From Rhytidiadelphus loreus (taxonomy: Eukaryota > Streptophyta > Bryopsida > Hypnales > Hylocomiaceae), in contig OX344761.1 in assembly GCA_947034895.1 (NCBI GenBank), forward strand, positions 91,277,447 to 91,341,446: DNA of 64,000 nucleotides, written 5' to 3'. A program made the position numbers and the translations under genes. The notes below the pieces were generated by a model. It was given only the letters and a program-made list of their open reading frames with translations. It was not told where the DNA came from and ran no database searches. Numbering within the stretch: the stretch's first letter is position 1; each line of letters begins with the position of its first letter. Positions 1 to 64,000 of the stretch are shown in pieces.

Positions 1-124
1 AGGTTTGCAGTGCTTTTAGGCTCAAAACTACTTCAAAGTACTCAAACCCAAAGCAAGGCTAAAATCTTGATCTATATTTATTCATTAATAGATCCAACGG
101 TAGGATCCTTTAGTTAACTTGTTA

Positions 125-440
125 GAGTATATTGTCCTAAATCATTACATGGGATTCAGGCCTTTGGAAGGGCCATTTCAAGTTGTTTCCATTGCTGGAA
201 ACCAGCCTGAACTGCCTGGAATTAAAATAATAATAATTTTAAAATTTTAAAATTTTAAATTAAGATATGAAAATGAAAATAAAAAACATTAAAAAATTAA
301 TTTTAAAATAATTTTTTAATATTTGTTGATGTGGTCGACTCTTGACACATCAGCATCCTGCATGGCGGAGTTACCAGTGTTTGGGAACGCTGAGGAACTT
401 GTAGCCTTCTACTGCAGTTGAATCCCGTCCAATGTTTCAA
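125..440 (+). repeat. Dispersed repeat, copy 1 of 3 (AT-rich core, CCAATG-TTTC end)
   Basis: This segment aligns by eye with 37835-38110 and, inverted, with 63717-63995. Shared landmarks in order are CATTACATG, TTCAGGCCT, a TTTTAAAAT-rich core, GATGTGG(C/T)CG, TTGGGAACG and a closing CCAATG(C/T)TTC. No coding potential is seen. It is probably a non-autonomous transposon; the left end may lie outside the window. Confidence 0.5.
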
Positions 441-896
441 AATAAAAAACCTTACCAATTGCAAGATCAAGTCACTTGAATTTGAAAATAAGCATTTTTA
501 ATTCTTTCCAAATGGCTAGATTTCATCTTTCAATCTTTTTATACAAAAATTTGTAGATCCTACAACATGTTACTCTCCATAATATCACTAAGAAATTTCA
601 AACAAAAAATATTTCATTGTCATGCTTGAAAAAAATAGTAATTAGAATGAAGTAGAGTATGATATAAAATACTAAATTGTTAAGAATTTAGTTATGGAAT
701 TGAAATGCCAACCTCAATTGTTGTAATGCTGTAATAATTATACAATCTACATCCGATGCTTTTATTTTTATTTTTTTCAAAAATATTGAAAAGTGAGTTA
801 AATATAGGACTTTAAAAGTTTATTGTAGAGTAGAGATTCCATAACTACCCTCAAACTAAATCTCCTCATAACTTTCATTTCATTAATCTAAATGGA
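441..896. other. AT-rich intergenic DNA
   Basis: No open frame, RNA gene or structured repeat is recognised here. Confidence 0.4.
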
Positions 897-1342
897 ATAG
901 GGATAGTCACACCTTCTTCACCAAGCACTTGGAGAATGGAGAATGAGAGGTTTGGTGAGGGTTTGATGGAGCCAATGAGAAGCCGCGGTGGATGAAGAAG
1001 GTGAGACCCTCCTATAAGATGTGTCAACAGTGGAGAATGAAATAAATAGAGAATCCATTTATCTAGACATAAGGTTAGATGTAAGGTAGGAGGTAAATCA
1101 ATAGCAATGAAGATGAAAGTGGCAACGGAAAGGTGAAAGTATAGAGCATAAAAAAAAAATTTAGTTGGATATATCTTCTCCACTCCCAATCTTCACCTCT
1201 AGTTGGGAGTGCAAAAGATATATCCAACTAAAAATATTTTGTTGCGGAGGGCCAACATAAAGCCAACCCTAAGCTACCATGTTTTCAACTTTCCATTCTC
1301 TATTTTCCAAGTGCCGAGTGAAAAAGGTGTGACTACCTATAA
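897..1342. mobile_element. Foldback (long inverted repeat) element
   Basis: The outer ends pair: GATAGTCACACCTT near 904 matches AAGGTGTGACTACC near 1326, and further in GCACTTGGAGAATGGAGAAT pairs with its diverged complement near 1290-1310. The inner arms pair TTTAGTTGGATATATCTTC (from about 1160) with AAGATATATCCAACTAAA (ending about 1231) around a short loop. It carries no real gene. The superfamily cannot be set because a clear target-site duplication was not found. Confidence 0.55.
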
Positions 1343-3290
1343 TGGTTCAAATCTTTCCATGTATACATTCATATAGAAAAATATTTCAGATTTTTATTAT
1401 TTTTTTAAAAAGGTGATTTAAAAAAATAAATTCTGAGTTGCCTAGGCAGCTTGTCAAACAATGAAAATTATGTAGCATTAGGGCACAAAAAAAATTTAAT
1501 TTGTAGTAAGCTGCCCGAAATTGCTATATTGCTAAAAAAACAATGTTTGGTCCTTTGGGGGTTAATTTGTAGACCAATATCCCCCCAAAAGAAAACTTTT
1601 ATTTGAAGTTCTTTGTTTATTTATAAAATCTAAAATCATAGATTTAAAAAAATAATCAATAATTTGAAATTTTAAAAATGATATTTCATAAATTTTGAAT
1701 TCCAAAATTATACCATTTTGACACAAACAGTGTTGAAATCGACCTATGGGTATGGTGTCTCCATCCTTGTGCTAGAATAGTTAATACGAACAAGGCCAAG
1801 GAAAAATATTTCCTTACTTCTTTTTAATGTTGATTCAAGGTCTTTGAAATATCCTTGATTCCAAAGAAGAATTCATGATTGATCATTTGTGGTATTAATA
1901 TATAATAAGTTTGAATATTTTTTCCAAAGGTGAAAAAGGAGGCTATAAATTCTCAGTGACATTGTATAATCTAGTTGACTTTCCACATGGATTATTCTAA
2001 ATTCCTCAAAATAAAGAATTTCCTTCCAAGAATATATAAGGGACTTTTATTTAACTTTGTATTCAACTCTTTGTAATCTTTTGGCCAAAGCTTAGCCAGA
2101 AGATTGAACATATGAGCAAGATAACTAGTTTTCTATTTGCAAACCACCCATTGATGATCTATGTAATCATTCTTTGAAAATGACTTGATAATTTAATTTT
2201 CAGATGTAAATTTATTTTTTCAATCTATAAATGGAATACAAATAAATAAACAAATAAATGTAACATTCAATTGCAGAATGTTTATAAATAGAAGGTTTTT
2301 TAAGCTTTCAAAAAATATAAAGAATTTATTAGAGCCATGAATTCCTTACCCTTTAAATTTTGAGTCAATTGGAGTAAGTTATAGCAAAAAATTATGGCAA
2401 AAAAATTCAACTACCAAAGATGAATGCCAAGATATATTCGACATTTAATTGTTTCAAGGGTCTTTGCAAGAAATACCTACCATTTTTGTCTCAAAATAGC
2501 CTATTTTAGTGAGTACCATGGCTTTTGGAATAAGTTTCTTAAAATGAATTAAAATATGGATAATTTGTAAAGCATTCAAAATAGTACATGTGTGAAAATT
2601 TAGGCCTAGCTCTAAAATTTATGCACAAAAGAACAACAATGGAAAATATCAAGAAAATTATAGATATTTGATGTTTGATTTTTAGAAAATAGTAAATTTT
2701 ATTATAAATAAACTAAAATTGACCATTTTTCTTAACTTGAAGATGCTCCTTCTCAACCATTTGCATCTTTGAGAAAAACAAATTGTGCTCTATGCACTTG
2801 TATATTAAAGGTAGTGCACTTTGAGCACATGTGGAAGGTTAATACTTTACTATTTTTAGAAAATCTTTTCTTGTACTTATGTAACTTTAATAGAAGTCCT
2901 CATCTCCCAATTTTGAACTTCAAATTTACATTTCTGGATTAAAAAATAGTACTAAATCCCCCTTCCACATGGCAAAGGTAGACGTCTACATTTGTATTGT
3001 TTAGAAATATTAAACTAATTTAAGAAGATTAAAAACAATTAATATATGTCTACAACTAACACATGTACCTTCATTTCAAATTTCATACATAATTGACGTA
3101 TGACACAAAAGTTATGAGAAAAAAACACTTGTCTAAGGCGAAAGGGACAAGAAAAAAAAGATAAGTCTTTTTACAATCACCCTCTTGCAATCACCCTAAT
3201 TTGCATTTCAGTAAATGCAAAATTATCCTTTTACATCTTGTGTCCCTGTCCCGTATAGCTACTCAAGCATACTTGTTATTCACCAGGTCC
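1343..3290. other. AT-rich intergenic DNA without recognisable genes
   Basis: Long A/T runs, no convincing frame and no clear terminal repeats. A GGGGGTTAA motif near 1557 resembles the ends of the TTAA-bounded elements listed elsewhere, but no partner end was found. Confidence 0.4.
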
Positions 3291-3298
3291 ATTGGGCC

Positions 3299-3352
3299 AA
3301 CCCTAGACCCTAAAATCCTAATAGAAATTCCTAAACCCTAAAACCAACCTCT
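3299..3352 (+). repeat. Degenerate CCCTAAA-like heptamers
   Basis: ACCCTA, ACCCTAAAA, TCCTAA and CTAAACCCTAAAACC occur within about 50 bp. This resembles a degraded interstitial plant-type telomere tract but is too short and imperfect to be sure. Confidence 0.3.
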
Positions 3353-3807
3353 AGCCACCAACCTTATGTACACAAGGGAAGCATTTCAGAACAATAATGA
3401 ACACCACAGGTACATGTGGGCAAAGTTGGAATTTGGGTGGGACGGTAGTAGGGTTCACTTCTATTACTCTTTTAGCAGCAGTCGGTCAGCTTTCCAGGGA
3501 CAGGAGTGTCTGTTTTGCAGCTTTCGTGGCCTGCCTCCAACCGGAAAGCACATGAGCCCCCCCGGCCGTGTAAAATAGTTCACGGTCCCAGAGCGAAGCT
3601 TACAACTGTCTGTTGATGAATTTCCACGTGTTGCCGGCCACCCCGGTTGCCCCTCCCATTTACATTGTGAAGCCTCTGTCTGGGCGGCTTTCGGGATGCA
3701 AGCACACCTTTGTAGAACTCATCGAAACTTCAGCAGAACTGAAACTTCCGCTGATGGTGAACATCTGGAGCATGTGAACAGCAATTGCATTCAAGCTTGC
3801 AGAAGCT

Positions 3808-4720
3808 GCAGTAGGGAGAGCACTTCAGCAAAACACTGACGGCATGTTTTCTTGATCGAGTTCAACCCCCAAATGACTGTACAAGGGCTCACTTCTTTAA
3901 TGTTATTTCCCCAGAAAAGGACACTGGAGAACATCCTGCACACTTGTCTCACCGTCATTGAATGTAGACTCTTGTCACAAATTCAAACTGTGTCGTGAGT
4001 GACATGTTGGAACAATACTATACTTCCCCTGTCTCAAAATAAAATAATCCGTGTCTCAAAATAAATCCGTGGTTACTAGTGAGAAAGTAGTTACGTTGGA
4101 GTACCACGGATTTACTTTGAGACAAAGGAAGTAATTCTCAATCCTCCCCAATCGCATCATAGACTTCTGCAGCAGAGATTGAACGTTCAGCAAAACATTG
4201 ACACCATTTTTTGTGTTTTTCGATCAAAGAGTGAAACTCGTGACTGTAATCTACACTCACTTGGACTTCTTGAATATTTCTGTTTGGAAAATCACATTGG
4301 AGAGTATTCTTTTCACTTGTCTAGCTCACTGACATGGATTGTAACATGCTTGCCACAAATTTAATCTACGTCGTGAGTGAAATGTATGTTTGAACAAGAA
4401 CTTTCAACGTACCCTCTCCAAGTGCATCATGGACTTCCGCAGCGTGCCGATTGAACGTTCAGCAAAACATTGACACCATCTGTTGTGATTCTTCAAGAGT
4501 TGAAGCAATTACACTACGTAATCTGCACTTGTACTTTTTGAATATTCCTTCTCAGAAACAATATTCTAGAATATCCTGCAGATTTCTCACACTATCATTG
4601 ATTTTAGTACACTTTACACACATTCAAACTATGTCTTGAGTCGTTTTCAGGAACCTCACATACTCAAAATTACACTCAACCAGACAAACCTCTCTAATTG
4701 CATCATGGATTTCCAAACGG
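3808..4720 (+). repeat. Three degenerate tandem units of about 250-275 bp
   Basis: The anchor TTCAGCAAAACA(T/C)TGAC recurs near 3823, 4186 and 4458, followed each time by related text, including a GTCGTGAGTGA-type block in the first two units and ending in GCATCAT(G/A)GA. The first spacing is long because a 109-bp MITE sits in unit 1. Short open frames in the units do not stay in register, so a coding role is not supported. Confidence 0.6.
4023..4131 (+). mobile_element. Stowaway-like MITE, TA target duplication
   Basis: TA sits at 4021-4022 and 4132-4133. The ends are CTTCCCCTGTCTCAAAATAA and, inverted, TTTGAGACAAAGGAAG, close to the well-known Stowaway terminus CTCCCTCCGTCCCAAAATAA. The interior also pairs (ATCCGTG with CACGGAT). 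Units 2 and 3 of the tandem array lack it, confirming an insertion into unit 1. Confidence 0.75.
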
Positions 4721-5114
4721 GAAAAATGTGCTTCCAAATGCAGTATGTTATGTGTTCAAAACTTGACATTCACCAAGGATTTGTGCAATTAGATTTGTCC
4801 ACAACATAAGAAAATCTGGGGATATGCAGGGAATGTGCTGAAAAACAGAGGGCGCAATTAGAGGGCGTTGGGTGTAAAGTGTAATCCGGTTTCTGAAAGT
4901 ATGAATAGCTCAAGCAATGCACCCAAGACTATCATAACTCATACCCAATCATACAAGCTGCAATTGATTTTGATCGGACAGTACCCAAAATCCTGCCTCA
5001 TTCTCTCTACGAAGTAATCCTCATTAGAGTATGTGTAAGTATATGGACATAATTCGTTGCCAGTGAATGTACGTCTACATTCTACTTGTGATCCACCTCA
5101 TTGTCGCTAATTGC

Positions 5115-5348
5115 TCAAAATTTCTGCACAAGGTTAGTCATCGACGATGCCAGCAATGAACCGATTCCTGGTTTCAGGGTACCAATAAATGTGCTCGATA
5201 CTTGGCCTGCTTCATGTGAAGCTACAGTATATGTTACAAAGTTCCCTGCTGCAGCAGAAGTGTTGAGAAGCTCTCCACTCGGAACCACTGCCATCTCCTG
5301 CAGCACCCATTTGATGTTTACAACGAACTTAAGCTGCAATGCCGCTTA
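5115..5348 (-). CDS. Possible exon or gene remnant, unidentified
   Basis: An open stretch of about 74 codons on the minus strand ends with TGA at 5115-5117. It is preceded by TTGCAG, a possible splice acceptor, at about 5341-5346, and has no ATG at its start. The translation looks protein-like: hydrophobic start, then a segment ending GTLKPGIGSLLASSMTN. The opposite strand is also open, so this may be chance. I recognise no domain and no flanking exons. If real, it would be a terminal exon of a gene lying to the right. Confidence 0.2.
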
Positions 5349-6072
5349 GTTTCCTATCCTTAATATCAGACAGTCACGTGTCGTTGTGCTCTGAATTGAA
5401 GAACTCAAGAAGCTGTCCAGCCTATTTGAACAAGCCAAGCAAGCTGGAATAAGTAGTTCACACCTGCTTCTAGCTACATTCTAGCTTCTCTACCAATCGA
5501 ACTAGCTAACTTCCTGGTATGTATCTCAGCTCAGTACATTTCAAATAACCTAAGACTAGGTAAACACATGTAATAGAACTGTGTTTGAATGAGCTAATGT
5601 AATGTGTTTAATTCCTTAAGGATTAAGAGAGATTTACGCGGGAGGACTAATGGTATGTTCTCACTTGGCATTTGGTAACAACGATAAAAAAATATAACTT
5701 CCCACCACCCCATATGTATATTAAGAGCTTCTCTATTAAATTCTAAACTCAAAGAGAGAGTGGCCCTTGAATTTCAGTTGTGCTACTTCCCTACATAAAG
5801 ACTTTGTTGTTAGTTAATTGCCCATCTCCAACCCCATTAACTAATTGTGTCCTTAACAATTTGAAATTTACGTTTCCTATTGATTGAGGTGATGTGTAAC
5901 ATTGGGCGTAATTCACGTAACTACGCAAACAGTGCCCTCTTTTATTGACCTGACCGACGTTCTTTTCCCTTGCCAGCTTGCCGTCCAACTAGGATCGGCA
6001 TTTACTAAAGAGCATAAGTTAATGTGAACACACACACAATTCTCTTTCTAATAGCACCCAAAAGATTAGGCC
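5349..6072. other. Intergenic DNA
   Basis: Only short chance frames are seen; no terminal repeats or RNA genes are recognised. Confidence 0.35.
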
Positions 6073-6529
6073 TTAATCCCTAAATGCCCGAGGCACCCCA
6101 ATCTGGTGTTTGCAAAATTTTGAAGTTAAATAAAATCTAAACAATTTGCTATTTTTAGTAGTTTATATTTTTGGAAAGTTCTTCTTGAAGTCTAGTTTTA
6201 GCCTCAAAAACATTACATGTTAGGCCCTTCAACCTCATTTTTTTTGTCACCAACTTTTTAGATTTGACTTGTGAAAAGAGGATTGAAAGACTTCACATCA
6301 ATTTTGTAGTTTAAACACCCTCATGGTCAAACGTTATAATCTTTCACTCCATAAGTGATATTGTTGTGTTTTCTTTCCCTATGAGATCTCTAACATGTCT
6401 AGCTAGTTTGAATTTGTATAGTTACAATTTTTTTTTAAATTGATACAACTTATCAAAATGTTGGCATTTTGTTCAATTTAGAGCAAATTCCAAGAAGCTC
6501 AAAACAGGCCTTGGACATTTAGGGGTTAA
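6073..6529. mobile_element. TTAA-bounded MITE (piggyBac-like), 457 bp
   Basis: It starts TTAATCCCTAAATGCCCGAG and ends, read inverted, TTAACCCCTAAATGTCCAAG, so terminal inverted repeats of about 20 bp abut TTAA at both sides. TTAA target duplication with CCC-type ends is the hallmark of piggyBac transposons. No transposase is encoded. Related ends are at 11375-12261, 13861-14091, 26990-27623 and 45453-46388. Confidence 0.65.
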
Positions 6530-7344
6530 CGCCAAGTGCGAACATACCATAATGCATTTTTGTGTAACTTCTTCAACACTAATCCTATTTGCTGATTTTT
6601 TAATTGCTGTCTGCAATGTCTTGATGTAGGGACAGAGCTGGCAAGTTTTAATTGCAACTTAGTCGTTGCGCGGACGTACAGAACTCTGTGACGAACTGAC
6701 GATGTCGTGACAACCAAGTTTCACATTATTTTGATGCCTGTAGCTTTCAGTGATGCTCAGGGTCGCTGGCAAGCAATCGGAATTGACAATGACGACCAAA
6801 GACGAAGGGTTTTTCTTTTCGTTTTTTCTGGGCAGCGCAGGAAGTCATCTCCAGTGGATTGCTGAACTGAGCTATTTACATCCATCAATATGGATGAAAT
6901 ATACAAAACGTAGATAAAAACACAAATTACCATCCAACAATGTGTAAATTAATCTAATAATAGAGCAATATTGTCCTTGTAATTTTTTTAGCAATTGAGT
7001 GATTCCATCCATTGAAAATAGGTGAATCTATCAACAAAGATTCCTTCAAAAAAAATTTATAGCTTTTGAGCAATAGATTCCCCCTCCAAATAAAAGATTG
7101 TCAAGATGACAACACAATTAAAACGATATTCATTAACCATTTGCATTGTACAAGTAGAAATAACCACATTCCTAACCTATTGTTTGAAATACGCGTATTA
7201 TTGTTCATATATGAAATATTTTAACATTCTATTGTAGAAAACTACATACACCATGATGGTGTCTCTTTTAAGCTCATTGTCATTGTGACAAACTGTCACA
7301 ATGAGCTCAAAACTCCTTTAATAAATTTTTTTCTTCTTATTTAC
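6530..7344. other. Intergenic DNA with one hairpin
   Basis: The only structure noted is an inverted repeat near 7271-7312 (AGCTCATTGT ... TTGTGACA / TGTCACAA TGAGCT). No gene recognised. Confidence 0.35.
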
Positions 7345-7475
7345 CCCACCCCCTCCCCCACCCCAAAATATTTTCAATTAATTTTTTTTCCTAAACCTCC
7401 CCCTTCCCCTCCCCCACCCCAAAATATTTTCAATTAATTTTTTTTCCTAAACCTCCCCCTTCCCCTCCCCCTCTT
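7345..7475 (+). repeat. 56-bp tandem duplication with C-rich tracts
   Basis: CCCCACCCCAAAATATTTTC recurs with a period of 56 bp (AAAATA at 7365 and 7421), each time followed by an AATTAA/TTTTTT stretch and then C-rich text. Two units are nearly identical, so the duplication is recent. Confidence 0.8.
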
Positions 7476-8854
7476 TGTAATTTTCAGAATTAGGTTCTTT
7501 CACAATACTATAGGATATTTGTTTTCCAAGTACGTATCCATATCCGATATGGATACAAATACAGATATTTGAGATCAATGGTTGGGGGGTGGGGTTGTAA
7601 TTTTTTTTCCTAAAAAATCAACAACTCTCGTTTTTTGGAAGGGAGGGGGCCATTAATTAATGGCCAAATGGCTAATTCACTCTTTTCGGTACATTGTACA
7701 TTGTGATGGTGCATCTTGAAGATCATGATGTTTGTACAAAGTATATTTCAAATAGGAAAAATAAGATTTTCAAAAGGGTTTTGATTTAGGAAGCAGCAAT
7801 GTGAGGAATGTTTTTCAAAAGTGAACGTTAGCTAGTTCAACACTTTGTGCGCTTGGAAATTCAAAAATGGAGACCCAATGTAATGTTGTGTGCATCGAAG
7901 TGTGCACTTGCAATATATGTTGTTGAATAGGTATCTTCAAAAGAACTAGGGTATGTACATAAAGCAACCACAATATTAAACCTCGAAGGATCACACCTTC
8001 AAATTTTGAATAATGAATGAATACAAATAGACACTATAAATCATAGTCATTAGAGAAAAAATGAACTCTCTAGAAAGCTACTAAAAAACTCTCAAGAGGA
8101 CCCAAAGATTACATTTTTATTTTGTATTTCCATGAATTTCTTCCCCTATTGTTGCCAAGTAGGTGATACACTTAACTATTTCCAATTAGTGATGCACTTG
8201 ACTATTGTTTATGAATTAGGATTCAACATTTTAAACTTAAAAGGAAAATATTAATCATAGTTTATTCATATTACAAATATTCAATCTATATTTAATGACA
8301 AGTGTAGTAGTGATCTAATTGTGTGTCTATGTGGATGTATACTACAAATCATATTTTACAATGTTTATGCAAAAGTTAGCATTAAATAATTCTTCTAAAT
8401 TGCATTTTATAATGTATCTTCACAATTTTGGAAATTTAGCCTACCTTGATATAGACTATCATGTGTCCATCCGAGTGTCCATCATGTCCCAAATCCTTAA
8501 ATTTTGCTTGATGCTTGTTCAATATTATCCAAACTACTAATAGTTCAAGAACAAGAATGAGTGTTTGAAATGTAAATGCATCTAAGGTATCTAACATCTT
8601 GAAAGGAATGTACGTCACCTCACCTAATTGCAACACACTTACACTAAAATACCCCCATACAAATCCTCATCTAAAATTTGTAGTCTCTATTTATATATAT
8701 ATATTTTAGGGTATTCATATAATATGAATTTTTATTAATATTAAGTTAGCCTTGACAAATAGAAGCTGTGCAATTTTTTTATAGTATGATTAATATAGAT
8801 GTGGACAAATTATTTCATATGGATGATAAAATGGACATAGTCAAGAAAATCTAC
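7476..8854. other. AT-rich intergenic DNA
   Basis: No convincing gene or terminal repeat. Short frames at 8319-8636 overlap on both strands and look like chance. Confidence 0.35.
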
Positions 8855-8981
8855 AATCACTAGAAGAAAAACGTGTCCGGTGCAACCGGCCATATGCAAC
8901 TCAAATGCAACTAAGTGTCCTATATAACTATCTTGCAACTGCAATTTTCTATAATTGCACCAACTTTGATGTGTATGTTGT

Positions 8982-9062
8982 TGTAGTTGCAGAGTAGTTG
9001 TTGTAGTTGCAGAGTAGTCGTTGTAGTTGCAGAGTAGTCGTTGTAGTTGCAAAGTAGTCGCA
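8982..9062 (+). repeat. 20-bp tandem array inside the CACTA element
   Basis: TTGTAGTTGCAGAGTAGT(C/T)G repeats about four times. Each unit carries the TAGTTGC subterminal motif, so the array multiplies probable transposase-binding sites. Confidence 0.85.
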
Positions 9063-9875
9063 GAAAAAAATGTAGGAAAATGGAATCGTAACAGAGTAGG
9101 TATTTTACATCCTATATTCGTTAGAAGTGTCGATGTGGACAACTTTGCTTTATGTGGAATCCACAACTAGAGTGCAACTAGAAATCAATTCAAAGACAAC
9201 TAGAAAACAACTATAGAACAACCAAAATACAACTAGTTTACAACTACAAAACAACTACAAGAAGACAAGTTATGCAACTAGGAAACGACTACATTTTGAG
9301 TAGAAAACTACTAAGAAATCATTAGAAGATTAATATAGAATAACTATAGACAACCAGAAGACTACAAAACAATTATAGTCGGATTTATTATTTGAAATGC
9401 TATGGAACTTGCTTCAAGTTCACAATTTGTTCTTTTGTTACATGAGTTATAAATGAATCATTGCCCTACATAAAGCTCATATCGGTTGAAAACAACACTT
9501 CAAAATATAGCTCATAATGGCTTTTACAACTTTATGATAAACTTGACTCAATGGCTTCCATGAAATAGAGGATTTCTAGTTGACTCTTTTTTTCACAAAA
9601 TATAATACATCTGTATATGAAGTCTCTTTGAACTAAAGAACAATACATTCAAAGATAGTTTCAAACTTGAGAATAACAAAATGGATTGCAAAAATTTCAA
9701 TATCTTGCAAATGTTAAGAGATTGTCTTCTTCAGATAACTCTATGGCTCCAACCAAAGATGGAACAGGAGGAAGAGGTGGCACATCCTTTGAAATAGTCA
9801 AACTAGAAGCTTAAATAATGATGTTGACAAACACATTTGATGTGTTTACAAATTTTTATCGAGCACAAGTTTCTT

Positions 9876-10116
9876 GCACCAACTTTGATGTGTAAGTTGT
9901 TGTAGTTGCAGAGTAGTCATAGAAAAAATTGTAGGAAAATGAAATCGTAACAGAGTAGATATTTTACATCCTATATTTGTTAGAAGTGTTGATGTAGACA
10001 ACTTTGTGCTATGTGGAATCCACAACTACAGTGCAACTAGAAATCAATTCAAAGACAACTAGTAAACAACTATAGAACAACCAAAATACAACTGGTTTAC
10101 AACTACAAGAAGACAA
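9876..10116 (+). repeat. Internal direct duplication within the CACTA element
   Basis: This block repeats about 8957-9275 (landmarks GCACCAACTTTGATGTGTA, AATCGTAACAGAGTAG, TGTGGAATCCACAACTA), minus three of the four 20-bp units. It shows stepwise internal rearrangement of the element. Confidence 0.75.
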
Positions 10117-10654
10117 GTTTACTTTAATATAATTCATGCATTTTATATATCCCATATCATTTGTCATACCTACTGCCACCCCACTTGTATAAATAATTTG
10201 TCTTCTTAACACCCTAAAATCACAATAAGTGGCCTTTGGAGCTACCTAACATAATTGTTCAGTATGGTGAGTATTGTATGATATATGGTGTATATTGTAT
10301 GGTATATTATATGTGTTGTATTATGTATGGTATATTATATGTATTGTATTATGTATGGTATATTGTGTATAATATATTGTATATTGTATTATGAGTATAC
10401 TAGTTGACCATCAATTGCAAATGAGTTGTAAAACACTTGTATGCAGTCGATTACAAGTTGCACAAATGTATCATCAAGATGCATAGTAGTTGCAAATAAG
10501 TTGTACTCATGATTCATGAGTCACAAAAAAGTTACAAAAAAGTTGTACATATCCTATAAAGTAATTACAGTAGTCATAGAAAAGTCATAATTTAGTTGCA
10601 AACCAGTTGATAAGAAGTGGCAAACATGTCAAAAATGAGTTGCAAATTGCTTAC

Positions 10655-10738
10655 ATTGTCCCATAATCATTGTCCCATAATCATTCTCTCATAATCATTC
10701 TCCCATAATCATTCTCCCATAATCATTCTCCCATAATC
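10655..10738 (+). repeat. 14-bp tandem array in the CACTA element
   Basis: CCCATAATCATTCT repeats about five times with slight variation (TGTCCC, CTCTC, CTCCC variants). Confidence 0.8.
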
Positions 10739-11115
10739 AAATATATACCTAAAGCACTTGCGAAGTAGTTGAAATGAAGTAGCAGACCAATCGCATCAAA
10801 GTTGCAATGAAGTCACAAACAAGTTGCAACTTAGTTACCTACCTCAAACAACAGTGAATACCACTTAGGCAACCACGTCATAAAGCGCATCAATGAAGTT
10901 CCACGTAAGCTACAGAATGCGAGACTAAAACGTTTTGCCTTGTAACTACGGTGCAACTAGAAAACTTGTCCATAGCAACTGGGGCCCTCCAAATTCTCAC
11001 CAGTTGCAAATGTCCGGTGCAACTAAAAACTAGTTGCTCTTTGTAGTTGCAAAACCCCTCATTTTCTTCTAGTGAATGAAGGGTGGTTGACTAAAATTGT
11101 ACCATGGTACTTGTA

Positions 11116-11116
<1 letters not shown>

Positions 11117-11147
<31 letters not shown>
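11117..11147. repeat. (TA)n microsatellite
   Basis: An uninterrupted run of about 15 TA dinucleotides lies just outside the CACTA element. Confidence 0.85.
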
Positions 11148-11152
<5 letters not shown>

Positions 11153-11374
11153 TGTAAATGTAAAACATCAACTAAAAGTGACAAAATTGTCACATTGTAT
11201 GAATAGGGAGGTTTACCTTAGTAGGTTCAACAAATTGAAAATTGTACAATATGAAGATAGAATGAATAGTCCATTTAACTCTAATCTTTGAAGCCATATG
11301 TGTTTTATCACATTCATATTGAATGAAATTTTCATGGGATAGTTTCATTAGAAATTCTAAAGTGTTCAATGTTA

Positions 11375-12261
11375 TTAATCCCTAAAGACTAGAGGGTATT
11401 TTGGAAGAGGAAAAATCTAAAATTACCAATTTTTGATGCATTGCCTAAAAATAAAAAATCATTTAAAAAAATAATAATTATATAAAAATATATTATATAG
11501 TTATGGCAATGTGTGAAAACATTTTCAGCCCATTTGACTATATAGATTGAAAGATTATAATGTTTGAAGTGAGAAAAAAATCTTTATTTTCATTCATGTG
11601 AATTAGGATTAGCAAACTTCAAGCCCTCTTGGAGTGAAATTTTTGGTTTACACAAAAATGAGGATTTTGGTTGTTCACAAATATATAATGTTAGATTCAC
11701 TCATGAAAAATCTAAATCAACCTACAATGCAAAGAGGTTAAGTGCATTGGCAATACACTAGTCTTTTTTTGATGATTTCTTGTGCAATGAGATATTTTTT
11801 AATTTGAAATCCAAATGGTTAAAAATTAGAAACAAACATTTATAATATGTGGAATTTTTTTCAAGAACTTTGATTTCACATATTGCAAGATAATAGGGCT
11901 TGAGGTTAGAAGAAAAGGTTTTTTTCTTGAAGCCACCCTAACATAGCTAATAAAGTTTGATTCCTCTAAAAATGAGATTTGAGAATTAAATTGTTTTAGA
12001 AAATTATATTCCATATTTTATTAGTAACACAAATGCCAAATTTCAGTAGTTGATGAGTGATTTTGCCAAAGATGCCCCAAAGATGTCCAAATTGCAAGGG
12101 CTGCCAAAAAAGTTTAGGGCAAAAAAAAATTATATCCACATAGAGGATCATGTTTACATCTTGTGTCAAAATTTTATGATCATCTAACCAAATTGACTTC
12201 AAAGGAACCTACTTGGAGTTTCAATTGTTCGTTCAATGGACAATTGGCCTTTAGGTGTTAA
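11375..12261. mobile_element. TTAA-bounded element, about 0.9 kb
   Basis: The left end is TTAATCCCTAAAGAC and the right end read inverted is TTAACACCTAAAGGCC. The interior right half matches 13861-14091 (TCACACTTTGTGTCAAAATTT-type segment). Short minus-strand frames between 11826 and 12202 have no recognisable domain. Probably a non-autonomous piggyBac-like element. Confidence 0.5.
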
Positions 12262-13860
12262 AAATTGCCACTTGAATTCAATTGATTATTGTTGGCTTCA
12301 CAATGTATATCCCATATATAGATGCAATAGATGGAAGAGAAAATTTGTGAAGAAGGGTGGGGGCGGGAGAAAATTGGACACTTAAATTTTATATGTAAGA
12401 TAGCCCTACTTAAAAACTTGCATGAATGAATTTATAAAAACCATAGGATATTGAAAATATGCCCTTTTTAGCTTTTTATGTAGAAATATGATCATCTTAT
12501 TAAATGCATTAATTAAGGTAAATAGCCCCACATCAAATACCCTCTTCATTTAGGTATATATCTTATATTACAAGAAGTGATCTTCCCGAGAATGAATACT
12601 ATCTTCTAAAAAGTTATAATGAAGTTTGACCTATACTTTTGGATAGGAGATCTTTAGACGGTTATTCACAACAATCTCAAAAAGATATTGGAGTTATTTC
12701 TCTTTGTAGATTGCTTACATGGTTTCATATAAGGTAAGCAAACCCATTATGATTTCCCAGCCAATTCAAAAGTTGCACTTTTGGGTCGACAACCCAATTC
12801 AAAGTTGTATTTTTGGATCCCATTTTGTTCTGTTGGCATTCTAATGTAGTTTTTATTACATTGAATGAGCAATTGGGGCCCAAAGTTTTGGAATTGGGTT
12901 GGAAAGTCATCGTTTTATGAAATTCCATAAACCCACATACACGTCTCCAACACATGACAAAATTGTTTTGCTCACTGTACTACACAAAGGGGGTGCTTTT
13001 GAATTTCCACATGAAAAACATGAAAGACAGCACGAGAGTCACATTTGAATCCAAAAGGACAAGAACAATTCTCCCGAAGGGACCACAATGGGCTATAAGC
13101 TATATTTTTTTTGCTTTGAACACCTATAATACGTCATTTTTTTCCCCAAAAAAAGAGTTGGTGAAAATACATGAGTAATAAACCCCAATTTACCGTTCCT
13201 TTCCAAAAAAAAGAACTGTGAATCCGTATCCGTATGCACAGGAACCAAACGGTGTCCGCAATGTGGGCTTCCTACCTACCTTACATTTTCCTGACGAAAA
13301 GCTCTCGTGAAACCTCACAGACAAGCTACTCTGCACCCAATTTTTGTGACTTTTCAATGCTCCGGTGAACTGGCTTTTGAAGGTCCCACTGAATTCTAGG
13401 ATATCCTCTTCTTAGTAATTTCGGAGTATTTGTAATTCCAAATACCCTCACTCAATGATCACCACAATCACTGCATCCAGAAAGTGCGGAACCAAATTCC
13501 CTCCACGCATTTCACAGCAATTCTTTAAGTCAGTGCAAGTGGGACCGAATTTCGAGTAACAGACTCACACGAAGAATCTCACTGAATTTGCAGAAAGCTT
13601 CTTGTGAAATTGAATGATAGCTTGTATATAACTTGCTGAGGACGCAAGGGATTCGGTGTCCCAGCTTGCCCGGCAAGTCTGCCGGCAGGCAAGCGACTTT
13701 GCAAAGGAAATTTGGTCCAAGCTGCCCTCGAAAGAGGTGCACACTGCTCAGACTGATAGAGATCCTTGGCATGCTCCTCAAGGGACCAAAGAGTTCAATA
13801 AATGACCTTAGAATAGTCGTTACATACTTGGGCCACATTTCAGAATTAGACTATTAGAGT
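12262..13860. other. Intergenic DNA
   Basis: AT-rich up to about 13180, then nearer balanced composition. Frames of about 75-100 codons overlap on both strands at 13530-13857, but none begins convincingly or shows a known domain. Confidence 0.35.
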
Positions 13861-14091
13861 CAAGGAGTTTTGCACATGCTGCCCAAAAAGTGCCTGAAAA
13901 GTTTAAGGCAACATAGCTCTTCATTCAAGCACTCAATTGGAAAAAAAAAGGTTATATTTTCATTAAGGGGATACATGTTCACACTTTGTGTCAAAATTTC
14001 GTGAACATCCAACTAAAATTGACTTCATGCATAATGAGTATGTGAAATCTCTTGCGTACATTGAATGATCATTTGGTCATTTAGGGGTTAA
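13861..14091. mobile_element. Partial TTAA-type element
   Basis: The right end GTCATTTAGGGGTTAA and the interior match the right part of 11375-12261. The left terminus was not found, so the copy appears truncated. Confidence 0.45.
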
Positions 14092-15540
14092 TGTAGTGCA
14101 CGCTTGTAGTAGAAAAGAAATTTTGATTTTTGAAGCACCAAGCTAGTACAATGTCAAAGCTTGGTTTCCGTATGGACTTTTGACATCAAACTTTGATATT
14201 GTAGCCTCCAAAACCTCTTTCTACTAGTGGTGGTAGATCAAACCACAATGATATTTTAATCTATCGTCCACACGTTACGAATTTTAATTGAAGACCACCA
14301 CAAAACTTCTACGTTCTTTTGTCGATGTTCTTCTTCTTCTACGTTGCACTTTATAACACAACTTACCTCACAGTTTTAGAAATTTGGTGCACCCAAAGGA
14401 CCTTTAGGGGGGTTAATTAATCATCCCTGGTTATGAGTTTTCAATTTGGGTTCACGTGACGTCTGGGTCAATTTGTCCACTTTTATTAGAAAGCGAGCTA
14501 CCACCTTTCTACTATTTTTTTCATTACTTGCAGAAGAAGACTTGGCGGTGGTGGTGATGGTGGCATTGACATCCTGGGGAATGCGGAATATATGAATTGA
14601 AAATGGAATTTCCACTTAGAGGAAGTCGGCAGACGAAATTGCAACGCGGATGATTGCGAACTGTGAATAAGCTATAAATTAAGAAGTTGATATTGATAAC
14701 TTCAGTGTGTAGACATCATTCAATATCAAGCGATTTCAAACTCTTCACCGAATTCTCCACACGGAAATAATACCATTCTTTTTCAATTCCATTCTTTACC
14801 ATCACTCGGTACAAGGTATGTATACGCAAAATGGCACCCAATTCAAACTGTCACCCTACCATTGGAGCTCACTTTTGCTAAATATGGTCAAATTTTGACA
14901 TTTTTTTCTTTTCCAAAAAAGTGAAAGACTTTAATTACAGGGGAAAACAGTACAGAAATACACCCCTGCCCTCAGTTTAATTTTGACAAGTTTCTTGGAC
15001 AACAGTAGAAACAAGCTTGTAGGAAATTCAAGGAAGAAAATGTAATTGAACATTTTAGTCCAATTTCAAAGAAAAATTGTTGAATTCTTCTGAAAATCAC
15101 CAAAACATATCTAACTTTGTAGCTACTTCGTACTAAATTACAAAATATTGAGCTTGCAATACTTGTCAGAAATGGTGGCTGCGATCAGATTCTTGGAGCC
15201 ACCCCAGAGAAAACAGCAAATAATGATTAGAACAAAGTAGTGCTCACAGGTTCAAGTTGACAAAGCGACAGAACAGCCACGATGGCTCGTGTGACTCTTG
15301 CACATTAAGGATGCGTCTTTTTTACGCTGAGAATTTTGGCAATTCGTTATCAAACATTTTCTCTGAAATTTTTTTTCACTGAGAGATTTACGGCAGCATC
15401 TGAATTCAGTTCGACTCCAGTACAAGACAAACATTCAATCCACACCACAAGACTAAGTCTGACCGAGAAGTACGCCGTACCGACAGTTCACAGGGCGACT
15501 ACTTGTTGCTACGGTACTCCTAAAAACTTGCCCAGTGCTT
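14092..15540. other. Intergenic DNA
   Basis: Composition becomes more balanced; only short frames overlapping on both strands. No RNA gene or transposon ends recognised. Confidence 0.3.
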
Positions 15541-15547
15541 TGCCTCC

Positions 15548-15642
15548 AGGGGTGGGTGGGGTGGGTGGGTGATGTATCATTTTTCCCCGTTGAATAAAAT
15601 TTCAATGTTTGCCACCCCCACCCCACCCCACCCCACCCCAAA
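15548..15642. repeat. Paired G-rich and C-rich tracts (potential quadruplexes)
   Basis: GGGGTGGGTGGGGTGGGTGGG at 15551-15572 fits the four-G-run quadruplex pattern on the plus strand. About 45 bp on, CCACCCCCACCCCACCCCAC at 15608-15640 provides the same pattern on the minus strand. The two tracts are also complementary and could instead form a long hairpin. Confidence 0.7.
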
Positions 15643-16523
15643 AAATCCAACCTTGCCCACTGAGGAATCCCATAGGAAACATAGTTCCTGAAAATTTGGA
15701 GAAATGGGGCATTGTCACGTTTGTATAACTGGCCTACTGGTGAAGTCGTTCACAGATTTTCCGTATCGTCAATTTCAGTACATTGGCGTCATTATAGTGC
15801 CACGATTGAGTGTACCGAAATTTGTGAAGAGAGCGCGAAATTGAGTGTAACAAAATTTGTAACAAAGCTCTAAAAAACAAGGACAGGAATAGATCTACTC
15901 AACAAAATCTACGAAATTGACGTCCAGTGAACCAGATTGCAGATTCCGCTCAGAAAACCAGAGCTCGAGCAACATCGACAGTCAATTACCAAACACAGAA
16001 ACGCTTGAACCAACAGAATCCTGTTTAATTTTTATCCTTGTGAAAGAGGCACAACCTTCAATTGAAGAGTGCAAAAATTGGCCCCCAAAAGGGGAAACAA
16101 TAGGCAACTGAATCCTTTCGTATTTACAGTCGTAAACCAATGACCACTTTCAAGGCTGTACGTGAGTGGTATTGTCAAATCACCGCCACAACATCCTCAG
16201 ATGTGCGCGTAAAGAATCAGGAACTACTCTAGTAAGATCAATCTGAAAAAATCAATTGTGACTTGTAAGTTCGGAGCTTAAGACTGATCGAAATGGAGTT
16301 TTGAAGGGGATAGCTCAGTATCCCCGGCCCTTAGACTTTCCCAATCGCTGGCTCTGACATTCACTAGCTATTCTAGCTTCGATTATTGCAGCAATGGAAA
16401 GAATTGCGAGCGTTATTCAACTGCAGCTGGATTGCGAAGTCGAAGCTTGCTGCTGGAGGGGCAATTGCGTGCACTGGCACTGAAAGGAATTTTTACCAAG
16501 CGGTAATGCTTTGTCTTCAATTC
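15643..16523. other. Intergenic DNA before the first peptide-family gene
   Basis: No gene recognised. This is the 3' flank of the minus-strand gene at 16524-16700. Confidence 0.3.
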
Positions 16524-16700
16524 TCAATTGTCTTGCCAACAACCCCTCGGACGCTGCGACGGAGGTCTCCACTTTGAAGACCCACCATCGCCCATCGCAG
16601 ACATCGATGGAGGCCTCCACTTGGATGACCCGCCGTCGCCCATGGCACTCTTCCTCGGAGGCCGCCACTTCGATCCACCACCATCGCCCAAACTTGCCAT
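16524..16700 (-). CDS. GDGGSSKWRPP repeat peptide, three-repeat form (58 aa)
   Basis: A 58-residue protein with no match I can name. Three repeats of a 16-residue unit run G5-R16 (GDGGGSKWRPPR), G21-S32 and G37-S48 (GDGGSSKWRPPS), each followed by a short linker (KSAM, MSAM). The C-terminus is Arg-rich with one Cys and an extra Trp. There is no signal peptide, membrane segment or Asp/Cys cluster, unlike the copies at 29.5, 35.3 and 51.8 kb. The ATG at 16700 has A at -3 and G at +4; a longer frame upstream starts only with TTG. The three repeats use different codons for the same residues, so this frame is selected. All frames happen to be open here, so overlapping frames are shadows. A TATA-like box lies about 270 bp upstream. 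Function unknown; it is probably hydrophilic and disordered. Confidence 0.65.
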   Translation of the reverse strand: MASLGDGGGSKWRPPRKSAMGDGGSSKWRPPSMSAMGDGGSSKWRPPSQRPRGCWQDN

Positions 16701-16967
16701 GCTCTCAATCGGTCCCAACTTCTTGTACCAAAATCTCGGGGCAAATCCCTAAGTACAAAGATTTTGAGATTTTCCACACAATCTCTATATCAATTAAACA
16801 ACAGTTCTAAGATTATTGCAAGTTAGTCTTGCAGATTGAACTACCTCGAGTTTCTCGATCCCTAGCTTCGTGCAGTGGCCGGACGCACTTATCCCTTCTT
16901 CTTCAGTTTGTATTGGAATTGGTCACTCAACCAGAATGATAGAATGATTTGGTTCATTCCAGTGGTG

Positions 16968-16982
16968 GTATTTATATACTCT
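16968..16982 (-). promoter_or_regulatory. TATA-like box for the 16.5-kb peptide gene
   Basis: On the minus strand the sequence reads GAGTATATAAATACC, a strong plant-type TATA box, about 270 bp before the start codon. This implies a 5' leader of roughly 240 nt, similar to the long leaders of the other copies. Confidence 0.5.
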
Positions 16983-17626
16983 AGGTCTCCAATTCCACGT
17001 TGGAACTCGCGTTGTTTTGTTCAAACGCGGAGCTTGCCAGACAAGATAAATCGATGAGACCCAAACGGAGTTTGAATTCGAGTTCCAGTGAAACTTAACT
17101 AGTTGAAGAATATTCTGGTGTGAAAACAAGATGGGAACGCGAAGACGGTTGTCTGCGGACGACCCAAATCGAAGCTTGACATGTCCTCCAGCAGATTGGG
17201 AGGACGGGACTTTCCCAGGAAAAGGAATTGCAATTCAGTACAAGAAATTTGGTCGGATTCCGACGGAGGGGTTGGCTTTGGCCTTCGGGGCGGCTAATTA
17301 GCTGCCGCTGGAAGTTCCGCCATGGGACGCAGAAATTGTTTAGCTATAAGGGTCCCAAAGTTAGCTCGTGCGCCATCGCCAGCTGCAAAGGGCGTTGAAT
17401 AATTTCCTTCGATCAGGAGTTTGCAGGAATTGGCGAAGGGGGGGTACTGGCGTTCCCGGAAGGAGAGAGAGGAGGACTTTGCGGGAAATTGGATGTGATG
17501 AAGCACTCCAGGTAGGAGGCCCAGGCAGAAAGCGCTCGGGCTCTAACGCAGAGGTACATTGTAAAGCAGAGGTAGCAGAGGTACATTCATTCTCATTGCG
17601 ACAGCAATGTACAAGACGTGTACATT

Positions 17627-17850
17627 TCAGGAGGTGGACGCTTCTAGTGACTATTGCATTTCAAGTTCAAAAATTCATAACTAATTTTACAAAGCTCCAA
17701 AAAATATGAAACAACTTGGACTAGATGTCAATTTTATTTTTATTTTGAGGAAAATTTACTAAAAAGAAATATTTCAAGACATCTAACCTCCCAAAATTAA
17801 TTTCCAGCTCTTAAATGGGTGCTTTATAGACTACACTAATTATGAAATTT
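17627..17850 (+). repeat. Dispersed repeat 'GGAGGTGG', uninterrupted copy
   Basis: Landmarks TTTCAGGAGGTGGACGCTT, GCATTTCAAGTTCAAAAATT, CATAACTAATTTTA and AGCTCTTAAATGGGTGCTTTA align with 60446-60650 and with the split copy at 62098-62995. This copy holds neither MITE, so it shows the empty sites (AACTAATT and AAATGGGTGC) for both insertions in the 62-kb copy. Confidence 0.75.
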
Positions 17851-19205
17851 AATATTTTCTTGTTTGTTTGTTTTGGCACTTACGACATTTGGCTGTAGCT
17901 AGAAGTAATAGATTGACCAAGCCTTGGCAATTACTCCAAGGGTGACATCCTTGTCAGTGGTTAGGGCCTTTGTTTCCATTATCAAACCAGATGGTTGTGC
18001 ATGGGCGATGGATATCGGTACGAATTAAACTGCAGACCTCATGGGCCCAACAAGTCCAATTTCAAATTTGATCACCTGGTGGCTAGAGTTTAATGATAAA
18101 TTCCAAGTGTAAATTCTGCCAAGTTGATAACCCCTCAAGAGCAATTGCATCTAAATCAGGATAGGATGAAGAGTTTTTGGGAAGGAATCCATGCAGAGGA
18201 AAATTCCCGAGGAAACATTCTTCACCCGAATGGATTGTGAAAAATTTCAGAGGAATTGTGTGAGATAGAATGTGAAAAATTTCCCAACACACTCCCATAA
18301 AGTACATGATTTTGTTTCGCTTTTTGAGCCAAAAAATCGCAATCCCTAGTGAAATGTGGTTTTCTTCCTACATTTGTTCCGGGAATGTTTCCTACTTCGC
18401 TTTAGCGAATTTGTTAAACTTCCGTGTGAACTGAAGATGGTGTCGGCAGAAGTTTTCATTGTTGCTGAGTTTGGGTCCTTCACGGAATTGTGCTCACGCT
18501 CACAGGCAACTCAATTGTGGGGTCATCAAAAAGCTTTTTCGTTGTCAACTGTCAGCTTCTCAGCTTGTCCTTTGCCATCAACAGTGGTTGAGACTCGGCA
18601 ATTGGTGAGTGAAAGGCACAATTGCCATTACAGCCGTCAACATAATTACTCCGACACAATAGATGGGTATCTTCCTTGCAAGTTAGGTCGCAACTGCACT
18701 AGCCAGGGCTAGACAGTTCTGCAGTAACAGCCTCTGGTCAGTTCCTTGGTAGCGTCAATTTTGTGGTCTCCCGCCGTGTTGTTCATTTGGCGATGGTTTC
18801 TATGATAAAGACACCATCCTATACTATTTTAAACTATATTTTCTAGTTTCTTTTCATAGTTTATTGTAATAAGAAAGATTTGGTGAATTTCCGAAGTCCC
18901 AAATTTACCTGTACTGGTGGCAAAGGCCTGTCAGTGGGAGGTCGTTTTTTTGTGATAGATCGCCAGAAAAATTACACAGGTTCCTTGCTCATCAAGAATG
19001 TTCGATTATTTTTTTCAATTTCTTATTTTCTGTTTCTGTTTTAAATTTGGAGATATAGTCAGAGAGGGACGATGGATTGTGGCGCAAGAATGAAGAAATT
19101 CGATGGCAGTCAACTGAAGAAAGAGACCAGGGCAGTGATGCCGACGATGCCGACGATGCCGCCAAGAAGACTTGAACGTCAAGCTAACGAGATTTGAATA
19201 AACAA
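17851..19205. other. Intergenic DNA of mixed composition
   Basis: A 91-codon ATG-started frame at 18437-18712 (+) has no recognisable domain and is not counted as a gene. No transposon ends found. Confidence 0.3.
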
Positions 19206-19210
19206 GAACT

Positions 19211-19473
19211 ACATCAATCCATTTCTACTTGAGCAAAGCTTGTACGAATCGTGTACGGTATTTCTCACTTGGGCCTAGACTATTTAGAGTTAACTACTGT
19301 ACATCAATCCATTTCTACTTGAGCAAAGCTTATCCGAATCGTGTACGGTATTTCTCTCACTTGGGCCTAGACTATTTAGAGTTAACTACATCAATCCATT
19401 TCTACTTGAGCAAAGCTTGTCCGAATCTTGTACGACATTTCTCTCACTTGGGCCTAGACTATTTAGAGTTAAC
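19211..19473 (+). repeat. Three tandem units of 87-90 bp
   Basis: ACATCAATCCATTTCTACTT begins units at 19211, 19301 and 19388; each ends in CTATTTAGAGTTAAC. Unit 1 differs by small indels that change the reading frame, so a repeated protein is unlikely although an open frame crosses the array. It lies about 190 bp upstream of the small peptide-family locus at 19659 and could be a promoter-side array. Confidence 0.85.
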
Positions 19474-19658
19474 AATTACCAACAGTCTTCAGAGGTTCTT
19501 CACTGATAACAGACTGCCGTGCCCATATTTCGGAGCAGAATTCAGAGGCACTTTTCCAAGAGGTAGACAGTTTACACCAGCGAAGTATAGTAGGAATTTT
19601 CAGCTTCCCAACGATATCATTTCTAATCAATAGGATTAGAACTACATTGCAGAGCAGA

Positions 19659-19715
19659 ATGGGTTCTGAAGGAGACGGAGGGAACTCAAAGTGGAACCCA
19701 CCGCGCATCAGGTGA
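19659..19715 (+). CDS. One-repeat member of the GDGGSSKWRPP family (18 aa) or first exon
   Basis: ATG GGT TCT GAA GGA GAC opens a frame reading MGSEGDGGNSKWNPPRIR before TGA. The first twelve residues match the N-terminus of the 77-residue copies (MGAEGDGGGSKW). Only one repeat is present. The frame ends in ATCAGGTGATT, where CAG/GTGATT is a fair splice donor, so this might be exon 1 of a spliced gene; otherwise it is a truncated remnant. The ATG is preceded by CATTGCAGAGCAGA, resembling GCATTGCAA(T/C)C before the ATG of the 29.5- and 35.3-kb copies. Codons differ from those copies at many third positions while residues are kept. Confidence 0.45.
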   Translation: MGSEGDGGNSKWNPPRIR

Positions 19716-20983
19716 TTCAGAGCAGCCATTCAGTGGCATTTTCTTGACGCAGAAGAAGCTGGTTTTCGAAATTCTCATTTTCTCAATCGACAACATGAAG
19801 CTCTCGGTGCTTTCTGGCATCCACAGCTCCAGCTCGATTGGTATATGAGTTATCATTAGAACTTTGAGCTGATCCCCTGATTGTCAACACGTAGATTGAT
19901 TATGTTCATGAAATTCTCGGAGCTGTTGCTTCATTTCGTAGAAGAATGATCTCTGAGTTGCACCCATTACTGTCTTTACTGGGCACTCAGAATGAGATCG
20001 GTTGTATCATATACCAATTTTTATAGCAAGTAAAGCTGGCAAGAAATGCCTTCATGACGTGCACTCATGCTTGTAATGCCCTGCATCTCGTGTTTTCTAT
20101 GCGTTGGTGACAGCCATGTGATCTAACTTCAGATGTTAGAAGAATTTCTATCCAGGAATCTAGCCAGAGACATTAACTGAGGTGGAGTTGTGATGAAGCT
20201 GTTGTGATTAGAGGTATCTAATTGTGACACCTACCTAACTGCACCCTTAGAAATAGTATAATGAGTTCAAATTGATTTTAAGAAAGTATACCTCCTCAAC
20301 ATCAAGGTAGTTTAAGGATATCTACCAATATAACCTTGAATCCTCATAACATTTGGTTATGATATCTGAATAATGCATTCTCTGGTGCGTTGGAACCCTC
20401 GTTCATTTGCTAACACGTACGTATGTTCAAGATCTGACCATTCTAATAACCACATTCGGCTTAATTATGCCATTCTGATATATCTAAGGATCAATGACGT
20501 GCTTGACAAGACTGATGCCTGTGAGCAACCGAAACATCAGTGGACCCAAGTAACTCATTGACCATGACGATAGGAACTTTCTAGAGCAATTGATATCTTG
20601 AACGATCCAATTTGTTGATTGGCCAAGATGTCGCAACGAAAAAATAATATCTCAGTTCGCGGTAGGAAGACGGACCTGCTTTTCCGGGAGTGGGGACCGG
20701 TTGCATTCTTGACCTGTGAATGCCTTCTACCGAATAATAACTGCCCTAACTTCTTATCCGTGGACTTCCACATCGGAATTTTAAACCAAGATTACGTCGG
20801 ATGACACAGTCGTTGACGACTCAGAGAGAATAAGTAGAAGTTTATTAGTGATTCCCATTTGACTCGAACAAGATTTGACCCCCTGAAATTGAAAAACGCT
20901 GACTCAAGGATTTCAATTGACTAAATTCGAGCAGTCAAGCGAATCGACTCCGTCGCTGCTTTCCCTGATCGAGTGCTTGCATC

Positions 20984-21226
20984 ATGCCGACTGCAAGAGA
21001 AACGCAAACATTCATTAGTAAAAAATCACAAGAATTCAACAAATTCCCACCATTTGACTTACGAATCCAAGATGAAAAAACTCCACAAGTTACTTCAAAG
21101 GTGAGTGGATACGAAGGCTTACTAACTGCGCCTCACGGCACACTTCTATTTGACGGAACAACGTCTCGGTGTCTGCTTCCTCCGAATTTAAAAATTCGAT
21201 TCACTACTACAGGTCGGCAGGTTTAG
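20984..21226 (+). CDS. Hypothetical 80-aa open frame
   Basis: An ATG-started frame of 80 codons ending in TAG lies in a GC-richer island. The product would be basic and hydrophilic, with no signal peptide, repeat or motif that I recognise. It has no paralogue in the window. It could be a chance frame; it is listed because it starts with ATG and the opposite strand is not open across it. Confidence 0.2.
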   Translation: MPTARETQTFISKKSQEFNKFPPFDLRIQDEKTPQVTSKVSGYEGLLTAPHGTLLFDGTTSRCLLPPNLKIRFTTTGRQV

Positions 21227-21475
21227 GATTCCCTGTACTATACTCGAGTTTCCGGAAGGCCATCAGCTGTTTTTAGTCATCTTCACATTCTCCGGCAATT
21301 TTAATCCTAACGCGTGTACGAATGTTGCTGTTCTGCGCTTACTAGCAACATTCCATCGAGCTCCCCTACGAAATCGGGATCGCAGTGGGCTCCGTGCTTA
21401 GGAAATGCTCCCCTGTTTCCTCTCAAAACCCTAAATCGCAAATCTGACCCCGCAAACTTGACCCTTGAACGCCGG

Positions 21476-21690
21476 GACGGTCACCGTGGAAATCATCTGT
21501 TTTGTGACCGTGTGAATTGTTGTCTTAAAAAAATTAAAAAAAACTCATTGGAAGACAAACTACTATAAAAGATCTCCCCTTTTCATCTGACAAAATTTAG
21601 AGAATTAATAGTTGCACTTTTGTCCCACATAGAAAGATTATTTGTCATTCATTGGTCCAAAAATGGCTTGCTATGTTGTTTATGGCTTAA
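21476..21690 (+). repeat. Dispersed repeat 'GTGGAAATCAT', copy 1 of 3
   Basis: The order ACCGTGGAAATCAT, GTGTGAAT, AAAAACTCATTGGAAG, TCTCCCCTTTTCA, AATAGTTGCACTTTTGTCCC, TTTGTCATTCATTGG is repeated at 31252-31480 and 36520-36720, all on the plus strand. No coding frame is shared. Superfamily unknown. Confidence 0.7.
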
Positions 21691-21970
21691 GGACATTATT
21701 GCCTATCAATAGCAATTCTCAAATTCCTTTGCCCTATGTGTTTTGTTTTATAAATGAATGAAGTTTTTTACTTTTATTTTCTAGGGATGAAATCAAACGT
21801 TTTTTCCACATCTTTAAATTTTCAGATTTCTTTTAGAAATACATAATTATTTTGAATGTTTGAAGAAAAAGTGAAAAAAATTCATATTAAATACAAAATA
21901 CACTAAAAAAGATTGAAGAATCTAATTTTATTAAATTACCGTAATCTACATATAATAGTTAGAATAATAT

Positions 21971-22555
21971 CCCGGGGAGATCACTTAGTGTATCTATAAG
22001 TAACCATATGTGTTAAAGTGATTTTTTTCCCCCCTATATACTTTTTAATAAACTATAATTTGAACCTATAATTTTGAGCTTTGTTTAATAATGATTGTAG
22101 GTTTTTATTGCCAAAAATTCTCAATTCAAATAACATGTGAAATGATTTGTAGAATAGGTTGAAAAATGAACTAAAATAGCATGTTTTTCAACTCAAATAT
22201 TTATATAGAACACATTTAAATGACCATTGCATCAATATTCAAGAAAAATGAACTTTAAATAGAAAGTTATTTTCAAGAATATTTTGTTCATTTTTTAGAC
22301 TATTTTTTCGTATATAAAATAGGGGTGTGAAAGTTATTTTCACCTCTACAGTGTAGTTTTTTACTTCAAAAATTTGTAACTAATTATAATTAAAGAATAA
22401 AATTATCAATAATTCAAAACATAAACTTCCAAAGTAGGGAATTATATTGATATTTTTTTTTCCTCCTTTTATTTAAATTTTAGGATATAAGATAGGGGGT
22501 CCAAAATCTTAATGCACATAGGTTCTAAATGGACACTCTAAGTGATCTCCCTGGG
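21971..22555. mobile_element. Non-autonomous DNA transposon, 8-bp target duplication (hAT-like), 585 bp
   Basis: The ends are CCCGGGGAGATCACTTAG and, inverted, CCCAGGGAGATCACTTAG. AATAATAT is duplicated exactly at 21963-21970 and 22556-22563. Eight-base duplications are typical of hAT elements, though other superfamilies make them too. The interior is homologous, in the opposite orientation, to the element at 55613-56175. No transposase is encoded. Confidence 0.85.
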
Positions 22556-24389
22556 AATAATATGGTGTAAGCAAATATTTAATGTAATTGTGGATTTAAA
22601 ACGTAGCTATATAGAATATTGTAAAACAAAGCTTGTAGTCTCTAAATCACTCTATAAGGTTCAAGAATATTAGGTCAAAGCAAGGGAATTATCTCTAGAG
22701 GAGCCACAGAGGGTTAGCCATCTTGTGACATTATTTCCTAGATACCATCTCTCTCTTCATATTGAAAGGAACAAAGTTTACTAGTGAACAATATAATGTG
22801 AACTCTCAAGTCCAAACTAGAATAAAATGCTCATTTTAGAAGGAAAAAAATTAAATCTCAAGCAAAGTGTTAGGGGACACACTCCTTGTATGGATTATCC
22901 AACCCCATAAGGACAAATATAGGGTGTAATTAATTTGTGTGACGTAAAAATTATATATCTCTTGCTTCTAAAATAGGTTTATATTTAATACCCAAAAAAT
23001 CAAGATTTAACCAGTAAAAGGTACACAGTAATAAAAAAATACTTGAAAAATATTAAAAATACATAGAATAGGATATATCCATCATAGATATTTTTCTATA
23101 CTAGGTTGAGTTTTTAAGCCAAACTAAATTAATATATACGCATTGGAGTATCTAATATTAAAGGACCTTGAAGCTTGAAGATTTAAGATATGTGTACTCC
23201 TTAAGCTACTAGTCTTTAGGGTCTAAACAACTTTTTTTAAATCCATTTTATTTTGTCGAATATTCCCATGTATGTACATTAGATTCTCACACTAAATTCT
23301 AAAACCTTGAATTGTTTTTAGTCAAATGTTACCTTGCTCCATGTGGATGTAGTATTTGTTTTGTCCTACAATTGATAGTGTTGTATAAAAATGATTCAAT
23401 TCATTTTAGAAAAGAGGAATTTGTTGGCCCGTTTGTTGGTGCTTTACATTTAGCGCTATAATAGTATTTGTATTTGCATGGTTGTATGATTGGTACTTGC
23501 ATTCTAGAGTATTGCTTTGTTGTTTGCTTTTGTTCTTTTGTCTTCAATTGTCATGTCATTCTTGTTATGTTAATGAAGGTAGGAAGGGTTGAATGCACTA
23601 CTCGGATCTAATTTGTATGCAAAATTTGTAAACGCCAAATTTTGAGGGGAAATATTATAACATTTAGCTAACACTAATTCTTCAAACTAACATACTAGGA
23701 TATGATAAATATGGCTATTTTTCAATTATAACTACTCACAGCATGCCCTAAAATGGAGCAACTTAGAAAATTAAGTAATCATAGAGTGACTGCCAAAAAT
23801 TAAGACTACCTCGGATAATACTCCCTCTTTAATAGCCTTCTAAACTCAAGGGATGCCAAAATTTACAATGAATATGCCTTAGAAACGAGCTTAGAAATAG
23901 TGTAAGAAACTCAACTTCAAAAACTTGATTTTGTTAGTTCCAAACAAAAGCAAAAAGTATTGTATTAGATGTCAAAATCAAGAACTAACAACAAACTTCA
24001 TAATAATTAATGGTTCATTTTAAAATGATTGCACAAAATACTTATACTTTTTTGCATCTCATTTTGTAGGGTGATATATTTTTTGGCCATAATATTTGCA
24101 TTAAACTTCTAAAGGATCCCAAATTCTTACCCAAGGTACATAAGACTATTATACACATTAAATCATTTTGTCATATTTATCAAAAATTATTTACTATTTT
24201 TAAATTATTCCCAATCGGATGTCACCTAAACCATTTTGGATCCAAAAAAGCAAATTTGAAGCTAAAATTTGGTATTTAAGGTCACCTACTAGTATTTTAT
24301 ATTTTCTGATTAAATTTTTTTTCCAAATTTTTTTCCCTTGTACAAAATTTCAATCATAACAAATAGTGTAAGTGTTTCTTGTAATCATC
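22556..24389. other. AT-rich intergenic DNA
   Basis: No gene, RNA or transposon ends recognised. Confidence 0.35.
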
Positions 24390-26185
24390 CTTAAAAGAAA
24401 AAGTTGAATTAAATTATATTTTATTATGGAAAAAACATAACTTTCGCATTGCATGTCCAACCGTGTATACTTTGTTTATAAAGCTTTCTATTCCTACCAA
24501 GAACGCAACCTCTTACACCTCAACAAAGCCCTTGCACTCCTTTCGGTGTGAAAGTTATGAATTTTGGAGTTATTTTCAAATTAAAAAATTAAAAAATTAC
24601 TTTACCTTTATTTTGACTATGACAATGGCACATGGCACACTAGTCTATTTCTTAAATTAGGTTGCTTGGGTGATTGCAAGAAAGACCATCCTATTTTGTG
24701 TCACAATTGAAGTGACAAAGTTGTCATTCGCCATAACTTTTAAAGCTTGAGCCCAATTAATTTGAAATTTTTTATTGGAAATGTCTACCTTAGTAGTAAT
24801 CATATCCCTTATTTTTCAAGAAATTTCAATTTAGCTAATTTGTCACACTTTGTGATTTAGGATTTTTTAGTACTAGGGAGTGTCCCAAATTAATGATCTA
24901 GAGCTGAAATTTTTGTAATCTATTTTTACACTAGGTGCACATGTGTCTACCAAAGGAAACTTAAAAAAACATTATTGTATATCCTCCTCCTATGTGCCAA
25001 TAGGGCTCCCTTGTGCATGCACTTCTACACATTGAAGATGGTTTTGAGATCATTCTTTTGGTGGAATCTCTTCATCATAAAGTTTTCTTTAAGAAAATAA
25101 TTCCCTATTTTTTACAAATTAAAATGTCAAAGTACCTATTTTCTTGAGATTTTGCACTTTTCTATGCTTTTCCCAAGGCTTTTCCTTCCAAGGGCACCTT
25201 CTTCTTCATTGAAAGTATATACATTGAACATATTTTTCATATTTTTAAAAAATTGGTTTTCTAATTTTAAAGTACTCCCCAAAAAATCATGAGTATTGTA
25301 CAAAATGATACAAAAAATGGTTGGTCTTTCTTACAATCACACACATTTTTTTATTTTTTTATTTTTTATTTTTTTGTTTGATATGCTAAGACCTAAAAAA
25401 TTGTAAGTCTCTCAATGATGTTCATAGTAGAGTTGGAAAGCTCTTTGCAAAGAGAGGTGCATGGACTTTGTTTTGTGGCGTTTAGACCTATGGTGGTTTG
25501 ATTTTCAAAGTTCTTAAGAATTAGAAAATTAAATTAAACTATCTTTTATTTTGGAAAAAACATAACTTTCACATCGCATGTCCAAACACTACAAAACAAA
25601 GCCTTTGCACTCCTTCATGCCTAAAGCTTTCTATTCTTATGAAGAATGCAACCTCTCATACTACAACAAAGTCCATTCATTCCTTTGTTCATAAAAAATA
25701 TTGAATTTTAAAGTTTTATAAATTAAAAAATTATTTTTACTTTGATTTTGGATGTGGCAATAGTATAAGGCACACTAATCTATACCTTAAATACCTGAAA
25801 TTAGGTTGTTTATTTTGTTTATTTGATACCGTGAGATCTAAGAAACTATGAGGTGTTTGGCGATGTTCTTGGAACCATTAGAAAGCTCTAGCAGTGAAAG
25901 GTGCATGGACTTTGTTTTGTAGTGTTCGGACTTGTGGTGTGAAAGTTATTGAATTTCAAAGTTTTTATGGATTAGAAAATTGAATTAAATTACCTTTTAT
26001 TTTAGAAAAAACAAAACTTTTATATCGCATGTCTAAACACCACAAAACAAAGCCCTTGCACTCCATTGTGTATAAAAGATATTGAATTTCAAAAAAATTA
26101 CAAATTAAAACATTAGAAAATTATTTTTATTTTTATTGTGGATGTAGCAACGGCACTAGGCACACTAGTTAATATGAAGTTCAAG
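24390..26185. repeat. Degenerate repeat cluster with three related units
   Basis: Blocks reading (G/A)AATTAAA(T/C)TA..TTTTATT..GGAAAAAACATAACTTT, CGCATGTCCAA, CCTTGCACTCC and GGCACACTA recur at about 24390-24650, 25510-25790 and 25980-26180. Between them, GGACTTTGTTTTGTAGTGTT and GGTGTGAAAGTTATT segments are the inverse of ACACTACAAAACAAAGCC and AACTTTCACAT, so the units can fold back. A related inverse segment lies at 58890-59060. Probably a decayed foldback family. Confidence 0.55.
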
Positions 26186-26989
26186 GAGAACAAATTGCTC
26201 TAGCCAAAGATAAATGAAAAAATACATAACTATTTTGTAATGGTTAACTTTGTATTTTTTTTAACTAGCCTTCTTCTAGATAATTTAGAGTCCTTGCTTC
26301 CAAATCCAAATTCAAATTTTTGTCAAAATTTTATCATTCATAATAAATAATATGTTCCCCTTTATTTTTCTCAAGGGTAAAAAATGGGAACATGGGGGGT
26401 CAATTCTTCCTAGCAATGCCTTTTAGTTTAGTGATAAGGGATTTTAATCAGTGTAGTGATAGTGATAAAGGAGTCTGAGTTTAGGAGCGTCATCAAAATT
26501 TAACACTTGGCCATAGGAGCATTGAGACAATGTTGGGGAAAAATCAATGGCTAGTTCAAAGTCAGCTAGTAGAATTGGGAAAAAATTTGGTTGCAATTTG
26601 AAGACATTGGCAAAAAACTGGTGAAAAAATCTATAAAATTTCTATTTTGAGTAAAAAATAAAAAAAATAACTGGACTGCATACTTGAAAAAATGGTTCAA
26701 TTCAGGAATTGAAGGAAAATAGTCGGTAAAACTTGAATTTTTTTTGGAACACTACATTCAAAATATAGGAGAAGGCTATAAAATAGCTCGGACATTACAA
26801 ACTGCCTCCTACAACAGTGTCATAAACCATCTACAGGTTTACTTACGTAAAAAATTATGTTTGTGATCATCAATTGGAGTTATGTATGAATGATTTACGG
26901 GTTCTGATCAAGTACAAATGGTAATTGTATTGAATGCTCTTTGGTCTTTAATGGATCTAGTAGTATTTTAAGCTAAAAGTGTCATGCAG

Positions 26990-27251
26990 TTAACCCTTAA
27001 GCGCTCCAATGTCCATATTCTAGATGATGAACAGAGGACTTGAAGGCACTGTTTAGTCCAAGTAACTTCTCATTCATCCAATGTAGCACTTGAATCTTGA
27101 AAAGAAAACCTTCCTTAATGACTAGTTTCATGAAATTGTAGTAAATGATATTTCTGCACAAAGATAAATGAAATTTGCCAAGCATTTATCTTTGTGCTAC
27201 AAGCAAAAATGTGCCAAAATTTGAAAAAAGATCAAGGCATTAAGGAGTTAA
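26990..27251 (+). mobile_element. TTAA-bounded MITE, copy in plus orientation
   Basis: It starts TTAACCCTTAAGCGCTCC and ends GGCATTAAGGAGTTAA. It matches the reverse complement of 27395-27623 over nearly its whole length. A 30-bp palindromic extra segment (GCACAAAGATAAAT ... ATTTATCTTTGTGC, 27139-27196) is absent from the partner. Likely piggyBac-like and non-autonomous. Confidence 0.7.
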
Positions 27252-27394
27252 TCAAGTCCAAGAAATTCTAATCCACAAAGGGTGGGGACTATACATATCA
27301 ATATGGCATCATTAAGGCATGATGTAGATGCTTTAACTATACATTCAAACTTCAAAGCATCCAATTGATTGCTTTTTGAACTCGTTTGGTCTAT

Positions 27395-27623
27395 TTAACC
27401 CCTTACTGCCTCGATCCTTTTTCAAATTTTGGCACATTTTTGCTTATATCTTTGTAAAGAAATATTGTTTACGTCAATTTCATGAAAATGATCATTTAGG
27501 AAGGTTGGCTTTTCAAGATTCAAGTGTTACATTGGATGAATGAGAAGTTGGTTGGACTAAATAGCACCTCCAAGCCCTATGTTCATCGTCCAGAATATGA
27601 ATCTCGGAGCGCATAAGGATTAA
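27395..27623 (-). mobile_element. TTAA-bounded MITE, inverted partner copy
   Basis: It starts TTAACCCCTTACTGCC and ends GGAGCGCATAAGGATTAA, the inverse of the copy at 26990-27251. The two are separated by about 145 bp, giving a large imperfect inverted repeat in this region. Confidence 0.7.
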
Positions 27624-27904
27624 ATGCATGTTCTACTTGCAAACTGCTCTTCCCTATGACCACAAATAGCGACCCACACCCTGTCCCGCTTTCAAAAATT
27701 GTTTCTAATTGACAAGGAGTAAAAAAATTCTGATAAAATTTGAAAATGAATTGTCCCTCAGTTCTCTTCAGACCAAAAATGTGTGAAATTTTTTCCCTTC
27801 GACAGATAGCTCGATGGTGCCCTTAGACAGACACTTTTTGAAACTTCTACCTTACAAGAGAACGACATGTGAGCGAGGGGCACTTCCTGGGGAACCCATT
27901 TGGA

Positions 27905-28124
27905 GATCCGGGTGGATTGACCCCCTCGCTCGGCCTCACCAGGGGTGCATGTAAAAAAAGGCCCCCTATTTTGGGCTGTTCTAGGGTGTACTCTTGGCCT
28001 CTCTAGACTAATTTTGGGTCTCTGATCGCAAAAATGAATTAAGAATTTAAAAAAAAAATCATGTGCAAAAAATAAATAATTTCAGGGTTTGCCTGCAGAG
28101 TGAGGGGGTCAATCCACCCCGCCC
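27905..28124. mobile_element. 220-bp MITE with 9-bp target duplication (Mutator-like)
   Basis: CCATTTGGA occurs at 27896-27904 and 28125-28133, directly flanking ends that read GGGTGGATTGACCCCCTC and its inverse GAGGGGGTCAATCCACCC. A nine-base duplication with terminal inverted repeats fits a Mutator-like non-autonomous element. Confidence 0.75.
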
Positions 28125-29046
28125 CCATTTGGACTGGACTCACCAACCTCACTACAGTAACTTAGAGCAGCCCTACAGCAACACGCTGAAGGAACACTGT
28201 GAAGCAAATCAATGGAGGACATTCCTCATTATTATTTGAAGGTCAATGGTGCAGAACCTTTACAGTGTTGCCTGCTGTGGGGCAGTGGGGCTGCTCTTCC
28301 TAACTTAACGTACATTCAGTTGAATCAGGCTTTGCGTGCAGTTCGGTTGACATCATCCGTCTCACTGCCCGTTACGTCTGCCAGTGAGGACAGTGAGTGA
28401 GCGAGGGTCGCACCAACGAATTTCATCCAAAGTCGGCCACAACGCCGCGGCTCCGAAGCCCGCTCGCCCGGCGAGTCCAACTTTCCCAATCGGGTCAACC
28501 CGGATCACCCCCCTCCATCCGCCCAGGCGCACACCCCTGGAGGCAGGAGTGGTCCTACTACAGTAGTCCTACCACGAGCTTCCTGACGTAAGAAAATCCC
28601 CCCCCATGACCCGCTCATATTCCAATATACCGTACTTTCTCCTCAACACCAGGACTTTTTTCTTAATTTCCGTTTTTTTAGTTCCTTACAAAATGAAAAT
28701 TTCATTGCAAAGAGGACAAAAGCGAAGGCACGAGACAGCACAAAAGACAGACTCAGGTCTGCTCAAGTCCTTCTAGAATAGGTCATTTTATTTGTGCTCA
28801 GACAGCCTGCTGGCACCTGGGCTCCCTCGTTGGCCTATCCCTGGTGTCCCACTTTGGAATTGCTGCCAGTACAACTTGTGGCGTTGAAATTGAATTCGTT
28901 GCCTCGGTCTTTAATTTTTCAGTTGGCCCTACCTTTTGATTTTGTTATCTAATTTTACCGAAGGTGGGCGTCGTCATTGCATCTCGTGTAGACTCGTCAT
29001 AACCGATGGACACGCTGCGCTTCAATTCGTTTCCAGCAGACGCGCT
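28125..29046. other. GC-richer upstream region of the 29.5-kb peptide gene
   Basis: It contains a GC-rich patch at 28390-28560 and a retroposon-tail fragment near 28688-28730. Overlapping short frames at 28212-28591 show no domain and are not counted as genes. Confidence 0.3.
28688..28732 (-). mobile_element. Retroposon 3'-tail fragment
   Basis: AAAATGAAAATTTCATTGCAAAGAGGAC is the inverse of the CTTTGCAATGAAAT.. ..TTTCATTTGT tail that ends the retroposons at 43.5, 45.2 and 57.5 kb. Strongly truncated. Confidence 0.5.
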
Positions 29047-29071
29047 TACCGACGGGGAACTTGACCCAGCC
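29047..29071 (+). promoter_or_regulatory. Conserved upstream module of peptide genes
   Basis: TACCGAC is followed after 8 bp by TTGACCCAGCC and then AGTCAAAATCT. The same order occurs before the 35.3-kb gene (inverted, 35884-35914) and the 51.8-kb gene (51352-51384), always about 95-150 bp upstream of a TATA box. Function inferred only from conservation and position. Confidence 0.5.
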
Positions 29072-29153
29072 TGTAGTCAAAATCTGATGGAGCTACGACA
29101 AGCTAGCTCCCAAGGCAAAGGCACGGGACTGACTACTGGGGGAAATTGTTCGC

Positions 29154-29162
29154 CATATAAGG
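29154..29162 (+). promoter_or_regulatory. TATA box of the 29.5-kb peptide gene
   Basis: CATATAAGG is matched by CATATAAGG (inverted) before the 35.3-kb copy and CATATAGGG before the 51.8-kb copy. A pyrimidine-rich CATTCCTCATTCCC segment, also seen at 51.5 kb, follows at about 29180 and may mark the start of transcription. The leader would be about 320 nt. Confidence 0.6.
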
Positions 29163-29502
29163 AGAATTGCACTTGCACCATTCCTCATTCCCGCTCTCAT
29201 TCAGTCATTCATTCAATTTCATCAGTGATCGATCGAATTGATTTCTATTTCGAAGTGTTAAGTTGCATTCTCGTTATCAGCTAAAGATCGATCTCCAGTT
29301 CGATTCGTTGATTCTAAAGGGAAATACTTTGAGTACTCCTGGAAGTGGCAAGTTCAATTAAGTTGTGCTCTGTCTAGAGATCACTCTGATCGTTTTGTCG
29401 TTCGATCCTGCCTCGTTTTCTACGTTGATTCGTACACTTCATCGACAGCAAAGTTCAGTGAGGTCTCTCGATCCGATCCTGTGCTAGCAAGGCATTGCAA
29501 TC

Positions 29503-29736
29503 ATGGGTGCGGAAGGTGATGGAGGTGGTTCGAAATGGAAGCCGTCATCCTACTCTGGGGACTACGAAGACTGCGAAGGCGATGGCGGATCCTCGAGATG
29601 GAGACCACCATCGCACCACGTGGAAGGTGATGGGGGCTCTTCCCGATGGAGACCTCCCTCGCACAGCTGCGTCTGCGACGACGACTGTGAAGGAGACGGA
29701 GGATCCTCCAAGTGGAGACCCGGAAAGGGCTTCTGA
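29503..29736 (+). CDS. GDGGSSKWRPP repeat peptide, four-repeat Cys form (77 aa)
   Basis: A 77-residue protein with four repeats: EGDGGGSKWKPSS (4-16), EGDGGSSRWRPPS (25-37 and 41-53) and EGDGGSSKWRPGKGF (63-77, to the end). Each repeat has one Trp between basic residues, followed by Pro. The linkers are acidic/aromatic (SGDYEDC) and, before the last repeat, C-V-C-D-D-D-C (56-62), a possible metal or disulfide site. No signal peptide or membrane segment is visible, so it is probably cytosolic or nuclear and disordered. The ATG is the first in frame and is kept in the paralogues. Repeats encode the same residues with different codons, which supports this frame over the overlapping +1 frame. The CDS differs from the 35.3-kb copy by two bases. 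Function unknown: a hydrophilin-like protector or a repeat precursor peptide are both only possibilities. Confidence 0.75.
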   Translation: MGAEGDGGGSKWKPSSYSGDYEDCEGDGGSSRWRPPSHHVEGDGGSSRWRPPSHSCVCDDDCEGDGGSSKWRPGKGF

Positions 29737-30190
29737 AACAATCCGAATTGAGTACTTACTTGGAGATCAAGTGCCAATTGAGATTCAACAATTTTGTACA
29801 TACAGCGATCAATACAAACAACGAGCAATGGTAGTCACCCAGAGTGACCAGTTGCGCCAGCTAGATATGCGGAGGCGATGGTTCAGAATCTCGGGAGAAT
29901 ATATTTTTCTTAGAGGCTTCCTCCTTTCAGCAGATCTGCAAATTTTCTTGGTGTCAAATTAGTTGACTCCATCGTTCCGACCTTCGGAAGAATAGATCAT
30001 TCACATAACCATTCTCAGGGGCCCCGTTTAATTTGTAGAGCAGGGGACCTGGGGTAGATTAGTTGCCATTCTTTGGTCTGAGCCAATTCCTTGTCAACTG
30101 GCGATGTAAAAAAGACCACAAATTTAAAGAGAATTTTTTTATGCGTCATCTTCTGACCAAACACGATTGTCTGTCTTGAATGCGTTCGTA
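29737..30190 (+). promoter_or_regulatory. Conserved 3' flank of the peptide gene
   Basis: This stretch is collinear with the 3' flanks at 34795-35233 (inverted) and 52020-52475. Shared blocks are TGAGTACTTA, CAGAGTGACCAGTTGCGC, GTGTCAAATTAGTT, ATAGATCATTCA and GGCGATGTAAAAAA(A)GACC. TGTAA resembles the polyadenylation signal common in green algae, so this is probably a long 3' untranslated region. Confidence 0.55.
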
Positions 30191-31251
30191 TTGAGACTAC
30201 TGTCAATGCTCGTCCCCGGGGTCATGAACGTGCATTTAGCTCACAATGCAGAGTATGGCATCTGGTAGCAGCCAACTCAAGCCCCTGCATAATTGAGCTC
30301 TTGTAGAGTTCTACTTATTAGCAGAATTTCACATCAATGTACGTGCAACCCAGATATGCAACGAAATTGATGTTTCAAGTGATGCCTTGAGTGGTGGCAA
30401 CATTCTTTGTCTTTAAAATGTATGCATAATACGGGCGAGACAATTTTTCCAATTTCACACCGACCTGCACAAATGAGAATAATGGAAAGCTGTCAAGTAA
30501 ATATTCCCATCTCAGTCGGTCACAAACCAGTGTGTCGATCGACAGCTTTTCGTTACAAGAACTTGGATTGATTATCAAGGGTGATACTTTGCAAATCATG
30601 TGAATTATAAGTTTTCTGTCTGTATGTGGAAACAAAATACTCGATCAGAAGAGATTTCTGCTGACGTTTATGGTGAAGCTGGAAGCAAGACAGGTAGGTG
30701 GATGTGCCTGCATGTGCTTGAAAAGTCACAAGATCAAATTGTTTAGCTGTACAGTACAAAGAATTATAATGTTCTTGGAGCTTCAGAAGTTCGGCAGTTT
30801 GTGTCCCAGCTGCGGTTGACGTACTCTGCCCTTTCCAGTTTCCATGTCGGCAAAAAAAATTAAATCAAATTAAGTATATACATTATTTTTTATTTTTTTC
30901 ATTTCAGATAAGTATTTGAAGAACAGGAATAAACCCTTGACGACCCTAAACTTTGTTTTCCTTCTCAGTTTTTAAAGGGATGGCTATCCTAACTTGTGAA
31001 TTCGAAGACCTATTCAAATAAGTGAACAACGTACAGGTCTCTCACGCACATGACCAAGTTCCGTTGAAATCTATCTTCTGTCTACTGAACTTTTTTTGAG
31101 AACTAGCTGGAGACGTACTCGCTAAGTTTACTGCAGACAGAAGCTCTATGATTTGTATCCAGTCGATTGGTCTCTTCTCTCCAACGTGTAAACAGCTCGC
31201 AGAGTCGCCCTTTTGTGGTGATGTACTTCCTCTGTTTAACCGTTAAAGGAC
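30191..31251. other. Intergenic DNA between convergent peptide genes
   Basis: No gene or transposon ends recognised; short frames only. Confidence 0.3.
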
Positions 31252-31480
31252 TGACTGGTGACCGTGGAAATCATCCATTTTGGTATTGTGTGAATCATTG
31301 GTTTAAAAAAATCCAAAAGTATTCATTGGAAGTCAATGACTACTATGGAAGACCTTCCCTTTTCACATAAAATTTGAAGGATGAATAGTTGCACTTCTGA
31401 CTTTTGTCCCACATAGAAGGATTCTTTGTCATTCATCGGCGAAAAATGGCCATAGCGACGTTTGTGGGTTAATTCTGAAA
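31252..31480 (+). repeat. Dispersed repeat 'GTGGAAATCAT', copy 2 of 3
   Basis: Collinear with 21476-21690 and 36520-36720: GACCGTGGAAATCATCCA, GTGTGAATCATTGGTTTAAA, GATGAATAGTTGCACTT, TTTGTCATTCAT. Flanking AT-rich text also resembles that beyond the 21-kb copy. Confidence 0.7.
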
Positions 31481-32089
31481 CGCTTGACTTATGATCACAG
31501 AATTGGAAGTCAAATTCCATCACCGTGTATGCTCCCATTTAGCAACTACATGTGAACAAGTATTTTTATTTTTATTTTTAGAGATGAAATTACATGCTAG
31601 TCTTCTTTACTTTACAAAAAAAAATTAGATTTCTTTTTTTCTTTTGGAATTTTTTTATTTTTCTTAGAAATTTTGAAGAATAATTGAAGAAAAATCATAT
31701 CAAATAGAAAATTCTCTCAAAAAATTTGAGAATTTCACCATATGTGTATATCATTGTGAAGAACATCATAGTAATTATGAACATAATTTCTATATCATTC
31801 TATAATTAGAATTTAGTAGACATTGGAAACACACCCAAAGTTCAAATTGCAATAAAATATTCAATTTTAGGAATTTTTTCAAAAGTTCAAATTAATTAAA
31901 GTAGAAACTAGATTAATGAACTTCATTTCAATCATTAGTTAGTTTAAACTCAAAAAATATCATTTTTATGGAGAATTTTTAGGTTTAGAGCAAGGAGGAA
32001 CAACTTTTCAACATATGCTAAAATAGCATATTTTGTGATTCATTTTTTTTTTACCAAATTCTCATGAATATACATGAAGACAAACATTA

Positions 32090-32623
32090 AAGTAAACATG
32101 CCTATGATATACAAAATGAGTGGTTTGTTCTGTTGCCATTAGCAAAAAAAATCAGACTTTTTCCTATACAAAGACAATGTGAGAAATGAAGGAAGCAATT
32201 GAAATTTTTATTTTTTGGACAAAGTATGAATTTGTTATAAATTCTTGAAGTGGATTGCCCAATTGGTCCAAAAGAGTCTCTAGACTACCCCAAGTCACCA
32301 AAACATGTTTCCATGACCACCTATAGTAGTCGCAACATTTTTTAACATGGCTACAAGATTTCCTAACATGGCCATGAGTCCATGACATGATTGAAGGTAT
32401 AAAAAAATAACTTTTCATGACAAATTTACACTAGAAAGGTGTAAGTGTCCTATCATAGTCACTAATAACTCCATGACCATAGATCCTAAAGCATTAATTA
32501 TACCACAAATCAACCTAATGTAGTCCTAACCCCATTTATTAGAAAAATTTGTCATGGATTGTTATTAATGTTATAAAACTCTAATGGGAAGTTCTTTAGG
32601 TGCCTATCATTGGTGGTTTACCT
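32090..32623. mobile_element. TA-flanked MITE, degenerate copy (534 bp)
   Basis: It is homologous to 54689-55214: GACAAAGTATGAATTT, TAGACTACCCCAA, CATGGCTACAAGAT and TTTACACTA are shared in order. The ends AAGTAAACATGCCTATGAT and, inverted, AAGGTAAACCACCAATGATA are mutated versions of the better-kept ends at 54.7 kb. TA flanks both sides. Confidence 0.65.
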
Positions 32624-32902
32624 TAGCAAGATGCAAAGTCAATTGCAAGCTCTTCATAACCCACCATGAGAGGTCAATAAGAAAAAATTGGATGAAAAAA
32701 TGCTTCCGATTTCTGTCAAACTCAATCTAATTGGACAGAAATTAGTAAGCCCAGTTGCCGCACAACAGATTGAAGCTCTGTACAGTACTTAAGCTTAATT
32801 ACTTACACACATTCATTGCCATTGACAGAAAAGCTTAATTTTGTTTTGTTTGCTGCACAAGTACGGCAACACCGGCCTTCTGACTGTCCTGTTTCTGGAG
32901 GG

Positions 32903-32994
32903 TTTTTTTCTTTTTTTCTTTTGACACAAATGAAACGAAATTTCATAGCAAAGAGAGAAACAAAACCCGCCAGCCACAGGTGACCTGGCGGGGA
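32903..32994 (-). mobile_element. Short retroposon with 9-bp target duplication
   Basis: Read on the minus strand it runs CCGCCAGGTCACCTGTGGCT, then CTTTGCTATGAAATTTCGTT, TCATTTGTGTCAAAAG and an A-rich tail. TCTGGAGGG flanks it at 32894-32902 and 32995-33003. The 5' end is truncated, as expected for target-primed reverse transcription. Confidence 0.75.
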
Positions 32995-33015
32995 TCTGGA
33001 GGGCCTTTCGAGATC

Positions 33016-33129
33016 ATGGCAGCAGAGGTTGAAGCAACAAGCAAGCTTGAGAGAATAAGTTTTGCAGACTTCCTCCACTTGGTGGATGATGAAATTTCGC
33101 AGGCAATGGAGAATGCCAGCATGAAATGA
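33016..33129 (+). CDS. Small open frame, 37 aa, unidentified
   Basis: ATG-started frame MAAEVEATSKLERISFADF... rich in Glu/Asp with spaced Leu/Ile/Phe, consistent with an amphipathic helix. It begins 13 bp after the retroposon target duplication. It could be a fragment of a captured or broken gene, or chance. Confidence 0.2.
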   Translation: MAAEVEATSKLERISFADFLHLVDDEISQAMENASMK

Positions 33130-34489
33130 ATGAAGTAAATCAAAGAATGCAGAAAAAGGAACTTTTGTCTACTATTTAGCAACCAATATGATTACTTTAG
33201 TTGGCATGGACACTTAGAGCTTCATGATTTTTGTGCATGGTTTTGGATTAGTTCAATTCATGTAGCCAAGCATTGTTTTTTCTTAAAACGATAGTTGTCA
33301 CGTGGTCTCAATCATTGTGTTGACATAAATTTGGAAGATCTTGCATGCTTGGACAATCATTCCAAAACATGTTAGACAAAGCAATATATCACTTAAAAAA
33401 ATTGTTGCATATAGGGATGAGAAGAAAAGAAAACTTACAAAAATAAAGATTTTAAATCTAGATTATTAATATGTGTCAAGTCATGAGCAACATTTCATGA
33501 CTTTATAAGATAACTCTCTTATATTACTATACGTGGTGGTTTGGGTTTGCAAACAATATTTCCAAAAAACAATGCAAGGATTTTTGGAAAATTATCTTTT
33601 CAAATAATTCTTTTTAATGGAAAAAATGAATCTTTCTATTTTCAAGCATCCCATGAATTGTCTTAAGTTTGCCAACTTTAGACTATTGGCCTTCGAGGGG
33701 CTTGGAGTGCTTGGATAGGTCAGGGGTGAGTTACTCTAGGATTAGTCATGGTGGCCAACCCATCTGTGTCTACCCAATGTAATGAAATTTGGAATTTAGT
33801 TTCAAAACCAACATACCTTTCAAAATTGAAAGAAGAAGATTCAGTAGCCTTTACAAATTTGAAGCTAAAGGAAAGTGGTTGGTGAGAATTTCATATGAGA
33901 GGAAATGAACTGAGAGATTTTGATAAGGAGAGGATGCAACTGGTTCCCTGTTGGGAAAAACAAACCCGTCTCCTTCTACAAATTAGCGGGGCAGCTCCGA
34001 AAACTTCTCGGACGCTGCTGCGAACCCCCTTGCCGGAGACCAAGTACTGGACCAAACAACAGCAATGTCAACAACATTTGCTCCTGAGGCAGATTGGGTC
34101 AAATCTAAGGTCTAAACACTGTTTTTAAGGTTCAGTCTACACCTAGTAGTTTTTCTTTACATGTTTGATTGACCGGCAAAGAACTCCAGATAAATTTCAG
34201 AATTAAAATTTATTTTCATTGCAAACTGATAAAATCTAGATTTTACACTGATACCAACTTTACAGATCTTGTCTTGCAGACTTGCAGTCCGTTTTCCTGC
34301 CCTGTGATCGAGGCCCTGGCTGCCTTCCGAAACTGTGTCATCATATCATCATGCACGTGATTGCATGATTGTCTTGAAATGAATGTGTTTATATCATCCT
34401 GACGAGAATATCTCTAGATGATGTGCACAATATATTATCACCTGCATATAAAATCTAAGAATTCTATCATGTCACGATTCGGCAGGCGA
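33130..34489. other. Intergenic DNA
   Basis: AT-rich, with a 77-codon ATG frame at 33895-34128 (+) that is basic and lacks any recognisable motif. Not counted as a gene. Confidence 0.3.
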
Positions 34490-35233
34490 TACACTAACTT
34501 GTCTGTACGTGTCTGCCGGTCAGTCCCTCCCCAGTCCAGTTGAACCAAAGCTGTGAATCGTCAAGACAATGCAAGTGCACCGTGCCTGCCAAGCTAGCTG
34601 ATTTGATTTACTGATACCGACACTTCAACCGTACCTATCAACAGTGCCGCACAGTGGCCAAGTTCACCATACTCAGACTAGCTTCATACAGTGCAAGTGC
34701 AAAATAATAATATATGGACCCGGACACGTACTCGATCATGGCATGACGATCTCGTCGTTTGATACATGTACAAGATAGACACGTTTGAATGTTTGATCAG
34801 AAGATGATGCATCAGATAAATTTGTCTTAACTTTGTGGTCTTTTTTTACATCGCCAACAAGGAATTGGCTCAGACCAAAGAATGGCAGCTACTCTACCCC
34901 AGCCCCCTGCTCTACAAAACGGTCGGGGTCTCAAAGGATGGTTGTATGAATGATCTACGATTCCGAATGTCGGAATGATAGGGTGAACTAATTTGACACA
35001 AATTTTTTTTGCAGATCTGCTGAAAGGATGAAGTCTCTGAGAAAAATATACTCTCTCTCGAGATTCTGAACCATCACCTCCGCATATCTAGCTGGCGCAA
35101 CTGGTCACTCTGGGTATAGTGACTACCATTGCTCGATCGGTGTTTGTGTTGATTGGTGTATTGTATGTACAAAATTGTTGATCGAATCGATCTCGGCACT
35201 TGATCTCCAAGTAAGTACTCAATTCGGATTGTT
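34490..35233 (-). promoter_or_regulatory. Conserved 3' flank of the 35.3-kb peptide gene
   Basis: Read on the minus strand it matches the flank at 52020-52650 almost to its end, including GGCGATGTAAAAAAAGACCA, CAAATTTATCT(G/T)ATGCA, GAAGTGTCGGTA and GCTTGGCA..CACGGT. The first 450 bp also match 29737-30190. The homology far beyond the probable poly(A) region shows that the copies arose by duplication of genomic segments. Confidence 0.6.
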
Positions 35234-35467
35234 TCAGAAGCCCTTTCCGGGTCTCCACTTGGAGGATCCTCCGTCTCCTTCACAGTCGTCGTCGCAGACG
35301 CAGCTGTGCGAGGGAGGTCTCCATCGGGAAGAGCCCCCATCACCTTCCACGTGGTGCGATGGTGGTCTCCATCTCGAGGATCCGCCATCGCCTTCGCAGT
35401 CTTCGTAGTCCCCAGAGTAGAATGACGGCTTCCATTTCGAGCCACCTCCATCACCTTCCGCACCCAT
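35234..35467 (-). CDS. GDGGSSKWRPP repeat peptide, four-repeat Cys form (77 aa), near-identical copy
   Basis: Same length and architecture as the gene at 29503-29736. Across 234 bp only two bases differ: one silent (Gly9, GGT/GGC) and one replacing Ser16 with Phe. All four repeats, the C-V-C-D-D-D-C cluster and the WRPGKGF end are kept. About 40 bp after the stop are identical too, whereas the 5' leader is much more diverged, with gaps. That pattern fits strong selection or recent gene conversion restricted to the CDS and its 3' edge. The gene faces the 29.5-kb copy across about 5.5 kb. A CATATAAGG TATA box and the TACCGAC module lie upstream. No signal peptide. Function unknown. Confidence 0.75.
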   Translation of the reverse strand: MGAEGDGGGSKWKPSFYSGDYEDCEGDGGSSRWRPPSHHVEGDGGSSRWRPPSHSCVCDDDCEGDGGSSKWRPGKGF

Positions 35468-35812
35468 GTTGCAATGCGTTGTTGGCACAGGAAGAACCCA
35501 AGTGCTGAACTTTGCTGTCAAGTCTTACTACGAATTTATGTACTCACTTTCTTAGATAGAAGCTGGGACGATCTCTGAACCGTGGATCAAAACTTGCACT
35601 GCCCTTTTGCAAGATCGAATTAATACTCTAGCTAAGCCGGGACGCAAGCTAGCTTCTCCCTTTCGAACCAATTAACGAACCAGTGACTGGAGATTGATCT
35701 TTCAATTGGCTGGTAACTCGAATCGAATGCGAGGTAGAGGGGTCGACTGATGAATGCATGGAAGAGCTGTAATGCGCTGTGATCGAATGAGAGAGTGGAG
35801 GCCAGTGCGGGT

Positions 35813-35821
35813 CCTTATATG
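35813..35821 (-). promoter_or_regulatory. TATA box of the 35.3-kb peptide gene
   Basis: The minus strand reads CCCCATATAAGG, matching the other copies. The implied leader is about 330 nt. Confidence 0.6.
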
Positions 35822-35883
35822 GGGCTGGGAGCTTGAGTACTTCCACTACGCATTCGGTCTCGTGCCGTGGACTGAGTGTTGAG

Positions 35884-35914
35884 GGGCTGGTCCAATTGCT
35901 GACCGAAGTCGGTA
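35884..35914 (-). promoter_or_regulatory. Conserved upstream module of peptide genes
   Basis: On the minus strand: TACCGACTTCGGTCAGCAAT then TGGACCAGCC. Closest to the 51.8-kb version (TACCGACTTTGGTCAGTGCA ... GAACCAGCC). Confidence 0.55.
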
Positions 35915-36051
35915 TGACCAGAAACGCGTCGTTGGTTACAGCGTTCAGTTATGTTGCTGAGGGGGGAACGAGAGGATGAATGAGGCACCTTGGATGAGAA
36001 CAAGAGAACGAACTGCCTGGTGATGACTTCCTTCGTCAACGCCACTGTTTT

Positions 36052-36159
36052 GTTTTTGTTTTTGTTTTTGTTTTGACACAAATGAAAGGAAATTTCATTG
36101 CACAGAGAGAAAGTACAGGGCAACCAGCCACAAGTGGCCTGGAGCACGAAAACAAAAGA
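36052..36159 (-). mobile_element. Short retroposon with 15-bp target duplication
   Basis: CAACGCCACTGTTTT is duplicated at 36037-36051 and 36160-36174. On the minus strand the insert reads CCAGGCCACTTGTGGCTGG, then TGCAATGAAATTTCCTTTCA, TTTGTGTCAAAAC and an (AAAAAC)n tail. This is a clean retroposition product. Confidence 0.85.
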
Positions 36160-36519
36160 CAACGCCACTGTTTTCGATCAGATTGCCTGGAGCAGTCACG
36201 TTCCAACAGACGGCAACACTGATGAATGCGCAATAGGAGGACCAGGGAGGGTGCGAACAAAGAAACAAACAAAACTGATAGAAAAAAGCAAAAGAAATCG
36301 GCGGACCTGGGAGCCACGTGACAGGGTTTCAGTGTAGAAATGGAGGAGCTCCGGTCTTGCAGGAGTGCCTTCGAACTACAGCCGCAGTGCTTCATCACCA
36401 TCTTTTTCTTTCAATCTCAAGCCGGACTGACTCCCTTTTTTAAACCCTTGAAGGACGTCGAGTACCAAAAGTGTCTGACGGATGACTTCACTTATAACTC
36501 TTACTACAGGGCGGACTGC

Positions 36520-36720
36520 AGACTTTGGAAATCATTCCTTTTGCTACCATGTGAATCATTGGTTTAAAATATAAAAATTCCAAAAGTACTCATTGGAAAT
36601 CAAATTACTTAACAATATCTCCCCTTTCAAACAAAATTCTGAGGATGAATAGTTGTACTTTTGTCCTACGCAAAAGGACTCTCTGTCATTCATAGGCTGA
36701 AAAATGGCCACAACATTCTT
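36520..36720 (+). repeat. Dispersed repeat 'GTGGAAATCAT', copy 3 of 3
   Basis: Collinear with 21476-21690 and 31252-31480: TTGGAAATCATT, GTGTGAATCATTGG equivalent ATGTGAATCATTGGTTTAAA, GATGAATAGTTGTACTTTTG, TGTCATTCATAGG. Confidence 0.7.
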
Positions 36721-36724
36721 TCAA

Positions 36725-37140
36725 GGCTAACTGTAGAAACAAAGAATGCACCCACCTATTCAATAATTGGAGCATTTTGGTGACTACTTTGGGCATAGGG
36801 ACTACATCCTCCAAGGGTTAATAAAAGAAAAAAGAACGACCACGAGATTGATTGACAATTTATTTCTTTTTACGTAGTAGGCCTATGCATTTGCTCCCTC
36901 TTTCCCTCACAATAAAACTCCAAAAAAGAAATGTGTATGTAGTTTTTGTCATTTGGTTATGTTTTACAATACACTCTAATTCATGGAATCATGTAAGGAT
37001 GTTGCGGATCTAAAAGGTCCAATGGATGACTTCATTGTTGATTGTAAAAACAAATAATGCACCTATTGATACAATTATTGGAATATTTTGGTGACTACCT
37101 TAGTCATAGGGGACTGTATATTTCCAAAGTTAATTTGACT
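36725..37140 (+). repeat. Degenerate direct duplication, two units about 300 bp apart
   Basis: GTAGAAACAAAGAATGCACC ... GGAGCATTTTGGTGACTAC at 36731 is echoed at 37048 by GTAAAAACAAATAATGCACC ... GGAATATTTTGGTGACTACC, each followed by CATAGGG(G)ACT and a GTTAA motif. Confidence 0.65.
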
Positions 37141-37208
37141 ACTTAGTAGACAAAGTAGTTAAAAAAGTAGGAAATTATCAAAAAGAATATTTAGAGAATA
37201 TTTAAAGA

Positions 37209-37303
37209 ATCTTAGAATCCAGAGTTAAAGTGGAAGATAAAAGATAAAAATAATGTACGAATTTAACTCTGGATTCTAAGATTTAACTCTGGATTCTAAG
37301 ATT
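37209..37303. repeat. Inverted repeat with one arm tandemly doubled
   Basis: CTTAGAATCCAGAGTTAAA (from 37210) pairs with TTTAACTCTGGATTCTAAG, which occurs twice in tandem (about 37261-37301, period 21 bp). Confidence 0.85.
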
Positions 37304-37799
37304 ATGTACGAATTTTGGTAAATTGGACAACGGTCAAAATTCTTTTGTGAATAAAATTTACCAAGAAAGTCAAAAGTAATAAGTTTTTACCCTTCAAGAA
37401 AGTAAAAGTAAAACTTTACAAGATAAAACCATATATCAAAGTAAAACTCAATTTTTTTTGACATGATAAGAAAGAATTAAGAAATTACCGATTAAGTCAA
37501 AAAATAGACAAAATACAAGTTAAAGGTGGAATCTTAAATAGAATATTCTAAAGATTTCAAAACTAATTTAACCCAAAAATTTGGATAAAAATTAAAAGAG
37601 TTGGAGTAGAATGAAGTTTTAGCCAAAAGTAGGGCCAATTTGGATGAAAGTCAATCAAAGTTGACCAAATCAAGTCAAACTTTAAACTTACGTAGAATAT
37701 AAAAAACATAAGATAACTAAAAAAATTTGCATTCAATTTCAATAGTTAGAACGTCTGCAACTAACGGATGAAGTTTTAGAGGTAAACTTCATCTACCAT

Positions 37800-38110
37800 T
37801 ACCCGTTAGGAAATTAGGTCAAATTCATACATTACATGTGTTTTCAGGCCTCTAGATTGTTCCCATTCCTGTGAACACTGTTCTACTGCCCAGAATATTT
37901 AATGATTAAAAATAATAATAATAAATAAATAAATAAATAAAATTATTTTTTATTATTTTTAAAAAATAATTAAATAATATGCTACCGATGTGGCCGTTGC
38001 CCGACCACATTAGTATGCTGATTTGGCAACATGGGAATGCTTGGGAACGTTGTGATAACTCACAGTCTTCTGCACGGCTAAAATCTCCTCCAATGCTTCT
38101 TTATCATTTT
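37800..38110 (+). repeat. Dispersed repeat, copy 2 of 3, with AAT microsatellite
   Basis: Aligns with 125-440 and inverted with 63717-63995 (see landmarks there); it ends AAATCTCCTCCAATGCTTC. The core contains (AATA)n at about 37915-37941. Confidence 0.55.
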
Positions 38111-38352
38111 GGAAAGGAAAAATCAAGCTCTATAACTTAGTCTAATTAATTTTTTGGTTTTACTAACAATTTAGCAAACTTTAGTTTTGACCGTTATAGT
38201 TAAAATCGTTTGTACACACTAACTCGTGCTTTATTTTGAACAAGCAAATATTAAGTGAATCAATTAAGAGTAGGAATTAGAAAGATCCATTGTTTGGAAG
38301 GCTCGATTGGATTACACGTAGGATAGACATCCATTAGGATATCAACACCAAA

Positions 38353-38856
38353 TTAGTTAAAGTCTGGTTGTGTACACTTTATTCCAATGGTGGGAATAAA
38401 GCGCCCACACCACCTTGAAGCCTCATTAGTTTGAAGTGATCTTTTTAATTTATAAAATCGTATTTTGTGGAATTTTGTTTTGTTTTCACTTTGAATTTTA
38501 ATATGTTGAACTAGAGATTTATTTTGAGTCTCAAGATGAAGAACTAGAATTAGAGTTTGAATTAGAGTTTTTATTGTTATAACTACCGGATCAACCTTTT
38601 CTATTGCTTGATTTTGTACAGTCGCATGAGCGTCCTCAAGAAAAAGTTGGGCCTTTTGGACTGTTGAAGCAACCTCTCGTGGAGAAGCAATGGTATGAAA
38701 ATTTTTAACATGATGCTCAAGCGTTGGTAATCTTTGTTGCAAATTGATTGTATTGAGCTCAACAATCAAGAAATGACATTTGAAGAATGTTTTGAAGGTC
38801 TCAATGACAATCAGTATTGTTGTATGCCCAAGCCTATTAAAGAGAGTTGTGGTCAT
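38353..38856 (-). CDS. Longest open frame in the window (about 167 aa), doubtful
   Basis: An ATG-started frame of about 167 codons. Residues from roughly 45 to 100 look protein-like and hydrophilic (SPREVASTVQKAQLFLEDAH). The N-terminal part overlaps an equally plausible frame on the other strand (38734-38961), so at most one is real there. I recognise no domain; a decayed retroelement or transposase fragment is possible. There is no paralogue in the window with which to test the frame. Confidence 0.25.
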   Translation of the reverse strand: MTTTLFNRLGHTTILIVIETFKTFFKCHFLIVELNTINLQQRLPTLEHHVKNFHTIASPREVASTVQKAQLFLEDAHATVQNQAIEKVDPVVITIKTLIQTLILVLHLETQNKSLVQHIKIQSENKTKFHKIRFYKLKRSLQTNEASRWCGRFIPTIGIKCTQPDFN

Positions 38857-38961
38857 CAACGTTGGTTAGAGGGGCCAGTGAATCCTTTAACTAAGATGGA
38901 TTGTATTAATAACATTGCAGTCATTGTCAAATGCATTCTTAGGTTCTTGCAAAAGGAGTAA
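38734..38961 (+). CDS. Possible exon or gene remnant, 75 codons
   Basis: Open to TAA, without ATG at the 5' edge. The translation is rich in Glu/Asp/Asn/Gln with spaced Cys (for example MPKPIKESCGHQRWLEGPV) and looks more like real protein than the antisense frame over the same bases. No domain recognised. Probably a fragment of an old gene or transposon if coding at all. Confidence 0.25.
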   Translation: MLQIDCIELNNQEMTFEECFEGLNDNQYCCMPKPIKESCGHQRWLEGPVNPLTKMDCINNIAVIVKCILRFLQKE

Positions 38962-41265
38962 TATTTTCTTGTAATTCTATTTCTTACCTCTATTAGACTT
39001 ATGTTAAATCTTAATTCTTTATTTTTATACTTGGAGGTAGGTTTCTAAATCTATTTTGTGTGTGAAGTTATAGAAGGAAAAAATGAAGATAGTTTGCCTT
39101 CTAGTTTTATTTTGAAGCAATTTATTTTTAAGATTAGGATAGGAAGTTAGTTGTGTGGTCAATAATGATGGCCAATGGGTGTTAAGAAGGCCACATAATT
39201 AAGGTATGGGATGATGTCCATTTGATTTATGTAGAGGAAGTTGAAGATAAGGTGGAGGTTAATGAGGGGTCTCTTCTCATTCCTTCTCATAGTTGTTTAG
39301 TTTGGCCCGTGTGTTTGGAGAGTCATAGTGTATTGTATATAATTATGAATTGAAAATTTGTGAACATGTTCTTTTTTTTTTGTGATTCCAAAAAGTTATG
39401 ACTCGCTTCATTTGGAGTTACTTCATTTGGACTAATCAACCAGTTAAAGTGCACAACCATGTATTGATTATTGTGCTAAGATTGAGACCATCATTGATTC
39501 TAAATGCTACATGGTATGAATCCATACTAACTATGCTTGCCATCATTTCTTGGTTTGCAACAAAGGTTGTCATCAAAGTACTTCCCTTGTATTGAGTGTG
39601 CCTTAAGCAAGCTTCCACCCCCTCATGAATGCTTGTAACCATTGTCTCAAGTCATTTTAATGCTGAGGGAAAAGGCCCTATAATCACCCCAAATTTTCTC
39701 AAATTGGAGTACCCAAATTGTTTCTTGAGAGTTTCTAAGAGCCTCTCTTGCATTTATACAACAATGGTCTTTTGCATCAATGAATAGTTTTGACACCAAG
39801 TGCAAACATACCTTTAAGAATGATAATTTCTATCTTCTATTTCACTAAAAACAAGAGTCTTTTTCTAAAATGAAACTAAAAAAGAGGAAAAAGAGAAACA
39901 TCATGTTCAATATGAACTATTTTGCTCCAAATATATAGTTCATGGCTATGGTAGAATGACTATGGTGGAATGGCTATGGAGATGTTACTAGTCCTTTAGT
40001 TGAAACCAACAAATTTATGACAAATGAAGTAATAGGGAATGCTAATTTAAAGAATTCTCAAAAATAATCTTCAACTGGAATGATTGGAAATGCAAATGCA
40101 ATCCTCCTACAAAGTAAAGAATCTTGAAGGCATCCATTAGATGGCCGGAAGCCAATAAAGTCATTGCAAAAAACACTTAATGTTTATATTTCAAAAATGT
40201 TGTTTTGGATTATAACTATCACTTCTACAATTATTATAAGCATAATCCAAGGAATAGTACAATACAAATCAAGGAAATGAATTGAAAAAACATTAAAAAA
40301 ATTCAAAAATCAATATAAAATCATTGATCTAGTCTACAATATTGTACACTGCTACTGCCTATATTGGACCTCTATAGAAGAAGGGAGACCAAAAATTAAT
40401 AGAAAATTGATACATGAACATTTTGATTTTTAGTGATTTTAAAGAAATCATAAAAATGAATTTTAAAATGGCCATTTTTCTACACTTTGATGCACTTGAA
40501 TTACACCAAATACTTCTAGAAGGATTTGCTTTTTGCATTCCAATCTTCGCACAAAGGACGCACACTTTGAGCCCATGTGCACGCTTCACATGTGAAAATT
40601 TGCATAAAAACTCATCATCACTATGTATAATCTAAATACATACAACACCTACTTCCCTAATTTTTAGCTCCAAATTTTCATTTTCAAGCTAAAAATAGGA
40701 CTAAAAACTCCAAAACGGCAACAACAGACAATTAATTTGTCTCTTTAGAAATAGTAAACTAGTTTTCAAAAAATGTAAAATATTACTCAATGTCTATAAC
40801 TATCACATATACCTTTATTTCAAGTTTCATATACATTAGATGTACATCGCAAAAGTTATAGTTGAAAAAACACCAATTTGAAGCCAAGGGGGCAAAATGT
40901 TTCTTGCAACCACTTGATACAAGTGCCTTGTGGCGTCACTTCCACCAACAATGGAAGTAGCTTCTCCTTGTTCCCACCTTACTAATGTTTTTTGTTACTT
41001 TAGTTGCTAATCCATCTAGGCCATCGTAACATTCAGTAGCAATCAGAAAAGTTGCCTTCCCCCAAATGGAATGATATGGAATAATTCACATCATTTCATC
41101 CCTCACATGAAACGGTGTGGAATACTTCACACCCCCATCAAAAACTACGAGGCCACACATCACAGAAAATGTCAGAAAATTAAATACATTTGAACTAAGT
41201 CAAAAGGTTGTTCTTACACAATAACTAAGTTTAAGTTGATATTAAAATAAGCTTCTACACCTGGG
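38962..41265. other. AT-rich intergenic DNA
   Basis: Frames of 60-75 codons occur on both strands near 39398-39642 and 40359-40635 but overlap one another and show no domain. No transposon ends recognised. Confidence 0.3.
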
Positions 41266-41268
41266 TCA

Positions 41269-42153
41269 AATCACACTCAAAGGTACCAAAAAAGGAGGCA
41301 CACCCTTAAAAATCTACAATGTAACTTCTTTTTAGCTATTGTTTTTTAAAGTTAATCTATTAATTATAGGTAGTTTAGTCCTCATTGACTAGTACTTCAA
41401 GCCATGTTAAACCTAATATTTTTTTTATTCATCAAAAAATAAAAAATTCTTTACTATAATTCTAATTGAAGTTCAAATGTCAACTTGTCAAATTTTTCAA
41501 TGGTAGAAAAGGTGTTTAATTTTTGATGAATAATAATGTGATTGAGTTGAAAAAAAATCACTTGCTTATATAATCACATGGTAGAGTAAAAAATGACTCT
41601 TTTGCTACAAATTGAATACTTTTTCATTTTCTATAATATTTAGAAGTAAAAACATGTGAACTTCTTTTTCAATATAAAAAATAAACCAAATGATGATTGT
41701 GTTAGAAAAAAAAATGTATAAATTATTCACTTAAAAGGCCCCATGTAAGCTATTTTGGGAATTGAATGTCCAATTTTTTTTAATAATAAATCAATAATTT
41801 GTCAAAAAACAATTAATTGATTAAAAAATTATACTATTTTGTGTCCAAGATTTATCTTCTACAAATTCTTCTTAATAGTTGTATGCTTAAAAAATATAAA
41901 AAATTTGGATAAAAATATCCTTTTAAAGTGCTATATTGTAATATAGACACTAAATTTAGCCTTCCAACTGGTGATTTACATCCTTCTAAGAATTTTACCT
42001 ATGAATTTTTTACAATGCTATTTATCCATAAATTTATTTTTAAAATGACAAAGTCAAAGTAATTTAGAGCTTTAAAAGTTCAGGATAGGACTCTAATCCT
42101 AGTCCTAGCAAAGTAATCCCAATGGTACCTTTGAATGTGATTTGACCTACTTT
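41269..42153. mobile_element. Probable 0.9-kb element with terminal inverted repeats
   Basis: GGTCAAATCACACTCAAAGG at the left pairs with CCTTTGAATGTGATTTGACC at the right (24 of about 25 positions including GTACC). The interior is AT-rich and non-coding. No target duplication could be established. Confidence 0.5.
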
Positions 42154-42876
42154 TAAATAAAACATTCAATTCATTGAAGAATATGAATTCAACAACTAAA
42201 TTACTTCAATTAGCTTCCAAAGCCATTCAAGATTTGTATTGTGAATTGTGAAATTTAGCTCAAGTGATAAGAGGTGAAACAACCCATGTGGGATATGTCT
42301 TTCAAATTTTGAGTCTCTAATCAAAAGTTATGGATAAATTTGAGAGGGGGTTGGAAGGAACATTTTCTTTGACATTTTCAAACATTCTCTTTGAATTTTG
42401 TCTATAACTTGATTGAATCCTCTTAATGACAAACAAATTTTTGGATATAAAATTTAACTTGATTTTTCAACTTTTCTTAGTTCAAAGATTTTTTTGAATA
42501 AAGTCATTTCAGTATGCCTAAATGAGGTCTGAAATTCTACTTCAAACATAATGTTTACATTTTGACTATGACCAGTCAAGCTCTCTTCTTCAAATTATCC
42601 CATATCCTTTGAGGTTCATGATGGGCACTGAATTTCAATAGAAAATGACATCTCCACCCCCTATTATGACAAATGTCAATGAAACATCCCTTACATTTTT
42701 CTATTGGAATTTGTTTTAATGGTAGATGGTTAAATGACATTGATATTTGACTCAATGTTTTCTTTAGATTTTCGGCAAACCGTCTTTCTTAACAATTATT
42801 TGTCAATGTGTTTGTCTGGTCCTATAATTAGAAAATGAAAATAAAGCACACCATAAATGTATTGACACTATCCCAA

Positions 42877-43162
42877 TACACTAATAATGGTATATAGTGT
42901 TGGCAATACTAATTACGAAGTACAACACTACATGTCAACAATTTCACTAGTGTTACTAACACTAAATGTCAATATAGGCACTATTTGACAACTTTTTGAA
43001 TTTTTTTGGGATATAAATTTTTAACAAGACTTCATTTAGTGTGAAAGGTAATTTCATATTAGAAATGAGCTCACAAGAGGTGGAAAGTAAAACTCTAAAT
43101 GGGTTTGGTAAAAATTAGGTAACACTATTAGTAACATAACACTAAATACCATTATTAGTGTA
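42877..43162. mobile_element. TA-flanked MITE, about 286 bp
   Basis: TACACTAATAATGG at the left pairs exactly with CCATTATTAGTGTA at the right; further in, TATAGTGTT pairs with AACACTAAATA. The interior repeats AACACTA/TAGTGTT motifs. Probably a small DNA transposon with TA target. Confidence 0.6.
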
Positions 43163-43477
43163 CTGAATCTTATATTAGTGATGGATGGATGAATTCTGCG
43201 GATGAAGACCCCGGCGAGGGTAACTGAAGGCAGCCTCTCTGACTGCTACTGAATGTTATGATATTCGACTGTCTGGGTTTTGTTGTATTTTACTGTTGCA
43301 ATGAAATCTTCTTTGGTTTGAGTCAAAAAATTTAAAAAGTAAAGAAGCAATCCTCTAAACTAAATCCTTCCAATCTCACCGACAATTTGACTCTGCTACC
43401 GATTTTTAATCGCTCAGAGCTGCAGATTTTTGGTCATGCACACTCTGACGTAACAGAATTCCAAATGTTGTTCCATT

Positions 43478-43537
43478 ATTCCTTTTTTCTTGCAATGAAA
43501 TCTCGTTTCATTTGTGTCAAAAAAATAAAAAATAAAA
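43478..43537 (+). mobile_element. Very short retroposon insertion
   Basis: Only the 3' tail is present: TTGCAATGAAATCTCGTTTC, ATTTGTGTCAAAAAAA and A-rich text. AAATGTTGTTCCATT flanks it at 43463-43477 and 43538-43552. Confidence 0.85.
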
Positions 43538-43552
43538 AAATGTTGTTCCATT

Positions 43553-43681
43553 GCCGTCGTTTAGGTCTGTGCCTCTGGTCTTGTTTGTCTGTTCGGGTCC
43601 CCTGCCAGGCCACTTGTGGCTGGCAGGTTTGTATTTCATTGCAATGAAATTCCGTTTCATTTGTTAAAAAGAAATTCAAAA
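43553..43681 (+). mobile_element. Second retroposon at the same target
   Basis: It runs from GCCGTCG through CTGCCAGGCCACTTGTGGCT and TTGCAATGAAATTCCGTTTC to an A-rich end. The flank AAATGTTGTTC(C/A)ATT appears at 43538-43552 and again at 43682-43696. Two insertions therefore used the same target word. Confidence 0.8.
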
Positions 43682-43799
43682 AAATGTTGTTCAATTAATA
43701 TGTGAAGACATTGCCAAATAATGGTACAGACAACCGCAAAGTCCTTCATATCCTCAACTAATCCCGTGTTGGAATTTTATGTATTTATTTGACACATCA

Positions 43800-43826
43800 A
43801 TTGACACAAATGAAACGAAATTCCTT
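43800..43826 (-). mobile_element. Retroposon tail fragment
   Basis: TGACACAAATGAAACGAAAT is the inverse of the family's terminal hairpin and tail; the remainder is missing. Confidence 0.5.
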
Positions 43827-43959
43827 GTCGGAATTTAAATCTAGAATCAAGCTGAACGTACGTGACAGTGAGGTCACAAGTAGCGAGCTGAGCATACGTC
43901 ACAATGATGTCCGATGCTGTTAGGTAATTTAACCAATAACAGAGTGTTTTCCTGTTTGT

Positions 43960-44100
43960 TTTGCTTTGTTTCTTCGTGGTCACCCCCGCCAGGCCACTTG
44001 CATGCCGTGCTTGCGGTGGGGCAATTTTTTCCGCTCGGCCCGACCCCGCCCCGGGTTCGCACCCAATTTTGAGCTGCGGTGGGGATGCTCTTATGAACTG
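43960..44100. repeat. GC-rich patch ending GGGGATGCTCTTA
   Basis: Sharp GC rise with a CCACTTGCATGC segment and a final GGGGATGCTCTTA. Similar ends occur at 56945 (GTGATGCTCTTA), 57770 (inverse, AAGAGCATCTCC) and 59338 (GGAGATGCTCTAA). These resemble plant MITE termini of the GAGCATCTCC type, but paired ends were not found here. Confidence 0.4.
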
Positions 44101-45204
44101 CACAAAACCTGTTCACCTTGCTTGTGTCGGGAAGTTTCTGGAAGACCGACACCTGCATGGCATGCAGTCTCATGACGATCTGACTCCAATTCACGTCAGA
44201 TACCTGTCGTTCTAGATTGTTCTGCTGTGCTGGAAATACCGGTGACTCGGCGTTGAAACACGATCTTCTGGTCTGTTAAGATTTTCAGACTCAGAAATTC
44301 ACTTGTAACCTTCACAAACTTGACTCCAATTGCAGGACAGAAGCATCCTCAATGCCCCCACCCACCCCAACCCACCCCGCACTTCTCCGACAAAGTCTTA
44401 GAGACAGAGAATTTTTTTGCTTGATAACAAAGGCATTCACATACGAATTTCCCATGTGATTACACGGAAATACACTCAAATCTTTCGTGGCCTCGCTTTT
44501 ACCCGTGAGGGTCAAACAAATGTTGCAAATCCGCTGTGTGAGGAAATGCTCAGGTTTACACTCGGACAAAGTGAATCATCCTGTGAAGCCAACTTAAGCA
44601 ATCATGGTGGTCATTCGATCTCTGCCATTTTGCTGGTGTAGAGAATCTTCCCCATTAATTGGTTTTCTGTTTTGCTTCAGCTTTAGAGGTCAATCGTACA
44701 GGGTTGGATTGAGGATGCTCACAAGTCACAAGTAATCGATGTTTGCGGACCCAGCTGCTAAGTAGCTGGAAATATTCATTTGGTGGTACTCGAAATAAGG
44801 GCCTGCCGACCGGCAACCGAGCCTCCTGATGGAATTGAATGGGGCTACTGCAACCGACAATTACAACTTTCGTCTAACAGCTGGATTCAACAACCAGATT
44901 CGTGGTTGGATATGATAGGCCTACATTCGATCCAACACTGCCAACTGGTTCGAAAAGCCAAGTTAGTACGCAAATTCCTTTCCAGTACGTACTACGTACA
45001 CGTAGCTCTGAGCAATATTAAACAAACCCTCGCGCATTTTATAAGATTTAATTTTCGACACAAATGAAAGACAAAGCAAAGTTATTCGCCATAATTTCAG
45101 TTTCTGCAGTGGATTTGGGTGCCATTGTACTGTACTGTACGTTGATTACAAAATCTCAGCTCTGGCGTCCCTAGAATCTGATGAGGGGCGAAATATGTGA
45201 ACGC
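44101..45204. other. Intergenic DNA of balanced composition
   Basis: C-rich tract at 44343-44375. Short frames (44417-44641, 44780-45067) lack recognisable domains. Confidence 0.3.
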
Positions 45205-45218
45205 AACTATCATGTCGC

Positions 45219-45286
45219 TGTGGCTGGCAGGTTTGTTTCTTCTCTTGCAATGAAATTCCGTTTCATTTGTTTCAAAAAAACAAACA
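45219..45286 (+). mobile_element. Short retroposon with 14-bp target duplication
   Basis: AACTATCATGTCGC occurs at 45205-45218 and 45287-45300. The insert is TGTGGCTGGCAGGTTTGTTT, CTTGCAATGAAATTCCGTTT and CATTTGTTTC followed by an A-rich (AAAC)n end. Confidence 0.9.
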
Positions 45287-45452
45287 AACTATCATGTCGC
45301 CATTTCAGGCAGTTGTCATACATTTACCTCGGCAAAGACTTGGTAGTTTCCCAAAGAATCATGTCTGGCAATCTGTTCTTTTGCAATCTTACGGTAATGA
45401 GCAGATATTAAATGGGAGATTCTAGATCTAGGAAGGCTTTCACTGTTGTTCC

Positions 45453-46388
45453 AACCCAGAAAGTCCCAAGGCCTTGTTACCATCAAAATGCACTCAAAAC
45501 TACCATTTTGATTGCAAAGTGCAAATTGTTATAGAAATTCTCTTTTGGGGCATGTGTAACTACTAGAGGATCTTGCATTAGACTAATATAAGAATGTGTG
45601 GAAAATATTTCAGAAATTTTGATTGTGTGAATTGCAAGATATTTGTGTTTAAAGTGACCCCCCCGGTTTTTTGCACCTTCTTGACTAAATTTAAAGGCTT
45701 TGAATCTTCTTAGCTTAAATTTTTTGCACTATTGACATTGAATTTATAATTTTTTTATGTTTGAAGAATTGAGTTTAAAGTCTAAGAATTTAAAAAAAAA
45801 AAAAAAAAAAATTGATTTTCTTTCTTAAGAAAATTGTTGAATTGAAGTAGATATGAGATTGAAGGAAAAATTAAATCATTAATAAGTTTAAGATGGAATT
45901 GAAATACAATTATCTCAACAATGAGATTGTTCTAGTAAGCCAACTAAACCTAGATGAACTTTTTTTGAAAAATTGTGAAAACTACATTCAAAAATGAATA
46001 TTGTAAGTTATTTTTTCATGAAGATGTTTAGGTTGCTTGATAAACACGTTTGTCCATAACTTTCTCATCACTAGTCCAAATACAATGAATCAAATCTTTT
46101 CATGTAAACAAAAATATTTTCTTTGAGAACAAAATTTGGAAAATTTTATTTTGACTTTTTGTGATTTTTTTGGTATTGCGGTGTTGCCCAACAAATCCTA
46201 TTTTGGACTTAGGGTGGTATAACTTTTGTCCCCAAGCACTAACTGAAAAAAAAATTACATTCCCTTGAAGCTAATGTATTTTTCATTTTTCCTATCTTTT
46301 AAAAAGAATTAAGGAATTCCAACAAAAATTGAGACTGTAGGAAATCCATTTTGTCTTTCAAGGAGACAATGGGACTTTAAGGGGTTAA
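45453..46388. mobile_element. TTAA-type element, about 0.94 kb
   Basis: The left end AACCCAGAAAGTCCCAAGGCC pairs with the right end read inverted, TTAACCCCTTAAAGTCCCAT. The whole interior is homologous to 47562-48475 in direct orientation. No gene inside; the left TTAA appears mutated. Confidence 0.55.
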
Positions 46389-47561
46389 AGGTTTGTAGAG
46401 AATGAGGCATAAAACTATTCCTCTTTTCTTGAGAGTATTTGTCACTTAAAGATTATATGAAATCACCTTTTGCTATAATTTGGTGTTGATTTCCATTTAT
46501 ATTCAAAACTTGATCATTTTTCAAAGTTGACAAATCTAACAAATGAAATCCTTTCTTGGCTTGTTATGTTGTATTAAAATGCTTTAATTGGTAGTAAAAA
46601 GTTATACACTCTTATTTTTATAATTCAATAGTTCAAACCCAATCATTTATAGTTGAAGAAAATATGGAATTTTTCTTAAAGTCAAAATTTTTAATATTTT
46701 TTTAATATTTTTAATATTCATTTTAAAAATTTTAAAAATTTCAAGAAATGTTTTTGACTGTCTAAATCTATATTTTTATATTTTCAAAAATTATATTTAA
46801 AAATAATCTAATAATGTAGGAACCATTTTTATGAAATTAATTTTATAGAAGTTTCTATTTATTTGTGATTTAATTTACATACAACCTCAAGACAAAAGCT
46901 ATTTTGAAACAATTTTGGAAGAAGATTTAAAACACCTTAACCTATGTTGTAATGCAAATCATAAAAAGAAGTTAAAGCTTATGCATACTCAATTTTTTTG
47001 TATAAATCAAATTATATTATATCAAATTATATCTAAGCTTATTGCTCTTAATTTCATAAGAATTCACTACAAATGTATTCCTAGTTCCAAAGTCATTGGG
47101 GTACCTAAAGCTTGAAAGCATCTCAAAGTAGATAATGTTTTCATAGCTTTAAAGGGTGTTTTTGTTTGCCATCTATTTGAGGTAGGCTTGGCATAACTAC
47201 AAAGACTATGATGCTTTAATCTCACAATTGTAATTTTTGTTTATTTTATTGATCTTGGTATTCACATCCTCAAATCTAAACATAATTAATACAACTCTTG
47301 CCATAGTATCTCTTAAGTTTGCCTTCTATATTAGCATATTGCCGAAGCTTCCCTTGAACTTTGGAGACTCCATAATTTTTGACATGGGTATCCAATAGAA
47401 AAAAAATTATATTTTCAAAAAGCTTATAAAATTTCTCATCTTTTGTGGAAAAAAAATCACTTTCATCCGCTAAAAATCAAATTCATATGAACCTACCTAA
47501 ATTTTCAAAAACTTCTAAAAGAATCTCTACATGAATCTAAAGAACTTTAGGGGTTAATCAA
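46389..47561. other. AT-rich DNA between two related elements
   Basis: No gene recognised. It ends with TTTAGGGGTTAA at 47546-47557, the right end of another TTAA-type element whose left end was not identified. Confidence 0.35.
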
Positions 47562-48475
47562 TTAACTCCTAAGCCTTCAAGGCCTTTTAATCATCAAAAT
47601 GCATTGAAAACTGCCATTCTATTGCAAAGAGCAAAAACTTTACAAATTTATATTCGTGCCTTATTAACATAGGATCTTGCACTAAATTAGTATGTGAATG
47701 TGTGGAAGAAATTTTAGAAACTTTGACCACATATATTGCAAGATATCTATGTTTAAAGTGAAGAAAATGTTTTTTTGTGCACCTTCTACAACTATATTAT
47801 TTGACTTTGAATCTTCTTGATTTAAAATTTTGAACTACACAATTTGATTTAAAAAAATTTACGTTGAAGAATTGAATTTACGTCCTAGAACTTTAAAAAA
47901 AAATACACTTGATTTTCATTCTTTGTAAAATTGTTATAATATAAGTAGGAATAAGAATTAGGAAAAAATAAATTGTTAATACTTCTAAAGAGGAATTGAA
48001 ACACACCAATTCCAATGGTGACATTATTCTAACAAGCATAATAAACCTTGTGGATATTTATGATTTTGAAAATTTTGAAAATTGAGTTAAAAAATGAATC
48101 TAATGTGTTATGTTTTCAAGAAGATTCTATGATTGCCTACAAAACAAGAATCATAACTTTCACATCATCAATCCAAATGGAACGAATAAAAGATTTCCAT
48201 GTAGACAATTATATAATCTTTAAGAAACTAATTTTTAATAGTTTTATTTCAAATTTTGTAGTTTTTTGTATTGCCAGGCTTAGTTATTTTGAGGTTACTA
48301 TAGCATATCTATTTTTTCCGGTCACCAATTGAAATAAAAATTATATTTCCATAAAGCTAATGTGATTTTTTGTCTTAAGAAAAAGTTTCAAAAAATTACA
48401 ATGAAAATTGAGGCCAGAGGAGCCTATCCAAAATCCATTTTGTCCCTTGTAGGGACAATGGGATTTGCAATGAGA
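47562..48475 (+). mobile_element. TTAA-type element, second copy
   Basis: It begins TTAACTCCTAAGCCTTCAAG. It aligns with 45453-46388 (ATCAAAATGCA(C/T)T, ATTGCAAGATAT, TGTTTAAAGTGA, ATCCATTTTGTC, GACAATGGGA). The right end is degraded. Confidence 0.55.
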
Positions 48476-49593
48476 CTCTAAAATTAAGATAGTGTAAAAC
48501 TTTTCAAGCATTAATCTACAAACACTACATATTTTTATAGAGATCTTGAGTAATACTCGAGTAATATGTTTTTCTTTCCTAATCTAAATGTCTTAATGAA
48601 TTTTTTGAATTTTCAAAATTTGATCTTCACTGCAATTTGGCATTTAAAAATGTGTTAAATGTAATATTATATATTTTGCTACAATAGGTGAATGAATATA
48701 TATTTTGTAAATATACTTCTTTTTCTTTGAACTTAAAAATGTAATCATTTAAAATTTATAATCAAATATGAAGAAAACATAATTAAAAAATAGTAAACTA
48801 TCATAAATTTGTATTAGATGCACAAAATAATAAGTGAAAAACTCTCTCAAATGCTAAACACTATGAATAATGGATTTTCCTAGTCAAACTTAACTAAAAT
48901 ATTTATAGATTTGATAAGTAGAACTTGAAATTGCAACTAGCCATTGGCAATGCTATTTTTTGTTAAATTTGTAAAATTGAATAGAAATTAGATTTTAGAT
49001 GCCTTTGTGGAGTTTGTGTTGACCCTATCTTCTATAGTTTTGAGGAGCTAGTATAATTGTATTTATAAAACACTCATTAAGTGTTTTTTCTTAGAATACA
49101 AATATTTTTATGTTAATTTTTTAATTACAAATCCAAAAATATAAGGTGAAAATAATTATAATTTTGAATGAATTTTCTATAAAATATTTCATTTTTTTTT
49201 TATCAAAATTTTTTTTTCTTAATAATTTCCCTCTAGCATGCATGAGGCTATTTTGTAAAACCAATTTTAGAAGAATCAACTTTTTTTAAATTCTTTTTGA
49301 AAGCCATAATTACTTTACTTTACTAAACATTTTAATTCCATTATTGAAAAAGCTATGGTATGCTTTGATTATAACCCTTCTTTGTAACTTCTCTTTTGCT
49401 GAGATTGAAATACATTCCAATTCTCTCTAGTTTACATTAGATCTTTTGTCCAATTTTTATTTGTTATTGATATAACGCACATGAATACAATCTACTTGGC
49501 TCTTTCAATTGATACTTCATATTTTTTAATTCAAATATAATCATGTAACCTCATTTCAAGGATGATTTTAATTAATGTATTACATAACATGTA
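48476..49593. other. Very AT-rich intergenic DNA
   Basis: Nothing recognisable. Confidence 0.35.
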
Positions 49594-49836
49594 TGGTCAA
49601 TTTCGTTAAAATGGCAGTATTCCATTAAAATGGTACAATATGAAACCATTGAAAGAATGAAAACAATGGAAAGATTGTCCGAGGGGAGTAGAAATGCGTG
49701 AACTAGGAGTGATTTGAATGTGCTAGGCATAAAATTGGCACATGTATGACCCTATCGCGGCACACTTATTCTCTTTTGTAGAAGATATTCCATTGAAATG
49801 GCGTGCGGAATACTACCATTTTAACGAAATTGACCA
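49594..49836. mobile_element. 243-bp MITE, TA target duplication
   Basis: TGGTCAATTTCGTTAAAATG at the left pairs with CATTTTAACGAAATTGACCA at the right, and the repeat continues (AGTATTCC / GGAATACT). TA flanks at 49592-49593 and 49837-49838. A Tc1/mariner-type origin is likely. Confidence 0.8.
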
Positions 49837-50426
49837 TATGTGCATTTATGGACCCCTTTAAAATGCATCATCATACATTCTTTAATTCCTAAAGGTTTAA
49901 ATTTTTGGAATGGCCTCTTTACAATTTATTGTAGGTTCCCATAATGTCAAATTTACTATAACTTTTTGAAACATTTTTAAAAGTTTAAAGAATGTACTAG
50001 CTTTTTAAAAATGAAAATTTTATTTCATTTGTTGAATGGGAGAAAATGTTATGCTGCCTTAAGCATAGAATATTCGAGCTAGGGCAACAAAAAATGAAGA
50101 GGCAAAAAAGTTGAAATAAAAAAATTTAAGTTACTTTTTTTCTTATAGAATATGATTATTGTATCACCCAAAAAGTTTTGATTCATTCCATTTGGATTAG
50201 TGATGTAAAAATTAGAAAGAGTTTTGTTTTTTAGGCAATCATGATTTTTTTTTTAAAACAATGCATATGATTCAATTATGAACTCAATTTTTATAATTTT
50301 AAAATACAAAAATGTCCACTAGGATGCCCACATGATATATATTACTTGCCAAGAAGATTTCACCATTAGGATTGACAATTTTTGATTATGTTTTAGAAAT
50401 ATTGATGATTTAATTCAATTATGTTC

Positions 50427-50535
50427 ACTACAAACAAAAGGGGTGTTTTAAGTGTGTTTTTAAGTATAGTTTTAGAGATAAGATATTAAGTAATAACCTT
50501 TATGTAGATTTTTAGTAAAAAATTACTAGAAATAC
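50427..50535 (+). mobile_element. Half of a CACTA-ended MITE
   Basis: CACTACAAACAAAAGGGGTG and the following about 100 bp match the left arm of the complete hairpin MITE at 62720-62971. The right arm is absent; a minus-strand retroposon tail begins just beyond, so the copy may have been broken by that insertion. Confidence 0.65.
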
Positions 50536-50544
50536 ATGTATTTT

Positions 50545-50615
50545 TTTTTGTTTTTTTTGAAACAAATGAAACCGGGATTTCATTGTAAAGGCACAAATAC
50601 AACACCACTAGCCAC
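50545..50615 (-). mobile_element. Retroposon tail copy
   Basis: TTTGAAACAAATGAAACCGG followed by ATTTCATTGTAAAGGC is the inverse of the family tail; target duplication not resolved. Confidence 0.6.
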
Positions 50616-50639
50616 ATTACTTTTTAGTTTTAAAAAAAA

Positions 50640-50720
50640 TTTAAACAAATGAAACTGGATTTCATTGCAAAAAAGTCACATAACAAACCTGCCAGCCACA
50701 AGTGGCTTGGCAGAGGAGGG
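50640..50720 (-). mobile_element. Retroposon copy with CCAGCCACAAGTGG segment
   Basis: On the minus strand it reads CTGCCAAGCCACTTGTGGCT, GGCAGGTTTG and TTGCAATGAAATCCAGTTTC, the normal order of the family. Confidence 0.65.
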
Positions 50721-51351
50721 CACACTTTTTGGTTGGTTTTCAGCAAACTCAAAAAAGATCTTTGGCATTTAAACGAGCTGACCTTGGACTGCCATATTAA
50801 TTATAACGTCCTGCCAGGTACAGTTTTTTTCTTGTAGCAGCTGACCACGGCAAGTAAGGTAAGGTAAATGCCAAGACTTTCTTGGACGCAGTCGGGGCTT
50901 CCCGGTCCAGTCTTTAATTTGTGCTCCATATCAAAGCCTGGCGCGTGGCTACCTGGTCCACTTAAAGGGCCATCGAATTGTAGTTACACCAACGCCCTGA
51001 GTTTACTTGGAAAACTTATGTAAGAGCGTTGAAAAAAAATTCCTTTTTGGTCTTCAGATGGCAGTGAGTGCAGGTTCGTCGGGTCTGTCCTTTGGACAAA
51101 GACTACGGCATCGACTCCTACTCCGAGTTTCCGAATCCGAGTCTTCCAACCAGATTCACACTGCACAGTACCGTTAGGATTAGGATTTGGTTGGAGTGGA
51201 CAGAGCCTGTTGTTCCTTGTTCCTTACTCTTTTTTGCAATTGAGTTTTCAGTTTGAGCGGGTCAAAAGAAAAATTTTAAAAAATATTTCGGGCAATAGGC
51301 ACACTCTTCCCGGCGCATCACGAACGCTCCATTCAACGCGGTTAGGGTGCT

Positions 51352-51384
51352 ACCGACTTTGGTCAGTGCAATTTTGAACCAGCC
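51352..51384 (+). promoter_or_regulatory. Conserved upstream module of peptide genes
   Basis: TACCGACTTTGGTCAGTGCA, then TTGAACCAGCC and AGTCAAATTTT. Matches the modules at 29047-29071 and 35884-35914. Confidence 0.55.
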
Positions 51385-51497
51385 AGTCAAATTTTCGAAC
51401 TGTAGCAGGTTCAAGCCTTTGGCACCACGCTCCCGATTGAGTCCCGACCTGACTTAGTGACTGCGGGAACATGGATCCCATTCCATCTGGCCCGGCT

Positions 51498-51506
51498 CAT
51501 ATAGGG
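51498..51506 (+). promoter_or_regulatory. TATA box of the 51.8-kb peptide gene
   Basis: CATATAGGG, aligned with CATATAAGG of the other two copies and followed by CATTCCTCATTCCC as at 29.2 kb. Confidence 0.5.
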
Positions 51507-51833
51507 CTGGGATCGGAGACGCAGTGCCCATCATTCCTCATTCCCAACTTACAGAGCTTCTGATCGATCTGAAGTCAGCAGTCCTTGAATCGATCTCGAT
51601 TGACGTCAGTCGTGTTATCAGTCAAACTTAAGGTAGATGCAGACTTTTAATTCAGTATTATATTCAGGTCTTGATAGGATTTAGTCAGTGCAAGTTGAGC
51701 TCCCTGCAGAGCGAGATTCAGCCTGCAATCGTGATAATTCCAATCTTTGCCCCTGTCTGCTAATTTCTGTGCATATTTATCCGTAGACTTTGACAGAGTT
51801 TAGTGAGGTCTGCATTCTCAGCAAAGTCTTGCC

Positions 51834-52019
51834 ATGAGTGCTGAAGGTGATGGTGGTGGTTCGAAGTGGAAACCGTCTTCCCACGCTAGGGACTACGAAA
51901 TCTGGGAAGGGGATGGCGAATCTTCACGATGGAGGCCGCCCTCGTACTGCTCCGGCTGCGACGACGACTGTGAAGGGGACGGAGGATCCTCCAAATGGAG
52001 ACCCGGAAAGGGCTTCTGA
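51834..52019 (+). CDS. GDGGSSKWRPP repeat peptide, three-repeat Cys form (61 aa)
   Basis: A 61-residue paralogue of the 77-residue genes lacking exactly one 16-codon repeat. Repeats lie at 4-16 (EGDGGGSKWKPSS), 25-37 (EGDGESSRWRPPS) and 47-61 (ending WRPGKGF). The Cys cluster is C-S-G-C-D-D-D-C (39-46), a variant of C-V-C-D-D-D-C. Compared with the 29.5-kb gene, about a dozen shared repeat codons changed silently while the repeat cores have one replacement (Gly to Glu at 29); the linkers changed freely. This is strong evidence that the peptide repeats are selected. The ATG aligns with the others. The TACCGAC module and TATA box lie upstream, and a long homologous 3' flank follows. No signal peptide. 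Function unknown. Confidence 0.75.
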   Translation: MSAEGDGGGSKWKPSSHARDYEIWEGDGESSRWRPPSYCSGCDDDCEGDGGSSKWRPGKGF

Positions 52020-52650
52020 AATAATCCGACTTGAGTACTTATATATGTTGATCGAGATCAAGTGCCGTGATTCGATCCACAATTTTTGCATGTACATACA
52101 ACGATCATTCACATTCATGTACATACCGAGCAGTGGTCGTCACCCAGAGTCGAGTGACCAGTTGCGCAAGCTAGAAATTAATGCGGAGGCGATCATGTTA
52201 CAGAACTCGAGAGTGAGTATTATCTCCGAGGCTTCGATCATCCTTACGGAAAATCTGCATATTTTTCTGACCGTGTCAAATTAGTTGACCCCATTGTTTC
52301 GACATTTCGAAATAATAGATCATTCATACAACCATTCTTTGGGACCCCATTTTGTAAATCAAGGGGCCTGGCTTAGAGTTGTTGCCACTCTTGGTGATGT
52401 AAAAAAAGACCAAAAAGTTAAGACAAATTTATCTTATGCACCATCTGCTTATCAAGGTGTCTATCTTGTTCATGTCAAATGATGGGATTGTCTGGCCACA
52501 TGCGTCTACCCAGCAATGTCGATTTGTTGAAGTGTCGGTACTAGTAAAATAAACCGTGCTTGGCACGGTACGATGTACCTCCATTGTCTTGTCAATTCAC
52601 TACTTTAGTTCAACTCGACTGTGGTGACAGACTGGCAGGGGACACTTGTA
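52020..52650 (+). promoter_or_regulatory. Conserved 3' flank of the 51.8-kb peptide gene
   Basis: Collinear with 34490-35233 inverted. It includes GGTGATGTAAAAAAAGACCA (52393-52412), GAAGTGTCGGTA (52530-52541) and GCTTGGCACGGT. The TGTAA motif is a candidate polyadenylation signal. Confidence 0.55.
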
Positions 52651-54343
52651 GCAGCGGCGACCTTAGTCGCCACTGTTGGAGACTCCGTCGAGTGAGTGCC
52701 CCCGGCTCCACCTTTCTGTCCAATAAACGAAGGACATCCACTCCACCTGCTCAATGTTAAACATTTATTTGTTTTTACATAATCACAAGACTTTTGACCA
52801 ATAACAGAGGCCACCCTCATATTTCAGGTGTTATGCGCCTAACAGTGCTCCACTACATGCCTAAATTCTACTCGCTCCGATCTGCTATGTAGGGTTTAAG
52901 TGCTATATCATCCTACCTGTTGCCTTTCATTTCTCCTGGACGGATCATTCCGAGATTCTTTTGGCATCATTGCCAAGGTCACCACCACATACTACCCAAC
53001 TAACAGACATGTATAGACAATTGAATTGTGACCTTAAATTGGGCATTGATTTCTTATATTGTATGTAATGTCAATTTCGTTGAATTGACAAAATTCCACA
53101 AGCCAAAAATTATGACACTTATCTTTGCAAAGGACTAATTTCACGCTGCAAACTGGGACAAGTATAGATATTGGTTTCTGCTCGCATGGTCCAAAGTAAT
53201 GAGATTATCACCAGATTAAGGAAATTGAAGTTATGTGGAGGTGATAATGTAAATAATGTACACATCCACTGGAGATCTTTATTGACATTTCTTTTAGTTT
53301 GGTATGAAGATGATTGAAGGTCAATTTCTAGTTGAATTGGTAGTATTCCAAAACTTGTCAATTGGCACATTTCAAAATGCACATTCTGGAACATAAATCC
53401 ATACCTATTTTTTTATTTAGACCTTTACTTCCGTATATGTCACAATTTTTGGCGCCAAAATCTTGCCAACTTAATGAATTTGACCTTAGTGGCTGCCTTA
53501 GTGAATTTATTGGAAGAAGTATGGTACAGAATCTAAGGCTTTAGAATGCTAGTTCAGAGCAATTTGTATCCTAGTATCAGCAAACACAATCATTTTCAAG
53601 AGATGCAATCACTTGATAAAGACCCAGTTTCTGAAGGCAACCAGGGTTCAGGGCAGGACAGAAGAACTGACTGCAAGACAACACTATTTGTTAAGTTGGT
53701 ACCAGTATAATATCTAGAATTTATCAGTTTGCGCCGAAAATAAATTGTAAGGCCGAAGTCTATCTGGAGTTCTTTGTCGACTCAACCCAACAGTTGTGGA
53801 AGCAACAAAATGTTTTCTTTCCACTTAAATTTGATCAGTATTAATATTTTACCTCGACTGCTTGGCAATCGGTCTGACGGTCTCCAATTCTAGCTAGAAA
53901 ACCAATTTGGCGATGGTCAGGAGCAAATGTTCGTCGCGTTGCTGTTTAGTTGTTCTGTCCGGTACTTCGTCTTCTGCAAGGGGGTTCACAGCAGGATTTT
54001 TTTCCCCTAGTTTTTTCTACCTGACGCTCTATCTGATTGCTATTTACATGTTGATTTGATTTGATTTGAAACACAAGGGGCAAGCCCATTGCTTAAGCAG
54101 GGAAGTACATCACCATGCCACAAACTGCCACTCTGCGAGTTGTTTACACGTTGGAGACAAGAGACGAACTGGTCGAGTGGATACAACTGAAGTCCTAGAG
54201 CTTCAGCTAGTGCAGGAATGAGTCTCCAGCTAATAGTCAGAAAAAGTTCAGTAGAGTAGTAGACAGAAGAAAGAAACTGGTCATGATCGACTGTGAAAGC
54301 TCGAGAGATCGAGACCTGCTATTTTCAGAATAGGTCTTGGAAT
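52651..54343. other. Intergenic DNA
   Basis: A possible degenerate element lies at 53067-53487, where GTCAATTTCGTTGAATTGAC at the left resembles the inverse of GCCAACTTAATGAATTTGAC at the right. (TTGAT)n occurs near 54053-54069. No gene recognised. Confidence 0.3.
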
Positions 54344-54475
54344 TCATGAGCTAGGACATCCCCAGAGGAGGAGGGCCGGGTTCCACTTCGAACCACCTCC
54401 ATCACGTTCCGCACCCATTGCAATGCCAGTTGCTAGCGCAGGAGGAACGTCAAGTGCTGTTAATTTTCAAACCAC
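54344..54475 (-). pseudogene. Remnant of a GDGGSSKWRPP peptide gene
   Basis: ATG at 54418 opens MGAERDGGGSKWNPALLLWG, stopping after 24 codons at 54344. The first fourteen codons match the 77-residue genes (MGAEGDGGGSKWKP), with Glu-Arg in place of Glu-Gly. After Pro14 the DNA is still alignable (CTACTCTGGGGA against CTCCTCTGGGGA), but an indel has shifted the frame and the other repeats are gone. The 5' side also matches the 35.3-kb leader (CAGCACTTG, TTCCTCCTG, GCATTGCA before ATG). It is therefore a broken, truncated copy. Confidence 0.7.
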
Positions 54476-54688
54476 GGGGAACTTCGGGGGCTAATCCCCT
54501 GAGGCCGGCACAGCGCGCGACGCAGGGGTGAATCGGAGGGAGGCCAGGGGAGAAGTTTAGCTTCCTCTTACCTTAAAATTAGCTGCTTCCGAGATGGAGG
54601 TGAGACTGAATAGTCAAAACTTCATTATGAAAGAGGCCGAGTCTCTGCCCAAAATATTTCACTCTGTCTCTTCCCATTCCTGCAACTA

Positions 54689-55214
54689 AGGTAAACCTGC
54701 CTATGACAGGCAGAATGAGTGGTCTGATGTGGTCAATTTCAGTTGATGTCATCAGACAAATGTGAAGAATGATGACATCAACTAAAATTGTATTTTTGAG
54801 ACAAAGTATGAATTTCCTATAAATTTTGGAAGTGTGTTGTCCAATTAGCTCAAAAGAGTTTGTAGACTACCCCAAATCAACCAAAAGTGTTTCCATAATG
54901 GCCATCTTACCACCTAAATCAATCATAACATTTTCTATCATGGATACAAGATCTCCTAATATGGCCATCACATTAAAGAAATAAAAAAATAACTATGTTT
55001 GACAAGTTTACACTAAAAAAGTGTAAGGTTCCTATGACAATCTCTAATAACTCCATGACCATCTCTCAAGGCATTGATTTGGGCCACTAACCACCCTAAT
55101 GAAGTCCTAATGTCATTTATTAGCTAAAATCTGAAATGGGTTGATGTAAGACTATAATGGGGTGTTTCTAGATGTTTGCATTAGGTGGTTTGCCTGTCAT
55201 AGGCAGGTTTACCT
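54689..55214. mobile_element. TA-flanked MITE, 526 bp
   Basis: AGGTAAACCTGCCTATGACA at the left pairs with TGTCATAGGCAGGTTTACCT at the right; TA duplicates flank at 54687-54688 and 55215-55216. Homologous to the decayed copy at 32090-32623. It lies 170 bp upstream of a Tc1-like transposase remnant, but its ends suggest a separate non-autonomous Tc1/mariner-type element. Confidence 0.8.
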
Positions 55215-55387
55215 TACCTAGGACTATAACTTCTTCTTTTTTCAATTATGAAATCAGGTGTCTTACAAAAATCATAAAGTTTTCCTTTTTTTAAATTTGG
55301 AATTACTGAGAAATTTTGAATAAGTGAAGAAAATTCATATCTAATAGTAATAATGCTAGAAGGGGAGAGAACGGCAATAGATTTTGT

Positions 55388-55612
55388 TTGCACTATCTAC
55401 GAAGGTACTTTAAGTGGTTTTTATTCATGCATGAGAACCCACAACAGCTCATACTTGTGGAGAACGGTGCTCTAGTGTATTGTGGCAACTTCCCAAAGCA
55501 GTGGAGGAAAGCTCACGGTATACCAAAATTGAATTGGCCCGCAAATTCACCAGATTTGAATTTCATCGAGAACCTATAGAAGACATTGAAAGTTTTGTTG
55601 CACTACCAAGAC
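55388..55612 (+). pseudogene. Tc1/mariner-type transposase remnant, central part
   Basis: The frame contains ILVENGALVYCG and then IPKLNWPANSPDLNFIENL, the unmistakable Tc1-like DDE (DDE_3) signature WPA.SPDLN.IENLW. The tryptophan after ENL is a TAG stop. The second catalytic Asp, normally in a (Q)DNAP-like context, is Glu here (VENGA), with 35 residues before the motif Glu. The frame continues KTLKVLLHYQD to the point where another transposon interrupts it at 55613. No N-terminal DNA-binding domain was found upstream. The enzyme is dead by several criteria. Confidence 0.85.
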
Positions 55613-56175
55613 CTTGGGGGGGTCATTTAGAGTGTCCATTAGAAACCACGTGCGAACAAAACTTTGGACCCCCTATATACTTTTTGAATTAAAATAAAAC
55701 AAAATTAAAAAAAATATGAATAGATTTTTCTACTTTGAAAGTTTATGTTTTGAATTATTGATATTTTTATTTGTTAATAATAATTAGTTACAAGTTTTTG
55801 AAGTAAAAAGATACATTGTAGAATTGAAAAATAACTTTCACACCCCTATATTATATAAGAAAAAATTGTCTAAAAAATGAACAAAAAATTCCTAAAAATA
55901 ACTCATTATTGAAAGCTCATTTTGAGTTGAATATTGACTCAATGGTCATCTAAATGTGTCCTCTATAATTATTTTAGTTGAAAAACATGTCATTTTAGTT
56001 CATTTTCAACTTCTTCTAGAAATCATTTTATATTTTATTTGAGTTGGAAATTTTGGCAATAGAAAGCTATAGTCATTATTAAACAATGTTCAAAATTTTA
56101 GGTTGAAATTATAGTTTATTAGAAACCACTTGTTCGCACGTGGTTTGTTATAGTAGAACTAATTGCACCCCCGAG
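55613..56175. mobile_element. Non-autonomous element inserted in the transposase, 8-bp duplication (hAT-like), 563 bp
   Basis: ACCAAGAC occurs at 55605-55612 and 56176-56183. The ends CTTGGGGGGGTCATTTAG and, inverted, CTCGGGGGTGCAATTAG are followed on both sides by AAACCACGTGCGAACAA. The interior is the reverse complement of the 21971-22555 element. It disrupts a Tc1-like transposase whose C-terminal codons resume directly after it. Confidence 0.88.
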
Positions 56176-56183
56176 ACCAAGAC

Positions 56184-56330
56184 TAGCTGAAGAACAAAGA
56201 AGAAATGATCCACACAATTGAAATGGTTTGGGATGAGGTATCCATGGATCGATTACAAGACCTCATTGCTAGTATGCCCAAGTGGATACGGGCGGTCATT
56301 TCAGCTAAGGGAGGAAGTACGAGATGGTAG
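56184..56330 (+). pseudogene. Tc1/mariner-type transposase remnant, C-terminal part
   Basis: Continues the frame interrupted at 55612 (its first codon is TAG). It reads ...VWDEVSMDRL..LIASMPKWIRAVI.AKGG.TRW and then stops at 56328-56330. W.E.......LI.SMP.R..AVI.AKGG.T.Y is the standard Tc1 C-terminus, so nothing is missing at this end. Together with 55388-55612 this is one gene split by a transposon. Confidence 0.85.
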
Positions 56331-57390
56331 GTAATTTGTAGAAAGCATCTACACCTTTTCATCACTTGTAAATTCACTTGTAAATTTTTGTATAGTCATG
56401 TACTACTCTTTTGTATGATTCCAATGCAATTTGCGGTTTTGAAATCAGATTATTTTTGAGGAAGCTACACCTTCTTGAAGTTCATGCACTGTCTGTTGAA
56501 GTTTCACTGAAGAGCATCCCCACTCATCTTGCAAAACTGATGACCGGTGGGAAGGAAGCTGCAAATTTGTCCCACATGTCTTACAAAACGAATGAACGGG
56601 GTTATTTAGCAGTTGACAAATCTTGAAAAGCTGGCATATCTTGAGATTTTGTAGGTTGCGAGTTGGTAGTCGGAGCGGCCTGCATAACAAAAGTGACAAG
56701 CTCTCGACCGCCTTTCCGCCACTTTGGCGCCGAATGGTTTTACTTGTTTGTCCATGGGTCATTTGTGCACATGTGGTCATACGCAATTTGTTACCACGTT
56801 TATTACTTCCAAACCACCTATATTTACTACCAACCACCTTCTAGCAGGTTGCGGGTGGGGCGTAGCTCACCACCTGGCTTGCAAAGTGGATGGTTCTACA
56901 TTTTGGAGGCCAAATCACCACCACTTTTTGCATGACGGGTGGTGATGCTCTTAATGTGTACCTAATGCATTCCTTACTAAGCTTATGTGCAGTATGTGGA
57001 GACATGGCGGCTCCCAAGTGAGATCTCTGCAATCTGCACCAGGGAGTAGAGTGAGTACAAATTGGTCAGTCATGGAAGTATGAGAGTTTCTAAATGGGAG
57101 ACATAACAGAAGTCAAGTTAACTTATCATAGCTGCCTGGAGGAGTGGAGGCCAAGCTAACTTATGTGGACAGTACCGACAGCCAGAAATCCCCATAACTT
57201 TTTAACTTGCTGTTAAAACTAAAGCTCAATTTCGAATCCTCACTGTTAGCCAGTGCATGACCCTGCCTTGAAATAAAAGCTTACCTACACAAAAAGAGGA
57301 GTTGGGTGGATGGGGTGGTGGGTCTGTCAGAGAGTGCAAATATATTGGAAGGCCCGCTGCTTGGTTGTGGTCTTGTCTCATGGTGGGGTG
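56331..57390. other. Intergenic DNA
   Basis: Moderately GC-rich near 56650-56945, ending GTGATGCTCTTA, a possible MITE end. 57146-57260 partly matches 60650-60750 (GGAGGCCAAG, TAGCCAGTGCA). Overlapping frames on both strands are not convincing. Confidence 0.3.
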
Positions 57391-57397
57391 TCTGTTG

Positions 57398-57605
57398 TCT
57401 TTGTGTTTTTGGCTCCCCCAGTCAGGGCACCTGTGGGCTGTGGCTGGTAGGGTTTTTTTAATTTATTTTTTGAAACAAATGAAACGGAATTTCATTGCAT
57501 AATGAGAAAATACCAGCACCAGACACAAGTGGCCTGGTGGGGGAGCCAGAGTGGCTGGTAGGTTTGATTCTTTAATTCTTTGCAATGAAATTCAGTTTCA
57601 TTGGT
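57398..57605 (+). mobile_element. Retroposon interrupted by another copy
   Basis: The plus-strand copy runs CCCCCAGTCAGGGCACCTGT to GTGGCTGGTAGG (57451) and resumes at 57551 with GTGGCTGGTAGG, then TTGCAATGAAATTCAGTTTC. The gap is filled by a minus-strand copy. Confidence 0.75.
57452..57550 (-). mobile_element. Retroposon nested inside its own family
   Basis: Flanked by GTGGCTGGTAGG at 57440-57451 and 57551-57562, a 12-bp target duplication. On the minus strand it reads CCAGGCCACTTGTGTCTGGT, ATGCAATGAAATTCCGTTTC and ATTTGTTTCAAAAA. Confidence 0.85.
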
Positions 57606-57769
57606 GTATAACACCACCCACCCCAAGTCCCCAACACGAAACCAGCACTCAGCAGGCAGGGGCTCCATCCCAAGTGTGATGTCTGCACTACTGTCCCAAG
57701 GGGGGCAAAGTGACCAGTCAGGAGACAGAACTTATCAGCTAGAGTTTCCAAATGTGAGACATAAGAGCA

Positions 57770-57960
57770 TCTCCAGCGGTTCACGCTACAGTGACCCTGC
57801 AAAGCCTGTGGCGTGACCGGAAGGAGAACTTCGACCCAACGCTTGCAGCCGGAAGTGTTTTTCAACGCCGGGACCACTAAAATTTTGGCTCGACATGGAA
57901 TGTTGCAGGGGCTCACACGATTGACTTGGGCCACGCTACTGGCAAACACAATTAATTAGG
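57770..57960. repeat. GC-rich patch starting AAGAGCATCTCC
   Basis: AAGAGCATCTCCAGCGGTTC is a typical plant MITE-like end. The other end was not found, so the type is unresolved. Confidence 0.35.
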
Positions 57961-58289
57961 TGTTGTTTTCAATGGCGCTGGGAGGTGGAGGACGTTCGGG
58001 CAGGAGGAGGTATTTTGCATATTATGCAGTATATATTGCATTGTTCAAGTCTTCTTAAAAACATTCCACTTATTCCTCAACTCATAAAAGCTCTTCCAAA
58101 CTTCTTTTTGATTTATTTAGATTTGTTTTCCTATTTGTTCTTTTATATAAAAAAAAAAGGTAATAACCTTTTTAAATGAGTTAAATATACCTATAGGAAA
58201 CATACATCCATCACATACAAAACAACCCATGCATTGAAAACAAAGTGAAAATAATAGAGGCCCTATACATAAGACATCTTTTAGTATCA

Positions 58290-58650
58290 CAACCCAAGAA
58301 TTTTGGGCCTCAAATTTTAATTCTTGGGTCCCAAAATTAAGAATTTATTACTCCAAAGTTTTTCTATTAGAGCCCAAGCATTATGAAATTTTTTAATCCA
58401 ATCCCAAGCAGTTTAGGGCAAACTCAAAAAAATTGAGCCCCAATGTTTTTCTATTTAAGACCCCAATTTAAGAAAGTTTGGGCCCAAGGTAAATAAGCTT
58501 GGGCCCTAAACTGAAGAAATTTGGGCCCAAATTGGAGAAGTTTCGGCCCGAAACTCTAAAAGTTTGGGTCCAAGTTAGAGAAGCTTCGGCCCCAAACTCT
58601 AAAAGTTTGGGTCAAAGTAAAAGTTTGGGCCCAAAATAGAGAAGTTTGGA
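58290..58650 (+). repeat. Degenerate GGGCCCAA-rich array
   Basis: TTTGGGCCCAA, TTGGGCCCTAAA, TCGGCCC and AGTTTGGGTC recur every 20-30 bp, commonly as AGAAGTTTGGGCCCAAA variants with GAGAAG linkers. About a dozen decayed units. Confidence 0.7.
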
Positions 58651-59419
58651 TCTCTAATACATCTAGTTTCTATATAAAGATCGTAAACTTGTAGTTCAAA
58701 TCCTTTTTTTTAATCATTAGAAATCTTACTCAAAGTGATTTCTATAATTAGAATTAGACTACTATTATCAAAAATTTATATTATTCTAGAAATAAAATTG
58801 ATATATTTATAAATTAATTTTTATTATTACAAATGAAATTCGAATAAAAAACTATCAATAACTTAGGACATGTTTATTTCTTTATTACACAACGATCTTT
58901 TGAACTATGGATCCTTTAGCTACATTCTTGATACCGTTGGAAAGCTCTTCAAAAGGAGGGGAACATAGATTTAATTTGGTGGTTTTTGGACCTACAAAGT
59001 GATAGTTATTGATTTTCAAAATTTTCATTGAATTAAAAAATTAGAGAAAATACTTTTACTTTCATTTTAAACCAATCAATTGCTTGATATTGAATTTGTG
59101 AGGGATTTATTGCTCTCATTGCACTCAATTTTTTTTCTTCATAACTGCTCGCCTCTGTCTATCGCAGTTAATCACGGCCTGTACTTACATCTTTTACTTT
59201 CCCCGAGACTAGCTCCTTGGGAAGCGTGTTCGCGTGCCTAGTTTATAGAGCACCGTTGGCCGGCCGGGAAGGAAAAACGACAGTCAATCACGGTACATGG
59301 TCTGTGGCGCGCCCCTTTTCCCGGTCGCCGTTGGAGATGCTCTAATAAGGTAAGATAGCAGGTCCATAAAGCGCTTGGGCTCGAAAACCATGTGCCTCCT
59401 AAAAGGTACACCATTTGCC
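58651..59419. other. Intergenic DNA with a GC-rich patch
   Basis: 58890-59060 resembles the inverse half of the 24.4-26.2-kb cluster. 59160-59350 is GC-rich with AATCACGG twice and ends GTTGGAGATGCTCTAA, a MITE-like terminus. Confidence 0.35.
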
Positions 59420-60420
59420 TGTACAGTAAGGTCTACTTCATTTATGAATTTTTGCATTCATAGGGACAAAATGACTGCTGCCATCCATTGTTGCCATCTT
59501 TGACGCCTTCCCTAGGGCTAAAAAATTGTTATTTTATTGTGAATTTTTTTTCACAGGATCATCTCTATGTTAATAACATATGCGCCAAATTTCAAGGCCA
59601 AAATATTTACACATCAAAAGATATTCACAATCTACCAACATGTGTAGTTGTGGGAGAAATTTCAATGCTACCAACTTTGACACCCTCCCAAAGATTGAGA
59701 AATTAAAATTTGGACATGAAATTTTTGTTATGAGATCATGTCTATGTTGGTAATATGTGTGACAAATTTCAAGTTCAAAAGATTTTCCTATTAAAATATA
59801 TTTGAAATCTACAAACAAAAGTAGTTGTTAGAAATTATTTCACAACTACACATGTTGGTAGATTTCAAATATCTTTTTCTAGGCAAACCTTTTAAACTTG
59901 AAATTTGGCACACATATTATCAATATAGAGGTGATCTCATGAAAAAAATCTCATGATAATTAAACAATTTTTCAGCCCTTAGGAAGGTGTCAAAGTAGGC
60001 ACCAATGAAATTGTTTCTCTCAACTACATTTGTCCACTAGTAGATTTCAAATATCTTTTAATGGGAAAATCCTTTGAACTTGAAATTTGTCACACATATT
60101 ACTAACATAGACATGATCTCATAACAAAAATTTCATGTCCAAATTTTAATTTCTCAATCTTTGGGAGGGTGTCAAAGTTGGTAGCATTGAAATTTCTCTC
60201 ACAACTACACATGTTGGTAGATTGTGGATATCTTTTGATGTGTAAATATTTTGGCCTTTGAAATTTGGCGCATATGTTATTAACATAGAGATGATCTTGT
60301 GAAAAAAAATTCATGATAAAATAACAATTTTTCAGCCCTAGGGAGGGCGTCAAAGATGGCAGCAGTCATTTTGTCCCTGTGAATGCAAAAATTCGTAAAT
60401 GAAGTAGACCTTACTGTACA
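59420..60420. mobile_element. 1-kb foldback element built of 180-190-bp units
   Basis: TGTACAGTAAGGTCTACTTC at 59420 pairs with GAAGTAGACCTTACTGTACA ending at 60420. The arms match for about 400 bp with one 13-bp insertion in the left arm. Internally, units with CAACTACA(C/T)(A/T)TGT, GAAATTTG(G/T)C(A/G)CA and GATGATCT follow one another: two in the left arm, three in the opposite orientation to the right. It carries no gene and is long-TIR/foldback in type; the flanks (ATTTGC / ATTTTGC) do not prove a duplication. Confidence 0.85.
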
Positions 60421-60445
60421 TTTTGCTTCTTTTTTTCCCATTGTT

Positions 60446-60755
60446 TCAGGAGGTGGATGCTTTTAGTGAACACTGTGTTTCAACTTCAAAAATTCATAAC
60501 CAATTTCATGAAAGACTTTGGGGTTAGATGCCAATTCTCAAAGAAAATTGACTGAAAAATCAATTAATTTCAAAAAGTTTAACCTCCCCACATTACTTTC
60601 CAACTCTTCAATGGGCACTTTATGGACCTCCTACCTTGAGTTACGTGACGTGGAGGCCAAGTTAGATGTCAACATGATGCCCCAAATCAGGAGACTTTGC
60701 AAAAAAAAGAAGTTCAATCTCAAATCCCTGTAGCCAGTGCAGTGCATACACAGCC
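60446..60755 (+). repeat. Dispersed repeat 'GGAGGTGG', second copy
   Basis: TTTCAGGAGGTGGATGCTTT, GTTTCAACTTCAAAAATT and CAACTCTTCAATGGGCACTTTA match 17627-17850 and the split 62-kb copy. It extends further to GTGGAGGCCAAGTTAGATGT and TAGCCAGTGCA. Confidence 0.7.
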
Positions 60756-60855
60756 TTTGCAAATGCTAAACAAGGGAGATTGAGTTTTTTGTTTTTCTTG
60801 GTGTCAGAGCATGCAAATAACTGAACATGAAACCTGAAGATTTGTGGCTTTGCCT

Positions 60856-60899
60856 CACTTGCAATGAAATCCCGTTTGATTTGTTTCAAAAAACAAAAG
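60856..60899 (+). mobile_element. Retroposon tail copy
   Basis: CTTGCAATGAAATCCCGTTT then GATTTGTTTCAAAAAAC; truncated to the tail. Confidence 0.65.
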
Positions 60900-60962
60900 A
60901 ATGAACAAACAAGCCATGAAGACGTTACCAGGTCTCTCGCGTGTGGGTGTCTGCACTCTGCA

Positions 60963-61243
60963 CATGCTCCGTGTCTGTCAGTCTCTCCCATGGCCATGAG
61001 CTCAGCCATTTCTTCAGCTCCTTGCCTTGAAGCTCACAGCTCATGTAACTACACAAAATAGTGAAATTAGGTTGCCCCACACTAATTTCTCATATCTAAC
61101 ACTTTCAGACATGGTCAACTATAGTATGGGGCAACCTAATTTCACTATTTTGTGTAGTTACATGAGCTGTGAGCTTCAAGGCAAGGAGCTGAAGAAATGG
61201 CTGAGCTCATGGCCATGGGAGAGACTGACAGACACGGAGCATG
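60963..61243. repeat. Perfect inverted repeat, 117-bp arms, 47-bp loop
   Basis: Arms 60963-61079 and 61127-61243 are exactly complementary by my reading, base for base, starting CATGCTCCGTGTCTGTCAG and ending TTAGGTTGCCCCA at the loop. The arms are not AT-rich and contain GCCATGGCCATG-type text, unlike the local MITEs. No target duplication or transposon terminus is seen at the edges. Transcription would give a long perfect hairpin RNA. Confidence 0.9.
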
Positions 61244-61461
61244 CATTGTCTGGACTGTAAGTTATGTTAATAATTTGTAAGATGGTGTGTGTTTAGGGTT
61301 TTGGGGCCATGATCTGATTTGCTGCAGGGCCAGGGTGGTGGTGGTGGTAAGGTACATATCCTACAGACAGACAGTGGCTCTCTGGCAACCAAATCACACA
61401 CACTATCAAGCCAACCCATCATGCTACCTAGCCTTCGCCTTTTTCTTTTCTTTTTTTCTTT

Positions 61462-61550
61462 TTTTTAAACAAATGAAACTGAATTTCATTGCAAATGGAG
61501 AGAATACAAGCACCAGCCACAAGTGGACTGGTGGGGTGAGAAATAAAATA
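61462..61550 (-). mobile_element. Retroposon copy
   Basis: On the minus strand: CCACCAGTCCACTTGTGGCT, TTTGCAATGAAATTCAGTTT, CATTTGTTTAAAAAAAAG. The 5' boundary is not resolved. Confidence 0.7.
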
Positions 61551-61565
61551 ACACTTTTCTTCTTT

Positions 61566-61606
61566 TCTTTTTTGAAACAAATGAAATGGGATTTCATTGC
61601 CAATAA
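61566..61606 (-). mobile_element. Retroposon tail copy
   Basis: Inverse of TTGGCAATGAAATCCCATTT, CATTTGTTTCAAAAAAG; adjacent to the preceding copy in the same orientation. Confidence 0.65.
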
Positions 61607-62174
61607 TAACCTTTGCCTTCTTCTGATTAAGGTATGAAGGAATTCAAGTTTGACTGCCACGGTCTCACTGCACAGCATCAACGGAGTGGAGGAAATGGAA
61701 GCAATCACTCAAAATCCTTCAATTGATGCCCCCCATCCTAGCCTTGCCAATTTCACAGGGCGCAGTAAGCTTAAGTTTGGCATTCGTTTGCAGTGTGTCC
61801 TTTACTAACTGAAATCCATCAGTCAGTTTCTGCTGTGAAACTCAGATTGTTCTCTGAGTTTGAAAATTGAAATAAAATGTACTGCATTCTCAGAGTAAAA
61901 TATACAACCTGTTTCCAAACAGGGCCCCATTTGTGCAAGATAGGATGACTTCTTTTCATGAAGTGGGGAATATGTTGTGGTCTTAGCAACTTCATTATTG
62001 TGTGACAAATAACACATTGACACCTAAGGTAGTATGCTCTAAAAGCGCCCATGCTCTAAAAGCAATCATGATGCAGGGGTACATTTTGCTTTCTTCAATG
62101 TACCGACAGTGTAAATTTCAGGAGATGGTCGCTTTCAGTGATCCCTGCATTTCAACTTCAAAAAATCGTAACTA

Positions 62175-62586
62175 AGGTAGGAGACTCTTAAAGTGTGCAC
62201 TTAAGGGCTGGTTCGCCTTTTTCATGTCGTTTCTTGTATGGGATTATTTTTAGCTCATTTTTCAGACAAAGAAAAATAGATTCTGATTGTAACCCAAGTC
62301 GTTTTGTATTTTTTGAAGCATTTTTGAATTACTTATGAATTTTCAAACAAAATGAGTCATAGGTCCCTATTTCTGACCATAGGTCTTCCATAAATTGTTC
62401 ACTTATAGCTTTTAGAGAGAAATGGAGAAAGCAAAGCAAATGATTGGCTCTTAGAATAAATATCATTTTTTTTATTGATCCATTCAATGACAGTAGAAGG
62501 TCCATTTGAAGACCACCTCAAGGCCATTACAGGTGAGTCTACACGAGTGGTTCTAAATGACCCTCTAACATTTGAGCCTCCTACCT
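62175..62586. mobile_element. TA-flanked MITE, 412 bp
   Basis: AGGTAGGAGACTCTTA at the left pairs with the inverse of AATGTTTGAGCCTCCTACCT-type text at the right. TA flanks at 62173-62174 and 62587-62588. The empty site AACTAATT in the 17.6-kb repeat copy confirms the duplication. Confidence 0.85.
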
Positions 62587-62719
62587 TAATTCCATGAAGG
62601 CCCCCCAAAAATGAAACGACTTTGGTTAGATACTAATTCCATTTCTCTTCCTGAGAAAATTTACTGAAAATTATTTTAAGGTGTTTAGCTTCCCCGAAAA
62701 GGCAATCAGCTCTTAAATG

Positions 62720-62971
62720 CACTACAAGAGAAAGGGGTGTTTTAAGTATAGTCCTAGAGATAACATTTTAAGTAATGACCTTTTTAGGAGATTTTCATTA
62801 AGAATTTACAAGATATTTGTGTCTTTCTAGTAAAATTTTACTAGATTTTAGAAAATTTTACTAGAAAGACACAAATATCTTGTAAATTCTTAATGAAAAT
62901 CTCCTAAAAAGGTCATTACTTAAAATGTTATCTCTAGGACTATACTTAAAACACCCCTTTCTCTTGTAGTG
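62720..62971. mobile_element. CACTA-ended MITE, perfect 120-bp hairpin arms
   Basis: CACTACAAGAGAAAGGGGTG at the left and its exact inverse at the right; arms 62720-62839 and 62852-62971 match without a mismatch around a 12-bp centre. ATG is duplicated at 62717-62719 and 62972-62974, and the empty site AAATGGG is seen at 17.6 kb. CACTACAAGA termini and 3-bp duplication are diagnostic of CACTA elements. Confidence 0.92.
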
Positions 62972-63716
62972 ATGGTCGCTTTAAGAGTAGACTACCTTAA
63001 TGAAGTTGCCAATATTAGTTTTTAGTTTTCGAGAAGGTTTGCCTATACATCAAAAACTAGTCAAGCTATAATCTATACTTCTTTAATTTTTACTAATTCC
63101 AAACTTGATGAGAACATAGCAAAAAATAGTGCAATCTTCATTATTTCTATTCCCTAATTGGAGAAAATTATCCCCCCACCATTGCTCAATTGAACATATG
63201 CTAAAACACTTAATATTGTGAGAAACATGTCGTATACCTTAGAGAGTGCCTAGTGTTTAATTTCATCAAATTGGATTATTGGAAGATTCTTTAGTTGCAT
63301 TCTTTGTTTCAACTGTTTAGAATTGAACTCTCTTGTTGTAAATGCCAAAGGCCCATAGTTGCTATGGTAATCCTTTGCCTTGAAAACAATACAAAAGCAA
63401 TCTTCATACTTTTGACAATCCTCTAAGTTTACATCAAGTTAGGGTATCCTAAGTTAAGGTCAAATTCATCAAAAATTAAGTCATTTTTGAAAAAATGTGA
63501 CATGTTTCATCTTGTGAATGGTTTGAAGTGACATGAACCCTTGTGAATCTAATGTCAAAACTCAATTTTGGCACTCATGTGTCAAATTAGACCTTCACAT
63601 ACAATACTACTAAATCACGCAAAAAAATGTAAAAGAATTGGAGAAGAACAGGAAACAAGTTGAATATTCTACTACTAGTAGTTTAATTTGAACCCCTCTA
63701 CATATAAAACAATAGA

Positions 63717-63995
63717 GAAGCATTAGGTGAGATTTTAGAGGTCTGGAAGACTACAAGTTCACAGACTGTAAACTCTATGTGAACTGTAATTTGACGTGGC
63801 TAGGAGGCGGCCACGTCAAATATTAATATTTTATTAATATTTAAAAAATCATTTTTTAAATCATTTATTATTATTTTAATTTTTAATTTTAATTTTTTAA
63901 TATTTTTAAACTTTGACTGTACTTTGCTATTCACAGCAAGGGGAATATCCCTTAAACACGCTTTCATACCCCTCAAATCTCCCCTAATGCCTTCA
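63717..63995 (-). mobile_element. Dispersed repeat, copy 3 of 3, with terminal inverted repeats
   Basis: GAAGCATTAGGTGAGATTTT at the left pairs with the inverse of CAAATCTCCCCTAATGCCTTC at the right. The interior has ACGTGGC(T/C) palindromic text and a TTTTAAT-rich core. It corresponds to the inverted form of 37800-38110 and 125-440 and shows that the family is a TIR element of about 280 bp. Confidence 0.65.
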
Positions 63996-64000
63996 ACTAC

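Follow-up and report, generated by a model that had tools for sequence, protein, structure and literature searches.

A family of short tryptophan repeat proteins

The 64,000-nucleotide stretch of Rhytidiadelphus loreus DNA analyzed here (the window) carries a cluster of short WRPP open reading frames (ORFs), whose repeats share the core D-G-G-[SG]-S-[KR]-W-[KR]-P-P. These repeats are coding and under selection, and the same motif occurs in other proteins with unrelated spacers. Given several gene copies in the window and likely relatives in peat mosses and other collections, the WRPP proteins therefore look like a real protein family. The best explanation, which we advance tentatively as a serious possibility, is that they are small disordered proteins in which a Trp docking motif, present several times over, would be offered to a single partner inside the cell.

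A first-pass annotation had described six loci holding ORFs of 58–77 residues or their remnants; all are present as placed, with four intact ORFs and two single-repeat remnants. A seventh, weaker locus (S5) lies outside the range of that annotation, 16524..54475.

5212..5310, minus strand: S5, degraded remnant, 32-aa ORF, one repeat with three mismatches
16524..16700, minus strand: S16, intact ORF, 58 aa counted from the ATG at 16700, 3 repeats with a 48-nt period
19659..19715, plus strand: S19, single-repeat ORF or remnant, 18 aa
29503..29736, plus strand: E1L, intact WRPP ORF, 77 aa, 4 repeats
35234..35467, minus strand: E1R, intact WRPP ORF, 77 aa, 4 repeats, inverted duplicate of E1L
51834..52019, plus strand: E2L, intact WRPP ORF, 61 aa, 3 repeats, 48 nt shorter in frame than E1
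54344..54418, minus strand: E2R, remnant, 24-aa ORF with one repeat

The E1R and E1L proteins differ at a single amino acid, and S16 is a diverged, basic copy (pI 10.9). The first repeat starts at residue 5 in all four intact proteins, whose N-termini (M-G-A-E-G-D-G-G and similar) show, judged by eye only, no hydrophobic stretch. The annotated placement of one Trp between basic residues in every repeat is borne out, [KR]-W-[KR] being found in 14 of the 14 repeats of the intact ORFs; E2L and S16 each have one extra Trp outside the repeats. The repeats exceed what chance would give: the pattern GDG[GE][SGN]S[KR]W[KRN]P gives 15 matches in the window and none in 100 first-order shuffles. Similarly, Met followed 2–6 residues later by a core (up to 3 mismatches) occurs eight times at seven loci, one of the eight being an inner Met of S16, and never in 100 shuffles. 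Among 100 cores extracted from the window proteins and their relatives, position 2 is D in 100, position 3 G in 99, position 6 S in 100, position 8 W in 88 and position 10 P in 88. In this set the choice of D, G, S and W/Y/I is already constrained by the extraction pattern, and each near-identical sequence adds its own count.

Coding status and selection

That the cluster represents a real coding family, as first proposed, is upheld by comparison of the E1 copies with E2L: dN/dS lies at 0.22–0.23 (0.228 and 0.220 for the two E1 copies), the sole ORF indel is an in-frame 48 nt, equal to one repeat, and indels in the flanks are mostly out of frame, with 14 of 16 (E1L) and 10 of 12 (E1R) downstream indels not multiples of three. 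Half of the differences are synonymous (12 of 24 in one comparison, 13 of 26 in the other), where about one-fifth would be expected by chance (p = 0.002 and 0.001, respectively). In the E1L–E2L pair, 1 of 30 core residues has changed and 10 of 31 spacer residues have (p = 0.006), and codon variation within the cores falls mainly at the wobble position. E1L, E1R and E2L have a common stop codon, and most indels beyond it disrupt the frame. Evidence pointing the other way comes from E1R versus E2L, where two of three downstream bins (0.125 and 0.132) match the ORF (0.140) in conservation and the middle bin alone is less conserved (0.304).

Over the 234 ORF positions, E1L and E1R show 2 differences and no indel; their flanks differ at 15 of 56 positions upstream, with 2 indels, and at 53 of 419 positions downstream, with 9. 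Taken by itself, this identity could be due to gene conversion; the 98% identical stretch extends about 50 nt beyond the stop codon. A long ORF overlapping in another frame (29462–29959 and its counterparts), which has no Pfam match above cut-off, was rejected as coding because substitutions track the frame of the WRPP ORFs and most of the indels downstream would break a reading frame.

Relatives and database searches

Three protein searches at E up to 10 recovered 34 relatives, so the first-pass interpretation, sound as to a coding family and the lack of a known domain, did not hold in its claim of no recognizable relatives. Four of the 34 are named, all from Sphagnum. The relatives have D-G-G-[SG]-S-x-W-[RK]-P-P in common with the window proteins, with unlike spacers, and some carry it incompletely, with Y or I replacing W or RR replacing PP. 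P0001 was found at E 2.6e-6 with a single-sequence query, and P0003–P0006 at 1.4e-8 to 5.9e-6 with a five-sequence profile lacking them; P0010 (4.2e-3) and P0015 (4.6e-2) were scored before entering the profile. P0021 and P0023 came in solely by way of intermediate, unnamed sequences such as P0007 (3.3e-4). For proteins that already belong to a query profile, the way the search is built makes the E-values high; P0002, P0004, P0005 and P0018 were not returned by the third search despite being in its profile. The weakest relatives, P0031–P0034 (E 0.17 to 1.4) and P0018 (E 0.37), rest on a motif judged by eye, given the E limit of 10. The link to Sphagnum is weaker than the total of 34 suggests, and convergence on the motif is a possibility.

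The relatives resemble the window family in different ways. Sphagnum CY35_07G103200 (P0015) and BDL97_07G095400 (P0010) likewise have three cores (GDGGSSNYKPP, GDGKGSPWNPP and GDGGGSKIKPG in P0015), but they are longer (121 and 128 aa), with a long N-terminal part, and have Y or I in place of Trp in two of the three cores. Sphagnum CY35_06G128100 (P0021) and an unnamed S. tenellum product (P0023) have five tandem units of the DGGSSxWRPP type, but differ in their VPDGG unit start, hydrophobic spacers, 20–22 residue period and length of 176 aa. The compact, unnamed relatives (P0001–P0004, P0029–P0031) have 44–61 aa, two or three repeats and, in six of seven, a first core at residue 5; they differ in their KWKPP, KWNPP, RWNPP or KWRR variants and more basic spacers. 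In the moss Physcomitrella, translated short ORFs yield proteins of 40–61 aa, according to one report (PMC11055055), and are compared here in size and moss origin alone, with no sequence likeness claimed.

The annotated lack of a known domain agrees with our searches: four window proteins and eight relatives gave no Pfam match above the curated cut-off (the best value, for E2L, was E 0.18 and 12.1 bits, where the cut-off is 27), nor did seven proteins in NCBIfam. Within the open-licence literature, no mention was found of the repeat motif strings or of the Sphagnum locus names, some in partly guessed alternative forms, and no paper on a WRPP repeat family was among those listed by topic-level searches. 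Pattern matching gave 38 stretches in a prokaryote and 27 in a viral collection, with one confirmed in each (L001 and L002). Both were judged chance: the L001 match coincides in part with a 47-aa ORF in which GDGGSSRW occurs once, and the L002 match crosses an 877-aa ORF on the opposite strand. No RNA family reached its gathering score in the window, or E up to 1 in 29400–30300. A trans-acting siRNA precursor was also considered and rejected; one target string was unmatched and another gave a poor five-mismatch match at 20706.

E1L matched no solved structure. With a profile (A5), eleven structures matched below the E limit of 10, the best at 0.068; the names of several indicate fused or tagged constructs. 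The AlphaFold2 model of E1L, built from 20 sequences, has no secondary structure (pLDDT 53.7, pTM 0.12), and this low-confidence model suggests a disordered protein. Short strands are predicted, with very low confidence, for a VPDGG-type relative.

Possible functions

Selection, copy number and distant relatives agree in converging on one motif. A small gene family, multiplied locally through direct and inverted duplication, would encode short disordered strings of this linear motif, the first copy beginning about four residues after the initiator Met and the linking spacers drifting freely. The Trp, together with the basic and proline residues beside it, may fit a single conserved surface on a cytosolic or nuclear partner, with avidity set by the number of motifs (1–5). 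A more far-reaching version, possible but doubtful, is that these proteins constitute an undescribed land-plant microprotein family with one repeated Trp-centered motif, marking a receptor domain, conserved and intracellular, that would recognize the motif and register how many copies are present.

Other roles were suggested for these repeats; among them, a hydrophilin, a precursor of cut peptides and an Argonaute hook are each contradicted by one test or more. A hydrophilin-like stress protectant, also proposed in the first-pass annotation, would act through bulk hydrophilicity and glycine content, its repeat having no specific partner. The definition given in PMC4190154 comprises Gly above 6%, GRAVY below -1, mean hydrophilicity above 1 and induction by osmotic stress. 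High Gly and low GRAVY are indeed shared with hydrophilins: Gly is 19–22% in all four window proteins and above 6% in 34 of 34 relatives, and GRAVY is -1.29 to -1.38 in all four, in keeping with a hydrophilic sequence. The disorder-like model of E1L and the restriction of named relatives to mosses also fit. However, one of the three numeric thresholds is missed, mean Hopp–Woods hydrophilicity being 0.39–0.57 in the four window proteins, and among the relatives hydrophilicity exceeds 1 in 0 of 34 and GRAVY falls below -1 in only 7 of 34. Hydrophilins further differ from this family in its conserved Trp, and a bulk role leaves the contrast between held cores and drifting spacers unexplained; we consider this reading unlikely. 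It is rather unlikely, too, that the ORF serves as an upstream ORF with a regulatory role or forms exon 1 of a spliced gene that extends further. The N-terminal repeat is kept in remnants, and P0001, P0002, P0006, P0029 and P0033 lie on 2–4 kb contigs of unclear nature; yet the shared stop codon, followed by mostly out-of-frame indels, argues against continuation, as does annotation of the named Sphagnum relatives as whole proteins. The scan for a downstream coding part covered a few open segments only.

Cleavage into several W-containing signal peptides, another first-pass suggestion, finds some encouragement in the tandem near-identical units and drifting spacers, in a dibasic pair somewhere in 31 of 34 relatives, and in KR or RR within the spacer of the compact relatives P0001, P0002, P0003 and P0029. 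But three of the four window proteins (E1L, E1R, E2L) have no dibasic pair and S16 has one (RK), and the first repeat is reached already at residue 5 with, by eye, no hydrophobic N-terminus; we consider such a precursor improbable. An Argonaute hook is defined by Trp next to Gly (WG/GW). Spaced Trp residues in a G/S/K-rich, probably disordered chain would suit this or another nucleic-acid-linked Trp-repeat protein; however, neither dipeptide occurs in any of the four window proteins, and we regard this role as very unlikely. The first-pass idea of an RNA- or DNA-binding disordered protein was probed by this dipeptide criterion alone. WG or GW is found in 17 of 34 relatives, including many VPDGG-type repeats with Gly at variable residue 7. 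EPYC1-type Rubisco-binding linker repeats carry the motif [DN]W[RK]xx[LIVA], which occurs in none of the four window proteins.

Gene annotation easily misses short repeat proteins that have no domain. Should the docking partner be conserved, the family would give access to a new interaction system of mosses, and perhaps of plants beyond them; should it not be, this is still a family present in the searched databases only as hypothetical or unnamed proteins.

Duplication and upstream sequence

The E1 loci lie in two arms.

29477..30163, plus strand: E1 left arm, holds E1L; 88% identical to 34790–35492 (minus strand)
34790..35492, minus strand: E1 right arm, holds E1R; inverted duplication

Pieces of the right arm down to about 34015 are similar to pieces of 51905–53994. 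E1 (29477–35492) and E2 (51829–54443) both have inward-facing WRPP sequences at their ends and inner pieces in common, as if the arms were terminal inverted repeats of a mobile element with the WRPP ORFs as its passengers or genes. We find this highly improbable. E2 has no exact 6–8 nt target-site duplication, and the sole candidate of that size in E1 is a palindromic TTGCAA belonging to the arms themselves; upstream of the ATG, likeness tapers gradually, in our reading, with no sharp end. In a Pfam test of two open segments, both in E1, the one between the arms (32806–33168) had no match and the one in the left arm (29462–29959) none above cut-off. The known transposon protein that the first-pass annotation named as its refuting case did not appear: the WRPP proteins themselves had no Pfam match above cut-off, and there was no target-site duplication. 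The DNA of 29477–30163 matched nothing in a plasmid collection.

TATA-like sequences, by consensus match only, precede two of the ORFs.

35534..35540, minus strand: CATAAAT, 73 nt upstream of the E1R ATG
51774..51780, plus strand: TATTTAT, 60 nt upstream of the E2L ATG

GCATTGCA lies upstream of the ATG region in four of the seven loci, S5 included, and CATTGCA does so in a fifth; E2L and S16 have neither.

The WRPP gene family in the window

Of the family's seven loci in the window as a whole, four are intact short ORFs and the other three are remnants. The intact ORFs repeat a core, D-G-G-[SG]-S-x-W-[RK]-P-P, joined by spacers, and each remnant retains one repeat.

5212-5310, minus strand: remnant S5
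16524-16700, minus strand: intact ORF S16, 58 residues
19659-19715, plus strand: remnant S19
29503-29736, plus strand: intact ORF E1L, 77 residues
35234-35467, minus strand: intact ORF E1R, 77 residues
51834-52019, plus strand: intact ORF E2L, 61 residues
54344-54418, minus strand: remnant E2R
29477-30163 and 34790-35492: arms of the inverted duplication holding E1L and E1R, 88% identical

The core pattern matches 15 times in the window and never in 100 shuffled windows; with a Met required just ahead of the core and up to three mismatches allowed, there are eight matches at seven loci, against none in 100 shuffles. The first-pass annotation had placed six loci within 16524-54475. All six are present, but the seventh, S5, lies outside that range; the protein length it gave, 58-77 residues, agrees with the intact ORFs (58, 77, 77, and 61).

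E2L and E2R share the tail-to-tail layout of E1L and E1R, with the overall direction reversed; judged by how the matching pieces are ordered, E2L corresponds best to E1R, and E2R to E1L. Going by the coordinates, the distance between S19 (19659) and a repeat at 21479 is approximately 1.8 kb, matching that between E1L and 31257. Immediately upstream of S19 is an 87-nt unit in three head-to-tail copies (19207-19473). TATA-like strings occur 73 nt upstream of the E1R ATG and 60 nt upstream of the E2L ATG; at the other five loci, a search with a simple pattern gave no such string in the 200 nt upstream. The sequence GCATTGCA lies ahead of the ATG region at four loci, and CATTGCA at a fifth.

Evidence for selection

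The WRPP ORFs are very probably real, selected genes. E1L and E1R differ at only 2 of 234 ORF positions, with no indels, against 15 of 56 positions (two indels) upstream and 53 of 419 (nine indels) downstream; this contrast alone could be explained by gene conversion, since the 98% identical stretch runs about 50 nt beyond the stop codon. The third copy, E2L, is a better witness for selection than this pair. Its dN/dS is 0.228 against E1L and 0.220 against E1R; synonymous changes make up 12 of the 24 differences and 13 of the 26, respectively, compared with an expectation of about one-fifth (p = 0.002 and 0.001), and third codon positions hold 13 of the 24 (p = 0.03). E1L and E2L differ at 24 of 186 ORF positions and 88 of 390 downstream (p = 0.007). 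For E1R and E2L, raw divergence does not separate the ORF cleanly from its flank, because the first and last of the downstream segments compared (0.125 and 0.132) show no greater divergence than the ORF does (0.140). The sole indel within the ORFs is 48 nt, or one repeat, and residue changes between E1L and E2L number 1 of 30 in cores and 10 of 31 in spacers.

Relatives and known families

The proteins had been described as lacking recognisable relatives, which no longer holds: one single-sequence and two profile searches recovered 34 distinct proteins. The single-sequence query reached P0001 (E = 2.6e-6) and P0002 (0.18), a five-sequence profile returned 19 relatives, and a 22-sequence profile returned 30, of which 15 were new; P0002, P0004, P0005, and P0018 are missing from this last search. 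Both profile searches confined scoring to the approximately 8,000 candidates richest in shared words, and the absence of the family from any group therefore proves little.

Relatives fall into three types: compact, window-like proteins; proteins of 121-132 residues; and proteins with up to five VPDGGSSxWRPP units. The four of the 34 with an organism name come from Sphagnum fallax, S. magellanicum (two), and S. tenellum, are encoded on chromosome-sized contigs (18.7-26.1 Mb), and belong to the latter two types. That these Sphagnum proteins and the compact ones share an ancestor is likely, though short of proven, because two Sphagnum members scored weakly before entering any profile (P0010, E = 4.2e-3; P0015, 4.6e-2) and the others (P0021 and P0023) were reached strongly only via P0007, P0008, and P0013.

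In the 100 cores that were extracted, D, G, and S hardly vary, and W and P each occur in 88, figures that are partly built in because the extraction pattern itself restricts D, G, S, and W/Y/I; it also skipped some units and missed P0014 entirely. The core begins within about six residues of the start in 16 of 34 relatives, some of which are perhaps fragments.

The earlier statement that no known domain is present is borne out by Pfam (window proteins and eight relatives) and NCBIfam (seven proteins), neither of which gave a match above cut-off. No PDB sequence matched E1L, and we found no published account of a WRPP family in the open-licence library searched. AlphaFold2 gave no structure for E1L (pLDDT 53.7, pTM 0.12, 20 sequences), and for P0021 its model was very poor (pLDDT 39.4, 12 sequences); such low confidence is compatible with disorder, and also with thin alignments.

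Possible functions

The motif is conserved and the spacers, length, and charge are not; the pI of the window proteins ranges from 4.7 to 10.9. Because conservation falls in this way, as it does for docking motifs, WRPP may be a docking motif for a partner domain, presented by a disordered protein, and the variable copy number suggests that the number of motifs could set avidity. We hold this combined reading tentatively, as a little short of probable. Bulk protection and a source of cut peptides remain as alternative roles for the proteins, as does a role as Argonaute hooks; for the ORFs, the remaining alternatives are that they act as upstream ORFs or lie within a mobile element.

Other repeats and elements

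A remnant resembling a Tc1/mariner-type transposase lies at 55388-55576 (plus strand; Pfam DDE_3, E = 0.00029, 21.1 bits, below the cut-off of 28.6). It neighbours an inverted repeat pair, 22042-22551 and 55617-56125 (83% identical). A short repeat, roughly 50-100 nt long and dispersed in several copies, has reading frames that resemble KFRFIC and is perhaps a small mobile element.

~32903, 36055, 43490-43684, 45219-45288, 50543-50717, 57453-57547, 60855-60909, and 61443-61536, both strands: KFRFIC-like dispersed repeat

The region 59420-60420 holds a tandem array with a 182-nt unit (59840-60364, 2.9 copies), and 59420-59842 and 60006-60420 are 91% alike in inverted orientation. Two direct repeats of about 0.9 kb each, 45467-46377 and 47578-48466, share 69% identity.
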